Assembly (NCBI GenBank): GCA_022376925.1
Contig: JAIOJX010000001.1
Coordinates: forward strand, 3,009,501-3,073,500
DNA: 64,000 bases
Origin: Tragulus kanchil
Lineage: Eukaryota; Chordata; Mammalia; Artiodactyla; Tragulidae
Direction of reading: 5' to 3'
The position numbers and the translations under genes were made by a program. How positions within the stretch are numbered: position 1 is the stretch's first letter; the number at the start of each line of letters is the position of its first letter. Positions 1 to 64,000 of the stretch are shown here, piece by piece. The notes below the pieces were generated by a model that ran no database searches, was not told the origin of the DNA, and saw nothing but the letters and a program-made list of their open reading frames with translations.

Positions 1-766
1 AATAATTCAAGCAGTATATCATGTTCCGGACAAAGATAACGAAATTGGGAAGTCCAGTTTCATTAACACAACGGCTAATAATAAATTTGGATAAAATTGT
101 ATGAAATAGATTTCATTGGACTTGGTAGTGATTAAATATGGGGTGTGGAAGAGGAAGGAATATATCTTGATAGTCAGGTTTCTAGCTTGGATGTCTAAAT
201 GGATGGCTGAAGCATTTGGTAATTATGGTTATGGTTTGGTCTTAAGAGTGAGGGCTGTGACGAATTTAGTTTGGGGCAATCCCACTAGAGATATTCAGGA
301 AGAAGTTGGATGTTATAGGTCTGAGGTTAACAGAAAGACCTGAACCAGAGATGTGTATTTGGGAATCATCACATATAGATTATACTTGAATTTAGCAACA
401 AAGAAATCCTTGATAATCTTACAAATATCACCTTTAGTAAAGTTTCAGGTAAGTTTTTCATTAGGTGGAGGAAAGTTCAGGGGATCCTATCTGATGAATT
501 TTTAGAAACTATGAATTTTCATTGCAGCCAATCTACCTACTGGTGAGATTTTTCTCTAGCGGTCAGTTTTCATCGGGCTAGGTGGATGAGGACAATGGAA
601 GAATGGCTAGTATAAATGGGACATGAGAATGACAGGGAAAAGGAGCTGGAAATGTTGACAAGTAGAAGGAACTGAAGTTCTAAAACAGTTTGAAAACCAA
701 GTATTTGCATAATAGAAGAGTAAGTAAGCTACAACAATAGCAGTTGTGGTTAGAGAATCGAATGTT
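1..766. other. Intergenic, nothing recognised
   Basis: AT-rich DNA with no repeat family, RNA gene or convincing coding frame that I recognise. The only open frame (116-343) is short and shows no known domain. Confidence 0.5.
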
Positions 767-2750
767 TAAGTTTAAGATATTACACTAAATTGATTTTAAG
801 TATAATCAACAGAGTGGACAGCAGACGCCTAGTGAAGGAGGAAGCCATTTCTGGTGAGGAAGACAAAGGGGTTGGATTGATCTTCCCTAGGGATATTGTA
901 GCTATCTAAAAGAACACCAGATTTCAGAGTAGAGAGGAAGACTGTGAGCCTGGAGACATAATCTCCAGAGAGAAGGTTAAGGACATCAATGCCGAAGCGA
1001 GGAACGTATTTCAAGCCATTATTACATTGTCTCCTCCTAGCCCTGGGCCTGATGCAGAGGCATATCATGGGTGGACAAGTGAATGAATGAATAATCTGAA
1101 GGGTTCAGAGTCCTAGAAAAATGCTGGAGTCAAAGGGAGTTTTGTTGCAGACACATGTTTAGGCCCCAAAGGGGGAACAGAGAGGCTTTCCTAAATTCCC
1201 ACAGTCATCGTAAAAGAAGTAGGTTGAGTCCCTAGGGATTCATCCCACAGTAGCCTTGGACTTGGTCACTCCTGCTCTGAATCCTACTCCAAGAGATTCT
1301 GCTGCAAGCCTTCCATGGGAGCGCTGATGAGAAGTCTCTGGTGGCTGCACTCTGGACAAAAAGGGTGACAGGCACTCGACCACCCTTGACACTCCTACTC
1401 CCTACATGCACACACCATTTGGCCTGGCTAGAGCTCAGGGCCTTGGGGACCCCTTAGAGAACCCTCTGAAGATGGAGGTATCCCTCCACAGATCTCTTTA
1501 CACAAGAAGGTGGGGCCTCCTGCTCTGAGCAGGTTTTTAACATACCCTAGGTCTTTGCTGCAGTATATGTGGGCACTTCAAATTTGGAATGTAAAGACTG
1601 CATTTCATAGTAGAAGAGCCTTCTGCTTACTGACTTCCTATTATTCTGAGGTCATTTTGTATAAGGGTTATAGATATAAATAATTGCAACAGAATTTTCA
1701 ATAGTAAATGTTATTGCTATAGATTGAAAACACAAAACCAAAATAAGTCCTTTTAGAGTCTATTGTATAAGTTTAAGATATTACACTAAATTGATTTTAA
1801 GTATAATCAACAGAGTGGACAGCAGCGCCTAGTGAAGGAGGAAGCCATTTCTGGTGAGGAAGACAAAGGGGTTGGATTGATCTTCCCTAGGGATATTGTA
1901 GCTATCTAAAAGAACACCAGATTTCAGAGTAGAGAGGAAGACTGTGAGCCTGGAGACATAATCTCCAGAGAGAAGGTTAAGGACATCAATGCCGAAGCGA
2001 GGAACGTATTTCAAGCCATTATTACATTGTCTCCTCCTAGCCCTGGGCCTGATGCAGAGGCATATCATGGGTGGACAAGTGAATGAATGAATAATCTGAA
2101 GGGTTCAGAGTCCTAGAAAAATGCTGGAGTCAAAGGGAGTTTTGTTGCAGACACATGTTTAGGCCCCAAAGGGGGAACAGAGAGGCTTTCCTAAATTCCC
2201 ACAGTCATCGTAAAAGAAGTAGGTTGAGTCCCTAGGGATTCATCCCACAGTAGCCTTGGACTTGGTCACTCCTGCTCTGAATCCTACTCCAAGAGATTCT
2301 GCTGCAAGCCTTCCATGGGAGCGCTGATGAGAAGTCTCTGGTGGCTGCACTCTGGACAAAAAGGGTGACAGGCACTCGACCACCCTTGACACTCCTACTC
2401 CCTACATGCACACACCATTTGGCCTGGCTAGAGCTCAGGGCCTTGGGGACCCCTTAGAGAACCCTCTGAAGATGGAGGTATCCCTCCACAGATCTCTTTA
2501 CACAAGAAGGTGGGGCCTCCTGCTCTGAGCAGGTTTTTAACATACCCTAGGTCTTTGCTGCAGTATATGTGGGCACTTCAAATTTGGAATGTAAAGACTG
2601 CATTTCATAGTAGAAGAGCCTTCTGCTTACTGACTTCCTATTATTCTGAGGTCATTTTGTATAAGGGTTATAGATATAAATAATTGCAACAGAATTTTCA
2701 ATAGTAAATGTTATTGCTATAGATTGAAAACACAAAACCAAAATAAGTCC
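767..2750. repeat. Near-perfect tandem duplication 1 (~984 bp)
   Basis: Copy A is 767-1750 and copy B is 1768-2750, head to tail, with 17 bp of filler (1751-1767). The only difference seen is one base missing about 55 bp into copy B (near 1825). No gene or repeat family is recognised inside the unit. It is one of nine such duplications in the window and is probably an assembly join, not a biological repeat. Confidence 0.95.
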
Positions 2751-2845
2751 ATTAAAGGGTTGAAATGATATTAGGCTATATGACTTTTTTCTGCTATGGT
2801 AACTGCAGAGTGAAAAATAACAAATCCAATATTAAATGTGGACAT

Positions 2846-3203
2846 GGGGGGCTTTCCTGGTAGCTCAGTGGTAAAGAGTTTGCCTGCCAATGCAGGAGAC
2901 ACGGGTTCAATCACTGATCCAGGAAGATCTCACCTGCTGTGGAGCAACCAAGCCCATGAGCCCCAACTATGGAGCCTGTGCTCTAGAACCTTGGAACCAC
3001 AACTACTGAAGCTCGTGTGCCCTAGAGCCTGAGTTCCACAACAAGAGAAGTCTCCACAACAAGAGAAGGCACCTCAACAAGAAGACTGCTCACCTCAACT
3101 AGAGAGTATCCCCGACTCCCTGCAACTAGAGAAGAGCCTGCAGCAGCAGTGAAAACCTAGAATGGCCAAAAATAAATACATAGATTGCATTATAAAAAAA
3201 AAA
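2846..3203 (+). mobile_element. tRNA-Glu-derived SINE (CHR/Bov-tA type), full length
   Basis: It starts with the SINE head (gctttcctggtagctcagtgg) carrying the tRNA-like A and B boxes. The body is a run of 'caactagagaa/gagcc' segments, and it ends in aaaataaatacata plus an A-run. This is the ruminant/cetacean tRNA-Glu SINE layout and is unlike BovA2, which continues into 'ggagaaggaaatggcaaccc'. The copy is moderately diverged. Confidence 0.8.
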
Positions 3204-3311
3204 GTGGATAGGGGGGCTGGGCAGAGCAAACACTCAGTCATCATTGTGGAAACCTCACTTCCCACTTAAACTGCCTTTGCCTCGACACAGACTGAAAGCA
3301 AATGTCTGAGG

Positions 3312-3545
3312 TCAGTGCACCTTACCCTGAAGTATATCTGCAAATCTCCCGAGGATCTTGGCAAAATGCAGATTTTGACTCATAGAGTCTGGTGCAAGCC
3401 TGAGATGCTGTAGTTCCAACAAGTTTCCAAGTGCTGCTGCTGCTGCTGGCCCCTGGATGCAGCTAGACCAGTAGACAGAGCATGTCTCGGGCCAAACCCC
3501 AAACAGGCCAGCCCATGGCTGCTGCCTAGCTTCTGGTGGGAAATG
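3312..3545 (-). mobile_element. MER5-like DNA transposon relic with flank, antisense
   Basis: The reverse complement reads 'cttgttggaactacagcatctcaggc ... caaaatctgcattttgcc', matching the core of the ancient hAT-type MER5A element as I remember it. A (CTG)5 run sits inside it. A closely similar copy in the opposite orientation lies at about 49635-49830 and shares more sequence than MER5A alone would predict. Confidence 0.5.
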
Positions 3546-3775
3546 CCCAGGTGGGAGGGCCATCCCAGGGTGCCAGGTAAACAATGGTCACAGTGATGAT
3601 TACCATCACAGGCTCAGAACTGGGATTCCAGGGCCAATCTGTGGTGCCTAGATGTCTTCCCTTGTGGAGCCCTGGACTGGAGAGGTAGGTGCCTGAGTCA
3701 GGTTGGAGGAGACGGAAACAGCAGCTCCATTACTGGTAGCATGTGAATGAGAGACCTTGGCTCAGATGAGCGGTC

Positions 3776-5964
3776 ACTGTGGGCATGCCGAGCCCTCATC
3801 CCAGTTCTGCAGATGGGCCCACCCAGGCCAGTCAATCCCCTGCCTTCCCCTGAGGGTCAGGCCCCTTTCTGCTGGGCAGGGAGTAGATTATAAAAGCTGC
3901 ACCAAGCCCTGAATATGGGCTGCCCCTGAAACAGAGCGGGAGGAGGGAAGGAAATTGTTTTCCATGCTTATCTTCCTCCCTCGCTCCACACACTCACATA
4001 CCCACACACTAACTAAACAGCAAGATTTCTCAGGGTAAGGGTTTTTAGTCTGCATTGTTCAACATAGCAATTACTGCTTGTATATTGCCCAATGCCTAGT
4101 AAATGCTCAAAAATATTTGGTGAATGAACGAACTTTCAGATAACTCTATGAGGCAGATATTGTTTTATCCCCATCTTTCCAATGAGGAAACAGAGGCACA
4201 GAATAGTGAAGCAATAAGCACAAGTAACCTGCCTTCTTTCAGTCAATGAAACAGGAAATCACATTGCCCTTTTCTCATAGGTTTCCAGCTGCCACTGCCT
4301 GAAAATGTCCATTCAATCAATAATACCCAGCACGCATTTTTCCTTTCTTCCTTTCTAACAGAACTCTAGGTTTTGTTTATGAGCCTATTCCTTCCACATT
4401 GATCATATTATGCATTGGGTGAACCTGACCCTTTTTAGCATCTGAGACAGATTTGACTGGTTTGAGACAATATATCCCATTTGCCCTTAACTAGTTCAGA
4501 AATGGTAATGAGAAATGGAAAATTGACTAAGGGGTTTCAGGAGAGTTTTAGTTCACTCTTTTGATATAATTTCTATGAGTAATGCTCTCCCTCCTTCTGA
4601 AGGCAAGAGAAACAGCAAGCAACACCATTTGGTGGTATAATGTGTCACATAACCCAAGAGGAATAGCAATAAGATGAAGTCTGTGGACAGTAGAGTGGAA
4701 AGAACTTGAGTTCCTGATGATATTTATAAGCCACTGGATCAACCTGCCTAAAGCCACCCTACTTTGGCATTATGTGGTGCAATTAATGTCATTTTGGTTT
4801 GAACTAGCTTGATTTTGCTTTTTCTTTTATCTGGATCCAGATGTACAATAAATGACGACAACAGCCTTACTGTGGGCATGCCGAGCCCTCATCCCAGTTC
4901 TGCAGATGGGCCCACCCAGGCCAGTCAATCCCCTGCCTTCCCCTGAGGGTCAGGCCCCTTTCTGCTGGGCAGGGAGTAGATTATAAAAGCTGCACCAAGC
5001 CCTGAATATGGGCTGCCCCTGAAACAGAGCGGAGGAGGGAAGGAAATTGTTTTCCATGCTTATCTTCCTCCCTCGCTCCACACACTCACATACCCACACA
5101 CTAACTAAACAGCAAGATTTCTCAGGGTAAGGGTTTTTAGTCTGCATTGTTCAACATAGCAATTACTGCTTGTATATTGCCCAATGCCTAGTAAATGCTC
5201 AAAAATATTTGGTGAATGAACGAACTTTCAGATAACTCTATGAGGCAGATATTGTTTTATCCCCATCTTTCCAATGAGGAAACAGAGGCACAGAATAGTG
5301 AAGCAATAAGCACAAGTAACCTGCCTTCTTTCAGTCAATGAAACAGGAAATCACATTGCCCTTTTCTCATAGGTTTCCAGCTGCCACTGCCTGAAAATGT
5401 CCATTCAATCAATAATACCCAGCACGCATTTTTCCTTTCTTCCTTTCTAACAGAACTCTAGGTTTTGTTTATGAGCCTATTCCTTCCACATTGATCATAT
5501 TATGCATTGGGTGAACCTGACCCTTTTTAGCATCTGAGACAGATTTGACTGGTTTGAGACAATATATCCCATTTGCCCTTAACTAGTTCAGAAATGGTAA
5601 TGAGAAATGGAAAATTGACTAAGGGGTTTCAGGAGAGTTTTAGTTCACTCTTTTGATATAATTTCTATGAGTAATGCTCTCCCTCCTTCTGAAGGCAAGA
5701 GAAACAGCAAGCAACACCATTTGGTGGTATAATGTGTCACATAACCCAAGAGGAATAGCAATAAGATGAAGTCTGTGGACAGTAGAGTGGAAAGAACTTG
5801 AGTTCCTGATGATATTTATAAGCCACTGGATCAACCTGCCCTAAAGCCACCCTACTTTGGCATTATGTGGTGCAATTAATGTCATTTTGGTTTGAACTAG
5901 CTTGATTTTGCTTTTTTCTTTTATCTGGATCCAGATGTACAATAAATGACGCACAACAGCCTTA
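3776..5964. repeat. Near-perfect tandem duplication 2 (~1.09 kb)
   Basis: Copy A (3776-4868) abuts copy B (4869-5964) with no filler. Differences are single-base indels near the junction: a G-run base missing early in B (near 5032), and C and T run bases plus one C missing in the last ~130 bp of A (4748-4857). The unit holds MIR relics and otherwise unremarkable intergenic DNA. Same class of probable assembly duplication as the others. Confidence 0.95.
4050..4235. mobile_element. Two MIR relics in opposite orientation
   Basis: About 4050-4125 reads 'gcctagtaaatgctcaaaa...tggtgaatgaa', the 3' end of a plus-strand MIR. About 4138-4235 reads 'ccaatgaggaaacagaggca', the core of a minus-strand MIR. 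Both recur at about 5143-5328 because of tandem duplication 2. Confidence 0.6.
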
Positions 5965-6975
5965 TCTCTGCTTCTTCCTAAAGAAAGAGGGTGAGAGAGA
6001 GACAGAATCTTAAATGCACTCATCAGACTCTGATTCATTCATGTCCTTTCACCTCTTGGCTTCCTTTCCTGTTTTTTTTTTTTTTTTAATCTGGAGTTCT
6101 AAGGCTATGAAAACCATTCCCCTTAGACTTCTTGAAGAACGCTGTAATTCTTAAAAGTAGGTCTGTATGGAGGAAACGATGGTCAAAACATCTCAAGCTT
6201 TACATGTTCATCAGTCAACTACTAAAGTAAATGTTTAGGGAATTGTACTTTCAAGATATCTTACTGGTATCTGTTGCCTCTCCTCCCTGCCAAAATTCCA
6301 TTGAAGGTGTGAGGGAAATGTAAACATAAGAACAATCCCATACTGGCACCAGAAAGCCTTGAAGAATGCCCTCAACATGGAGCAAATTTGGGAAGCTAGA
6401 ATTCAAATAGGATAAAATTAATGGTGGGTCTTAATAGAACTTAGTGAACTAAAGCTCTGTGTAGGTATGAAAGAGCCCTCTGAACTCGGGAAGACCTAAC
6501 AATTAGAGGCAGCTATAGGTGAGAGTGGGAAAAAATTCCATAGAGAGAATCTTCAAAGTAATTAAGAGTCAGGGAGCAGTTTCAGTGATAATTTCTCAAA
6601 GCAGCTTATTGTGTTATTCTCTTCAGTTAAAGTGTGAGTCTGCTCTGGGAGAGTTGCACAGGTATCTTCAAGGTGTGCAAAGGATGAAGAGCCCCAGCAA
6701 TGCTTGCCCCCAAGCCCAGAGTAGTCAGGATTCTGTCCCCAGGATCCTGAGTCAGTGCAGAAGGAATAGGAAATTTTACTTATGATCTGGTAATACACAC
6801 ATCTGTTAATACTGATCAGTCCATGTATATTGTAATCACTTGGATAGCTTTAGATACTGACATTGAACAGAGGTTATCTTTGGAAGAGTATTAACTGGGG
6901 GGAAAAAGAAATCCTTCTGGAGTACTAGAAATGGCCTGCATCAGGGATCAGAAATGCTCATTTATTTACATATTG
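5965..6975. other. Intergenic, nothing recognised
   Basis: Contains a 16-T run at about 6072 but no gene and no repeat family I can name. Short frames on both strands overlap each other (6519-6785 plus, 6562-6798 minus) and have no homology I recognise. Confidence 0.4.
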
Positions 6976-7112
6976 TCAGTTCAGTTCAGTTCAGTCCCTC
7001 AGTCGTGTCTGACTCTTTATGACCATATAGACAGCAAGCAGGCCAGGCTTCCTTGTCCTTAACCATCTCTCGGAGCTTGCTCAAACTCATACCCATTGAG
7101 TCAGTCATATTG
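6976..7112 (-). mobile_element. BovB (RTE) LINE 3' end, 5'-truncated
   Basis: Begins with a (TTCAG)n run, the reverse complement of the BovB tail. It continues with 'tccctcagtcgtgtctgact' and 'ctcggagcttgctcaaactc', the known antisense reading of the BovB 3' end. About 135 bp remain. BovB marks the genome as ruminant. Confidence 0.75.
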
Positions 7113-7375
7113 TCAGTCACTGCTTTTGTACTACAAGAGTTCAGTTGTTGTGACAGACAGTAACTGGACCATAAAGCCAAAAACATTTGGTCCTGTACAA
7201 CAAATGTTTTCCAACCTTTGGTCTATGTCTTTACCTGACTCATAATCTGTTGTATATACATATATATGTATATGACTCAGATAAAGGTTTATTGAGCAGT
7301 ACACTTAAAATTTTTATATAAATCAAATCCTTGAAAAAAGCAAATAAAAAGAGAAAAATTCAAGTGCTGGGGTAC

Positions 7376-7865
7376 TGATGCCGAAATCTTGGCTCTCTGT
7401 GCACTAATGCCAAAGAGCAATATGGAGACAGAGTCATGGAGGAGAAGGAAAGAATGGCTTTATCACTTTGCCAGGTAAAGGGGGAACACAGTATGCTAGT
7501 GCCTCAAGAACTGTGCCCCACTCCCTGGTGAGTAGGGAGAGGTTATACAGTCAAGCAGGAGGATGTGATAAGGATCAAGGCAGTAACAATCAGATTCTTT
7601 ATTCTTCTTCAAAGTTTCAAAGAGGCAGAGTTTTTCACAAGATTAGGGTATATTCAGGGTCTTAGGTGGTCTGCTCATATTGATGAGCCTCTCTGGTCCC
7701 TTTAATCTTGCCTAAGATAGTTTCGTGGCTGCTCCTCCCTTGATTGGCAACTGTTCTGCCCTTTGGAACTCAAGAAGGGCATGGGAGCTGGAATTTTGTC
7801 TGTAAGAAGTGGGAAATGAAACTGTCTCCACGCACAGGAGCCCCACGGGGCCCTATTTGGCATCA
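7376..7865 (-). mobile_element. Solo ERV LTR with GTAC target-site duplication
   Basis: The element starts TGATGCC and ends GGCATCA, a perfect 7-bp inverted TG...CA terminus. It is flanked on both sides by GTAC, which fits a 4-bp target-site duplication. On the minus strand an AATAAA lies at about 7597-7602, in the R region, so the LTR points left. No internal retroviral sequence is attached, hence solo. The family is not identified; it resembles the LTR piece at 14.1-14.35 kb. Confidence 0.75.
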
Positions 7866-8050
7866 GTACCATTTCTAAATAGTCTTATTTAATTGGTCTA
7901 TTGGTGTCAGGGTTTTATAAAGCTCCCAAGTCAATTCTAATGAACAAACAAGACGGAGAATAGAGTTAGCTCTTTGTGTATATGAACAGATAAACAAGGA
8001 TCACCAAATATGTATGGAAAGCCAACCACATGAATGAAAGACACCAAATT

Positions 8051-8072
8051 CACACACACACACACACACACA
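8051..8072. repeat. (CA)11 microsatellite
   Basis: Uninterrupted CA dinucleotide run. Confidence 0.95.
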
Positions 8073-8089
8073 TACCCTGAAGAAAGAGT

Positions 8090-8700
8090 TAATAAAGAAG
8101 ACATAAAGAACTTAAAAATAGATATCATTATTATTCTATAAGATAAGAGGGTAGTCATAGACTATATAAAAGTAGTCAGCTCTAAAGAGGAATTAATGAG
8201 ATAAACTAGTTATTTTGAACAATCATTATTGTAAAAAATCTCACTCAAGTAATTAAATAGCAGAAAGATAATACATGTGTCATAGTGAATTGGAAGATAA
8301 ATTGATGGCATCCTCTTCAGATATGATGCCAAAGAAAATGATAGGAAGATTATTGGAGAAAAGTTAGGAGACTTGGAGGACAGATCTAAAAGAGTAATAG
8401 TCTATATAATAGGAGTCCCAGAAGTAAGTAACAAGAGAGAATGAAATAATAGTGAAACAAATAATAGTGAACTAAAATGTTTCTGCATTAGCAAAAAGTG
8501 AAAATATTGAGTCATAAGCTCAAAAGTATCCACCTAATTGATGTCGATCTGAGGGAAGTAGATCTATTTGAGAAGGGGGATAGAAAAGGCTTAGTTAGAG
8601 AATCAGAATATGTTATACTGGTAGATCAAAAGAGAAGCGAGCTATAATGTGTCCTTATTCCAGTAACCAAGACAAGCCAAGAACACAATAGGAGTTCAAC
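8090..8700 (+). mobile_element. Ancient L1/HAL1 ORF1-region relic
   Basis: Text such as 'ggaggacagatctaaaag' and 'ataataggagtcccagaag' matches the ORF1 region of old mammalian L1/HAL1 elements. No reading frame survives, and the ends are uncertain. Confidence 0.5.
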
Positions 8701-8767
8701 TTGAGAGTCCAGGCAAAATGATACTATACAGGTATGATTACCAGGTGTTCCAATTTTTTAAAAAATT

Positions 8768-9032
8768 TTGGCCTCTTTTTTGGTTTTTTATTTGTTTATT
8801 TATTTTTCATCCATCTTTATTCTTTGGCCTGTGTGGGCCTCCAATTGCAGTGGCCTCTCTGGCTGCAGAGCACCGGCTCTGGGCACATGCGCTCCAGAAA
8901 GCTGGCTCGCAATTGGACACACTGGTCCAGCTGCTCCACTGCACGCGGGATCTTCCCAGGCCAGGGATTGAACAGGTGCCCCCTGCACTACCAGGCAGAC
9001 TCTTTATGCACTGGGCCACCAGGGAAGCCCCA
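8768..9032 (-). mobile_element. tRNA-Glu SINE, 'gaagtggcc'-tail subfamily (copy 1)
   Basis: The antisense reading ends in 'ccaccagggaagcccc' (SINE head) and contains 'tctttggcctgtgtgggcct', the subfamily-specific body. It is the most diverged tail of the seven copies. The 114-aa frame read through it is SINE-derived and not a gene. Confidence 0.8.
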
Positions 9033-10169
9033 GGTGTCCCAATTTTAGGTTCCTTCATGTAAGTTATATTGTAGTGAGAAGAGCCATGTATAACTAAAAT
9101 AACTAGTAACTGGGGGAGGAATCATGCTCTATCTAGCTTCCACTTAAAGGAAGGCCAGGGCAAGAGGTTTGGACGGAACTGTGCAGTGGAGAGAGGGTAA
9201 GACCACATGGATATATTCTTGGGTTAAATAAAAAGGATTTGCTGGGCCTGTGTGAGCCTCTAGAGAAAATAGCTCATGTTTCTGTACAGTTAGGGCTTGC
9301 TGAACAAATCTTACTGAAACTTAGGATCTGAGATAAAAGAGCAAGCCTGGGAAAGTAATTTACAACTATAGAGCAAGAGGAGTCCAGACAGATTTATGAC
9401 TAGAGGTATGTGACACATTTCATTCCTAGATTGTAAAGCTGGAGACAATGGTCTTTATCTTTCCCTTAGAAAGACTTATTTACATTCCAAAAGGTTAGAG
9501 TAAGACCACCAGATCCTACTGAAGGAGCAAAGATTTTTCTCCTTCCTTTCAACAGGGACAGCCCCCTCCTTCTACATAAATGTCCAGAATCACTTCTTCT
9601 GCATTCCTTTTCGGCAAATAAATTCTGTTTGTGTAGGGTAACATCCAATTCACGTCTTGTTCAAAGTATAAGAAATTCAGGCATGAGGAACCACAGAATT
9701 GTTATTTTCTTGAAAGGTAATAATGATTCATCTCTGCTGCTCCAGAAATCTCATGTGTGCATTCAGGATAATATTAATAAATAGGCATATTTAGCCTGCA
9801 AAATCTGGTCCTTTTTTCTACCTCTCATTAACATGGCTACAGGAGGCATAAGTAGATCAGATGTTTATACATCCAGGTTATGTCATGTTTTCTATCAGCT
9901 GCTTTGCTACACAGGAGGAAACCCCAGAGATAGAACATGGGAGATCCCACGCTCCTCATAACCTCTGTGGATTGCTTTGGATGAAAACAAACAAACAAAC
10001 AAACACTGTGGCACCTTGGTGCCTTGATTGCTGAGCATGTTTCTAACCATGATTAAGGAGAATTATGCTTACCCAAAGAGTCTGAACGGGTCAAATAGCC
10101 ACCCAAAGAGCCAAGGACAGACGAAAAGTTGAACCATATTAAAGAGAAGACAAAAAGCCAAATTGCGTT
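9033..10169. other. Intergenic, nothing recognised; one (AAAC)n run
   Basis: No gene or named repeat recognised. A simple (AAAC)5 repeat lies at 9984-10006. Confidence 0.4.
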
Positions 10170-10540
10170 AGTCAGACTAGGCTCTATTATGCTGTGAGAG
10201 TAAACGATTTCAAATCACAGGGCTTAACTCAACAAAGGATTATTTCCCTTTCAACTCTCTGTCCACTGTAGGTCAACAAAAGAATCCTGTTTATTATTGT
10301 GAGGAACCCAGGCTAAGTTCATCACAATACCTACTTCCCTGAGCACCAAACTGGGTAAATGAATGTGGCAAATTGCACATTGACAATTTAAACTGGTCTT
10401 TGGGTAAAACCTATAACTTCGGCTCACATTTCTCAGATAAAGCAAATCACAATGGCCTCATCTAACTTCAAGGGGTGGGGAAGAGCGATCCTACAATGTG
10501 CTTGAGAACAGAATGGAAGCACAGGGTCGATAGCCTCATC
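10170..10540 (+). mobile_element. Ancient interspersed repeat, family unresolved (copy a)
   Basis: Shares diagnostic phrases in the same order with 12190-12560: 'aggctctattatgct', then 'taacttcaaggggtgggga', then 'acaatgtg'. The two copies are strongly diverged, so this is an old dispersed family (LTR/MaLR-like by appearance), not a recent duplication. Confidence 0.45.
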
Positions 10541-10789
10541 ACTACCCCAGTCTTCCCTTCATGTCACTGAATATTTTGTCTGCTTTGTTTTTCTTCTTGC
10601 AAAACACATTTACCTTTCCTCATGGGAGGAATCGAGAAGTCTCATTCCATCACTGTTTCATGCCTCAAATTGAGGATCTCTGAATGGTGTTTGGAAGTTT
10701 CTTTATCTGTTTTGGAGGTATCACCTCTTAGTCTAGAATACTGCGAACTAAAAAAGAGGAAGTGATTTTCCCTTTCATATTCAATATAG

Positions 10790-11003
10790 GTTTTCTAGGT
10801 GGCTCAGTGGTAAAGAACCTGCCTGCCAATGCAGGAGACATGGGTTCAATCCCTGGGTCAGGAAGATGACCTGGAGGAGGGCATGACAACTCACTCCAGT
10901 CTTCTTGCCTGGAGCACGCCATGGACAGAGGAACCTGGCAGGCTACAGTCCACGGGGTCACAGAGAGTTGGACATGACTGACGGACTGAGAGATGCATGC
11001 AAA
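10790..11003 (+). mobile_element. BovA2 SINE
   Basis: Full layout: tRNA-like head 'ggtggctcagtggtaaagaa', 'ggttcaatccctgggtcagg', then the BovA body '...ctccagtcttcttgcctgga...' ending in 'gagttggacatgactgac'. Confidence 0.9.
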
Positions 11004-12189
11004 CATATCTTCAACAGTCAGGAAAAGACAACCACAAAAATAATCCCTTCTAGAGAGATGAGGAATCACTACACCACTGCTGGTTAATAGCAATGCTTCA
11101 GTTCTACTAGATACACACAGACAGAGTGCCCCACCACGGGAGTGAGAATGTTTCTTGATAAGCCCTGATTCTGCTCCCTGCGAAAGGGTATTCCTGGTCA
11201 GTTTTTCACTGTGGACCTTGACTTTGCCCTCAGAGAGTGTCATTCTTTTCTGTCATTCTCTTTAACCATATCTCGATTGAGTATCAAAACATATTTACTT
11301 CTTAAGGGCTGAAAAACTCAGAGCCTGCTTCCTCTATATAGATTTGGAACCCAAAGGTCATTTTAAGTTTTAAATAGTCACAGTAATTTTGTTTAGGTTT
11401 CTTATCTATTTAGTTTGACTCGGCTCCAAATGTCAATAACCATACCCACAATTCATTACTAAACACATTTTGCATATTTAGTATATTTATTTGCTTTCTC
11501 AGACTCATGTTTCTTGCAACTTAACTATGAGTATCTTGAGTTTATCATGCTTTTATAGGAGAACTGGACCCTAAGTTTATCTTCCCTTAACTATTCTTTC
11601 CAGTAGAAAATCTTCACTGTGGCAACAGTCCTAATTTGTCTGTCCTGAGACAGCACAGTTCATTCGGAGATTTTTACAGTGGTCAAATGACTGTGCCCTT
11701 GATTTAGTCCCATAATAAGGTTGTTTTAAGAGAGCTGTTGTCAACAGAGAAAACCCTTCTTTCCTTTATCTTTTACTCATTGGGGCTAAGAAAGAATTGT
11801 CTGTTCCAATTTTTCAAGTCCTCATATTTCTGGATTCTAAATTCCCTTTTATCACTGACTGCAAACCAGCCAATTCTCTTCTGACCTCAGAACTTTTTAA
11901 ATAATTTGTCAAATGTGAGCAACAGTGACTAACACAAAGTGCCAGCATTCTCTATTCTGATCTCTTCTAGAGGTAAACATTCATTAGGTAAATTACCTGT
12001 CTTACAAATTAATGCAGGCAAAAGTTTCAATAAATATTTCACCACTACAAAATAAGGATCAATATTTTTCCAACCCTTGATAACAGTTTATTTAGTAGCC
12101 ATAATCTGGTAACTTAGTCAATGCTATTAATATTATATTATTATCATTAATTTTATAGCTTTTTGTTATGGCAATAACCTCCTGTTTCA
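11004..12189. other. Intergenic, nothing recognised
   Basis: AT-rich DNA, no gene, RNA or named repeat that I can support. Confidence 0.4.
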
Positions 12190-12560
12190 GTCTGGATAGG
12201 CTAGATTATGCTCTTATAGTAAACAACCTAAAAATATCAGTGGTTTGAAACAGCCAAAGATTTCTTTTTCATACTGCCTATTCAATGTTGGGCAGCAGGA
12301 GAGCTTTTTTCACTGTAGTTACCCCGAGACTATACTTAAAGAGGCTTTAGAGGAATGCAATCACAATTGCAGAGGAAAGAAAACGTTGCAAACTGTGTTC
12401 TGCTATTAAAGCTTTCATGGAAGTGATATGTCATGTCTTCTCAAATCTTATTAGCTAACACAATGTCACAAAGCCACAAGTAACTTCAAGGGGTGTGGGA
12501 AGTACAATGTGCCCAGGAGAAAAACCAGAAACATTTAAAGAACAGCATTAATGACTTATC
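12190..12560 (+). mobile_element. Ancient interspersed repeat, family unresolved (copy b)
   Basis: Diverged relative of 10170-10540 in the same orientation ('aggctagattatgctc', 'taacttcaaggggtgtggg', 'acaatgtgcccagga'). Confidence 0.45.
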
Positions 12561-12619
12561 GCAAGAAATCTAGACACATCCCAGATCATTTTTCAAATTC
12601 TATAGATAAAGAGAAGCAC

Positions 12620-13350
12620 TACAATTTTCTACAGAGAAACAGACGTTACCTACAAAAAATGTGAACCTGACTTGTATCAGACCTCTCATTTGCAATGCCG
12701 GATGCTAGAATTCCATAGCCAGGAAAATTATCAAGAAGGCATGACGGCAAAATAAAGACCTTTTCAACCATACAAAGATTCAGAAAACTAACAAAACATG
12801 CCATATCACTAAAATAATTGTCCTGAGACATACTCTGGCAAAAGGAAAACAGAATCCAAGCAAAAAGAAAACAAAATACAGGAAACAGAGGTGAACAAAA
12901 AGTAAAACTTGTGGTTTTCAGTAAATAGCTCTATATAATAAGGCTATAAAATTAACACAATTTTAAATGCAATGCTATATAAAATAGCACTGACATATAT
13001 TGAAAATAATGATTTGAAATAAAAGTTCACTTGGATAGTGTGGTAGAGGCAGAAAATAAATAAAAGCTTACTAAAAGTCTTGTTTGGGAGAGAAGCTAAA
13101 TTTTGATTAATAGTCTCTGTTGATAGGAGACTGTAAATTTAAAATATATTTGCTAGCAAATTTGAAGGTAACAACCTGTAGAATGAAAAAAATTAGAGCT
13201 TGCAGAACAGTTGATTATGGTAGAAGGAAGAAATATAATGCTATCCATCTAGCAAAAATGAGAGAATAAGAAAATATAGGAAAAAATCACAAGGAAACCA
13301 AGATAAACAAAAATTAAAACCAAGTAACAAAAACTACATCATGGAAATTC
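12620..13350 (+). mobile_element. Old L1M/HAL1 relic
   Basis: 'atcagacctctcatttgcaa ... gaattccatagccaggaaaa ... aataaagaccttttcaac' follows the order of an old L1 3' region. It is heavily degraded and no frame survives. Confidence 0.45.
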
Positions 13351-14084
13351 CACTTCCTATACTGGCAACATGAAGAGCTCCATGCATCCACTCCCAGTGA
13401 AACCTGTAGCCATTATTTCTTAAACGACCATATAAAATATCTAGAAATTTTCCTAAGGGAATATGCAAATTAAGAATCACTTATTCGAAAAAATTTACTG
13501 ACACTTGGTAAGCAAGGTGAGAGTCTATTGTTTTTGAACCACGACCCACTTCCTTCCTCCTCCATCCCAGCACAGTGTTAAAGAAACTCCATTCCAAGTA
13601 GGTACAGCCAAGAACATAGAGATCCTTCTCCCTCCATCTCCCAGGCAAGGGCTTTGGGTATCTTTTTAGGAAGGATGGGAATCAGCATTTCTTATCCCAT
13701 CCAAAACTACTTGTTATTAAGGCTAAGTTTCAGGAGAATAAGGTTGAGAAGCGGAGAATCCCTTCTTTCATCTAGCTCCCGCGTGTGGGACAGAGTCCCT
13801 CCCTTAAGAACAGTTCACTGAGAATCCTGGAACCCTAATTTACTCACCTTGGCAGAGTTACCATGCCAAGAGAGGCAAACCAAAATGACCTGAGGCAAAT
13901 GACCACTTCCCCTGCATGCCAAGCATCCCACTACTAAAGCAGGGGTATTACTTAGAAAAAATCACTCTTCCTGCTTCCAGCCTCAGAGCCATGGCTCAGA
14001 GATTTTGAGCAGGAAGACGCAATCCCTAAGAACACAGATCTCTGAAAACTACCTAAAGGAATTGACTTCATTTTGACTCCGACC
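13351..14084. other. Intergenic, nothing recognised
   Basis: No gene, RNA or named repeat that I can support. Confidence 0.4.
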
Positions 14085-14360
14085 AGGGTTCTTGGCCTTC
14101 CCCAGTCAATAGAAATTGACTAGAAGCCAGACAAGAAATTCAGGCAAGACTTTACTGGGGCTCCTGCTATAGCAGGGAGGAGCATAAACAAGCAAGAGTT
14201 TTCCTTGCTTGCTCCCCAAGGTGGGGCAAGCTTGCTCTTATATGTGATGAGGGTAGGGGTGTGTCCAGAGGTCAGACTGGAGGGGTATCTTAGGTGGTTT
14301 GCTCACCTTTCTGGTATTGAGTGCAGGGGGCACTCCTGTTCCTTCCCTCTATATCAACAT
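14085..14360 (-). mobile_element. ERV LTR fragment, antisense
   Basis: Contains 'aggcaagactttactggggc' and 'cttaggtggtttgctcacc', which parallel the 7376-7865 LTR ('cttaggtggtctgctcata'). Probably a related LTR family. Termini and target-site duplication are not clear. Confidence 0.4.
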
Positions 14361-14750
14361 GTCTCCATTACAACAACAACAATAGATTATAACTGAAAGA
14401 ACTGCAAGGCAAGAGTCTATTTAAGATATAGTTCCTAGGGAAGCTGAAGAACAACAGAAGAGGGAAAGAAAGGAGCAGATGAATCTTAAGGCCCTGACAC
14501 CTACAGGTGCAATACTAGCCAGACTGACATAAAACCTCACATTGTAAAGGCAGAACTACTTCAGTTCCTATTGTTTAATATAACATGTCTGGCTTTTCAA
14601 TAAAAAAATTTACATGGTATACTAAAAGGCAAGAAAAAATTCAGTCTGAAGAGACAAAGAAAGCCTTAGAAACAGACTCAGATATGACAAAGGTGTTGAA
14701 ATTATCAGACAGGGAATTTAAAATAATTATGACATATATTAAGAGCTATA

Positions 14751-14979
14751 TAGTGGTCCAGTGGGTAAAGAGTTCGCCCTGTAGTGCAGGGTGCACTGGT
14801 TCAATCTCTCGCCCGGGAGGATCCCACGTGCCACGGAGCGGCTGGATCCGTGTGGCCAATTGGGAGCCAGTGCTCTGCCGTGAGAGAGGCCCACACAGGC
14901 CAAAGAATAAAGATAGATGAAAATAAATATATAAAAAACCAATAAAAAGAGACCCCCCCAAAAACTTAAAAAAAAAAAA
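14751..14979 (+). mobile_element. tRNA-Glu SINE, 'gaagtggcc'-tail subfamily (copy 2, shortened tail)
   Basis: Bounded by a 10-bp target-site duplication AAGAGCTATA (14741-14750 and 14980-14989). It has the subfamily body ('cccacacaggccaaagaata') but loses part of the middle, and the tail is altered before the A-run. Confidence 0.85.
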
Positions 14980-15222
14980 AAGAGCTATAATTAAAAAAGG
15001 AGACAATATTCAGGACAGATAGGTAAGCAAATATAAACTGTGATATGGTAACTCTAAGAGAGAGTCAAAAGACAAAAAAAAAAAACACAACACTGTAACA
15101 TAAACTAAGAAGGGTTTCTGTGAACTCATCAACAGACTAGACATAGTTGAGGAAAGAATCAGAAAATATGCCAATAGAAATCTCCTAAATTGAAATAAAA
15201 ATGAAAAAAAAAAAAGAATGCA

Positions 15223-15570
15223 TGGGCTTCCCTGGTGGTCCAGTGAGTAAGGACACCGCCTTGCAGTGCAAGGGGCACCGGTTCGATCCCTGGCCTGGGA
15301 AGATCCCACGTGCCGCGGAGCAGCTGGATTGATGTGTCCAATTACCGAGCCGGAGCTCTGGAGTGCATGTGGCCAGAGCCAGCGCTCTGTGACAACAGAG
15401 GCCACCGCGATGGGAGGCCCACACAGGCCAAAGAACAAAGATGGATGAAAATGGACAAATGAAAGACCAATAGAAGTGGCCCGCCTGCTCCCCTACCTCC
15501 CCACCCCACCCCCACCAAAATAAATAAATAAATAAATAAATAAATCTTTAAAAAAAAAAAAACTTAAAAA
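15223..15570 (+). mobile_element. tRNA-Glu SINE, 'gaagtggcc'-tail subfamily, long-tail form (copy 3)
   Basis: Perfect 12-bp target-site duplication AAAAAGAATGCA (15211-15222 and 15571-15582). After 'caatagaagtggccc' it carries an extra C-rich module (about 15479-15519) and an (AAAT)n tail. Only the 61178 copy shares that module. Confidence 0.9.
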
Positions 15571-16214
15571 AAAAAGAATGCAAAACAAAATATCCAAGAA
15601 ATGTGGAAGAATTTTAGAAGGTGTAATATTTAAGTAACTAGAATATCAGAAGAAGGAAAAGAAAGAGACTTTAATTTGTAAATTAAACAATACACATGTA
15701 AATACTCCTGGATCAGGGAAGAAGCTCCATTATAAATGTTTTAATATTTGAATTAAGATAAAAAATTGCTAATAATCAACATTGTGGAATATAGCAAAAG
15801 CTTTAAATTAGGGATAAGTTTATAGCACTAAGTGTATTTGAAAAAAATCTAAACTCGAGCTCTGAGATTACACCTTGAGGGTCTGGAGAAAGAAGAGCAA
15901 ATTAAGCTGAAGGTAAGCAGAAGAAAATAAATATGAATTTCTGTAGAAATCAATGAAATTAAAAATAGGAAAACAATATAGAAAATCAATGAAACAAAAC
16001 CTTATTATTTGAAAAGATCAACAAATTGATAATCTTCTAGCAAGGCTAACAAAAAAATTGAACCAGATAACCAATATAAGGAAACAGTACTATGAAAGCT
16101 CTATGTCTACAGATTTAACACATTACATAAAATCCTCTTCAATGACAGTACCTATAAAACTTCACAGAAGGATAAAAGTAATCTGGAAAACCTATATCTA
16201 CTACATAAACTAAA

Positions 16215-18363
16215 TCAGTAATCAGCATTCCTCAAAAAAGAAATCACTAAAACCAGATGGTTTCACTGGTGAATTCTACCAAACATCTAAAAAAGAACTA
16301 ACAATCCCGCATGGGATTTTCCAAAAAATAGAGCAGAAGGAATACTCATAATTCATTCTGTGGGACCATGACCCTAACACCAAAACCAGTAAAAGATATT
16401 ATAAGGAAGGAAAAGGCCACTGGATTTAGTCTGCCATAGCCCACACTCTGTCTGTGGAGTGTGCTTTCTCTGAATCTGAATAAATCTCTTTCTTACCTAA
16501 AAAAAAAAAAAAAGAAAGAAAGGAAAACTACAGACTAATATCTTTCATGAACATAGATCCAATGATCTTCAACAAAATATAAGCAAATCAAATCCAACAT
16601 GTATAAAAATTATATACCATGACCAAGCGAGATTTATTCCAGGTATACAAGGCCGGTTTAACATTAAAAGATCAATTAATGCAATCTATGACATCAATAA
16701 GCAAAAGTAAAAATATCATATTATATTAATTGTGTAGAGAAAGCATTTGATAAAATCCAGCACAGATTCGTGATAAAAATATTCTCAGTAAACTATGAAT
16801 AGAAGGAAATTTCTGCATTGCTTGCCACCTATGATCAGGAAAAAGGCAAGGATGCCTCCTCTGAGGCCTCCTATTCAACATCATACTGGAAGTTCTAGCT
16901 AGCACAATAAGAAAAGAAAAAAAATAAGATGTATAACTGGGGGAGGAAAAATTATGTATCCCTTTGTTCACTGAAGAAATGTTTATATACATCCAAGAAA
17001 AAGAACTAGGGCTCTTTGGAGAAATAACTGATTCTAGAACTAAGGCAATAAACATACGAAATGAGCCAGAGGTATCTTATATTGTTAGGAAGGTCTGAAG
17101 AAAAAACCTGTTAAGGGGCACGTAAATGTTGCATTCAGCAAAATCCATACTGTAGGAAACTGAACAAATTCTGTTTTGTTTTTTTTCCCAAAAAAATTAA
17201 CTGCAAGGAAAAAGAGGTAACAGGGGAAGGAATTACAGATAAAAAAGACTTAAGAGATACAATAATTGTCGTGATTAGAATTTGAACAAAACTAAAAAAA
17301 TCAGTAATCAGCATTCCTCAAAAGAAATCACTAAAACCAGATGGTTTCACTGGTGAATTCTACCAAACATCTAAAAAAGAACTAACAATCCCGCATGGGA
17401 TTTTCCAAAAAATAGAGCAGAAGGAATACTCATAATTCATTCTGTGGGACCATGACCCTAACACCAAAACCAGTAAAAGATATTATAAGGAAGGAAAAGG
17501 CCACTGGATTTAGTCTGCCATAGCCCACACTCTGTCTGTGGAGTGTGCTTTCTCTGAATCTGAATAAATCTCTTTCTTACCTAAAAAAAAAAAAAAAGAA
17601 AGAAAGGAAAACTACAGACTAATATCTTTCATGAACATAGATCCAATGATCTTCAACAAAATATAAGCAAATCAAATCCAACATGTATAAAAATTATATA
17701 CCATGACCAAGCGAGATTTATTCCAGGTATACAAGGCCGGTTTAACATTAAAAGATCAATTAATGCAATCTATGACATCAATAAGCAAAAGTAAAAATAT
17801 CATATTATATTAATTGTGTAGAGAAAGCATTTGATAAAATCCAGCACAGATTCGTGATAAAAATATTCTCAGTAAACTATGAATAGAAGGAAATTTCTGC
17901 ATTGCTTGCCACCTATGATCAGGAAAAAGGCAAGGATGCCTCCTCTGAGGCCTCCTATTCAACATCATACTGGAAGTTCTAGCTAGCACAATAAGAAAAG
18001 AAAAAAAATAAGATGTATAACTGGGGGAGGAAAAATTATGTATCCCTTTGTTCACTGAAGAAATGTTTATATACATCCAAGAAAAAGAACTAGGGCTCTT
18101 TGGAGAAATAACTGATTCTAGAACTAAGGCAATAAACATACGAAATGAGCCAGAGGTATCTTATATTGTTAGGAAGGTCTGAAGAAAAAACCTGTTAAGG
18201 GGCACGTAAATGTTGCATTCAGCAAAATCCATACTGTAGGAAACTGAACAAATTCTGTTTTGTTTTTTTTCCCAAAAAAATTAACTGCAAGGAAAAAGAG
18301 GTAACAGGGGAAGGAATTACAGATAAAAAAGACTTAAGAGATACAATAATTGTCGTGATTAGA
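16215..18363. repeat. Near-perfect tandem duplication 3 (~1.06 kb)
   Basis: Copy A is 16215-17279 and copy B is 17301-18363, with 21 bp of filler. An A-run is two bases shorter near the start of B. The unit is L1 RT sequence, so copy B looks like a second L1 piece but is the same piece repeated. Confidence 0.95.
16415..16513 (+). mobile_element. Small retrotransposed 3' end of an LTR-type transcript
   Basis: An 84-bp segment interrupts the L1. It contains AATAAA at 16479-16484, followed 15 bp later by a 15-A tail. Short direct repeats (about AAGGAAAA at 16407-16414 and 16518-16526) flank it. The signal-to-tail spacing is that of a real polyadenylated RNA end. Its 'gctttctctgaatctgaata' resembles ERV R regions. 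It recurs at about 17500 in duplication 3. Confidence 0.5.
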
Positions 18364-19079
18364 TCCTATTTGAACATTGATTCAAATAAAGTAATTCTTT
18401 TTAAGTATATGTCTTCCAGGTAAACATGAAAAATACCTGGGCATTTGAAGATTTCTTATTACAATGTTTTGAAAATAATTAGATTTGAAGATTACTTTTT
18501 AAATTTTTTTGAAGAGAATTAGACATATACCATAAAAGAGTCTATATTTTAGAAATACATATGAAATATTTAGAAATAAAATAGCATGATGTTTTAAATA
18601 TGCTTCAAATTATTCCAGTAGCAAGAAATGGGAGAAGGTGAAAGTATGACAGGAACCAGACTATACGGAGTGTGTCGATGGTGAGCTCCTGATATGCTGG
18701 GCTCATTATATTAGAGAATAAAGAGAACTGGGTTCTCCTCATATTATGTATGTTTGATCATTTCTGTAGTAAAAATTTTTATTATAAATATCATGTCATT
18801 GAATTTGAAATCCTAAGTGAAATAGGCAACTTAAAATTTTAATCAAACAATACAAACTGAAACTGTATTAAAGACTCTAGCCACCGTCAAATGTTTCAGG
18901 ACAAGATAGTTTTGGAAGCTAGATACCAAATAGTCAGGGAGAAACAAATTATCATCTTATGTAAACTCCTCCAAAGGATACAGAACAGTCAATTATTCAA
19001 GTCATTTTGCCAAGCTACTGTTCCTCAATTCAAAAACCAGATGAGAACACCCCATGAAAAAAGCACTTAAGCCATGCTC
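18364..19079. other. Intergenic, AT-rich, nothing recognised
   Basis: No gene or named repeat that I can support. Confidence 0.4.
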
Positions 19080-19870
19080 ACTCACATAGCAGCAAATATT
19101 CTAAATAATTTAATAGCATATTCAACATATCAGTGAATTAAATGAATAAACGGGTTGTGTCTGAAGAATAAAAATATGATTTAATATTAGAAAATATTTT
19201 CAATTATAATTCCCTGTACAAATTAAAGGAGAAAAAACACTTGATCACATCAATGGGTACATTAAAAAGCCTTTGAAGAAATTCAACACAAGTTTGTGGT
19301 AAAGAAAAAAAAGGAAGTTAACATTAGAATAGAACTTCAATTTCCTAAAGTCTATTGCAAAAACACTTAAATATAAAATATTAGAATTTCCATTAAAACC
19401 AAGGACAGACAAGGTAAAAATGAATGCTCTCTTCTCTACTATTCAAAACTGCACTGGGACACGGAGAACAATGAATATTGAAATAAATAAAGATATGAAT
19501 ATTGAAAAGAAAGATAACATTTGGTGACAATATGATTATCTGTAAAATATATGGAATATTTGAATGCTTGAGAGACTTCAGAAAATGTATATGGAAGATC
19601 ATTATAGCAAAATCAAGAACCTTGCCACCTAAAAGCAATAACTAAATAGAACACGAAGTAGAAGATACCTCTTTCACAATGGCAAGAAATCAAGAAAATG
19701 ACCTAAAAAGAACCCTAACAAACATGTACAAGACAACATTAATGGAGGCAAATACAGAAGCTTTCTGATAGATTCAGCTAAAAGTCCCTAATAAATAAAG
19801 TAGTAAAACATGTTCATTAATGAGGAATCGAATATCACAAAGATAGGAATTCTCCTTAAATTATTTACAG
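19080..19870 (+). mobile_element. Degenerate L1 ORF2 relic
   Basis: 'agaaattcaacacaagtttgt', 'aatcaagaaaatgacctaaa' and 'acatgtacaagacaacatta' follow the ORF2 RT region of old L1 elements. Frames are destroyed. Confidence 0.5.
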
Positions 19871-20232
19871 ATTTAGTGCCTTACCTGTAGATGCCAAGAT
19901 GACTGTCAGTTTCAGACTGCTGACTTCCACTCCCAAAATCAACTCTCAATAACCACAGAAATGGGGGGATCAAAAAAAGCTAAACAACAAAACAGGAGGA
20001 ACCCCTCAGGAAGACCGATAACTCCGGCTAGCTGGTCCTTATGTTTTGGGGCTGGGGGAGTGGTGGGGAGGTCGCGGAAGGGCTATGGGTAGAAGAAACA
20101 GCAGATGGCAGGATGGGTAAGGAGAAAAAGATTTTAAACTTCTGACCTATTTCACGGGACAAACCAAAGGCAGGTGAGGTCCTCTGACCACAGATACCAG
20201 TAGACCTGGGATACTAACAGGAAAGCAGGAAA

Positions 20233-20735
20233 GATGAGATGACTGAGGTTGTAGAAATACCTGTGCTCATAACCACCTGAAACCATTTTAGTGTGTTAAA
20301 ATCAAAAACAAAGGGAAACCAGCCTTGGAAAACTCCCTGAGCAGATAAAACCAATTTAGTCAAACAAACAAAGTTTAATTTAGCTTATTTTGTAAGACTA
20401 ACTTGATCTGGGTCAGTTCTTGCTTATACCTCTGGAAATCATAAGCAAAACCTAAATTGTTTCCCCAAAGTGATGAGGTAATCACCAACCAATTCCCTAT
20501 CATTTAAGAAAATTCAAATATTATAACCGACCACTGTGAAGAACAGTCACTGCCTTTCTACTATATAAGCTGCTTTATAACAGTCCACCCTTGAGCCTCA
20601 TTCCATCTTTGGTTTAAGTGCTCTGTGTTCATGTCTTTTTGGCATGGGCAGAATAAACTGTTATTAATTACTACTTTAGTGATTTGTTGTTTTTACTTCT
20701 GTTGTTTCTGAACTTTTGACAAGTGTCTGAGGACT
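20233..20735 (+). mobile_element. ERV-type LTR upstream of the MAGE gene, sense
   Basis: Shows promoter-to-poly(A) order: TATA-like 'ctatataagctgc' near 20570, then AATAAA near 20651 in 'gggcagaataaactg'. It lies about 4.5 kb upstream of the MAGE start, in the same orientation. The left edge is a guess, and most of it is repeated at about 21486-21825 by duplication 4. The family was not identified. Confidence 0.5.
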
Positions 20736-22541
20736 GGCCTTTCCAAAAAAAAATTTTAACAGAAGATAAAGAATGCACTAGAAATATTATAGAATAGGAG
20801 CTATTAAAGTGATCAACACACAAATTATATATATATTCTAAACATACACTTGGTAGAAATGTATAATATATTTTTTACTAGGAATGAGGATTAAGAAGAT
20901 GAAAACCAGTGCTCTGGACTATGAGCTGTTAGATAACTTCAAATGAGCAGGACCTCCCCAAATACCGCTACTCAGCCTTTTCTGGGCAGAAAATGAATCT
21001 TTTAGAACAAAATGTTTCGGATTCTGGATGGCTGGTGAAGAGAGTCCATTGAAAGGGTTGCTTCCTTTCTGACTCTCCCCCACATTCACGGGCACTGCAG
21101 CTCGGCATCTAGAAACTAGTTTGTGGTGCAGAATCAGTCTCTCCAAGGGACGCAGCTGGACAAACGCTCAGAGGTGCCAGAGAGGAAGCCTCTCCCAGCC
21201 AGCGTTTCATCAAGGACCCGGGACCACGTTGAGGACCCTCAGGAGTGAGGACTGAGGTGGAGGCATCCTTCCAGAAGGTCCAGTGATTCCAGCTTCGCTC
21301 CTGATGACAGCTGTGGGAGGCCCCTGGCAGAGCCATTAGGCTATGAGCCTCCCTCAGTTCTGCCCTGGAAGTCTCAGAGAGGTAAGAGCCTTGGCTGGAC
21401 GGGGATAGACTCGGGTCAGAAGAGGGAGAGTCTCAGGCCCTGTCATGAGTGGCAAAAGGGATCTCCCTTTAAAAAATTAAGCTTAAAGACTAACTTGACG
21501 GGTCAGTTCTTGCTTATACCTCTGGAAATCATAAGCAAAACCTAAATTGTTTCCCCAAAGTGATGAGGTAATCACCAACCAATTCCCTATCATTTAAGAA
21601 AATTCAAATATTATAACCGACCACTGTGAAGAACAGTCACTGCCTTTCTACTATATAAGCTGCTTTATAACAGTCCACCCTTGAGCCTCATTCCATCTTT
21701 GGTTTAAGTGCTCTGTGTTCATGTCTTTTTGGCATGGGCAGAATAAACTGTTATTAATTACTACTTTAGTGATTTGTTGTTTTTACTTCTGTTGTTTCTG
21801 AACTGTTGACAAGTGTCTGAGGACTGGCCTTCCAAAAAAAAAATTTTAACAGAAGATAAAGAATGCACTAGAAATATTATAGAATAGGAGCTATTAAAGT
21901 GATCAACACACAAATTATATATATATTCTAAACATACACTTGGTAGAAATGTATAATATATTTTTTACTAGGAATGAGGATTAAGAAGATGAAAACCAGT
22001 GCTCTGGACTATGAGCTGTTAGATAACTTCAAATGAGCAGGACCTCCCCAAATACCGCTACTCAGCCTTTTCTGGGCAGAAAATGAATCTTTTAGAACAA
22101 AATGTTTCGGATTCTGGATGGCTGGTGAAGAGAGTCCATTGAAAGGGTTGCTTCCTTTCTGACTCTCCCCCACATTCACGGGCACTGCAGCTCGGCATCT
22201 AGAAACTAGTTTGTGGTGCAGAATCAGTCTCTCCAAGGGACGCAGCTGGACAAACGCTCAGAGGTGCCAGAGAGGAAGCCTCTCCCAGCCAGCGTTTCAT
22301 CAAGGACCCGGGACCACGTTGAGGACCCTCAGGAGTGAGGACTGAGGTGGAGGCATCCTTCCAGAAGGTCCAGTGATTCCAGCTTCGCTCCTGATGACAG
22401 CTGTGGGAGGCCCCTGGCAGAGCCATTAGGCTATGAGCCTCCCTCAGTTCTGCCCTGGAAGTCTCAGAGAGGTAAGAGCCTTGGCTGGAAGGGGATAGAC
22501 TCGGGTCAGAAGAGGGGAGAGTCTCAGGCCCTGTCATGAGT
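20394..22541. repeat. Near-perfect tandem duplication 4 (~1.06 kb)
   Basis: Copy A is 20394-21450 and copy B is 21486-22541, with 35 bp of filler (21451-21485). Differences: a 2-base loss about 12 bp into B, a T/G change and a run-length change near 21805-21835, and two differences in the last ~55 bp of A. The unit covers the LTR 3' part and the first part of the MAGE upstream region. Confidence 0.95.
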
Positions 22542-23705
22542 CAGAGTGAGGATCTTGAAGGAGCAATGGAGGAATCTCCCAGACTGGAAGAGAGGGGTCC
22601 CAGCTTTGCCCTTCCCTACAGCCAGCCCCCATCGGCCCCAAGTCAGAGATGTGGAAGCTCCCGACTTCCTTCTTGGGAAGCAGAGAATGAAGATCTTGGG
22701 GAAGTGAGGCTTGGGTAGAGGGATGTGTCTTCAGATGAGACGGGAAGGAAAGTAAGCACCCTGAAGGAGGGTCCTGAGGAGACCCTGGACTCCAGAACAG
22801 AGTTGGTCCTGTGAGGCCTTGGGGTGGAATGACCACAGGCAGCACTTCCTGACAGGTCTCAGAAAGACGGGGGACCTGGTATAAGGGGTGGGGGCTCAAA
22901 TGGGCAGAGAAGAGAATCTCACGTTCTGCTGGGAGTAAAGGTGAGGCCCATGAGAAAGGACTGAGGAGACCCTGGACCCCAGACACCAAACAGAGGGGAC
23001 TCTAGCAGACTCCTGCCACTGCCGACAGCCCTGGGAGGACCTGGGGTGGGGGTGGAGTGAAGGGAATAGGCACCTTGGCAGCAAGTCCTGACTTCCATAT
23101 CTGAGTCTCAGAAAGACTGGAGACCTGTACATGGGGTCGGGTCTCAGGTTAGGCAGAGGAGGGGAATCTTAGGTTCTGCAGAGAATCAAGCTGAAGCTCC
23201 TGAGGGAGGACTGAGGGGACCCTGGACCCCAGAACAGAGGGGTCTCTGGATGGACATAGGGTGGGATGAGTACATGCTGCATTTCCTCTCATCTGGGTCC
23301 CAGAGAGACTAGGGCCTGATATAGGGGCATGACCTCAGGTGGGCAGAGGGGAGAATCGCAGGTTCTGCACGGTGTCTAGTTGAGGACCCTGAGGGAGGAC
23401 TAGGCCTAGTGTTCTCCCTCCATCAAAAGAAGCCTCAGAGAAGCCTGTCCCTGCTGCAGGCCCCGGGTGGCCCTGGGATAGGATGGGCACAAAAGGCACG
23501 GTCCAACTTCCTGACATCCGGGTCTCAGAGATACTGGGGACCTGGTACGGTAAAAGGGCCTCTAGTGAGGAGAGGAGAGAATCTCAGGTCCTACTGCTGG
23601 TCAAGGAGAGGTTCCTGAGGGAGGACTGACGGAACCCACAGATCTCTGCCCCTGTCATCGGGCCTGGAGACCCCGGGGTGAGAAGAGCACGCTAGGCCTG
23701 TCCTG

Positions 23706-23853
23706 ACTTCCGGACATCTGGGTCTCAGACTGGGAACCTGCCCCCACTTCCGGACATCCGGGCCCCAGACTGGGGACCTGGCCCGGGGCCTGACTTCCGG
23801 ACATCCGGGTCTCAGACTGGAGACCCGGCCCGGGGGCTGACTTCCGGACATCC
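23706..23853 (+). repeat. Four tandem ~47-bp subrepeats carrying ACTTCCGG
   Basis: Units share 'acttccggacatccggg' and 'cagactggggacctg', with motif starts at 23706, 23746, 23793 and 23840 (spacing 40, 47, 47). Upstream array units have the weaker related 'acttcctgacatccgggtc' only once each, so this is a local amplification. Confidence 0.85.
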
Positions 23854-24060
23854 GGGCTTCAGAGACACTGAGGCGCGTGTAACAGGCGGCGCCTCCAGTG
23901 GGGAGCCGAGAGGATCCCAGCTCCCAGCCGGGGTCAAGGTGAGGACCCCGAGGGAGGCCTGAGGGGATCGAACCCCAGGCCGAGGGTCCCCGGTCGGGAC
24001 GACAGCACGCCGCACCCGCTGACTTCAGGGTCTCGGGGAGACGGGGGCCTGGCGAAGGCG

Positions 24061-24134
24061 CGGGGCCTCGGCATGGTGGCGGGGCCTCAACATGGCGGCG
24101 GGGCCTCAACATGGCGGCGGGGCCTCGGCATGGT
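24061..24134 (+). repeat. 19-bp tandem repeat with YY1-like core
   Basis: Four units of 'cggggcctcaacatggcgg' type. The two middle units read AACATGGCGGC, close to the YY1 consensus AANATGGCGGC. The outer two have 'gcatggtgg'. Each unit also offers an upstream ATG. Confidence 0.8.
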
Positions 24135-24776
24135 GGACAGGAGGATCCCGGGCCCTGCCTGGTGTCAAGGCTCCGTGCGAGGGAGGCCGGGGCGGGCAGA
24201 GCCCAGCCCAGGGAGAGAGCTGGGCCCCGGGCGGGGTCCTTGGGGCGACGGCCGCGGAGGGCAGGGGGAGGCGGCCGCGGAGGGCAGGGGGAGGCGGCTC
24301 CTGAGCGCGGGCGGAGCGGCCTGGGGACGGGAGGCGCCGGGCCGAGGGCGAGGGCTTCAGGGCGCGGTTCCAGGGCGCACTCCCGGGCCCGAGGGAGGCC
24401 CGAGCGGGCGCGCGGCCCTGGCCCGGGGTGCACTCCCGGGGTCCGCGCTGGAGGCCCGGCGGGGGGCGCGGAGGGCGGGGGAGAGGCCCAAGCGGGTCCC
24501 CAGCCTCGAGGCCGCGGGAGGCCCCGGGCAGGTGTGGCCCCGCGCGAGGCCCCGCGGGGCTGTGGGGGCAGCCCAGGGCCTTGTCCCGAGTGGCCCCGCG
24601 GGCCCCCCGAGGGCGGGCAGGGTCCAGGCCCGGCCCGGGGAGAGCGGAGCCCTACCAGGGAGCCCCACGAGGGAGCCCCCACCCCAGACCCGGGGGACCT
24701 CCCAGAGGGCAGCCCTCCCACCGGCACCGAGGGCCCAGGGCGGTGCCGCAGTCGACCCCCGAGGTGTCCCCTCCAG

Positions 24777-24871
24777 GTCTCTCCCGAGGAGGAAGCCGTG
24801 TGAGAAGAAAGCCTAGGAAGAGGTCCCGAGGTCAGAGAGCCGAGGAGGTACAGGCCGTGCCAGGAGGCAAG
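24777..24871 (+). other. MAGEA10: Predicted non-coding exon of the MAGE gene
   Basis: Bounded by a pyrimidine-rich acceptor 'gtgtcccctccag' ending at 24776 and a donor 'caagGTGAGG' with GT at 24872. The length is 95 bp. The position, two short exons before the coding exon, fits the MAGE-A gene plan. There is no transcript evidence. Confidence 0.5.
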
Positions 24872-25016
24872 GTGAGGTGTGCGCCCTGAGTGCGCACCAG
24901 GGCCCCCATCCCAGAACAGACGGGACCCCACAAGGCCCCGGTCCCCCACCGTGTCACCCCGGAACCGCGGGTGGTGTTGCCTGCGCCCTGAGGAGCCCCC
25001 TCACTTCCTCCTCCAG

Positions 25017-25087
25017 GTCAGCAGGGAAAAGGCAGCCTGGTTGGATTGCCCGTGTGAGGCCCAAGAGCAGCCCTCAAGAGGAGACCC
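25017..25087 (+). other. MAGEA10: Predicted penultimate non-coding exon (71 bp)
   Basis: Acceptor 'acttcctcctccag' ends at 25016 and donor GTAAGT starts at 25088. The sequence 'aggcagcctggttggattgc' and the 71-bp length parallel the ~73-bp exon just before the coding exon of human MAGE-A genes. The intron to the coding exon is only 74 bp, again as in that family. Confidence 0.7.
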
Positions 25088-25161
25088 GTAAGTGGCCTGT
25101 GTCGGGGCTGCCCAGGGTGCCTTTCTCAGCCGAGGCCGCTCACTCCCCTTCTCTCCCCCAG

Positions 25162-26303
25162 GCCTGCGGTCCCCGTCTGCCTGTCCTCCTGCCCACACTC
25201 TTGTCTGCGGTTAGACCCCAGTCATCATGCCTCATCTTCCAAAGCGCCGGCGTTGCATGCCTGAGGAAGGCTGTGAGCCCCAAAGCAATACCCTGGATGT
25301 GGAAGAGGATGCGTCGTCATCCTCCTCCACCTGTTCCTCCTCTTTTCCCTTATCCTCCTCTTCCTCTTCCTCTTGCCTTTCTCTGATCTTCAGCTCCTTT
25401 GAGGAGGAGCTTTGTTTTATTCCTCAAATTGAGAGCCCTTTAGAGAACCCTCTGAGTTCCTCCCCTTCTCCCACTGCTGTTGCCTCTCCTCCATTGAGCC
25501 AATCTGAGGCTGGCTCCAGCAGCCAAAAAGAGGAGACTCTGAGCAGCTCTCAGGATCTGCCAGATGCTGAGTTCTTGACCAGAAATATGATTAATGTCAA
25601 GGTGGCTGCTCTGATAGAGTTTCTGATTCTCAAGTATCGTGCCAAGGAGCTGACCACAAAGGATGAAATGCTGAATGTCATCATCACGGATGGCGAGGAG
25701 CACTTCTCTGAGATCTTCAGGGAAGCGTCAGAGTGCATGCAGCTGGTCTTTGGTGTGGATGTGAAGGAAGTGGACCCCAGCGACCACTCCTTTGCCCTGG
25801 TCACCACTCTGGGCCTCACTTACAGTGGGATGCTGAGCGATGAACAGACCATGCCCAACACTGGTATGCTGATACTTATCCTGAGCATCATCTTTATGGA
25901 GGGCCCCTGTATCAGTGAGGAGGAGATATGGGAAGCGCTGAGTAAGATAGAAGTCTATGCTGGGCTAGATCACTTTATCTATGGGGAGCCTAGGGAGCTT
26001 ATTACCAAACTGTGGGTGCAGGAGCAGTACCTGGAGTACCGACAGATTCCCAACAGCGATCCTGCCCGCTATGAGTTTCTGTGGGGTCCTAGGGCCCACG
26101 CGGAGATCAGCAAGATGGCTCTCCTGGAGTTTTTGGCCAATGTCAGTGACTGTGATGCTAGATCCTTCCCTGTGTGGTATGAAGAGGCACTGAGAGATGA
26201 GGCAGACAGGGCCCTGTCTAGAATTGCCACCACAGAAGATACCCTGGTCATGGCCAGCGCGAGTTCAAGTGACATGTCCAGCAGCCTCTTCTGCCCTGAG
26301 TGA
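25162..26303 (+). CDS. MAGEA10: MAGE-A family protein, MAGEA10-like (CDS 25227-26303)
   Basis: The final exon starts after acceptor 'ttctctcccccag' (AG at 25160-25161). A 65-bp 5' UTR leads to the ATG at 25227 (A at -3), giving 358 residues with no internal break. Residues 1-14 are the MAGEA10-type start MPHLPKRRRCMPEE. Residues 29-50 are a serine-rich run from a TCC/TCT repeat. About 123-323 is the MAGE homology domain: EFLILKYRAKELTTKDEML (131-149), LGLTYSGMLSDEQ (195-207), SDPARYEFLWGPRAHAEI (277-294) and SFPVWYEEAL (313-322). The C-terminus ASASSS...PE is also MAGEA10-like; the human protein is about 369 aa. MAGE proteins bind RING E3 ligases through this domain and MAGE-A genes are normally testis-restricted. 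Orthology to MAGEA10 rather than another ruminant MAGE-A paralogue is from memory. Confidence 0.85.
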
Positions 26304-26800
26304 AATCCAAGGCCCATTCTTCAGTCTCTTTTAAGAAGAGCAGTCAGTGATCTGAGTGGTAGAAGGTCACACTGGGGGCGAGGGAATCATAGTTAATAAC
26401 GTTTTTGTTTCTGTTGTGTAGGGGTGACTTAGAACTCTGTCTTCTATTTTCAGCTATTTTAAAATGTTTTTGCTCAACTAGAAAGTCTGATATTCTCAGA
26501 ATCTAAGTTTATGAATGAGATTGGCCATGCATTTATTGGTTTTTATTCAGTTTAGAAAAAAGAGCTTTATTATTTTAAGATAAATTATGAAACCTTTCAT
26601 CTTATTTGTAGTCTGTAATAAGATGACATTAGAGTAGGAATTTCCTTGAAAATGTAAAAGAACTTAGTAGAGAAAGAATTAAATGGTTTTTAAAAATTTT
26701 TCATTACTTTTAGTCTATTCTATAAAATGAAGATATGCACCTGGATGTTGCTTATTAAATGCTGTAGAAGAAATAAAATAATAATAAATGAAATCTTTGC
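26304..26800 (+). terminator. MAGEA10: MAGE 3' UTR and poly(A) signals
   Basis: An AT-rich 3' UTR ends at two AATAAA signals (26772-26777 and 26783-26788), followed by 'gaaatctttgctcactggtc', which resembles the conserved 3' end of human MAGE-A genes. A cleavage site near 26800 is inferred. The same signals recur at 27860-27876 in duplication 5. Confidence 0.7.
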
Positions 26801-26950
26801 TCACTGGTCCATTTATTCCCCAGACCTTCACGGAGCGCCTATTCTCTGGAAGGTTCTGTGGTAGCAGTGGGGCCACCAGGAGAGGCAGGACACACCCACT
26901 CCTAGACGGATGGTCTAGGAGCCCAACCAAGGGCTAACCCTGGTGAGGCA

Positions 26951-27391
26951 GGTATGCTGATACTTATCCTGAGCATCATCTTTATGGAGGGCCCCTGTAT
27001 CAGTGAGGAGGAGATATGGGAAGCGCTGAGTAAGATAGAAGTCTATGCTGGGCTAGATCACTTTATCTATGGGGAGCCTAGGGAGCTTATTACCAAACTG
27101 TGGGTGCAGGAGCAGTACCTGGAGTACCGACAGATTCCCAACAGCGATCCTGCCCGCTATGAGTTTCTGTGGGGTCCTAGGGCCCACGCGGAGATCAGCA
27201 AGATGGCTCTCCTGGAGTTTTTGGCCAATGTCAGTGACTGTGATGCTAGATCCTTCCCTGTGTGGTATGAAGAGGCACTGAGAGATGAGGCAGACAGGGC
27301 CCTGTCTAGAATTGCCACCACAGAAGATACCCTGGTCATGGCCAGCGCGAGTTCAAGTGACATGTCCAGCAGCCTCTTCTGCCCTGAGTGA
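26951..27391 (+). pseudogene. Apparent second, truncated MAGE (C-terminal 146 codons); probable assembly duplicate
   Basis: Identical in protein sequence to residues 213-358 of the upstream gene and in the same frame to the stop at 27389-27391. It has no start region, promoter or splice acceptor of its own. A naive annotation would call a 145-aa MAGE from the internal Met at 26954. Zero divergence together with the junction pattern argues that this is the same DNA assembled twice, not a real pseudogene. Confidence 0.8.
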
Positions 27392-28043
27392 AATCCAAGG
27401 CCCATTCTTCAGTCTCTTTTAAGAAGAGCAGTCAGTGATCTGAGTGGTAGAAGGTCACACTGGGGGCGAGGGAATCATAGTTAATAACGTTTTTGTTTCT
27501 GTTGTGTAGGGGTGACTTAGAACTCTGTCTTCTATTTTCAGCTATTTTAAAATGTTTTTGCTCAACTAGAAAGTCTGATATTCTCAGAATCTAAGTTTAT
27601 GAATGAGATTGGCCATGCATTTATTGGTTTTTATTCAGTTTAGAAAAAAGAGCTTTATTATTTTAAGATAAATTATGAAACCTTTCATCTTATTTGTAGT
27701 CTGTAATAAGATGACATTAGAGTAGGAATTTCCTTGAAAATGTAAAAGAACTTAGTAGAGAAAGAATTAAATGGTTTTTAAAAATTTTTCATTACTTTTA
27801 GTCTATTCTATAAAATGAAGATATGCACCTGGATGTTGCTTATTAAATGCTGTAGAAGAAATAAAATAATAATAAATGAAATCTTTGCTCACTGGTCCAT
27901 TTATTCCCCAGACCTTCACGGAGCGCCTATTCTCTGGAAGGTTCTGTGGTAGCAGTGGGGCCACCAGGAGAGGCAGGACACACCCACTCCTAGACGGATG
28001 GTCTAGGAGCCCAAGGCTACCCTGGGTGAGGAGGTGGGACTCC

Positions 28044-28565
28044 AGAAGGAGCCCTCGAGTAACTGTGCCTGAGCCAGGGCAGTCTGGGACTTTGGGATGC
28101 TGGGGTTCCTTCTGTGAGAGGTGATTGTGATGAGGCTGGTGGTGGCAGCCCTCACACCTGCAGACAGTGTGTTTTAGGAATGAGAGAAAAACCTAGATAA
28201 AAAGAAAACAAAAAACCCTGCTTTTGGCATTTCCTTTTGCATCGTGGATAAACCAGAAAGAAATCACTTCCAGGGGAAAGTAAGAAAGTTGTCCTGTACT
28301 CCTGTCCCAGATCTGCTGAACACAAGATCCAGGTGTTTTATGAGTATCATCTGCAAGGGTTTCCTGAGAAATAAGGATGAATGTCTTGAATGATGTTGGG
28401 AAGTCACTGTCCTGGCACCTGCTGTGCTGGCCTAGGAAAGCCAGAGATAACTTTATTAGAACACATTCTAATTAGATTGCTTTTGTTATAATTTTATTCC
28501 AAAAATCTGTACCATTCCTATTTTCAAAATACTGTATGTGAATATCCTTCACTCTCAAAATAGTT
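28044..28565. other. Intergenic, nothing recognised
   Basis: Flanking DNA downstream of the MAGE 3' end. No gene or named repeat recognised. Confidence 0.4.
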
Positions 28566-28836
28566 TTTTTTTAATATTTTTTTTTGGCCACTTCTATTGA
28601 TCTTTCATCTATTTATCTTTGTTCTTTGGCCTGTGTGGGCCTCCCATCACAGTGGCCTCTGTCGCTGCAGAGCACTGGCTCTGGGTGCATGTGCTCCAGA
28701 GCACTGGCTTGGTAGTCGGACACATTGGTCCAGCCACTCAGCGGCACGTGGGATCTTCCCAGGCCAGGGATCGAACAGGTGCCCCTTGCACTGCAAGGCG
28801 GTGTCCTTACCCACTGGACCACCAGGGAAGCCCTCA
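28566..28836 (-). mobile_element. tRNA-Glu SINE, 'gaagtggcc'-tail subfamily (copy 4)
   Basis: The antisense copy begins with a T-run and 'ggccacttctattgatcttt' and ends with 'ccaccagggaagccc'. Imperfect flanking repeats (about CTCAAAA at 28555 and 28833) fit a target-site duplication. Confidence 0.85.
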
Positions 28837-28868
28837 AAAGTTTTAAAAGTGATAAAAATATTTTACAT

Positions 28869-31101
28869 TCTTTTAAACTTTGGTCAAAATTATGCTTAAA
28901 ATATTGTCTCAATGTTGTTTCAATTTGTGTCGTCTCCATTTTCTCATTAGGTTAAACAGAACATTTATTTAGTGCCTCACCCGTGTAAAACTGGGTTGAT
29001 GTAGTGATGTCCCAAGTGACAGGATTCCTCTGAGCATGATTTAATCACAGAGCATCCTGGTTCCCTTCTCACTGAGAAGCAAGGATTCAGTCAAGAGCCA
29101 GGGGAGGGAACCAGAAAGAATACCCTCAGCTGACGAGGGGCATTGAGAGCATCGCTGGGGAAAGAGAGACGTGCAAAGCCAAGTCCAGAGAGCCCCAGGC
29201 AGGCTGACAGCCAGGACCTTGAAGCCAGAGTTCAGTGTAGCGGGCAGAGGACCCCAAAGGAGAGAAGTTGGGGAAGGGAAAGTGTACAGGACAAGGGATG
29301 TAAAGAGGTTGGGGAGATCTCTGGACCGTGCTCCCCAGCTGGAAGTTGCAGGGTGCTCTGAGTGGTCAGGTCTATTGGATGAATGGACCAGAGGCATGCC
29401 AGACAGCCCCTCCTAGCCTCAGAATCCCCCTGCCTCTGTCAGCAAGAGTACACCTGACTCTGTGCGTCATTCGGGGGAGCTTCATCTCTTGACTACCCGC
29501 GTGGTCCTGTGCACCTGTGCCAGTGTTTCAGGGCGGGGCTGGAAACTGGCATGGTGCCTCTTGGAGGCTGAGGACTCTTCCCAGGTTATAGCAACACTCC
29601 ATGGAGGTCGGGGCCATCTGGGTGCAGGTGGTGACTGGGGCCAGACAGGTGAACAGGCCAGAAATGCCCAAGAGCTGGGGAAGGGAGTGTATAGACAGCT
29701 GTAAAGAGGGTGGGATTGGAATAGGAGAGCCACCGGAAGTGAGGACGAGGCTCCTGTAAGAGTTTCTTATTCAGTAAGTGAATAGTAATTTGAGTCTGGA
29801 GTTCACAGCAGAGCCTTTAGTCCCATCGTGTTCACATTTAAGTGATGAGGGCAGTTTAAGTGCGCCGTATATATGGGTTCATCTGGTCAGTGTGCTCGGG
29901 CCTCTGGTACAAGAAAAGATAACAATTAACCACACCTGCTGGATCTCAGAATCGTTAAACCCATGAAACCCAACAGTTTTCACTCAGTTTTCTTTTAAAC
30001 TTTGGTCAAAATTATGCTTAAAATATTGTCTCAATGTTGTTTCAATTTGTGTCGTCTCCATTTTCTCATTAGGTTAAACAGAACATTTATTTAGTGCCTC
30101 ACCCGTGTAAAACTGGGTTGATGTAGTGATGTCCCAAGTGACAGGATTCCTCTGAGCATGATTTAATCACAGAGCATCCTGGTTCCTTCTCACTGAGAAG
30201 CAAGGATTCAGTCAAGAGCCAGGGGAGGGAACCAGAAAGAATACCCTCAGCTGACGAGGGGCATTGAGAGCATCGCTGGGGAAAGAGAGACGTGCAAAGC
30301 CAAGTCCAGAGAGCCCCAGGCAGGCTGACAGCCAGGACCTTGAAGCCAGAGTTCAGTGTAGCGGGCAGAGGACCCCAAAGGAGAGAAGTTGGGGAAGGGA
30401 AAGTGTACAGGACAAGGGATGTAAAGAGGTTGGGGAGATCTCTGGACCGTGCTCCCCAGCTGGAAGTTGCAGGGTGCTCTGAGTGGTCAGGTCTATTGGA
30501 TGAATGGACCAGAGGCATGCCAGACAGCCCCTCCTAGCCTCAGAATCCCCCTGCCTCTGTCAGCAAGAGTACACCTGACTCTGTGCGTCATTCGGGGGAG
30601 CTTCATCTCTTGACTACCCGCGTGGTCCTGTGCACCTGTGCCAGTGTTTCAGGGCGGGGCTGGAAACTGGCATGGTGCCTCTTGGAGGCTGAGGACTCTT
30701 CCCAGGTTATAGCAACACTCCATGGAGGTCGGGGCCATCTGGGTGCAGGTGGTGACTGGGGCCAGACAGGTGAACAGGCCAGAAATGCCCAAGAGCTGGG
30801 GAAGGGAGTGTATAGACAGCTGTAAAGAGGGTGGGATTGGAATAGGAGAGCCACCGGAAGTGAGGACGAGGCTCCTGTAAGAGTTTCTTATTCAGTAAGT
30901 GAATAGTAATTTGAGTCTGGAGTTCACAGCAGAGCCTTTAGTCCCATCGTGTTCACATTTAAGTGATGAGGGCAGTTTAAGTGCGCCGTATATATGGGTT
31001 CATCTGGTCAGTGTGCTCGGGCCTCTGGTACAAGAAAAGATAACAATTAACCACACCTGCTGGATCTCAGAATCGTTAAACCCATGAAACCCAACAGTTT
31101 T
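28869..31101. repeat. Near-perfect tandem duplication 6 (~1.11 kb)
   Basis: Copy A is 28869-29980 and copy B is 29991-31101, with about 10 bp of filler. One C-run base is missing in B (near 30186). The unit is GC-moderate intergenic DNA with several short open frames on both strands, identical in the two copies, and none with a recognisable domain. Confidence 0.95.
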
Positions 31102-31319
31102 CTATTTCTCCCCTCTCAGCCTTTTGCCTAATCTTGGTGTGCATTTTCCTCTTCCATATGTTATAAACTCCACCATACATTGTTATGATCTTTAAGTAGT
31201 CAATTATCTCTCAAAGACATTTACACAAGTAAGGGAGTCCTCCTCTGTTCCCACATTAAGCTGCAATCCAGGGGCTCTTCATTAATTTGTAGATTCAGAT
31301 TTCCATCTGGCATAATATT

Positions 31320-31702
31320 CTGTCAGTCTGGTGGACTTTAGCATTTCTTTAAAACATTCTTTAGCATTTATTTTAGTGCATGGTTCTTGGTGATTAATTC
31401 CTTAAGGTTTCGTATTCCAGAAGAAGTCTCTATTTCAGCTTTATTTTTGCAATGGATTTTCACTGACTGTAGAATCCTAGGTTGACAGTTTAATTTTTCA
31501 GTACTTTAAAAGATGGTGCTCCACTCATCTCTTGCTTTCACTGTTTTTGACAAGAAACCCACTCTTATCCTTATCTTTGTTCCTTTTTAGTAAAGTGCCA
31601 TTTCCCCGCTTCTGGGTGCTTTTAAGATTTTCTCTTCATCACTGATCTTAAATAATTTGAATATTGTGGGCCTTGGTATGGAGATATATATATATGTATG
31701 TA

Positions 31703-31747
<45 letters not shown>

Positions 31748-31800
31748 TGTTCTTGGCATTCTTTTCAGTTTTTCAATCTGTATATTTATAGTTTTACTTT
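31320..31800 (-). mobile_element. L1M 3'-region relic, antisense (part 1)
   Basis: 'agcatttctttaaaacattc', 'ttttcactgactgtagaatc' and 'tgcttttaagattttctctt' follow the antisense reading of the 3' region of old L1 elements. The same element continues after a younger L1 insertion, at about 32300-33460. Confidence 0.55.
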
Positions 31801-31938
31801 TTTCAATTAACTTTTATTGGAGCCTAATTGCTTTACAATATTATGTTAGTTTCAACTGTATAGCAAAGTGAATCAGATATATATATCTCTATATATATCT
31901 ATATATATATGTATATATATATAGATATATATATATAA
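31684..31938. repeat. AT/GT-rich microsatellites
   Basis: (TA)n/(TG)n at 31684-31746 and a second TA-rich run at 31878-31938. Confidence 0.9.
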
Positions 31939-32290
31939 AATCTCTCTCTTTTGGATTTCCTTTCCATTTTGGTCACCACAGAACACTGAGCAGAGTTCCT
32001 TGTGCTATACAGTAGGTTCTCATTCGTTATTTATTTCATACATGATGGTAGTGATTTACTCACTGAGTCATGTCAGACTATTTTGTGACCCCATGAACTG
32101 CAGCCCGCCATGGGATTTCCCAGGCAAGGATACTGGAGTGGGTTGCCATTTCCTTCTCCTGGGCATCTTCTTGACCCAGGAATTGAACCTGCATCTACTA
32201 CGTTGGCAGGTGGGATCTTCACTGACTGAGCTTCCTGAGAGTAGTGTATATATGTTAGTTTCAACCTCCCAATTAATCCCACCCACCTTA
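31800..32290 (-). mobile_element. Cetartiodactyl L1 3' end, antisense, with BovA2 inserted
   Basis: 'cttttattggagcctaattg', 'tatagcaaagtgaatcagat' and 'tgtgctatacagtaggttct' match the 3' UTR of ruminant/cetartiodactyl L1. The BovA2 at 32053-32240 interrupts it. Confidence 0.7.
32053..32240 (-). mobile_element. BovA2 SINE
   Basis: Antisense layout from 'actgagtcatgtcagacta' to 'actgactgagcttcctgag', with a short flanking repeat (GTAGTG on both sides). Confidence 0.85.
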
Positions 32291-32299
32291 TAGTTTTTA

Positions 32300-33460
32300 T
32301 CTGATTTGAAGACTTCTCATTCAATTTTTTTTAAATTTATGCTCGTTTTTCCCTTCCTTTTGGGCTTTCCAAATATATGTACATATGTACATAGGTCACT
32401 TGAAGTTGTCTCACAACTTGCCAATATTCATTGCTTTCAGTATTGTTTTCTCAGTGTGTTTTTTCCTAGAAAGCTTTATTGCTATATCCTCAAGTTCACT
32501 CCCTGGAGAATGAAATGGAAACCCACTCCAGTATTCTTGCCTGTAAAATCCCATGGATGGAGGAGCCTGGTGGACTACAGTCCAAGGGGTCGCAGAGTCG
32601 GACATGACTGACACACAAGTTCACTAATCTTTTCTTCTTACATGTCAAATCTGCCATAAGTCACAGTCAGTGTATCTCTTCCATTCAGGCACTGCAGCCT
32701 TCAGATCTCAGAGTTTCTTTAGGCTCTTTTTTGTCTGTCATGTCCCTGTTTAGCAATGTTTGACCTTTCCTCTTTTGAACATATGGAACAGTTATATACA
32801 GCACTGTTTTAATGTCCTTGTCCACGAACTATCATCTGTCTCATTTCTAGGTCAGTTCTAATTATTTTTCTCCTCATTCCTGATCCTAGTTTCCTGCTTC
32901 TTTGAATGGCTGGCAATTTTGATTGGATGTCAGATATTACGAATTTTATTTTGTTAAATCCTGGATATTTTTGTGTTTCTATAAATAAATATTCCTAAGG
33001 TTTTTTCAGGGACACAATTAAGTTACTTGGACTCAAGTTACTGGTTTTGTCAGTCATGCTTTTAAATTTTGTTAAGTGAGTTAAAAGCAGTGGTTAGATT
33101 GTGGCTCATAGTTCCTCTCTTCTGGGGCAAAACCACTCTCTGTATTCTAACTGAGCCCCAGTGAACTGTGCAGTTTTCCGCTCTGACTAATAGGAGCAGG
33201 AATGATTCTAGACTTGCATGATCTCTGGAGATTTCTCTCTGGGGAGCTCTCTTCCCGCTGAGATTTTGTCCTGCAAGCTCTTGCCACCTAGCATCCTCCA
33301 GACTCTCAGCTCCACCTGCTGAACTCGAGAAGATGGCCAGCCTCCCACATGATACACTGTGGCCAACAGTCTTTCTCTGGGCAGTAAGCTTGAGCAATCA
33401 CAGGACTCACCTCACTTGTTTTTCATCTCTTAGAGAACACTATTCCTCTTGGCCTGCTTT
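32300..33460 (-). mobile_element. L1M 3'-region relic, antisense (part 2)
   Basis: Continues the old L1: 'gctatatcctcaagttcact', 'aacagttatatacagcactg', 'gaatggctggcaattttgat' and 'cctggatatttttgtgtttc' occur in the order expected for the antisense 3' region. The frame 33062-33397 lies within it and is not a gene. Confidence 0.55.
32501..32615 (+). mobile_element. 5'-truncated BovA SINE with perfect target-site duplication
   Basis: Perfect 10-bp duplication CAAGTTCACT (32491-32500 and 32616-32625). Only the BovA body is present, from 'ggagaatgaaatggaaaccc' to 'ggacatgactgacacac'. Confidence 0.9.
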
Positions 33461-33871
33461 CTAATAAACCAAAAATCATTATTTCATGTGTACTGTCTGT
33501 TTTTATAGTTGTTTGAGGAGCAACTAAGCACACAGAGCTGTTTGAGGTAGGTATGTGTGTTTGATCCCTGTTACTCCATCGTGGTCAGAATTGGAAGTCC
33601 TATAATTCAAATTTAAAACCAAAATCATCTACGTATGACAGTGACCCCTATTTCAACTTACTCAAACTACAACTAAATTGAAGACTGTGGGACACTCATG
33701 TAAGTTAATATAGATATACATATGAAAACTAAGAGTGTATGCAGCAAAATAGCAAGAATATTTTTCTCTTCCTTGTAGAAATATAAGTGATTTTAAATTA
33801 TCTTATTTGTGCTTTCAGTATTTCTAACCCTTCCAAGGCACGTAAGAATTACCAATGGATACGTGTATATG
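33461..33871. other. Intergenic, nothing recognised
   Basis: AT-rich, no gene or named repeat. Confidence 0.4.
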
Positions 33872-34093
33872 TGAGGCATCCCTGATGGTCAGCAGGCAAA
33901 GACTCAGCCTGAAATGCAGGAGACACAGGAGACGTGGGTTCGATCCCTGGGTTGGGAAGATCCCCTAGAGAAGGAAATGGCAACCCACTCCAGTATTCTT
34001 GCCTGAAAAATTCCGTGGGCCGAGGAGCCTGATGGGCTACAGATCATAGGGTCACAAAGAGTTGGACACAACTGCGCAACTAAGCACACACAT
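33872..34093 (+). mobile_element. BovA2 SINE
   Basis: Head 'gatggtcagcaggcaaagac', 'gggttcgatccctgggttgg', body '...tccagtattcttgcctgaa...' and tail 'agttggacacaactgcgc'. Confidence 0.85.
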
Positions 34094-34514
34094 ATTTATG
34101 TATGACTGAGTCTCTTTGCTGTCCATCTGAAACTATCACAACGTTAATCAGCTACCCTCTAATACAAAGTAAATGATTTAATAAAAATAATTACCACTAT
34201 AAAACAAAATATTTAAATATTTAAAATAAGATTTAGACTACCAAAAATAAACACGCATTATGCAGATGGTTTGTTTATAATATTGATTAACTTCTTGCTG
34301 GATTCTGCCCCCAACATGCTTACTGATTACATAACTGTAAAGAAACAAAGGAAAAAACACTTTAAAATCCAATTAGTAGGCTATATGTAGTCATTCAACT
34401 TCTCTCAGTTTCAAATACTATCCTTCACAGGTAAGACTCTATCTTATCTTTAAAACAATCCTTCAGAAAAGCTAATAATATTTTTAAAGAGGGAAATTAA
34501 ATATTTATATTCTT
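34094..34514. other. Intergenic, nothing recognised
   Basis: AT-rich DNA without recognisable features. Confidence 0.4.
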
Positions 34515-34672
34515 GGGTCCATCACTGGATTGGGAAGCTGCCCCAGAGAAGGGAATGTCAACCCATTCTAGTATTCTTGCTTGGAAAATTCCATGCACAG
34601 AGGAACCTGGTGAGCTGCAATCCATGTGGTCACCAAGAGTTGGACCCAAGTGGACATGTATGCGTGCACACA
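34515..34672 (+). mobile_element. 5'-truncated BovA SINE
   Basis: Starts in 'gggtccatcactggattggg', then the BovA body 'cccattctagtattcttgct' to 'agagttggacccaagtgg'. Confidence 0.8.
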
Positions 34673-35150
34673 TATTCCCAAAGACATACTATTGGATCCA
34701 ATATTTATAAGAAGGATTGTATGTGGGCAATATTGGCAGGAGGAGTTATGACTACTTTCATTATTATAGGTGTTGTTTATATGTCCCTTGTCAAAATGTG
34801 TTTATATGTCTCTTATGAACAGCTCATAATAGATAGTTATTTAAAATATGTTTTTCAGGTTTTAATGCCGTTAATTCTGAATTATAAGTGAAAAATGTAC
34901 TTTTAAAAACATTGATTTTCCTAAGAATGAAGTAATATTTTCATAACAATGACCCACATTTTCTTTAATGGGCTATTATTCAACAAATAGCTTCTAAATA
35001 AGTAATGCTTATCTTTCAGAAACTGAACACCATGTAACAAGAACTGTGGTTTTTAATTTTGTTAAAACTTCTCTGCAGTAGATAATACATGCTTGATTGT
35101 CAGCTATATCTCTCATTTTTGTGCATTGACAATTTCTCTGTTTTAACATT
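34673..35150. other. Intergenic, nothing recognised
   Basis: AT-rich. The 104-aa frame 34577-34891 starts inside the truncated BovA and runs into AT-rich DNA, and has no domain I recognise. Confidence 0.4.
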
Positions 35151-35384
35151 TTCATTCACACAGTGTCCTAATAGAGCCATGAATGGATTTCTCTCATTGA
35201 TGTGATGCCACATTCTTGTGCCTCAGGAATTTTCTTACCACTTTATCATTTGTTTTTTGTTCTTTTTGAAACTCATCAATCCCTATTTTTACCAAGTGAT
35301 TTTATTCCAAAGATGTTGATATAGATTTTTAGTTACAAAAAAATGAGCACATAATATATTTGCAATGGAATAACCTTATGGTTG

Positions 35385-35605
35385 GGTTTCCCTGGTGGCT
35401 CAGTGGTAAAGAACCAGCCTGCAATGCAGGAGACATAACGAATGAGGCCTTAATCCCTGGGTAGGGAAGATCCCATGGAGAAGGAAAGGACAATCCACTC
35501 CATTATTCTTACATTGGAAATCCCATGGACAGAGGAGCCTGGGAGGGCTGCAGTCAACAGGGTCCCAAAGATTTTGACACAACTGAGCAACTAAACAACA
35601 ACACA
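35385..35605 (+). mobile_element. BovA2 SINE (repeated at 36483-36703)
   Basis: Head 'tttccctggtggctcagtgg' to tail 'gacacaactgagcaactaaa'. The second copy comes from tandem duplication 7. Confidence 0.9.
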
Positions 35606-35786
35606 ATCTTATAGTATTTTTTTGTTTTCCTTTTTGAAAACATACATTCATATTCTCCGAAAAGGAATAAAAGAGAAATAATAAATAACAATGTCTTTAC
35701 CAATGCTTTTTTTAAACCAACCTTGCTTTCTGTATAACCAGAATCCCCCCCCTCCCCACTCCCCAACAAAACAGTATCTGTTCCTC

Positions 35787-36004
35787 GTGTATGCTAAGTT
35801 GCATCAGTTGTCTCTGACTGTTTGCGATCCTATGGACCATAGCCCACCAGGCTTCTCTGTTCCTGGAAATCTTTAGGCAGCAATACTGGAGTGGACTGCC
35901 ATGTCCTCCTCTAGGGAGTCTTCCCAACCCAGGGGTCAGCCCTGCACCCCTTATGTCTCCCGCATTGCAGGCTAGTTCTTTACCACTAGTGCCACCTGGG
36001 AACC
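35787..36004 (-). mobile_element. BovA2 SINE (repeated at 36885-37102)
   Basis: Antisense layout ending 'ctagtgccacctgggaaccc'. The second copy comes from tandem duplication 7. Confidence 0.85.
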
Positions 36005-37318
36005 CAATTATTCAAATCTCTTCAAGAGATACACTTTCCTTAGCTCAGGACCCCTGTGAGACAATCATTGCATGATGAGGATCCTCAAAATTTTGTGAAG
36101 CCCCGCTGTTCAACAAGGATATTTGTACTGTTTAGAGGCCTTGTAATAATATTTTAAAAGTCTTTTTTTCCTATCTGAAAAGGTTTCTAAAGGCCCATTT
36201 TAATATTGTCTGATGTCTTAGTGTGTTAGTCACTCAGTCATGTCCGACTCTGCGATCCCATGGGCTGCAGCCCACCATTCACACAGTGTCCTAATTTTTA
36301 AAGGGCCACATTCTTGTGCCTCAGGAATTTTCTTACCACTTTATCATTTGTTTTTTGTTCTTTTTGAAACTCATCAATCCCTATTTTTACCAAGTGATTT
36401 TATTCCAAAGATGTTGATATAGATTTTTAGTTACAAAAAAATGAGCACATAATATATTTGCAATGGAATAACCTTATGGTTGGGTTTCCCTGGTGGCTCA
36501 GTGGTAAAGAACCAGCCTGCAATGCAGGAGACATAACGAATGAGGCCTTAATCCCTGGGTAGGGAAGATCCCATGGAGAAGGAAAGGACAATCCACTCCA
36601 TTATTCTTACATTGGAAATCCCATGGACAGAGGAGCCTGGGAGGGCTGCAGTCAACAGGGTCCCAAAGATTTTGACACAACTGAGCAACTAAACAACAAC
36701 ACAATCTTATAGTATTTTTTTGTTTTCCTTTTTGAAAACATACATTCATATTCTCCGAAAAGGAATAAAAGAGAAATAATAAATAACAATGTCTTTACCA
36801 ATGCTTTTTTTAAACCAACCTTGCTTTCTGTATAACCAGAATCCCCCCCCTCCCCACTCCCCAACAAAACAGTATCTGTTCCTCGTGTATGCTAAGTTGC
36901 ATCAGTTGTCTCTGACTGTTTGCGATCCTATGGACCATAGCCCACCAGGCTTCTCTGTTCCTGGAAATCTTTAGGCAGCAATACTGGAGTGGACTGCCAT
37001 GTCCTCCTCTAGGGAGTCTTCCCAACCCAGGGGTCAGCCCTGCACCCCTTATGTCTCCCGCATTGCAGGCTAGTTCTTTACCACTAGTGCCACCTGGGAA
37101 CCCAATTATTCAAATCTCTTCAAGAGATACACTTTCCTTAGCTCAGGACCCCTGTGAGACAATCATTGCATGATGAGGATCCTCAAAATTTTGTGAAGCC
37201 CCGCTGTTCAACAAGGATATTTGTACTGTTTAGAGGCCTTGTAATAATATTTTAAAAGTCTTTTTTTCCTATCTGAAAAGGTTTCTAAAGGCCCATTTTA
37301 ATATTGTCTGATGTCTTA

Positions 37319-37514
37319 GTGTGTTAGTCACTCAGTCATGTCCGACTCTGCGATCCCATGGGCTGCAGCCCACCAGGCTCTTCTGTCTGGAGAATTCTCC
37401 AGGGAATGGAATGGGCTGCCATTCCCTTCTCCAGAAGATCTTCCCAATCCAGGAATCAAACCTGGGTATCCTGCATTGCAGGAAGAATCTTTACCATGTA
37501 AGCCACCAGGGCAG
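37319..37514 (-). mobile_element. BovA2 SINE with 15-bp target-site duplication
   Basis: Flanked by TTGTCTGATGTCTTA (37304-37318) and TTGTCTGATATCTTA (37515-37529), one mismatch. The first ~56 bp also appear at 36221-36276, cut off by the duplication 7 junction. Confidence 0.9.
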
Positions 37515-37591
37515 TTGTCTGATATCTTATCAAAGGATTTTTTTTAGTCACATCCTTAACTTTGTCTTTATACTGAGACCATGTTTTCCTG

Positions 37592-37775
37592 GGGCTTCCC
37601 AGGTGACGCTAGTGGTAGAGACCCACCTGCCAAGGCAGGTCAGGCAGATCCCCTGGAAGAGGGCATGGCAATCCACTCCAGTATTCTTCCTGGGAAATCC
37701 CGTGGACAGAACAGTCTGGAAGGCTACAGTCCATAAGGTTGCAAGCGTTGGACATGACTGAAGTGACTTAGCTCA
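37592..37775 (+). mobile_element. BovA2 SINE
   Basis: Flanked by CATGTTTTCCTG (37580-37591) and CATGCTTTCCTG (37776-37787). The body runs from 'ggggcttcccaggtgacgct' to 'ggacatgactgaagtgactt'. Confidence 0.9.
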
Positions 37776-37787
37776 CATGCTTTCCTG

Positions 37788-38823
37788 ACAATACTCGGGA
37801 TTGCTCTGAGAACACACTAGTGTCTAGAAAGACTTCACTGGATCCTTTATGTTTTCTCCAAACTAATCTTTAAAGTGCATAGTTGTCAAATGCCTCCTTG
37901 CTTAATTATGTCCTAGCCTAGGCCCTGATTGAAATTTGAACTTGCTATAACTAATTGGCCATATTTATGAACTTTGCACAAAAAGCCATTCTTTCTAACA
38001 AAATATTTGCTGCTTAGGAAGTTGAGATGAAATGAACATCACCAAAGAATATGGGTTCGGTAATAGATGGTACCAAACTAGTATCAAATGGTACCAAATG
38101 GACCATGGGACATAGTCTGAAGGGACACTCAATGGAATGAGAATTTAACTAGCTCTCCCTAGAAAAAGCTCACAATAAAAACATTGTACCTTTCAGTATT
38201 CCCTTTCCCACACTGCCCTCCAAACCTTAGACTTTGACCCTTCACATGTGGGAGGTATGAGCTGGTACTACACTTGAAAGAGAACATTTCTTTGTAGGCT
38301 TCTGGGGCCCCCCCACACCCAGCACAAGCTCAGAAAAGGCCAAAGGTTAGAACTTCTCACCAAATGTGCCCCTCTAAAGGGACAGAGAAGAAATTCCATG
38401 AAGGTGACTCAGCAACGTCTGGCAGGCAGTTTTGAACAGTTTCACCTGCAACTGCAACCTGTGGCTTGCCTTTATATTCTCTTAATAATCCCTTTTGATG
38501 GACAGAAATCCTTATTATTAATGTGGTACACTTTACAGATCTTGTGTTTATGGCTGTGAAATTGACCCCTACTCCAATGTCATGAAAATGTTGTACTATG
38601 CATTCTTTCAGTAGATTTATTGTTTTACCATTCTCATTTAGATTTCAAATATATTTGGGATTATTTTCTTAAGTTAAGAGTCAAATTTTAAATTTTTCCA
38701 CATAGTCATCCAGTGTAACCAGGCTCGTACATTGAAAAATCTTTCTCTATATGCCAGCATTTTCAAATTAAAATTCTCTAAATATGCATAGGTCAGTTTT
38801 CAAACTCTGCTTGTGTTACATTT
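37788..38823. other. Intergenic, nothing recognised
   Basis: About 1 kb without a gene, RNA or repeat family that I can name. Confidence 0.4.
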
Positions 38824-38833
38824 ATCTATTTGT

Positions 38834-39045
38834 ATGTGGTGGTTTAGTTGTTCAGTCATGTCCAACTCTTGTGATCCCATGGGTTGTAACCCACAGGCTC
38901 CTCTATCCATGAAATTCTCCAGGCAAGAATATTGGAGTGGGTAGCCATTCCCTTCTCCAGGGGAATCTTCCTGACCCAGGGATTGAACCCAAGTCTCCTG
39001 CATTGCAGGCAGATTCTTTACCAACTGAGCCACCAGAGAAGTCCC
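38834..39045 (-). mobile_element. BovA2 SINE with perfect target-site duplication
   Basis: ATCTATTTGT on both sides (38824-38833 and 39046-39055). Antisense BovA2 body. Confidence 0.9.
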
Positions 39046-39059
39046 ATCTATTTGTCTAT

Positions 39060-39645
39060 CCTTGTGCTAATATCAGTTTCTAAGTTACTATACCTTGTAT
39101 AAGTTGTTTTAATATATCCATTTCATCGATATATAATTTATACTCAATAAAGTGCATCTATTTTAAGTACTTGATTTGATTAGCTTGAAAGAAAATAGAG
39201 CTATCTAAGCCCCACAGTTTAGAAATTGGTTATTCCCATCACACCATGTCCACTGAGGCAGCCGATCCTTCTCCCTCTGCAACCCCGTGAATTCATTGAT
39301 CTTTCACTTTTAAAACTTAGCATGAATTGACCTATACTGTAGGTAGTCTTCTGTATCTAACTTCTTTCACTTAGTATAGTGCTTTAAATATTCATCCATG
39401 TTGTTATGTGCATCGATAATTTCTTCATTATATCATTGAGCAATAATTTCATTCTAGGGATATGTCACATTTAATTTATCCATTCACTAGTAAGTGACCA
39501 TTTGAAATATTTCTAAGTTTTTATTTTCATGATGCAAGCTGTGGTAAACAGTCACTTATGAGGTTTTGTGGGGCATATATTCTCATTTATCTTGGGTAAA
39601 TATCTGCAAATGCGATTGTTAGATTTTTAAGGTAAATGTATGCTT
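39060..39645 (-). mobile_element. Old L1M 3' UTR relic, antisense (part 1)
   Basis: 'cactgaggcagccgatcctt', 'ttcatccatgttgttatgtg' and 'gacctatactgtaggtagtc' read like the antisense L1M 3' UTR. It continues at 40170-40425 and after 40725, split by younger insertions. Confidence 0.55.
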
Positions 39646-39647
39646 AA

Positions 39648-40157
39648 CTTTGGGTTCCCAGGTTGTACTAGTGGTAAGGAACCAGCCTGCAATGCAAGAC
39701 ACATGAGAGATGTGGTTCCATCCCTGGGCTGGGAAGATACCCTAGAGGAGGAAATGGCAACAACTCCAGTAATTAAAAAGAAATTTTTTTTTTTACTTTT
39801 TACTTTTACAGTGCTTTGTTGTTTACAGATGTGTATAGTCCCAGAGTACCAGAGTAATCATATGTGTATCCCTGGCCCCCATCCCTCCTCCACCCCTCCC
39901 AGCCCCCCCCGCCGAACCATCCCTCCAGGCCATCTCATCACACCCCTGAAGGATCCCCTATTCCCACAGCACAGTGACAATAGCTACCTTTTTCACATAT
40001 GATAGTATAGGTGTCCATGTTACTCCCTCTACACCTCCCATCCCCTGTTCATTCCACTCCAGTAATCTTGCATGAAGAATCCAGGGAAAGAGGAGCCTGG
40101 CAGGCTATGGTATATGGGGTTGCAAAGAGTTGGACACAACTGAAGCCACTTAGTCCA
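39648..40157 (+). mobile_element. BovA2 SINE split by a young L1 3' end
   Basis: The BovA2 first half is 39648-39774 and the second half about 40055-40157. The break lies at 'actccagtaat', which is present at both edges (39764-39774 and about 40055-40065) and is the target-site duplication of the inserted L1. Confidence 0.85.
39775..40054 (-). mobile_element. 5'-truncated ruminant L1 3' end, antisense, inside BovA2
   Basis: A T-run at the left edge is the antisense poly(A). It is followed by 'gtgctttgttgtttacagat' and a C-rich stretch similar to the ruminant L1 3' UTR, and to 63150-63480. Target-site duplication ACTCCAGTAAT. Confidence 0.75.
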
Positions 40158-40169
40158 TCTGCACACATG

Positions 40170-41000
40170 CAATTTGTAGAAAACTACCAATCCATTTTCC
40201 AAGGTGATTACATAATTTTGCATTCCCATTAACAACATATGAGATTCTGGTTGCTGTACATCTACACCCAAACTAGATACTGGTAATCTTTTATCTTTTA
40301 GCCACTGGAATGGGTATGCAGAGGTATCTCATTATGGATCTGATGATTGAGGATGCTGAGCATCTCTACATGAGCTTATTTGATGTTTGCATGCCTTATT
40401 TGGCTGATGTTTCTGATCAAAACTTTTAGTACTTTTAGGGCTTCCCTGGTGGTCCAGTGGGTAGGGACACTGCCTTGCAGAGCAAGGAGCTCCAGTTCAA
40501 TCCCTGGCCTGGGAAGATCCACGTGCCACGGAGCGGCTGAACCCATGTGTCAAATTACCGAGTAGGAGCTCTGGAGCGCATGCGCCCAGAGCTGGTGCTC
40601 TGTGGCGACAGAGGCCGCTGTGATGGGATGCCCGCACAGGCCAAAGAACAAAGATGGATGAAAATAGATAAATGAAAGACCAATAGAAGTGGCCAAAAAC
40701 AAACAAACCTGTTAGTACTTTTAAACATACTGAACTTTATTTTTTAGAACAGTTTTAGTTTACAGAAAATTGAGAGGAAAATAGAGTTCCTATATGTGCC
40801 CTTTCTTCTCTCCACAATTTTGACATTTTGCACTAGTGTGGTGCAGTTCTTACAATTGAGAAATTAGCATTAGCACGTTTTATTAATTAAAGCCCATAGT
40901 TTACACTGGGGTTTAGAGTCAGGGCAGTCAGTAAAGTGTATCACTTTGACTTTTTAATATTTACCTTTCATCTCATATATAATATATACAACAATTTTTT
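40170..41000 (-). mobile_element. Old L1M 3' UTR relic, antisense (part 2), with SINE inserted
   Basis: 'aaaactaccaatccattttc', 'gcattcccattaacaacata' and 'ctgagcatctctacatgagc' are antisense L1 3' sequence. It is interrupted by the SINE at 40438-40711. Confidence 0.6.
40438..40711 (+). mobile_element. tRNA-Glu SINE, 'gaagtggcc'-tail subfamily (copy 5)
   Basis: Perfect 12-bp target-site duplication TTAGTACTTTTA (40426-40437 and 40712-40723). Full head and body to 'caatagaagtggcc', then the A-rich tail. Confidence 0.9.
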
Positions 41001-41152
41001 CTCCTATTGAAAATAATGCTATTTAATACATTCAGCCCTATCCCTAAAGGCATAAATCTGAAGGTTCATCGGTTCCTGCAACAAGTTACAAGTCTAGGAT
41101 CTCTAGACAGCATCCATTTATTCCTTACTCCCTATCAGTATCCTGTGTCAGT

Positions 41153-41322
41153 ATTGCTGTTTGGTCGCTCAGTTGTGTCTGATTCTGTGAGACCCCATGG
41201 AGCCCCCTAAGCTCCTCTGTCTGTGGGATTCTCCAGGCAAGAAGACTGGAATGGGTTGCCATTTCTTTCTCCAGGGGATCTGCCTGACCCAAGGATTGAT
41301 CTCATGCCTCCTGCATATGGAC
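41153..41322 (-). mobile_element. BovA2 SINE, truncated at its tRNA-like end
   Basis: Antisense body 'gtcgctcagttgtgtctgat ... atgggttgccatttctttct'. The SINE head is missing after 'tgcctcctgcatatgg'. Confidence 0.8.
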
Positions 41323-41384
41323 TAAAGTTTAGAAATAACCATTCCCTAATACTCTCCATGTGTATGCCAGTTTCCAAGTAGAAT

Positions 41385-41745
41385 TCAGGACCCACACCAT
41401 TTTTTAAAGCAAAGAGAATGTAATATAAAGAATTGTTAACCAGGAAAAGCAAATAGGTAACTGAAAAGGTAGAAAGTAAGTTCTAAACTGTCATGGAGGT
41501 GTTGACTTCCACCGGAAGTCAGAGAAAAGGTTGAAGTTATTGAAACTTAGAAACTCACAGGAGGAAGCCATTGCTGCTGAACTCCAGACCTCTGAGGATA
41601 GAGCTCCGTCTGGCCTGTTCTGCTGTCTTTGAGCTCAGAGGAAATACCTGGGGCTGGAACCTAGGCTTCTAGGAAGATGTGCTGGCAGCAGATGCTGGTG
41701 TCTCTGAGCTCAGAAGACAGTCTCATAGGGATAGCACTGGTGTTA
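41385..41745 (+). mobile_element. Interspersed repeat shared with 45450-45900, family unresolved
   Basis: 'gtaatataaagaattgttaa', 'gaaactcacaggaggaagcc' and 'gagctcagaggaaatacctg' parallel 'ttaatataaagaattattta', 'gaaactgggagatgtggcc' and 'aagctcagaggagcctgac' at 45.5 kb, in the same order. Old dispersed family. Confidence 0.4.
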
Positions 41746-41749
41746 TTGA

Positions 41750-42135
41750 TTGAATAGAATTCCTTCAAAATTCATTTGCTGAAACCTTAACACTTCATGT
41801 GACTGTATTAGATTTAAGACCTTTACAGAAGCACCTGAGATTAAATAATTCATAAGAGTGAATCTCTGATCTGATAAAACTGTTGTCCTTATATAAAATA
41901 GGAACAAACACTAGATATCTCTCTCTGCATTATGTGAGGACACAGTGAGAATATGGCCATCTGCAAGCCAGAAAAAAGAGCTCTCATCAGAAACTAAATC
42001 CTGTTGGAAACTTGATCTTGGACTTCCCAGCCCCTAAAACTGTGAGAAAGTAAATTTCTGTTGTTTAAACCATCCAAACGATGGTATTTTGTTATGCTAG
42101 CTTGAGAAGACTGAAGTAACTGGTCTCTGATTCAA
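41750..42135 (+). mobile_element. MaLR-type LTR (MLT1-like), sense
   Basis: 'ttcaaaattcatttgctgaaa', 'tgtgaggacacagtgagaat', 'ttgatcttggacttcccagc' and 'aactgtgagaaagtaaattt' are the classic MaLR LTR landmarks, in order. Confidence 0.75.
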
Positions 42136-42179
42136 AGCACATACTGCATTCTGTAAAACAAAGCTTGATCATTTAATGT

Positions 42180-44600
42180 TGTTTTATCACCAGCAGTATA
42201 CATTTTTACTATCTCTATGTCAGATACTTCTGTGTAATGAGGTCTATCATGTGCATGAACCTATTGTTACCCATTTTTGCAGTGAAATTATTTCTTTGAT
42301 CAGAAGCAGTGCCATGTTGAATACCATTATGGTGGACCAGGCAACAAATGAACTCATGCCTTGTGACACCGGTATAAGTATTTCAGGTAGAAAAGGCAAA
42401 TCTGTATTTACAGCATGTTTCCTCCAGTGGGCATGAGCCCTCTTCCTCTTCAATGATGGATTAAGGCTATTATAACTAAGTTGCCACCCGGTAACTACAT
42501 AGTCTCCTCCCAGGTAATGTTGCCCTGTCAGGGACTTAATATTGTTCTCTGATGTTGACAAATAAAGTGCTTAAGTGTAAAGGAAGCCAGCTAAGTTGTT
42601 TAGCCCATGCATAACTTCCATACCTGCCAACATGGTCACTCTGTTCAGGATTACTGAATAAGGGTTTGGGTGGCTGGAGAGCAGGCTGGCGGAAACTGAC
42701 AGAATGAACCATTTGGTCTACAAAATTGCCATGGCTTCTCTGCACTGTGGACCCTTTAGTGAGCATTCACATGGTAAGCGAATACCTTCCCATGCTGTGA
42801 CAGTTCCAAGAGCCCTCTCGTTGTCACCAATTTTGTAGTTCCACTCCTTCCAAGCCTCTGGCTATAGAGCTGAACCCTTGAGAAATGGCTATGAATAAGC
42901 ATAGATCTGTACATCTGGCCATCCTTCATTCCAGATCAAGTCAACACCCAAATGTATAGCTTGAAACTTTGCCTACTGAGAGAGTTTCTCTTCACCACTG
43001 TCCTTCAAGGTCATCCCTGAGAGAGGCTCTAATGCTGCAGATGTCCACATCCAGAATATCATACAGAAAATCTATAAGCATAGGCCTGGCATTTCCTCCT
43101 CAGTCAACTACTATGTGTCTCCCTACGAAATCATAGATGTTGTTAGAGTGAGAGGAGTCAATGTAGCTGGTGAGAGTCTGAGCCAGCTGTTCATGCAATC
43201 TGTGTCTTCCAGACCTACCTTACCTGTTAGATATCATTTTTACCTGGTGATAAATTTCTTGTGTTTATGCTCAACTTTAAGACCTTCTGGGTCAGATAAT
43301 GACTAGTTTATGATAGAAAGTGAGGTTCATGGTCACCTGATAGCCCATAATTAGATATTCATTCTATACTAAGGCCTAGAAGCAATGTAGGGTCTGTTTT
43401 TCAAAAATAAGTTATCTTTATATAAGAATATAGGTTTTTCTCCCAAATCTGAGAAATATGGTATATAACTCTGGTCCAAAGATTCCATATAGCATTCCTG
43501 TTTACCACAGGGATTTTGAATATCATTGAATCTGATGGAGTATAAAGCCAAAATGGAAAAATAGCTTGCAGCACTTCAGTATGCATTTGCTACTTAGCCT
43601 TTTCATGTTCTTGTCCCCCCTCAACACTGGTTACCTTATGGTTTATTGAGTAAATGGTACAACTAGTACACTCTGTAGAATGCATGTGTGCATGCTAACC
43701 TGCTTCAGCCATGTCTGACTCTTTGCTACTCTATGGACTATTGCCATCCAGGCTCCTCTGTGGGTAGGGTTCTCCAGGTAAGAGTACTGGCTTGAGTTGC
43801 TACTTTCTCCTCCAGGGGATTTTCCTAACACAGGATGGAACCTGTGTCTCTTAGGTCTCTTACATTTGCAGGAGGATTCTTTACCACTAGCGCCATCTAG
43901 GGAGCCCCAAATGTAGTATATATTGGGGATATATATACTACATTATAAAAAATTTAAAAATAAGGAAATCAAATTGTGCCTCTCTTTCATTGGTAGATGG
44001 CAAAAAGTACAAGGATTTGTCTTTCCTTTGGGAGAGACTATCTCAAGATGCTCCAAACCATTGGACCTCCAGAAACTTCACTGAGGTAGTTGACCCCTGA
44101 ACTTTCATGTTTTTTTCTCCCACTCTCTGGTTCACCTATGTTATATCAAGGCAGTTAAAGTACATCCCTCCTACTCATTTCTGTAACCAGCATAGTGTTG
44201 TCAATATAGTAGACTAGTGTTTAATACGGAATGTGCAAACAATCAAAACTTCTAGTCTTTATATTTTGAAAGAGAGCAGAAGAATCAATATCATCCTGAG
44301 GAAAGTCTGTGAAGATTTACTTTTAGCTCTTCTAGGTAAAGGAAACTCTTCTGGTGGTCTTTACTAATTAGTACAGAAAGAAAAGCATTGTAAAGGCCAG
44401 TAGATGAATATCAAATGTCAGGAGCTTTGTCGATTTGCTTCGGCTGAAACACTGTATCTGCAATAGGAGCTTAAATTGAAGCCATCACTTGATTTAGACA
44501 ACAACAGTCATCTGTTATTCTCCAAGGTCTGGCTGTCTTCTGCACAGGCCGAAAGGATGAGTTAAATGGAAATTTAAAAAGCATCCTTAAATCTTAGTGA
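42180..44600 (-). pseudogene. ERVL-type pol relic, antisense, multiply broken
   Basis: Read on the minus strand, 44010-44100 resembles the ERVL RT-to-RNaseH junction ('acctcagtgaagtttctgga', 'gtccaatggtttggagcatc'), and about 42590-42660 resembles integrase-region text ('ggtatggaagttatgcatgg'). Stops and frameshifts prevent any product, so this is an ancient fossil. A BovA2 (43688-43907) is inserted. Boundaries are approximate, and the neighbouring MaLR LTR has the opposite orientation and is probably a separate insertion. Confidence 0.6.
43688..43907 (-). mobile_element. BovA2 SINE
   Basis: Antisense body from 'catgctaacctgcttcagcc' to 'cactagcgccatctagggag'. Confidence 0.85.
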
Positions 44601-44833
44601 GCCTGTTAAATTTAACTTATAATTATACAATTAAATTTAGTGCTTCATTTTCAGTAATATTGGCCCCATGGCTGCAAGAAATAAATTATGGTAGCAGCTC
44701 TCTGTTTTTCTGACTTGATTTGAATCGAGAGGTTATAGCCTCGAACTTGTCATTTTCACCATGTACAGCTCCAATGTACTCAAAAGAAGATATAGCCTTT
44801 TTAGTCATAATTATCATCATAGAAGTCAACATG

Positions 44834-45218
44834 AGGGGCTTCCCTGGTGGCTCAGTGGTAAGAGTTCACCTGCCAATGCAGGAGACATGGGTTCGATCCC
44901 TGATCCGGGAAGATCCCACATTTTGTGGAGCAACTAAGCCCATGAGCCACACCTATGGAGCCTGTGCTCTAGAGCCTCGGAGCCGCAACTGTGGAGCCCA
45001 TGTGGCTCAATGACTGAAGCCCCGTGAGCCCTAGAGCCCAAGTTCCACAGCAAGAGATGTCACCTCAACAAAGAACTTGCTCACCTCAACTAGAGAGTAG
45101 CCCCCACTCACTGCAACTACCTGTGACAGCAGTGAAAACCCAGAATAGCCAAAAATAAATAAATTAATTAATTAAAAAAAAAACAGAAAAAAGTAAAAAA
45201 TTCCCAGCCGAAAAATAA
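44834..45218 (+). mobile_element. tRNA-Glu-derived SINE (CHR/Bov-tA type), full length
   Basis: Flanked by AAGTCAACATG at 44823-44833, with a matching AAAGTCAACATG at 45218-45229. Same body type as the 2846 copy ('caactagagagtagccccca'), with an AT-rich tail. Confidence 0.9.
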
Positions 45219-45449
45219 AAGTCAACATGGCAGTACTTTGGGCTCCCAAAGCATGTATGTCAACAAGAACTTCATGACAATCAACCAAAGATGTACATGG
45301 ATTAATAACACCCCAATTCTCATTGGCTCAGAGCCCAGCATTATATTCTATCCCAAGGACACAGACAAACCATTTCTCAAATCTTGTTCTAGCGCATGCC
45401 CTGGAACCACTTCCAGGACACTTACTTTATAGATCAGGAATCAGAAATA

Positions 45450-45900
45450 GTACAAGTAATTTCAATAGAGAAGATTTAATATAAAGAATTATTTACTAGG
45501 CATAACATTGTGAACTCCATGGTCTCAAGGGTAAAATGAGAGAGCTCGAAGGGACCATGGTGGTTAAAAACAGAAGGAAGTAGCAGGACTGGTGGGACAG
45601 AAGGAAGAGGTTAGAATTACTGAAACATTAAAGACACTGAAACTGGGAGATGTGGCCTTGTGGATTGAAGCCCAGACTTCTGACAGAAGTTCTCTGCTGA
45701 TGTTGGTGTCCATAAGCTCAGAGGAGCCTGACAACCGGACTTCTGAAGAGTGGGCACTATGTATTTCTCTAAGGAGAGCTCCGTGAAACCGGTTCTGAAA
45801 GGGTTGGAAAACTGCAGATGGATTCATTTGCTTCTATAGGAAGGACCTTTGTCTGCTAGGTGTAGAAGCCTTGCTGGACTGATCCCCAGAGGAACTGCAG
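45450..45900 (+). mobile_element. Interspersed repeat related to 41385-41745
   Basis: See that entry. Part of this copy is repeated at about 46706-46980 by tandem duplication 8. Confidence 0.4.
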
Positions 45901-47781
45901 GAAGTGCCGAGAAGCAAATAAGAAGAAACTAAGCCTTTGTTCCTTCTCCAAACTTAGTCTGTCTTTCTATTGGCAGAGACTCAAGGCAAATATGAGCAGA
46001 TGATCTTTGTTTCTGAAACAGGTCATGAGGCTATGAGTGACATTTAAAACATTTTCTTCGCTATAGCTTTCTGTTCTTATTTTAAAATATTTTGATAGAA
46101 TTACTATGTATATACATAGTATGTACAAATAATGTGCATTAATTCAGAAATTTTTGTAACTGTGTAATACCAGAGTCAAAAAATATCAGGTCAAGAAATA
46201 AACCATGACCAGAATCCCAGATGCCCCTCATGACTTTTCTAATAAATGCCTCATCCAACAACCCAAAGATAACCACTGTTCTGATCCTTCACATCATAGG
46301 TTTTAACTTTATAATACTAGCATGTGTTCTGTCTTTAACTTATTTTGTTTAAATTATGTTTCTGAAATTCACTTATCTTCTTGCTTTTAACAGTAGTGTA
46401 TTCATTTTCATTAATGCATTAGTCAGGATTCTCCAAAGAACAGAACATGTGTGTGTGTGTCTTTTTCAACTACCCGTTCTGTAGTCCCTTTACCTTCAAG
46501 CTGGCTGTGGTTCTTTATCTGGTAGGGTCTGGGTCATTAGAAGTCCTGCTTGAATTGGGTTACTACAGTTTTCTATTGGCTTTAATCATAGGGCATGGTA
46601 AGTAAGATACTAAGAGACATCCTAAGGGATGTTCCATATTCGGACATAGTTCATTCAGTGTGGACCAGCAGTTCAATTTCCCATTGGTAGTCAGGCTTGC
46701 AGAAAATTAAAAGACACTGAAACTGGGAGATGTGGCCTTGTGGATTGAAGCCCAGACTTCTGACAGAAGTTCTCTGCTGATGTTGGTGTCCATAAGCTCA
46801 GAGGAGCCTGACAACCGGACTTCTGAAGAGTGGGCACTATGTATTTCTCTAAGGAGAGCTCCGTGAAACCGGTTCTGAAAGGGTTGGAAAACTGCAGATG
46901 GATTCATTTGCTTCTATAGGAAGGACCTTTGTCTGCTAGGTGTAGAAGCCTTGCTGGACTGATCCCCAGAGGAACTGCAGGAAGTGCCGAGAAGCAAATA
47001 AGAAGAAACTAAGCCTTTGTTCCTTCTCCAAACTTAGTCTGTCTTTCTATTGGCAGAGACTCAAGGCAAATATGAGCAGATGATCTTTGTTTCTGAAACA
47101 GGTCATGAGGCTATGAGTGACATTTAAAACATTTTCTTCGCTATAGCTTTCTGTTCTTATTTTAAAATATTTTGATAGAATTACTATGTATATACATAGT
47201 ATGTACAAATAATGTGCATTAATTCAGAAATTTTTGTAACTGTGTAATACCAGAGTCAAAAAATATCAGGTCAAGAAATAAACCATGACCAGAATCCCAG
47301 ATGCCCCTCATGACTTTTCTAATAAATGCCTCATCCAACAACCCAAAGATAACCACTGTTCTGATCCTTCACATCATAGGTTTTAACTTTATAATACTAG
47401 CATGTGTTCTGTCTTTAACTTATTTTGTTTAAATTATGTTTCTGAAATTCACTTATCTTCTTGCTTTTAACAGTAGTGTATTCATTTTCATTAATGCATT
47501 AGTCAGGATTCTCCAAAGAACAGAACATGTGTGTGTGTGTCTTTTTCAACTACCCGTTCTGTAGTCCCTTTACCTTCAAGCTGGCTGTGGTTCTTTATCT
47601 GGTAGGGTCTGGGTCATTAGAAGTCCTGCTTGAATTGGGTTACTACAGTTTTCTATTGGCTTTAATCATAGGGCATGGTAAGTAAGATACTAAGAGACAT
47701 CCTAAGGGATGTTCCATATTCCGGACATAGTCTTCCTTACCTTCAGTGTGGACCAGCAGTTCAATTTCCCATTGGTAGTCA
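45627..47781. repeat. Near-perfect tandem duplication 8 (~1.07 kb)
   Basis: Copy A is 45627-46694 and copy B is 46706-47781, with about 11 bp of filler. The end of A lacks bases present in B ('cggacatagttcattcagtg' against 'ccggacatagtcttccttac'). No gene inside. Short (GT)n runs occur at about 46449 and 47529. Confidence 0.95.
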
Positions 47782-48488
47782 GGGTCTACTGCACTAGCCA
47801 GCACAGGACCTGTTGATTCACAGGCATGAGGAGCCCATAGAGGCTGAGTGACAGTTTTAACTTCCTCCAGTTCAATGGAATCATTGTGGTCTGGTCCTCA
47901 TGGAAGCACCCTCCCCCTGGAACTAAGACCGCGAGGCCCACAGAGCAGAATGCTGTAGAGACAGGAACCAAAGCTTTTGTTCCTGGGTCACTGGTGGTAA
48001 TAGAGAGTGCTGCCACCCTCATTTCCAGCCCGTGATGTCCACACCCTCAAATCCTGGGTGTGGGAGAAACGGCACTGTACAGTGGGCTCTGAGGGAGAAC
48101 ATACAGGCACTTCTGTATTCAGCTTTGGTCAGACCCTGGCCCTGCCTTAGAGGTGTCCCCACCCAGCTGGCACTGCATCTGTAAGATGCACTGTAAGAAC
48201 AGCGAATTCCATGAGCCCTGGAATTCGTCTTTCACTTCCTCCTGTTCTTCAGGAGGAGTTCAATTGCTCTGAATTTCTGCTGAGATATGCCACTAAACTC
48301 CTGCAGTAAATCTTTTAAGTGATTGTAGTTTCTGTTTCAGAATCTCTATTTAGTTCGTTTTATAATTTCTCTATTTATGTACTCTATATGGTGAGACTTT
48401 GTTTCCTTTAGCTTCCTTTTGGTTTAGGTTTTCATTAGTTCTTTGCCCATGGTTTCCTATAGATTTTTAAGTAAAATCAGCCAGTTGA
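47782..48488 (-). mobile_element. Mixed intergenic and L1M antisense relic (L1 part from about 48230)
   Basis: 47782-48229 has nothing I recognise. 48230-48488 ('agtaaatcttttaagtgatt', 'gaatctctatttagttcgtt') reads like the antisense L1M 3' region and continues at 48619-49175. Confidence 0.4.
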
Positions 48489-48503
48489 TTTAAAGCCTCT
48501 CTT

Positions 48504-48603
48504 ATAGGGCGGGTTGGAGTGGAGGGACACATGTACACCTATGATGGATTCAGCTTGATGTGCAGCAGCAAACAACACAACTCTGTAAAAACATTTAAAA
48601 AAT
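48504..48603 (+). mobile_element. Very short 5'-truncated ruminant L1 3' end with perfect TSD
   Basis: TTTAAAGCCTCTCTT occurs at 48489-48503 and 48604-48618. The ~100-bp insert ('ggagggacacatgtacacct ... acacaactctgtaaaaac') matches the last bases of ruminant L1. Confidence 0.85.
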
Positions 48604-48618
48604 TTTAAAGCCTCTCTT

Positions 48619-49178
48619 GAGTAAGTCCAATGTTGGGAGCTACTTGAGGACAGTTTCTGTTCATTGATTTTCCCATGAATGTCCCATACCTTGTTGTTTC
48701 TTTGTAGGCCACGTAAGTTCTGTTTGAAGCTGAACGTTTCAAATGTCATAATGTGGTAACTCTGAAAATCACAATCTCTTTCCCTCCCCAGGGTTTGTTC
48801 TTGTTCCTATTTGTGGGTGGTAGCTATTTAGCTTTGCAAATTGGCTTTGAGTTAGGTCACTCCTTCAGTATGTATCCAGGTGCTATAATTCTGCCTTAGC
48901 CTGATGTGGAGCCTAGAGATCAGTTAGAGGTGAAAGCTGAGGGTTCTCTCAGGTCTTTGTTGGGATTATGGGACATATATGGCAGTTTCCCCAAAGCTGT
49001 CCATTTCCCTGTGTAACTTCAACCCCAGCTCCTCCATTCCTAGGCTTTTGTCCCTCTGCTGCTTGCCCCATCTGTTGTCTCTTGCCACATGGAGCTGTGG
49101 ATAGTCTTTGACTTTGAATGCTTTCTAAAAATGCTGCACAGGAGGCCATTCTCTTGTGAAAGAGTTCTGAGGGGTATA
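48619..49178 (-). mobile_element. L1M antisense relic (continued)
   Basis: 'tttctgttcattgattttcc', 'gtttgttcttgttcctattt' and 'ctgaaaatcacaatctcttt' continue the old L1 interrupted at 48504. Low certainty on the family. Confidence 0.4.
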
Positions 49179-49189
49179 AAACAAAGGCA

Positions 49190-49457
49190 CGGGCTTCCCT
49201 GGTGGTCCAGTGGGTAAGGATACCACCTTGCAGTGCAAGGAGTGCTGGTTTGATCCCTGGCCCGGGAAGATCCCACATGCTGCAGAGTATCTGGACTGAT
49301 GTGTCCAACTACCGAGCCGGAGCTCTGGTTCTCATGTGCCCAGAGCCAGTGTTCTGCGATGAGAGAGGCCACTGCGATGGGAGGCCCACACAGGCCAAAG
49401 AACAAAGATGGAAATAAATGAAAGACCAATTAGAAGTGGCCAAAAAAAAAATGAGGG
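49190..49457 (+). mobile_element. tRNA-Glu SINE, 'gaagtggcc'-tail subfamily (copy 6)
   Basis: Perfect 11-bp target-site duplication AAACAAAGGCA (49179-49189 and 49458-49468). Full-length body ending 'agaagtggcc' plus A-run. Confidence 0.9.
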
Positions 49458-49634
49458 AAACAAAGGCAAACCCCTTAATGAATCCCTTAGGGAGTCACCA
49501 GACAGGAAAAATTCACTACCACAATTATTTGACAATAAGGCCTGTATTGTCCCCTGTGGCACTGGCAACATTCTTCCTAAAGCTGGAGGATGGCCAGCAG
49601 GTGCCCTCTCAGAGCAAAGTGCATCTGAGCTCTA

Positions 49635-49830
49635 ACGATGGGCTGGCCCGTTTGGGGTTTGGCCTGAGACATGCTCCGTCTGCTGGTCCAGCTGCATCCA
49701 GGGACCAGCAGAAGCACTTGGGAACTTGTTGGAAATGCAGCATCTCAGGCCTGCTCCAGACTCTCTGACTCAAAATCTGCATTTTCCCAAGATCCTCGGG
49801 AGTTTCAGGTACTTTATAGTATGAGGTGAA
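49635..49830 (+). mobile_element. MER5-like DNA transposon relic with flank
   Basis: 'gggaacttgttggaaatgca' and 'caaaatctgcattttcccaa' mark the MER5-type core. The inverted relative is at 3312-3545. Confidence 0.5.
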
Positions 49831-51958
49831 CTGCAAATCTGGTGTTCCTACATCAAGAATTTATCAAACCAGGCTGGTTCATGTTGGAAATCTTGAAATT
49901 GCTTTTTTATTAATATCTGTGAGCAAATTGCTAGAAAGGACAAGCACTTTGGCAGCCCAGACCCCTTCCTGAGATTCCGCCTGAGGTAAGTGTGTAATCA
50001 TCAGGCCTCAGTCGCAGATCAGGAGCTGCTCAGCCATGGTGGAAAAGGCACAGATGTGTGGCTGTTGGCTAAACGCAAGCTGGCTCTCCCCCAATTGAGT
50101 GGCCCCATGGCACCTTGCCTGGTTAGTGACCTTTCTATGGAAAGCCTCTTAGGTTACTCTGCCCCTGGAGCCTAACTTGGCAACTGTTTTCTTGCACACG
50201 CAATGCTCTCAGACTGTAGGGCAGGCAAGCTTGCCAGATTTACTTACTGTAATCAACAGAACAGCCAGTACACAGCTACCAGTGGAGGTCGCAGGAGGAG
50301 TGGGAAATCTAAGCCATGGGCCTCCTGAGTTCTAGGACGGGGGCGGAGGGGTGGGGGGTGGGGTGGGGATGCGTCAGATATCTCCTTGCTTTGCTTCATG
50401 AGGGGATTCTTGAGCTAGAGTGAAAAAATGTGGGCTCTAGCATTCTCATGCTTAAGGTCATTGAGACTTTAGGATACACACTTTTTTGCATACAGTGGAT
50501 CTCTCTGATGGATGCTACAGAGATTTCTTCCACTGAGGAGCTCACATTGACAGCTACTTCCTCCCAACAATGCTGATTTCTGGCTTCAGGACTCCATTCA
50601 AATACCCATCACAGTGGCCCTAGATGGGCCCCTGGGCCTCTTTGAAAGATGGTCCCTGAAGAAATCTGATTGCCTCCCATACAAAACACTGGACCTGATA
50701 GGTCCCTGGTCTGGTGCTTTCTTTGTAGCAATGTTACAAAGATGACAAAAGTTTTGGATTTTCTAAAGCTACATCAATCACCACAGACTAGCAAAGTGTT
50801 TCTGTCTTTAGCATCCCTATATCCCAGTTCTGACTTCCTCAAAACTCTTTTTACATGGAACCAAGCAGGCTGGGGAGTTTCAGGTACTTTATAGTATGAG
50901 GTGAACTGCAAATCTGGTGTTCCTACATCAAGAATTTATCAAACCAGGCTGGTTCATGTTGGAAATCTTGAAATTGCTTTTTTATTAATATCTGTGAGCA
51001 AATTGCTAGAAAGGACAAGCACTTTGGCAGCCCAGACCCCTTCCTGAGATTCCGCCTGAGGTAAGTGTGTAATCATCAGGCCTCAGTCGCAGATCAGGAG
51101 CTGCTCAGCCATGGTGGAAAAGGCACAGATGTGTGGCTGTTGGCTAAACGCAAGCTGGCTCTCCCCCAATTGAGTGGCCCCATGGCACCTTGCCTGGTTA
51201 GTGACCTTTCTATGGAAAGCCTCTTAGGTTACTCTGCCCCTGGAGCCTAACTTGGCAACTGTTTTCTTGCACACGCAATGCTCTCAGACTGTAGGGCAGG
51301 CAAGCTTGCCAGATTTACTTACTGTAATCAACAGAACAGCCAGTACACAGCTACCAGTGGAGGTCGCAGGAGGAGTGGGAAATCTAAGCCATGGGCCTCC
51401 TGAGTTCTAGGACGGGGGTGGAGGGGTGGGGGGTGGGGGTGGGGATGCGTCAGATATCTCCTTGCTTTGCTTCATGAGTGGATTCTTGAGCTAGAGTGAA
51501 AAAATGTGGGCTCTAGCATTCTCATGCTTAAGGTCATTGAGACTTTAGGATACACACTTTTTTGCATACAGTGGATCTCTCTGATGGATGCTACAGAGAT
51601 TTCTTCCACTGAGGAGCTCACATTGACAGCTACTTCCTCCCAACAATGCTGATTTCTGGCTTCAGGACTCCATTCAAATACCCATCACAGTGGCCCTAGA
51701 TGGGCCCCTGGGCCTCTTTGAAAGATGGTCCCTGAAGAAATCTGATTGCCTCCCATACAAAACACTGGACCTGATAGGTCCCTGGTCTGGTGCTTTCTTT
51801 GTAGCAATGTTACAAAGATGACAAAAGTTTTGGATTTTCTAAAGCTACATCAATCACCACAGACTAGCAAAGTGTTTCTGTCTTTTAGCATCCCCTATAT
51901 CCCAGTTCTGACTTCCTCAAAACTCTTTTTCTACACATGGAACCAAGCAGGCTGGGGA
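49801..51958. repeat. Near-perfect tandem duplication 9 (~1.08 kb)
   Basis: Copy A (49801-50875) abuts copy B (50876-51958). The last ~75 bp of A lack bases present in B (T and C runs near 50809-50818, and 'ctaca' changes near 50851). Two single-base differences and a G-run length change also occur at about 50339-50403 against 51414-51479. The short open frames inside are identical and unremarkable. Confidence 0.95.
50336..50369 (+). repeat. G-rich run, G-quadruplex-prone (repeated at 51411-51446)
   Basis: Five or more G-runs of 3-6 separated by 1-3 bases. The length differs by one G between the duplicate copies, as expected for a hard-to-read homopolymer stretch. Confidence 0.7.
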
Positions 51959-52177
51959 CAGGCCTCTCTTCTCCTTGTAAGGTCACTGCCATTTATCACC
52001 TCTTGCCTTATTAATCGCACATTGTCACCTTCACACCGTGGGTGCTTCACAAGGCTTAAAAATCCGTCCAAAAGCTATTAATTGGCCTCATCAAGTCACG
52101 ACTCAGTAAATAAGTATATTGGACATCTTGGACTGTGATTAACTTACCATTAATTGGCCTCTGGCATAACCAAGTAG

Positions 52178-52417
52178 GGGCTTCCCAAGTGGTGCTATTG
52201 ATAAAGAATCTGCCTGCCAATGCAGGGGACATAAAACATGCAAAGACATAAGAGATACAGGTTCAATCCCTGGGTCAGGAAGGTCCACTGGAGGAGGGCA
52301 TGGAAACCCACTCCAGTATTCTTGCCGGGAGAATCTCATGAACAGATGATCCTGAAGGGCTACAGTTCATAGAGTCACACAGAGTTGGACACAACTGAAG
52401 TGATTTAGCACACACCT
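52178..52417 (+). mobile_element. BovA2 SINE
   Basis: Head 'aggggcttcccaagtggtgc', body '...actccagtattcttgccgg...' and tail 'gttggacacaactgaagtga'. A short internal insertion lies around 52235-52255. Confidence 0.85.
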
Positions 52418-53814
52418 GTGACCATGTAGAGGGGTTTTGATCTGTCATTGGAAACCTGCCCGTGCCAGTTCCATGGGGTTGCCAGGAGCCAGAACCTACT
52501 CAGTTCCAGCTACTGCTGCTGGAGGCAGGGCAGGAGGAACCCTGAGATAGCAGCCAGTCAAGGCACCCCACTTTACAGATGGAAAACCAAGATTCTGACT
52601 TGTTCAGAATATGTGAACAAGTCAGACTGCCACGTGTGGGGAGTCAGGCAGAAAGTTCACACTTCCTTACTGTATCCTAGGGTAGACATGGGGTTTGCTG
52701 AGAGGATTCAGAATTTGTGCCAAAGTGTGCACCATGTCCCCAGGCCTGATACACTCACTGGGGAGTACTGAACCTATTAATGCAAATGTTACAGTACAAT
52801 AGAATTCATTCATATTCTCTCTCTCTCCATAACCCCCAATATTATTTATGGAGCAATAAATAGTAGAGATGGAGCAATACTTATTGTGCTCTGAACCCAC
52901 AACCTTCAAGCCAGGATTTCCAGACCCGTATATTTGAGCTTGAGGGCTCATTCTAGACTCATCAGTTGGCAACAGTATGTGAAGAGCCATTTCAACCTTC
53001 TAACCAGCTGGTGGTACATTCCCATAGCTGCCCACTTACTCTGACCTACCAGTTCTGAGCATCCAATCCCTTATCAAGTAGAACTCTGTGAACTACATGG
53101 TAAAAATGGGACATTCTCTGAGGAAAGAGAGATATATTCTATAAGGAATTCACTTTTTCAAAAAGCCTCCATCCATGATTCCTGTTCTGTAGCCAATCCT
53201 TAGGGAAGGCTTTTCATTTATATTGGCCATGAGAAGCCACTCCGTACACAGATACTCTATGGCTCCTATAAATAAATTACCAAGTGAACCTTACCTCACC
53301 ATGCCATAACTTCTACTTCCCCTACCTAAGCAGCCTCCTTCTAGGGAATGGGGCTTGCTGCATCAAGGTTTCTTACCTATCTACCTTACATTCTGGAAAC
53401 CCACTTGGAAAACATGTTTGGTCCTGGAGGACCTACTCCTTGTCCTCAAGGAGTTCACAGTCTAGAAATGGAGTCAGGCAGACCATAAAAGTTCATGACT
53501 TCGGAAAAAGTGCTAGATTTAGGGATAAGCAAGGGAGAACCAGAGCAATAAGAGCTATTAAACCTTCCAAGGCAATCAGGAAAGGAAGCATAAAGGACCA
53601 TGAATCTGGGCCTTGAGTGCTGAGTATGAATTTAGGTGGGGAGATAAAAAGGAAAGTTTAAATGGGCAGAATAGCAAGACCAAAGCCTAGAGGTAGGAGA
53701 GTGAAAAAATATGCTCAGAGAATGGCCAGAAGTCCAGTATGTTAGCAGCAAAGTATGGAATAAGGGTGGGAGTAGGTGGCAGGAGATGAGAATAATGGGG
53801 ATGGAACTGAGTGT
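52418..53814. other. Intergenic, nothing recognised
   Basis: About 1.4 kb with several ~110-aa frames (52448-52771, 53284-53616) that show no domain, splice context or family resemblance. Confidence 0.4.
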
Positions 53815-54320
53815 TTGTTTTTTCCAGGTCTGCATTCTGGTTAGTTATTGCTGCAAAACAAACTAACCAAAAGCTTAGTGGCTTTAAAACAATAGTCATC
53901 TCATTATATCTCACAATTTCATGGCTTGGGAATTCAGGTAGGGCTGAGCTAGTTGATTCTTTTGCCCACATGGCTTTGTTAGAGATTACTCAGCTGTGGT
54001 CAGCTAGAGGATGAGTTGGTCCAGTGAATGCACCACACTCCCTCACATGCCTGGTGCTTTGGCAGGGATGGCAGGAAATCTAGGCTCAGCTGGGCCTGTT
54101 GACCAGAGAACACTGCCCATGGCTGTAAGTATACACAGCCTTACTAGTACGGTATTCTTAGGGCTATTGGAATTCTTCCATGGCAACTGAAGGCTCCAAG
54201 AGCTAGTGCTTCAGTGACCTAGGTGGAAGATGGCATAACCTTTTATAACTTAGCCTCAGAAGTAATATAGTATCATTTCTCTAGTACTCTATTGGTTTTA
54301 GAAGTCACAAGCCCATCCAG
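53815..54320 (-). mobile_element. MaLR/MLT-like LTR relic, antisense
   Basis: 'tggttagttattgctgcaaa', 'agcttagtggctttaaaaca' and 'atatctcacaatttcatggc' match the antisense reading of a common mammalian LTR family. The exact subfamily is uncertain. Confidence 0.5.
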
Positions 54321-56449
54321 CTTCAAGTGGAGCAGGGATGTATAGACCTCAACCCTTGATGAATGGAGCGTAAAAATTTGCTGTCCTGTTTTGAAACTTT
54401 CACACATGTCTTACCGAAATAAACCAGGCATAAATGGGCTCTAGGCTTTCCTGGATCTTGGCTCTCTCTACTTTGTGTATCAAAAGTCAAATCTCAAATG
54501 AGTTGAACTAGGGGTTGCTTCATTTTAAGGAATGTGCTCTAAGAACGTAGAATAACTAAACCACAGAGCCCCCTGCCATACCTGTACACAGCTCATATCC
54601 TGGTGACCAAAAAAAACCGCAAGTGGTGACTAACACTCTTCTGGCACCTTTCAGGCACCATTGGAAAGGATCCAAGGAACATAGTCTGCTACAGGGAAAA
54701 TATCTTGTCTTATGAATCACGCATTGACTTTCTGAGGAATGTTGGACAAATCTCTTCCTTTCTAAGCTTTGTTTCTTTAATTCTGTAGTGGTGATGACTT
54801 TTACACTACATTTAAGGCAGCGAATAGAACCTTCATTTTATGGCCTGCAGTGTGTGCTACCCATTGACCGCAAAGCAGACACTCTGGAGGTGTGATGCTT
54901 GCTCCTGCTCAAAATGTTCACAATTTATGAGTTTTTTTGTTTGCATTCTCATGACAAATTATGCAAATTATGCAAGTTTTTCTTCCTCTTCTGCCTCCCT
55001 CCAGTGCTTATCAGTATGGCTTTGAGGTTCCCTCTAACAAACCCCATCCCCACAGCTATCTTAAATGTGAGGTGGGATTGTTTATTTTCTCACACTTCAT
55101 ATTTCAGAGTCTACAGGCCCAGCTCCAGGTCCCCACTCTTCCACCTTCTTATAAAAAAAGGAAAAAAGAAACTTCCACTTATTTGAGTCCTATGTCATTT
55201 ACTTATATCACATTCTCTCTTTCCTTCCTTTTCTAATGTCCAGATCTCCTAGCCTTTTATTTATTGAAGAGTTGGCACCTGATTCACAGTGTTCTTTCTA
55301 CTCTAAGCTCTGCCATCATTATGGATGATTGTCTAACTCCCAGCTCCCCCATTCCTTAGCCTTTTTATTTCCAAAGAATTTCTTCTCATTTCTTCTTAGC
55401 CACACACTCCTGCCATCATACTAAGACCCTGTCCTCTCCTGTTACTGTTCCACCTCTGGAACCAGTGTTATAAGCATTCTACTCTCTGACCACAAACTTC
55501 TCACTTCTCAATCGCTTGCTCTGCTCTCCTCCATGACTATTCTTCACCATCTTGAGGCTCACAAACTAGTAACTCTTTTTGTCTCTCCCAATCTTCTAGC
55601 ACTTTCCTTTCTCTGCCTAACTCCTTATCCTATTTGGATGGAATGGCTCATTAATTTAGTTCCAGCTTTCCTGATGTCTTGCCTAATTCTCTTGCCTCTC
55701 TCTCTCTCTTTTTTTTTTGTAACCTAGCTCTGCATGAACTTAATCTCTGTGCTCGAGTCTCAACAGTTAAATAATGCTGGAGAAAGCTGCACTTAAAGGT
55801 TGATTCCATTCTAAATGCACAATTATTAACCTCAAATAATCCTCCAACACCAATAACCTGGCAATTCTACCATGTCTCCCTGATCAACTTACCCTCCCAT
55901 TTTATCCACAATAGCTATTTCAAACTTTATCTACTATCCTCAAACCTCTAACTTTCTCCCCTAACCTCCCCTTGCCTTCAGCATAAGACCTCAGGTCCTA
56001 GTTCACACACATACACAAAATGAAAGCCAATGGAAGGAAATTTTCCTATGCTATATATATCAAACCTCCAAAACTACCTGTTCTACTTATTTATGTTAGA
56101 GAAAGTGAGCACTCTTCTGTCTTGGTTGAATCCCTCCCCCTTGCTTTGAATCATACTTGGTCCCAATTTCTTATAACACTATCCTATCTATTTTCCCTCT
56201 TCCAGGTTATATGTTCAACTGCTACTTCTTGTCTAGAATTTGAGTAACAGCAGAGTTGGGCCTCTGCTAAGTTGGCCAGGTTACTGTGTATAACTGGCTT
56301 TTACTGGAAAAAAATATCAGTGCATTTCTTGAACATGGTGGTTTAAGACAGTAATATCTAATATGAGATGTGTGGGAGTGATCCGTTGCTTTGTGAGAAA
56401 GAAGACACTGCAACTTGTTTCTATGTCTTTAAATTTAAAAGGTGAAATG
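54321..56449. other. Intergenic, pyrimidine-rich from about 55020
   Basis: No gene recognised. 55020-56250 is a pyrimidine-rich stretch with the look of an ancient dispersed repeat, similar in style to 61560-62770, but I cannot name the family. A (CT)n/T run lies at about 55698-55720. Confidence 0.35.
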
Positions 56450-56570
56450 GGGTATTCCCTGGTGGTCCAGCAGTTAGAGTGCTGTACTTTCACTGCCAAG
56501 GGCTCTGGATCCATTCATGGTCAGGGAACTAAGATCCCATAAGCCACATGGTGCAGCCAAAAGAGAAAAA
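56450..56570 (+). mobile_element. Short tRNA-Glu-type SINE (CHR-like)
   Basis: 'attccctggtggtccagcag', 'ctttcactgccaagggctct' and 'actaagatcccataagccac', ending in an A-rich tail. About 120 bp. Confidence 0.75.
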
Positions 56571-56799
56571 AAGTGAACTGCTGAGACAGAAATTTGTCTT
56601 CCCATTATGGAGTATGCATATTGACCTGTGGTCCTCATCTCATTTTGTGCCATCATGTGGAAGACAGTCCTGAGCGTGTGTTGTGGAGAAGTGCCCTGAG
56701 CTAAGAAGAAAGATGTACAGTGTCCCAGCATTTACAGCAAGGCCCTCGTGAGTGCATTTTGAGCAGGTCATGGGTGCCAAGTTAAATGAATTTAGAGAT

Positions 56800-57430
56800 A
56801 TCGGCTATTTTTATATGATAGCTTCATTGAGTTATAATTCAATTACCATACAATTCACTCCTTCAAAGTGTGCAATTTAGTGGGTTTTTGTGTATTCACA
56901 GAGTTGTGCTACCATCACCACTAATTCCAAAACGTGGTCATGATCCCAGGTAGAGACTGTGTGCCCATGAGCAGTCACTTCTCTCTTGCCCTCAACTCTC
57001 CCCTCACCTGTGGACAGCCACTAAACTGCTTTCTGTCTCTGTGGTTTGTCTGTTTGGAATGTGTCATGTAAACCGAATGGTGTGTGACTTCTTTCATTTA
57101 GTATAATGCTTTCAAGATTCGTCTATACTGTAGCATGTATCAATACTCATTCCTTTTTACAGCCAAAAAATTATTAGATTTTATGAATAGGCCCCATTTT
57201 ATTTATACATTCATTTGTTGATGGACATTTGGGTTGTTTCCACTGTTTGGCCATTTTGAGTAACACCATTATGTACATTTCATATAAAAGTTTCTATGTA
57301 GGTACATGTTTTCATTTCTCTTGAATAAATACCTAGCAGTGGAATCGCTGGGTCATATGCAAACTGGGTTTAGCTTTTTGATTAACAATAAAGTTGTCTT
57401 CCAAAGTGGCCTTCCCATTTTATAATCCCA
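56800..57430 (-). mobile_element. Old L1M 3' end, antisense
   Basis: 'ttgagttataattcaattac', 'ttcacagagttgtgctacca' and 'gaatcgctgggtcatatgca' are antisense L1M 3' landmarks. Confidence 0.65.
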
Positions 57431-57479
57431 TTAGCAATAAATGATCATTCATTTGTTCATATCCTTTCCAACATAGAGT

Positions 57480-57720
57480 GAGAGAAAATATTTGTAATAT
57501 ATTTGATATAGGACTTGTATTTAAAATATAAAAAGAACTCTTAAAACAAAAAAGACAAATGAACTAAAATGAGCTAAGGATCTGAGCAGACATTTCTCCA
57601 GGATGATATATAGAGACCAAAAAGCACACAAAAAGATGCTCAGCATCACTAGGTACTAGGGAAATGCACATCAAAACCACAATGATATCTTACAGCACAT
57701 GCACTAGGATGACTAAAATC
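57480..57720 (+). mobile_element. L1 3' relic, sense orientation
   Basis: 'aaaaagaactcttaaaacaa', 'gagcagacatttctccagga', 'agatgctcagcatcactagg' and 'gaaatgcacatcaaaaccac' read as sense L1 3' ORF2. It sits next to the antisense piece at 56800-57430, giving a head-to-head pair typical of L1 5' inversion or two insertions. Confidence 0.6.
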
Positions 57721-58270
57721 AAGACGTCATCCAATTTTAACTTAACTCACCCTCACAAAGGAGATAAATGCCTTAAAAAGGTTTTTGCAAAGAAAAAGCA
57801 GATTGAAGGCAATACTAACAATACAGGCATAAATGAATGACAAGAAAATGACAGCACTGATGCTTTCGTCTGGGAACAAACCCTTCATAAGCTTCATGAC
57901 AAGCTAATCATTTGTGACCAAAAAAATGGCAAAAAATTGAAATTATCAAGACCATATGAAATGTGATATTTCATCACTATTGTTGATAATGAACCTTGCA
58001 TTAGCTGTATATTACTTCCCGAGAAATGAGCAAATTGCAGGGTAAAGCCACCAGGATTTATAAGGTAGAAGTATTTTGAAGCTTGTATCTTGAACTAAAA
58101 GTTCAAGATTTAAATATGGTTTATAATATTGATATATAGTATGTTTATGATATATAGAGAGATTGTCTCTGATACATGTATATCAGCTGTAAATAACTAT
58201 CCATATATTGGAGTCAGATGATACAAAATGCTTAACTGATGGGATGGGCACTCATCCGAGTGATCTGGAG
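57721..58270. other. Intergenic, nothing recognised
   Basis: AT-rich; no gene or named repeat. Confidence 0.4.
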
Positions 58271-58274
58271 GCCA

Positions 58275-58926
58275 CTGTTAGAGAGCACGGTCCTGGACCA
58301 GCTATTTAGGCACTTTGTGCCTCTGAAAGGACAGATGTTCTTCATCTGAATAATGAAAATACTGATAATCTTTACCTTACGGGATAGTTGTAAGGATTAA
58401 ATGGTATTATTGCAGGGAAGAAACCAACTCTGACTCTATTGTAAGCTGTTTCTTTGACTTGTTTTTCATTGCTTTTGTTACTAAAATCATACAGAATGGT
58501 TTGCCTCAAAGAAGCCTGCCCCTGTGCCTGACTGTTAGACTAAAGTGCCTTTGTTCAGAACCCAGTCCACTTGATGATAGCAGAAAGGGAGAAATTAACA
58601 CATCCCCTGCCTGAGACTTGCCATTCTAGGAGATATTTACAAGGTGAATGGCCTTTTTACTTTGTTTCCTCACGTGCCCCATCTCTGATCTACAGAAGAA
58701 CCTGGCATCCAGACTCCGATAAGATGGTTATTTTGAGGCGCTAGCTGCTTTCTGAATAAAGTAATTTTCCTTGCCTCAACAGCTTATCTCTCAGATTCAT
58801 TGGCCTGTCATGTGGCCACCAGAGTCAACTTGAACTTGATAAGAGTATGATGCACATTAAAAAAAAAAACACAGTGCTTGCATGTAGTACATGCTCAATA
58901 AACATGATGGTAATGATGATGATGAT
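58275..58926 (+). mobile_element. MIR split by an LTR
   Basis: The left part of a sense MIR (about 58275-58410) ends 'gttgtaaggattaaatggta'. The right part (about 58866-58926) resumes 'acagtgcttgcatgtagtac ... ctcaataaacatga'. Together they give the usual MIR order with the LTR between. Confidence 0.6.
58411..58856 (+). mobile_element. ERV-type LTR, sense, inserted in MIR
   Basis: Contains 'tccagactccgataagatgg' and AATAAA near 58755, followed by 'cttatctctcagattcattg', a gammaretrovirus-like R/U5 arrangement. Exact termini are uncertain. No internal retroviral genes are attached. Confidence 0.55.
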
Positions 58927-60825
58927 TTGACGCTGGAAGAAAAGAAGAAATCTTGGTGCGGGGAGGGTAACAGAGAGATTATAGCTGAGCACAGTAACCT
59001 GACTGCCTTGCAACCCTGAGGAATGTGCAGAGCACCGTACCACGCTATCTCTGACGCCCCCATCCTTGTGGCCCTGTCCTCTACTTCGCTAAATTCTTCC
59101 TCCTCCCTCAAAGGTTCCCTATCACTTCTAGTTTCTAAACCCCATTTTTCCTGGTTCACTCGAAGAAAGGGGAAAACACCTGTTACTTCATTATGCTGAG
59201 GAATTAAATTCTTGTTGATCTCACCTCTTCTACCTCCACTTTGTGGACTGGCTCTGTCCCTTAGGGCAGCAAGGCCCTAATACATGATTTTATAACCAAA
59301 GGATTTTTTCCTAATAAAATTCTGCATTCCTCCAGGGCCAACACACTCAAACTGTAGCCAGCTCTTAAAATAACAATTGTTTTCCTCCCACCATAAACGA
59401 GCAAATGAATAATTGAATGAATGAGCCATTTCCTCTCCTCACTGAAAATACCTCGGGGCCTCCTTTCCAATCGAGTAAACAGACTTACTCTGTTACCACC
59501 CACTTGTCCTAGAAGTCACCGTTTATGGTGTCACTCCAGGCTGATTTGATTTCCTTAAATTCTGTTCAAGTCTGTTGTCAGCGATGCTCAGTGGAGGGTG
59601 GAGGGTGGCCATGAAGGTTGTCCAGTTTGTAGAGGAGGAAGCAGCCAGATGTAGAAATTCGGGGAGCAGGAACCCTGGGGGGTAGACTAAATTCTCACAG
59701 GCAAGAAGCTAACTCTTCTGTTTCAGATTTTTGTTTGTAAAACAAAGGGATAGAACCATATAAGGGAGAGAAGACCTTCTAAACCTTGCAGGGGAGTGTT
59801 TTACATTTCCTTGGTGTGGTGGCACAGGAAGAGCGCCGAACACTCTTGAATTCGATAATCTAAGAATACACCAGACACAGGAAGCTCCAGCCACTTAAAA
59901 CCGGCTACCCACAGAGGTTATCCTTGGATGGGAATATTAGTTGCTATATTTGTATGCTTTTCAAAATTTTTATAACTATCATGTGCTGATTTTCTAATCA
60001 GTCACCATGGTAATGTCAAGTGAAGAACCTACATAGCAACGTTGTATCTACAGTCTGATTTCACTTTTGCATAGATATTTGTATGCATATGGAAGAAAAT
60101 GCCTGAAAGGAAAATGGCCCCAAAAGTGCAATTGCACTTTTCTTTGAGCAGTGGTATCGCAACTTTATTTCCTATGTACTGATGTACAATAAATGTTATA
60201 CAATGAACACAACTTATTTAACAGGAAAAAAATTTTTTTTAAGTTAAAAATTACAATTAAAAACCCTGTTTAGCTATCAAAATGGTGACCAGAAGACTCC
60301 AGCCCTGTTTCACTTCCCTCCTCAGCAATGGGTGAGCACCTTTGTTTTTAAGATTTGGTTCTGGTGGTTGTTCCCCCTCAGCTCTGGGACCAGTGGAAAC
60401 TACCAAGCCTGTGCTTTCCATATATTTATAGAGCCCCGGAGAAGTCCAATATATATGGGAGTGTATGTGTACTCCCTTACGCCTTTCTTCAGGCTCACCC
60501 TGATATACCACAGCCCAAAGCTGGTGCTTGCTGAAGAGATGCTAGGCCAAGTTTTGACCATTCTGGTCTCCAGTCAGCCCTGAGGCCATTATCAGTCATT
60601 CAAAGTGTGCTTCCTTGTGGCAAGGTTCTAAACCTGCAAATTATATGTAACAGTTGTATGATCGAAGGGAACAGGCATTGTGTCACTCATGTAACGATGC
60701 CTTCAACCTTCTGAGCGTGTCACCTGCAGAGGACCTCTAGAACTGGAGAGGCTAGGTCTTCAGACACTGGCACTTTTTCTCCTTGGGCCTCTGGCCTGGC
60801 GCTAATGAGAATGCAAGCTTAGGGG
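58927..60825. other. Intergenic, nothing recognised
   Basis: About 1.9 kb without a gene, RNA or repeat I can name. The short frames are unremarkable. Confidence 0.4.
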
Positions 60826-61035
60826 GCTTCCCTGGTGGGTCAGTGGTAGAGAGTCTGCCTGCCAATGCAGGAGACATTCCTGATCCAGAAGGATCCTGCA
60901 TGCCATGGAGCAGCAAAGCCCATGTGCCCTAGATCTCAAGCTTCTCAACAAGCAAAACTACCACAGTGAGAAGCCCAGGCACTGCTGTTAAGACCCAGCA
61001 TAGCCAAAAATAAAATGAATAATTTTTTTTTTTAA
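60826..61035 (+). mobile_element. tRNA-Glu-derived SINE (CHR/Bov-tA type), internally shortened
   Basis: Head 'gcttccctggtgggtcagtgg', shortened body, 'agacccagcatagccaaaaa' and an A/T-rich tail. Confidence 0.8.
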
Positions 61036-61177
61036 ATTCAAGTTTATAGGGAGTTTGGATGTTGATATGAGCCTCAACCCACTCTGGCTCACTTGTACTT
61101 GCAGTCCTACTGGTTTGTGGCCTCACTGTCAACCCCAATCATAATTCCTGTTTCACTCAGAAAAATATAAAGAATCC

Positions 61178-61508
61178 AGGGCTTCCCTGGTGGTCCAGTG
61201 GGTAAGGACACCACCTTGCAGTGCAAAGGGCGCCGATTCGACCCCTGGCCTGGGAAGATCCCACGTGCCGCGGAGCTGCTGGACCCATGTGTCCAATTAC
61301 TGAGCCGGAGCTCTGGAGCGCATGTGCCCAGAGCTGGTGCTCTGCGACAACAGAGGCCACCGCGGTGGGAGGCCCACAGGAGCCAAAGAACAAAGACGGA
61401 TGAAAGTAGAGAAATGAAAGACCAATAGAAGTGGCCCGCCCGCTCCCCTCCCTCCCCACCCCACCTCCCCCCAAAATAAATAAATAAATAAATGTTTAAA
61501 AAAAAAAA
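61178..61508 (+). mobile_element. tRNA-Glu SINE, 'gaagtggcc'-tail subfamily, long-tail form (copy 7)
   Basis: An 18-bp target-site duplication with one mismatch (GAAAAATATAAAGAATCC at 61160-61177 and 61509-61526). Has the C-rich module after 'gaagtggcccgcc' and (AAAT)n, as in the 15223 copy. Confidence 0.9.
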
Positions 61509-61526
61509 GAAAAATATAAGGAATCC

Positions 61527-63149
61527 GAAGAGATTTTCCATATGCTACCCTCACCATACCCACTTCCTACAAGCAACTTCACCAATACCTGTTAGTCCAC
61601 ATTGACTGTCCACAATTCTATCTAATATCTATGTTTCTATTTGCATACTGGATTAATTTCTGTTTTGTGCATTATCAATTATTCACTCTCTACTTATTCT
61701 TTCCCATAAATATATAAGCATGCTATTATTTTCTCCAGACTAACAAAACATTCTCTTGACCTACTTCTCCTACCAGGTACTGCCTCATTTCACTTACCCA
61801 TACAAAAAACTCCCCGTCTACACTGTCTACAGTGCTGTCTGACCTTGTTTACACCACCTGAAACTCCTCATCCCTGATTTTCTTTTGAATCTACTCCAGT
61901 CAGTCTTTGCTACCTCCTTACCACATTACACAGATACACCCATAGGAACTGCTCTTAATAAGTTATCACCAGTGGCCTCTCTATGGCTAAATCTATTGAT
62001 GAGCACCCAGTATGTATCTTAGAAGACTCATCAGTGGAATTTGTTACTGTTAATCACATCCACCCGCTCCCTGATATTCTTTCCTACCTCAGTTTCTGAT
62101 TTTCAACACAAAATTGGTTTTCTTTGCCATCTCATTGGTGGCTCCTTCTTAGCCTCCTTTTTCTGTTCTTCCTATTCAGCGTGAATTTTTATTGCTGGAA
62201 TAACTTAGGAAACATTCTCTGAACCAGTTATCTCTAACTACACCCACTTCTAGTCTCATGGCTTTAAATACCATTCATGTACCACTAACTCCCATATCTA
62301 TGTCTCCAGTTGATTCTCCTCTTAGAAACTACACACCCATAATACTCATACCTATTCAACATAAACACATGGAGATTTACCAGACGTCTCACATTCAATA
62401 TGTCTAAACTGCTGATGAACTCCCACAGAGTCTGCTTTATCCACAGACTTCCTTATTTCAATTGATAGGAATTTCAGATTCTGAGATGCTCAAGCCAAAA
62501 CATTGGAATGCTATTTGATTCCTTGTTTTCTGTCACACTTCATATATAATCAGTCAAGAAATGTTGCTGACAATAGTTTTAAAGTACATCCAAATTCCAA
62601 TGATTCCTTGATATCGACATTGCTATCACCGAACGTAGTGATGGTCCAAGTCACCATCATCTCTTTCTTGTACTGACACACTCTTCTCCTGACTTGTCTC
62701 CCTAATGCCACTCTACCCTTTTCAGGCCATTCATATTACAGTAGTCAGAGTGCTTTTTTACCAAACTAAGTCAGCTTTCAGCTGTGACAGAGTAACCAGT
62801 AGTTGACAAGCTTTCTAGTGTTAACAGCCATGGAACTGTACAAAATATATAGTGCAAATGTTGTCAGACATTAGAGAACAGAAAGCAGGTGACTCAAATA
62901 ACAAAAACAAAGCAAACTCACAAGGCAAGTCTCAAAGTCACCTGACTTTCAGCCTGGAGAAAATTTCCCCATCATAGTATAGTGAGCTAGAGTCAAGGCA
63001 AAGCACGGCTGTCCCATGGATTGAGAAGAAGGAATTCAGTGGTAAGGGGATCTGAAGTGACTGGAATTTGTAGAGCAAGATACTATAGATGAGGGATGCA
63101 TGAAGTGTAGTACCCCGGGGTCCATGTGGAAGTCTCCTATGAAGGTGAA
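61527..63149. other. Intergenic, ancient repeat-like
   Basis: 61560-62770 has the look of a degraded dispersed repeat ('tggtccaagtcaccatcatc', 'cctgacttgtctccctaatg', 'tacagtagtcagagtgcttt'), but I cannot name the family with confidence. No gene recognised. Confidence 0.4.
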
Positions 63150-64000
63150 ATGGATTTTATTTTTTTTTATTGTTTACAGAATTTTGTTGTTTACTGTCAT
63201 GCATCAACCCCAATCCTCCATAGATATGTACACGTTCCCCCCCAAACCTTTCCCCTATCCCCCTCTCCATCTCACCCCTCCAGGTCTCCACAGAGCCCCT
63301 GTTTGAGATCCCCTAGTCCCACAGCATATGCCCCTCCCTCACCCCAATGTCCTTAAGACTGTACTCCGTGTCCATCTCTCCATTGCAGCTCTGCATATTC
63401 ATTTACCAGCACCATCTTTCTAGAGTCCATATATATGTGTCAGGATACAGTGTTTATCTTTCTCTGTGAGATGGTTTTGATTTGCATTTCCTTAATGGTT
63501 AGTAATGTCAAACACCTTTTTATATACATATTGGTCATTTCTGTGTCGTTTTTGGAGAAATGTCTAGGTCCTTTGGCAGTTTTAAAAATAGCTTTTATTT
63601 TTTGCCTATTGACTTTGATGAGTTTCTTATACATTTTGGACATTAAACTCTTATCGGATATATGGTTTGCAAATATTTTGTCCCATTTTGTAGACTGCCT
63701 TTTCATTCTGTGGGTTGTTTCCTTTGATGGACAAAATCTTTTCATTTTCATGTCATCCCACTTATTTACTTTAGCTTTTGGTACTTTATCCAAAAAATCA
63801 TTGCTGAAACCAATGTCAGGGAGATTTCTCCCTATATTTTCTTCTAGGGATTACATGATTTCAGTTCTTATACTTTAGTCTTTAATCCCTTTTGAGTTGA
63901 TTTTGTGTATGGTGTAAGATAAGGGTTCAATTTTATTATTTTGCTTATTCTCCCAACATCATGTATTGAAGAGACTGTCTTTTCCCCAGTTAGTATTATT
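63150..64000 (-). mobile_element. L1 3' UTR to ORF2 end, antisense, runs off the window
   Basis: 63150-63450 matches the ruminant L1 3' UTR in antisense ('ttgttgtttactgtcatgca', 'tccacagagcccctgtttga'). From 63470 it reads 'tttgatttgcatttccttaa', 'tggagaaatgtctaggtcct' and 'ttttgatgagtttcttatac', the antisense of an L1 3' region. The 147-aa and 117-aa frames here are L1 shadows. The element continues past the window. Confidence 0.7.

Follow-up and report, generated by a model that had tools for sequence, protein, structure and literature searches.

The nine tandem duplications in the window, i.e. the entire stretch of 64,000 nt analysed here, are, as judged from their sequence, an assembly artefact and not a product of biology. 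Very probably, they represent shared segments left untrimmed by an assembler that works with nodes of ~1024 bp.

Self-BLAST together with global alignment recovered nine head-to-tail pairs (Table 1). A preliminary description of this DNA had listed nine two-copy duplications of ~1 kb at the same positions, with edges that proved accurate to ~20 bp; two of them call for comment. For the duplication placed at 25863–28043 (pair 5), the pair itself is present but the clean match stops at 28014, and the bases that come after copy 2 fit the 24-nt spacer between the copies only with errors. For pair 7, the proposed start at 35151 is better than the 35207 returned by BLAST because the start of copy 2 is an exact 18-nt match to 35155–35172. 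There, 9 nt then replace 34, and beyond the replaced stretch 35207–36277 equals 36305–37375 with 100% identity; leaving out this short head changes the offset from 1123 to 1098 bp. In pair 1, copy 2 is error-rich over its first ~17 nt. The nine offsets average 1085 bp (sd 35 bp), and sizes that all lie within 12% of one another cannot reasonably be of chance origin. Within-pair BLAST identity ranged from 99.08 to 100%. The extra sequence amounts to 9,762 bp or 15% of the window, in agreement with the previous estimate of ~9.7 kb of false sequence.

Table 1. Positions of the false tandem pairs and of the MAGE reading frames in the window (all pairs from self-BLAST and global alignment).
Feature	Position	Strand	Copy 1	Copy 2	Offset (bp)	Remarks
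False tandem pair 1	750..2750	+	750-1750	1753-2750	1003	
False tandem pair 2	3776..5964	+	3776-4869	4869-5964	1093	
False tandem pair 3	16212..18363	+	16212-17279	17298-18363	1086	18-nt spacer
False tandem pair 4	20394..22541	+	20394-21450	21486-22541	1092	35-nt spacer
False tandem pair 5	25863..28014	+	25863-26926	26951-28014	1088	100% identical
False tandem pair 6	28868..31102	+	28868-29981	29990-31102	1122	
False tandem pair 7	35155..37375	+	35155-36277	36278-37375	1123	
False tandem pair 8	45622..47783	+	45622-46695	46702-47783	1080	
False tandem pair 9	49795..51958	+	49795-50876	50870-51958	1075	
Intact MAGE-family ORF	25215..26303	+				Pfam PF01454; best solved-structure matches MAGE-A11, MAGE-A4
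False partial MAGE reading frame	26906..27391	+				made by pair 5; covers only profile positions 118-206 of 207

The same error extends well past the window. In the contiguous 254 kb around it, which served as the wider sample, 48 pairs were found with offsets of 1003–1184 bp (mean 1102, sd 31), and the duplicated share is 20.8% of the sequence. Widening the search to offsets of 200–6000 bp and lengths of at least 150 bp added only two rows, each representing the doubled offset of adjacent pairs. On other chromosomes, two samples of 10 kb contained three pairs each, and pairs occurred on all four chromosomes inspected (C1, C5, C6, C15), so that the phenomenon is not confined to 52 kb. The claim that none occurs after 52 kb stands for the window, which holds no 20-mer tandem pair (distance 200–5000) after 51959, but not as a general limit, since pairs resume 3.4 kb beyond the window end (window position 67395). 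The pieces between junctions in the 254 kb cover a continuous range of 2–18 kb. The assembly has a size of 3.167 Gb; with 20.8% subtracted, ~2.5 Gb would remain, which is in the usual ruminant range.

Small indels account for most of the differences between the copies and are concentrated at the unit ends. Indels and substitutions occur at 21:7 in the window and at 134:63 in the 254 kb. In the outermost 25 bp of the units, 3.4% of the columns differ; deep in the units the share is 0.15% at 200–300 bp, 0.04% at 300–400 bp and 0.13% at 400–600 bp. The indels are also polarised: the shorter copy was the one nearer to the junction for 20 of the 21 indels in the window, the sole exception belonging to pair 8, and for 113 of the 134 in the 254 kb, with 21 opposite. 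Counted by unit ends bearing indels (n = 55, 254 kb), 45 fit the polarity, 6 tie and 4 are contrary. Four deletions in pair 8 are grouped close to the end of copy 1, as are three of the four in pair 9. For 4 of the 48 pairs there was no difference in the aligned part, hence non-merging must have preceded polishing at these places. The indel excess, together with a ratio of transitions to transversions of 23:40 among the 254-kb pairs, is unlike mutation, nor would mutation be expected to leave consensus blocks that decay toward their free ends. The even spread with more substitutions than indels that characterises biological tandem duplications was not found. Taken by their sequence, the copies appear to differ by consensus quality and not as allelic variants, and the polarity and the end decay support the earlier view of unmerged ends of ~1 kb.

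These differences bear on heterotype false duplication, in which two haplotypes are placed side by side and which is named as a common cause of false duplication in the available text of PMC9516828. Here it is very improbable, as the differences are chiefly end indels and rare in mid-unit, four pairs show none, the substitutions are error-like in their transition to transversion ratio, and a fixed length of 1.1 kb is not expected from haplotypes.

The junctions in the 254 kb have apparent overlaps of up to 20 nt or spacers of up to 61 nt. Among the 14 spacers of at least 15 nt, seven match the expected continuation of the sequence at p ≤ 0.01 and seven do not; Fisher's combined p over all 14 is 2e-11, the test being weaker with the window data alone. 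A duplication mechanism based on microhomology or spacers was considered and dropped because 7 of the 14 spacers are error-rich continuations of the true sequence. As the spacers are in part such continuations, no repair signature is claimed.

Distances between junctions were taken after removal of the shared part, which we judged to be the physically meaningful version. These steps fit multiples of 1024.5 bp (n = 47), 30 of the 47 lying within 0.15 of a multiple, and none of 5000 random sets was equally good, with a broad estimate of the unit (bootstrap 932–1091). Adding four steps from C5 and C15, three of which are off the grid, gave a best unit of 1025.5 bp (n = 51; none of 3000 random sets equally good). 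For uncollapsed pieces the best unit was 1042 in the window (narrow scan, p 0.002; wide scan, p 0.019). In the 254 kb it was 1034 with every piece included, 1054 with pieces <8 kb and 1048 with pieces <5 kb, and in each case none of 1000 jittered sets was equally good. The bin size of wtdbg2 is 256 bp. A grid of 256 bp was not detected in the window or the 254 kb (p 0.2–0.5), although one may be masked by jitter in the range of tens of bp. With 1.10 kb, the shared part exceeds the grid unit, a difference that the model explains only in part.

Real tandem duplications from a single biological process that favours one size are practically negligible as an explanation. Nothing but their presence in the assembly speaks for them; the polarity and end ramp of the indels, the 1024-bp grid and the fact that half of the longer spacers are error-rich continuations speak against them, and the density, extrapolated from the 254 kb, would imply hundreds of thousands of young duplications per genome.

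The preliminary description had instead attributed the pairs to unmerged contig ends at gap-filled joins. Under this model, separate contigs with ~1 kb in common were placed end to end, or a filler read retained its anchors. The uniform size and the identical end decay are in line with this idea, contig-boundary overlaps left in tandem after scaffolding are described in the available text of Rhie et al. (PMC8081667), and 8 of the 9 window pairs form four close couples, which first hinted at fillers anchored on both sides. However, pairs average one per 5.3 kb over the 254 kb, where none of the 48 junctions contains N and the only N-run (97 N) is located away from the pairs. Contigs of ~5 kb would be needed, which we infer to be far too short for scaffolding into chromosomes of 73–297 Mb. 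The junctions moreover follow the ~1024-bp grid, and the pieces of 2–18 kb form a continuum that does not alternate between short fillers and long contigs. The model of a filler with two anchors was therefore dropped when the 254 kb showed a grid and no clear alternation, and a raw filler read on one side is contradicted by the same end decay on both sides of the junctions. Gap-filled joins are thus quite unlikely. A pair every 5.3 kb, junctions free of N and the ~1024-bp grid point instead to overlaps of consensus blocks that regularly went untrimmed inside contigs.

Polishing or consensus chunks that overlap by ~1 kb and were pasted together again untrimmed would likewise predict overlaps of fixed length, decay at the ends and a grid of some kind. 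We consider this unlikely because a single chunk length is then expected and the observed pieces span 2–17 units. Given such a range, trimming must have succeeded at only part of the junctions, and variable graph edges fit this better.

The favoured reading, untrimmed shared nodes, would operate as follows. A long-read assembler would model the genome as a chain of graph nodes of ~1024 bp and derive one consensus per stretch between nodes, adjacent stretches having one node in common. At many nodes, two consensus pieces would have been abutted with the shared part neither found nor trimmed, and the node, ~1.1 kb with its margins, would then appear as a head-to-tail double regardless of its content. 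The program was presumably wtdbg/wtdbg2 (Redbean), with the failure at the step that joins consensus pieces.

In the available text of PMC7730629 and PMC11087460, wtdbg2/Redbean is described as cutting reads into 1024-bp segments for a fuzzy Bruijn graph; the node length is a user parameter, for which 1536–2560 were tried in one paper (PMC11087460). The junction grid of 1024–1026 bp and a shared part about one segment long agree with this scheme. In the accessible parts of PMC9668749, the human HiFi assembly asm13 was made with wtdbg2 and most assemblies had 0.3–2.3% false duplications, the highest values belonging to asm19a/b, which were not made with wtdbg2. These figures suggest that standard wtdbg2 is not faulty at such a scale, so that the fault would call for an uncommon version or setting, or for a script applied afterwards. 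Among the matches listed for the open-access literature, in the portions of text available, there was no report of this artefact or of unmerged segments as a genome-wide outcome. We lean towards regarding it as a novel genome-wide failure mode of assemblers using 1024-bp segments, with about half a million node-sized false duplications and a genome inflated by about one fifth.

The coding content that had been claimed for one duplication was confirmed: one pair lies inside a coding region, that of a MAGE gene. Pair 5 duplicates the 3′ part of this region, and the gene is thereby given a false partial copy. Six open reading frames were scanned against Pfam, and the two MAGE frames alone gave matches. 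SINE-like translations tentatively suggest a ruminant. Protein-based scans of genome contigs and viral contigs for an independent copy of the locus gave 28 and 6 pattern matches, none confirmed, and revealed no relative.

Each of the 9 window pairs, like all 48 of the 254 kb, consists of one locus repeated next to itself in unchanged order, as in homotype false duplication. In the accessible text of PMC8081667 and PMC9516828, this kind is described as one locus appearing twice in tandem at the boundaries of assembled pieces, giving rise to falsely gained exons and genes. The pairs share with it the tandem locus, differences of quality rather than of alleles, and falsely gained coding sequence. 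The described cases, as far as these texts go, are often about the size of a read and located at contig boundaries, whereas here the length is fixed at ~1.1 kb and pairs recur every ~5 kb, free of N and within a chromosome. The false share of 20.8% in the 254 kb compares with 0.3–15.9% for both kinds of false duplication in six assemblies (Table 1 of PMC9516828, seen as an extract).

If the window (15%) and the 254 kb (20.8%) are typical, ~0.5–0.7 Gb of the 3.17-Gb assembly would by extrapolation be false. Genome size and gene models would then be corrupted, the latter through repeated exons and broken frames as in the MAGE gene, and so would calls of segmental duplications and structural variants, the multi-mapping of reads and claims of gene-family expansion. 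The combination of a fixed offset, polarised end indels and a 1024-bp junction grid provides a signature by which such assemblies may be detected without reads. For the biology of the organism, the pairs have no duplication content.

Self-comparison of the window and alignment of each pair recovered nine direct, adjacent and near-identical pairs at the places reported in the preliminary description. Their offsets (copy 1 to copy 2) are, in order of position, 1003, 1093, 1086, 1092, 1088, 1122, 1123, 1080 and 1075 bp (mean 1085, SD 35), and the duplicated sequence of the nine amounts to 9,762 bp. For pair 7, which BLAST begins at 35207, the earlier start previously proposed was right: copy 2 opens with an exact 18-nt match to 35155–35172, after which 9 nt replace 34, so the offset is 1123 bp. 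In the window, no 20-mer pairs at tandem distances of 200–5000 bp were found beyond 51959. The claim that pairs cease after 52 kb thus holds inside the window and fails outside it: they start again 3.4 kb beyond its end, and the pair-free last 12 kb therefore has no special meaning. Two (AT)n runs within the window have no associated pair (see table).

The window spans positions 3,009,501–3,073,500 of contig C1, in an assembly of 3,167,203,957 bases and 32 contigs. Together with 190 kb of neighbouring sequence it forms a 254-kb sample that contains 48 pairs (offset 1102 ± 31 bp, range 1003–1184), the duplicated sequence accounting for 52,886 bp, or 20.8%. Three pairs each were found in 10-kb stretches of contigs C5 and C15, the only samples taken without selection from other chromosomes. 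One copy of the unit overlapping a MAGE gene, used as query in a DNA search, yielded at least 49 matches (40 of 51 first-look candidates were scored). Among the matches listed, 47 lie outside the window, and 22 of these 47 make up 11 same-strand pairs spaced by 1086–1153 bp on C1, C15 and C31. Some of these paired matches could be true MAGE paralogs; where their DNA was inspected, the flanking sequence is likewise duplicated. The six inspected loci outside the window represent four places. Five of them, at three places (L004 with L006, L005, and L007 with L008), carry a tandem pair of 98.9–99.9% identity and 1086–1135 bp offset, in some cases cut by the locus edge, while locus L003 from the same search is without such a pair.

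The distances between junctions, where the two copies meet, are non-random in the 254 kb and cluster near 2, 3, 4 and 6 units of about 1034–1054 bp (none of 1000 jittered sets fitted as well). After removal of the shared part, the best unit was 1024.5 bp over 47 steps (0 of 5000 random placements as good), with 30 steps within 0.15 of a multiple of 1024.5 bp and about 14 expected. Including the four steps from C5 and C15 gave a best unit of 1025.5 bp (0 of 3000 as good, scan 700–1600); three of these four do not fall on the grid, and bootstrapping gave a wide range for the unit (932–1091). A 256-bp grid was seen neither in the window nor in the 254 kb.

The copies in the window differ by 21 indel events and 7 substitutions, and 22 of these 28 differences lie less than 200 bp from a unit end, where an even spread would place 37%. 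In 20 of the 21 indels the shorter sequence belongs to the copy that is closer to its junction end at that point, copy 2 near the left edge and copy 1 near the right; the single exception is in pair 8 (one-sided binomial 1e-5, the events being only partly independent). In the 254 kb this end rule is obeyed by 113 of 134 indels (p about 1e-16, assuming independence). Counted per unit end, 45 of 55 are in agreement, 6 are tied and 4 go against it. Columns that differ make up 3.4% of the final 25 bp, 2.4% at 25–50, 1.6% at 50–100, 0.7% at 100–200, 0.15% at 200–300, 0.04% at 300–400 and 0.13% at 400–600 bp from the nearer end. Transitions and transversions between the copies of the 48 pairs number 23 and 40, and the aligned part is free of any difference in four pairs. 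After a true duplication, mutations would scatter along both copies; polarised end differences are typical of two consensus pieces near their free ends, support being good in the interior and poor at the end. Among spacers (nucleotides between copies) of at least 15 nt, 7 of 14 fit the expected continuation of a neighbouring piece at p ≤ 0.01 and the other seven miss this level (Fisher combined, all 14: 2e-11).

The pairs are thus very probably an assembly artefact, in which nodes of ~1024 bp were duplicated by untrimmed joining of consensus pieces. An assembler with ~1024-bp segment nodes and piecewise consensus is indicated because the overlap is fixed at about one grid unit, the junctions lie on the grid and quality decays at both free ends. 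Graph nodes would be ~1024-bp segments, the consensus would be built piece by piece with one node common to adjacent pieces, and at many nodes the overlap would have been missed or left untrimmed. The consensus caller of wtdbg2 joins per-edge consensus by overlap. Such a design matches the published description of Redbean/wtdbg2, in which 1024-bp segments are merged into vertices (PMC7730629), node length being a user-set parameter (PMC11087460). As far as its reported figures go, a human benchmark including one wtdbg2 assembly gives false duplications of 0.3–2.3% in most assemblies, the highest being in asm19a/b, which is not wtdbg2 (PMC9668749); on these figures wtdbg2 in normal use does not produce such pairs, which argues against naming it flatly.

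Homotype false duplications, according to Rhie et al., arise from overlapping contig-boundary sequences that become tandem once scaffolded (PMC8081667), and Ko et al. give 0.3–15.9% for both kinds in six assemblies, with genes falsely gained (PMC9516828). The T. kanchil pairs are of the same nature but, as those cases are described there, differ in their fixed size, grid, density and junctions without N gaps.

Sixteen contigs of 73–297 Mb suggest that the haploid set has some 16 large chromosomes. The small contigs C14, C16 and C25 have round lengths (200,000, 242,000 and 225,000), such as Hi-C scaffolders leave behind when they break sequence at a fixed resolution. If 20.8% applied throughout, the true length would be ~2.5 Gb with ~600,000 pairs, as extrapolated from one 254-kb region and two 10-kb samples elsewhere.

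The MAGE-A-like gene is intact in a single frame and adjoins a G+C-rich stretch with several minisatellites. Its position there and the many MAGE-like matches on C1 suggest that this contig is the X chromosome. Pair 5 repeats the 3′ part of the gene, and automatic annotation could thereby gain a non-existent partial MAGE paralog.

Features of the window around the MAGE gene and (AT)n runs
Feature	Position	Strand	Remarks
G+C-rich stretch	22–26 kb		58–66% GC
Minisatellites	23705–23863, 24044–24321		G+C-rich, 19–47-bp units, upstream of MAGE frame
MAGE open frame	25215–26303	+	PF01454, E 1.3e-16; best solved relatives MAGE-A11, MAGE-A4
Pair 5	25863–28014
Spurious frame from pair 5	26906–27391		second part of MAGE domain only
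(AT)n runs, two	31684–31937		~31 copies each
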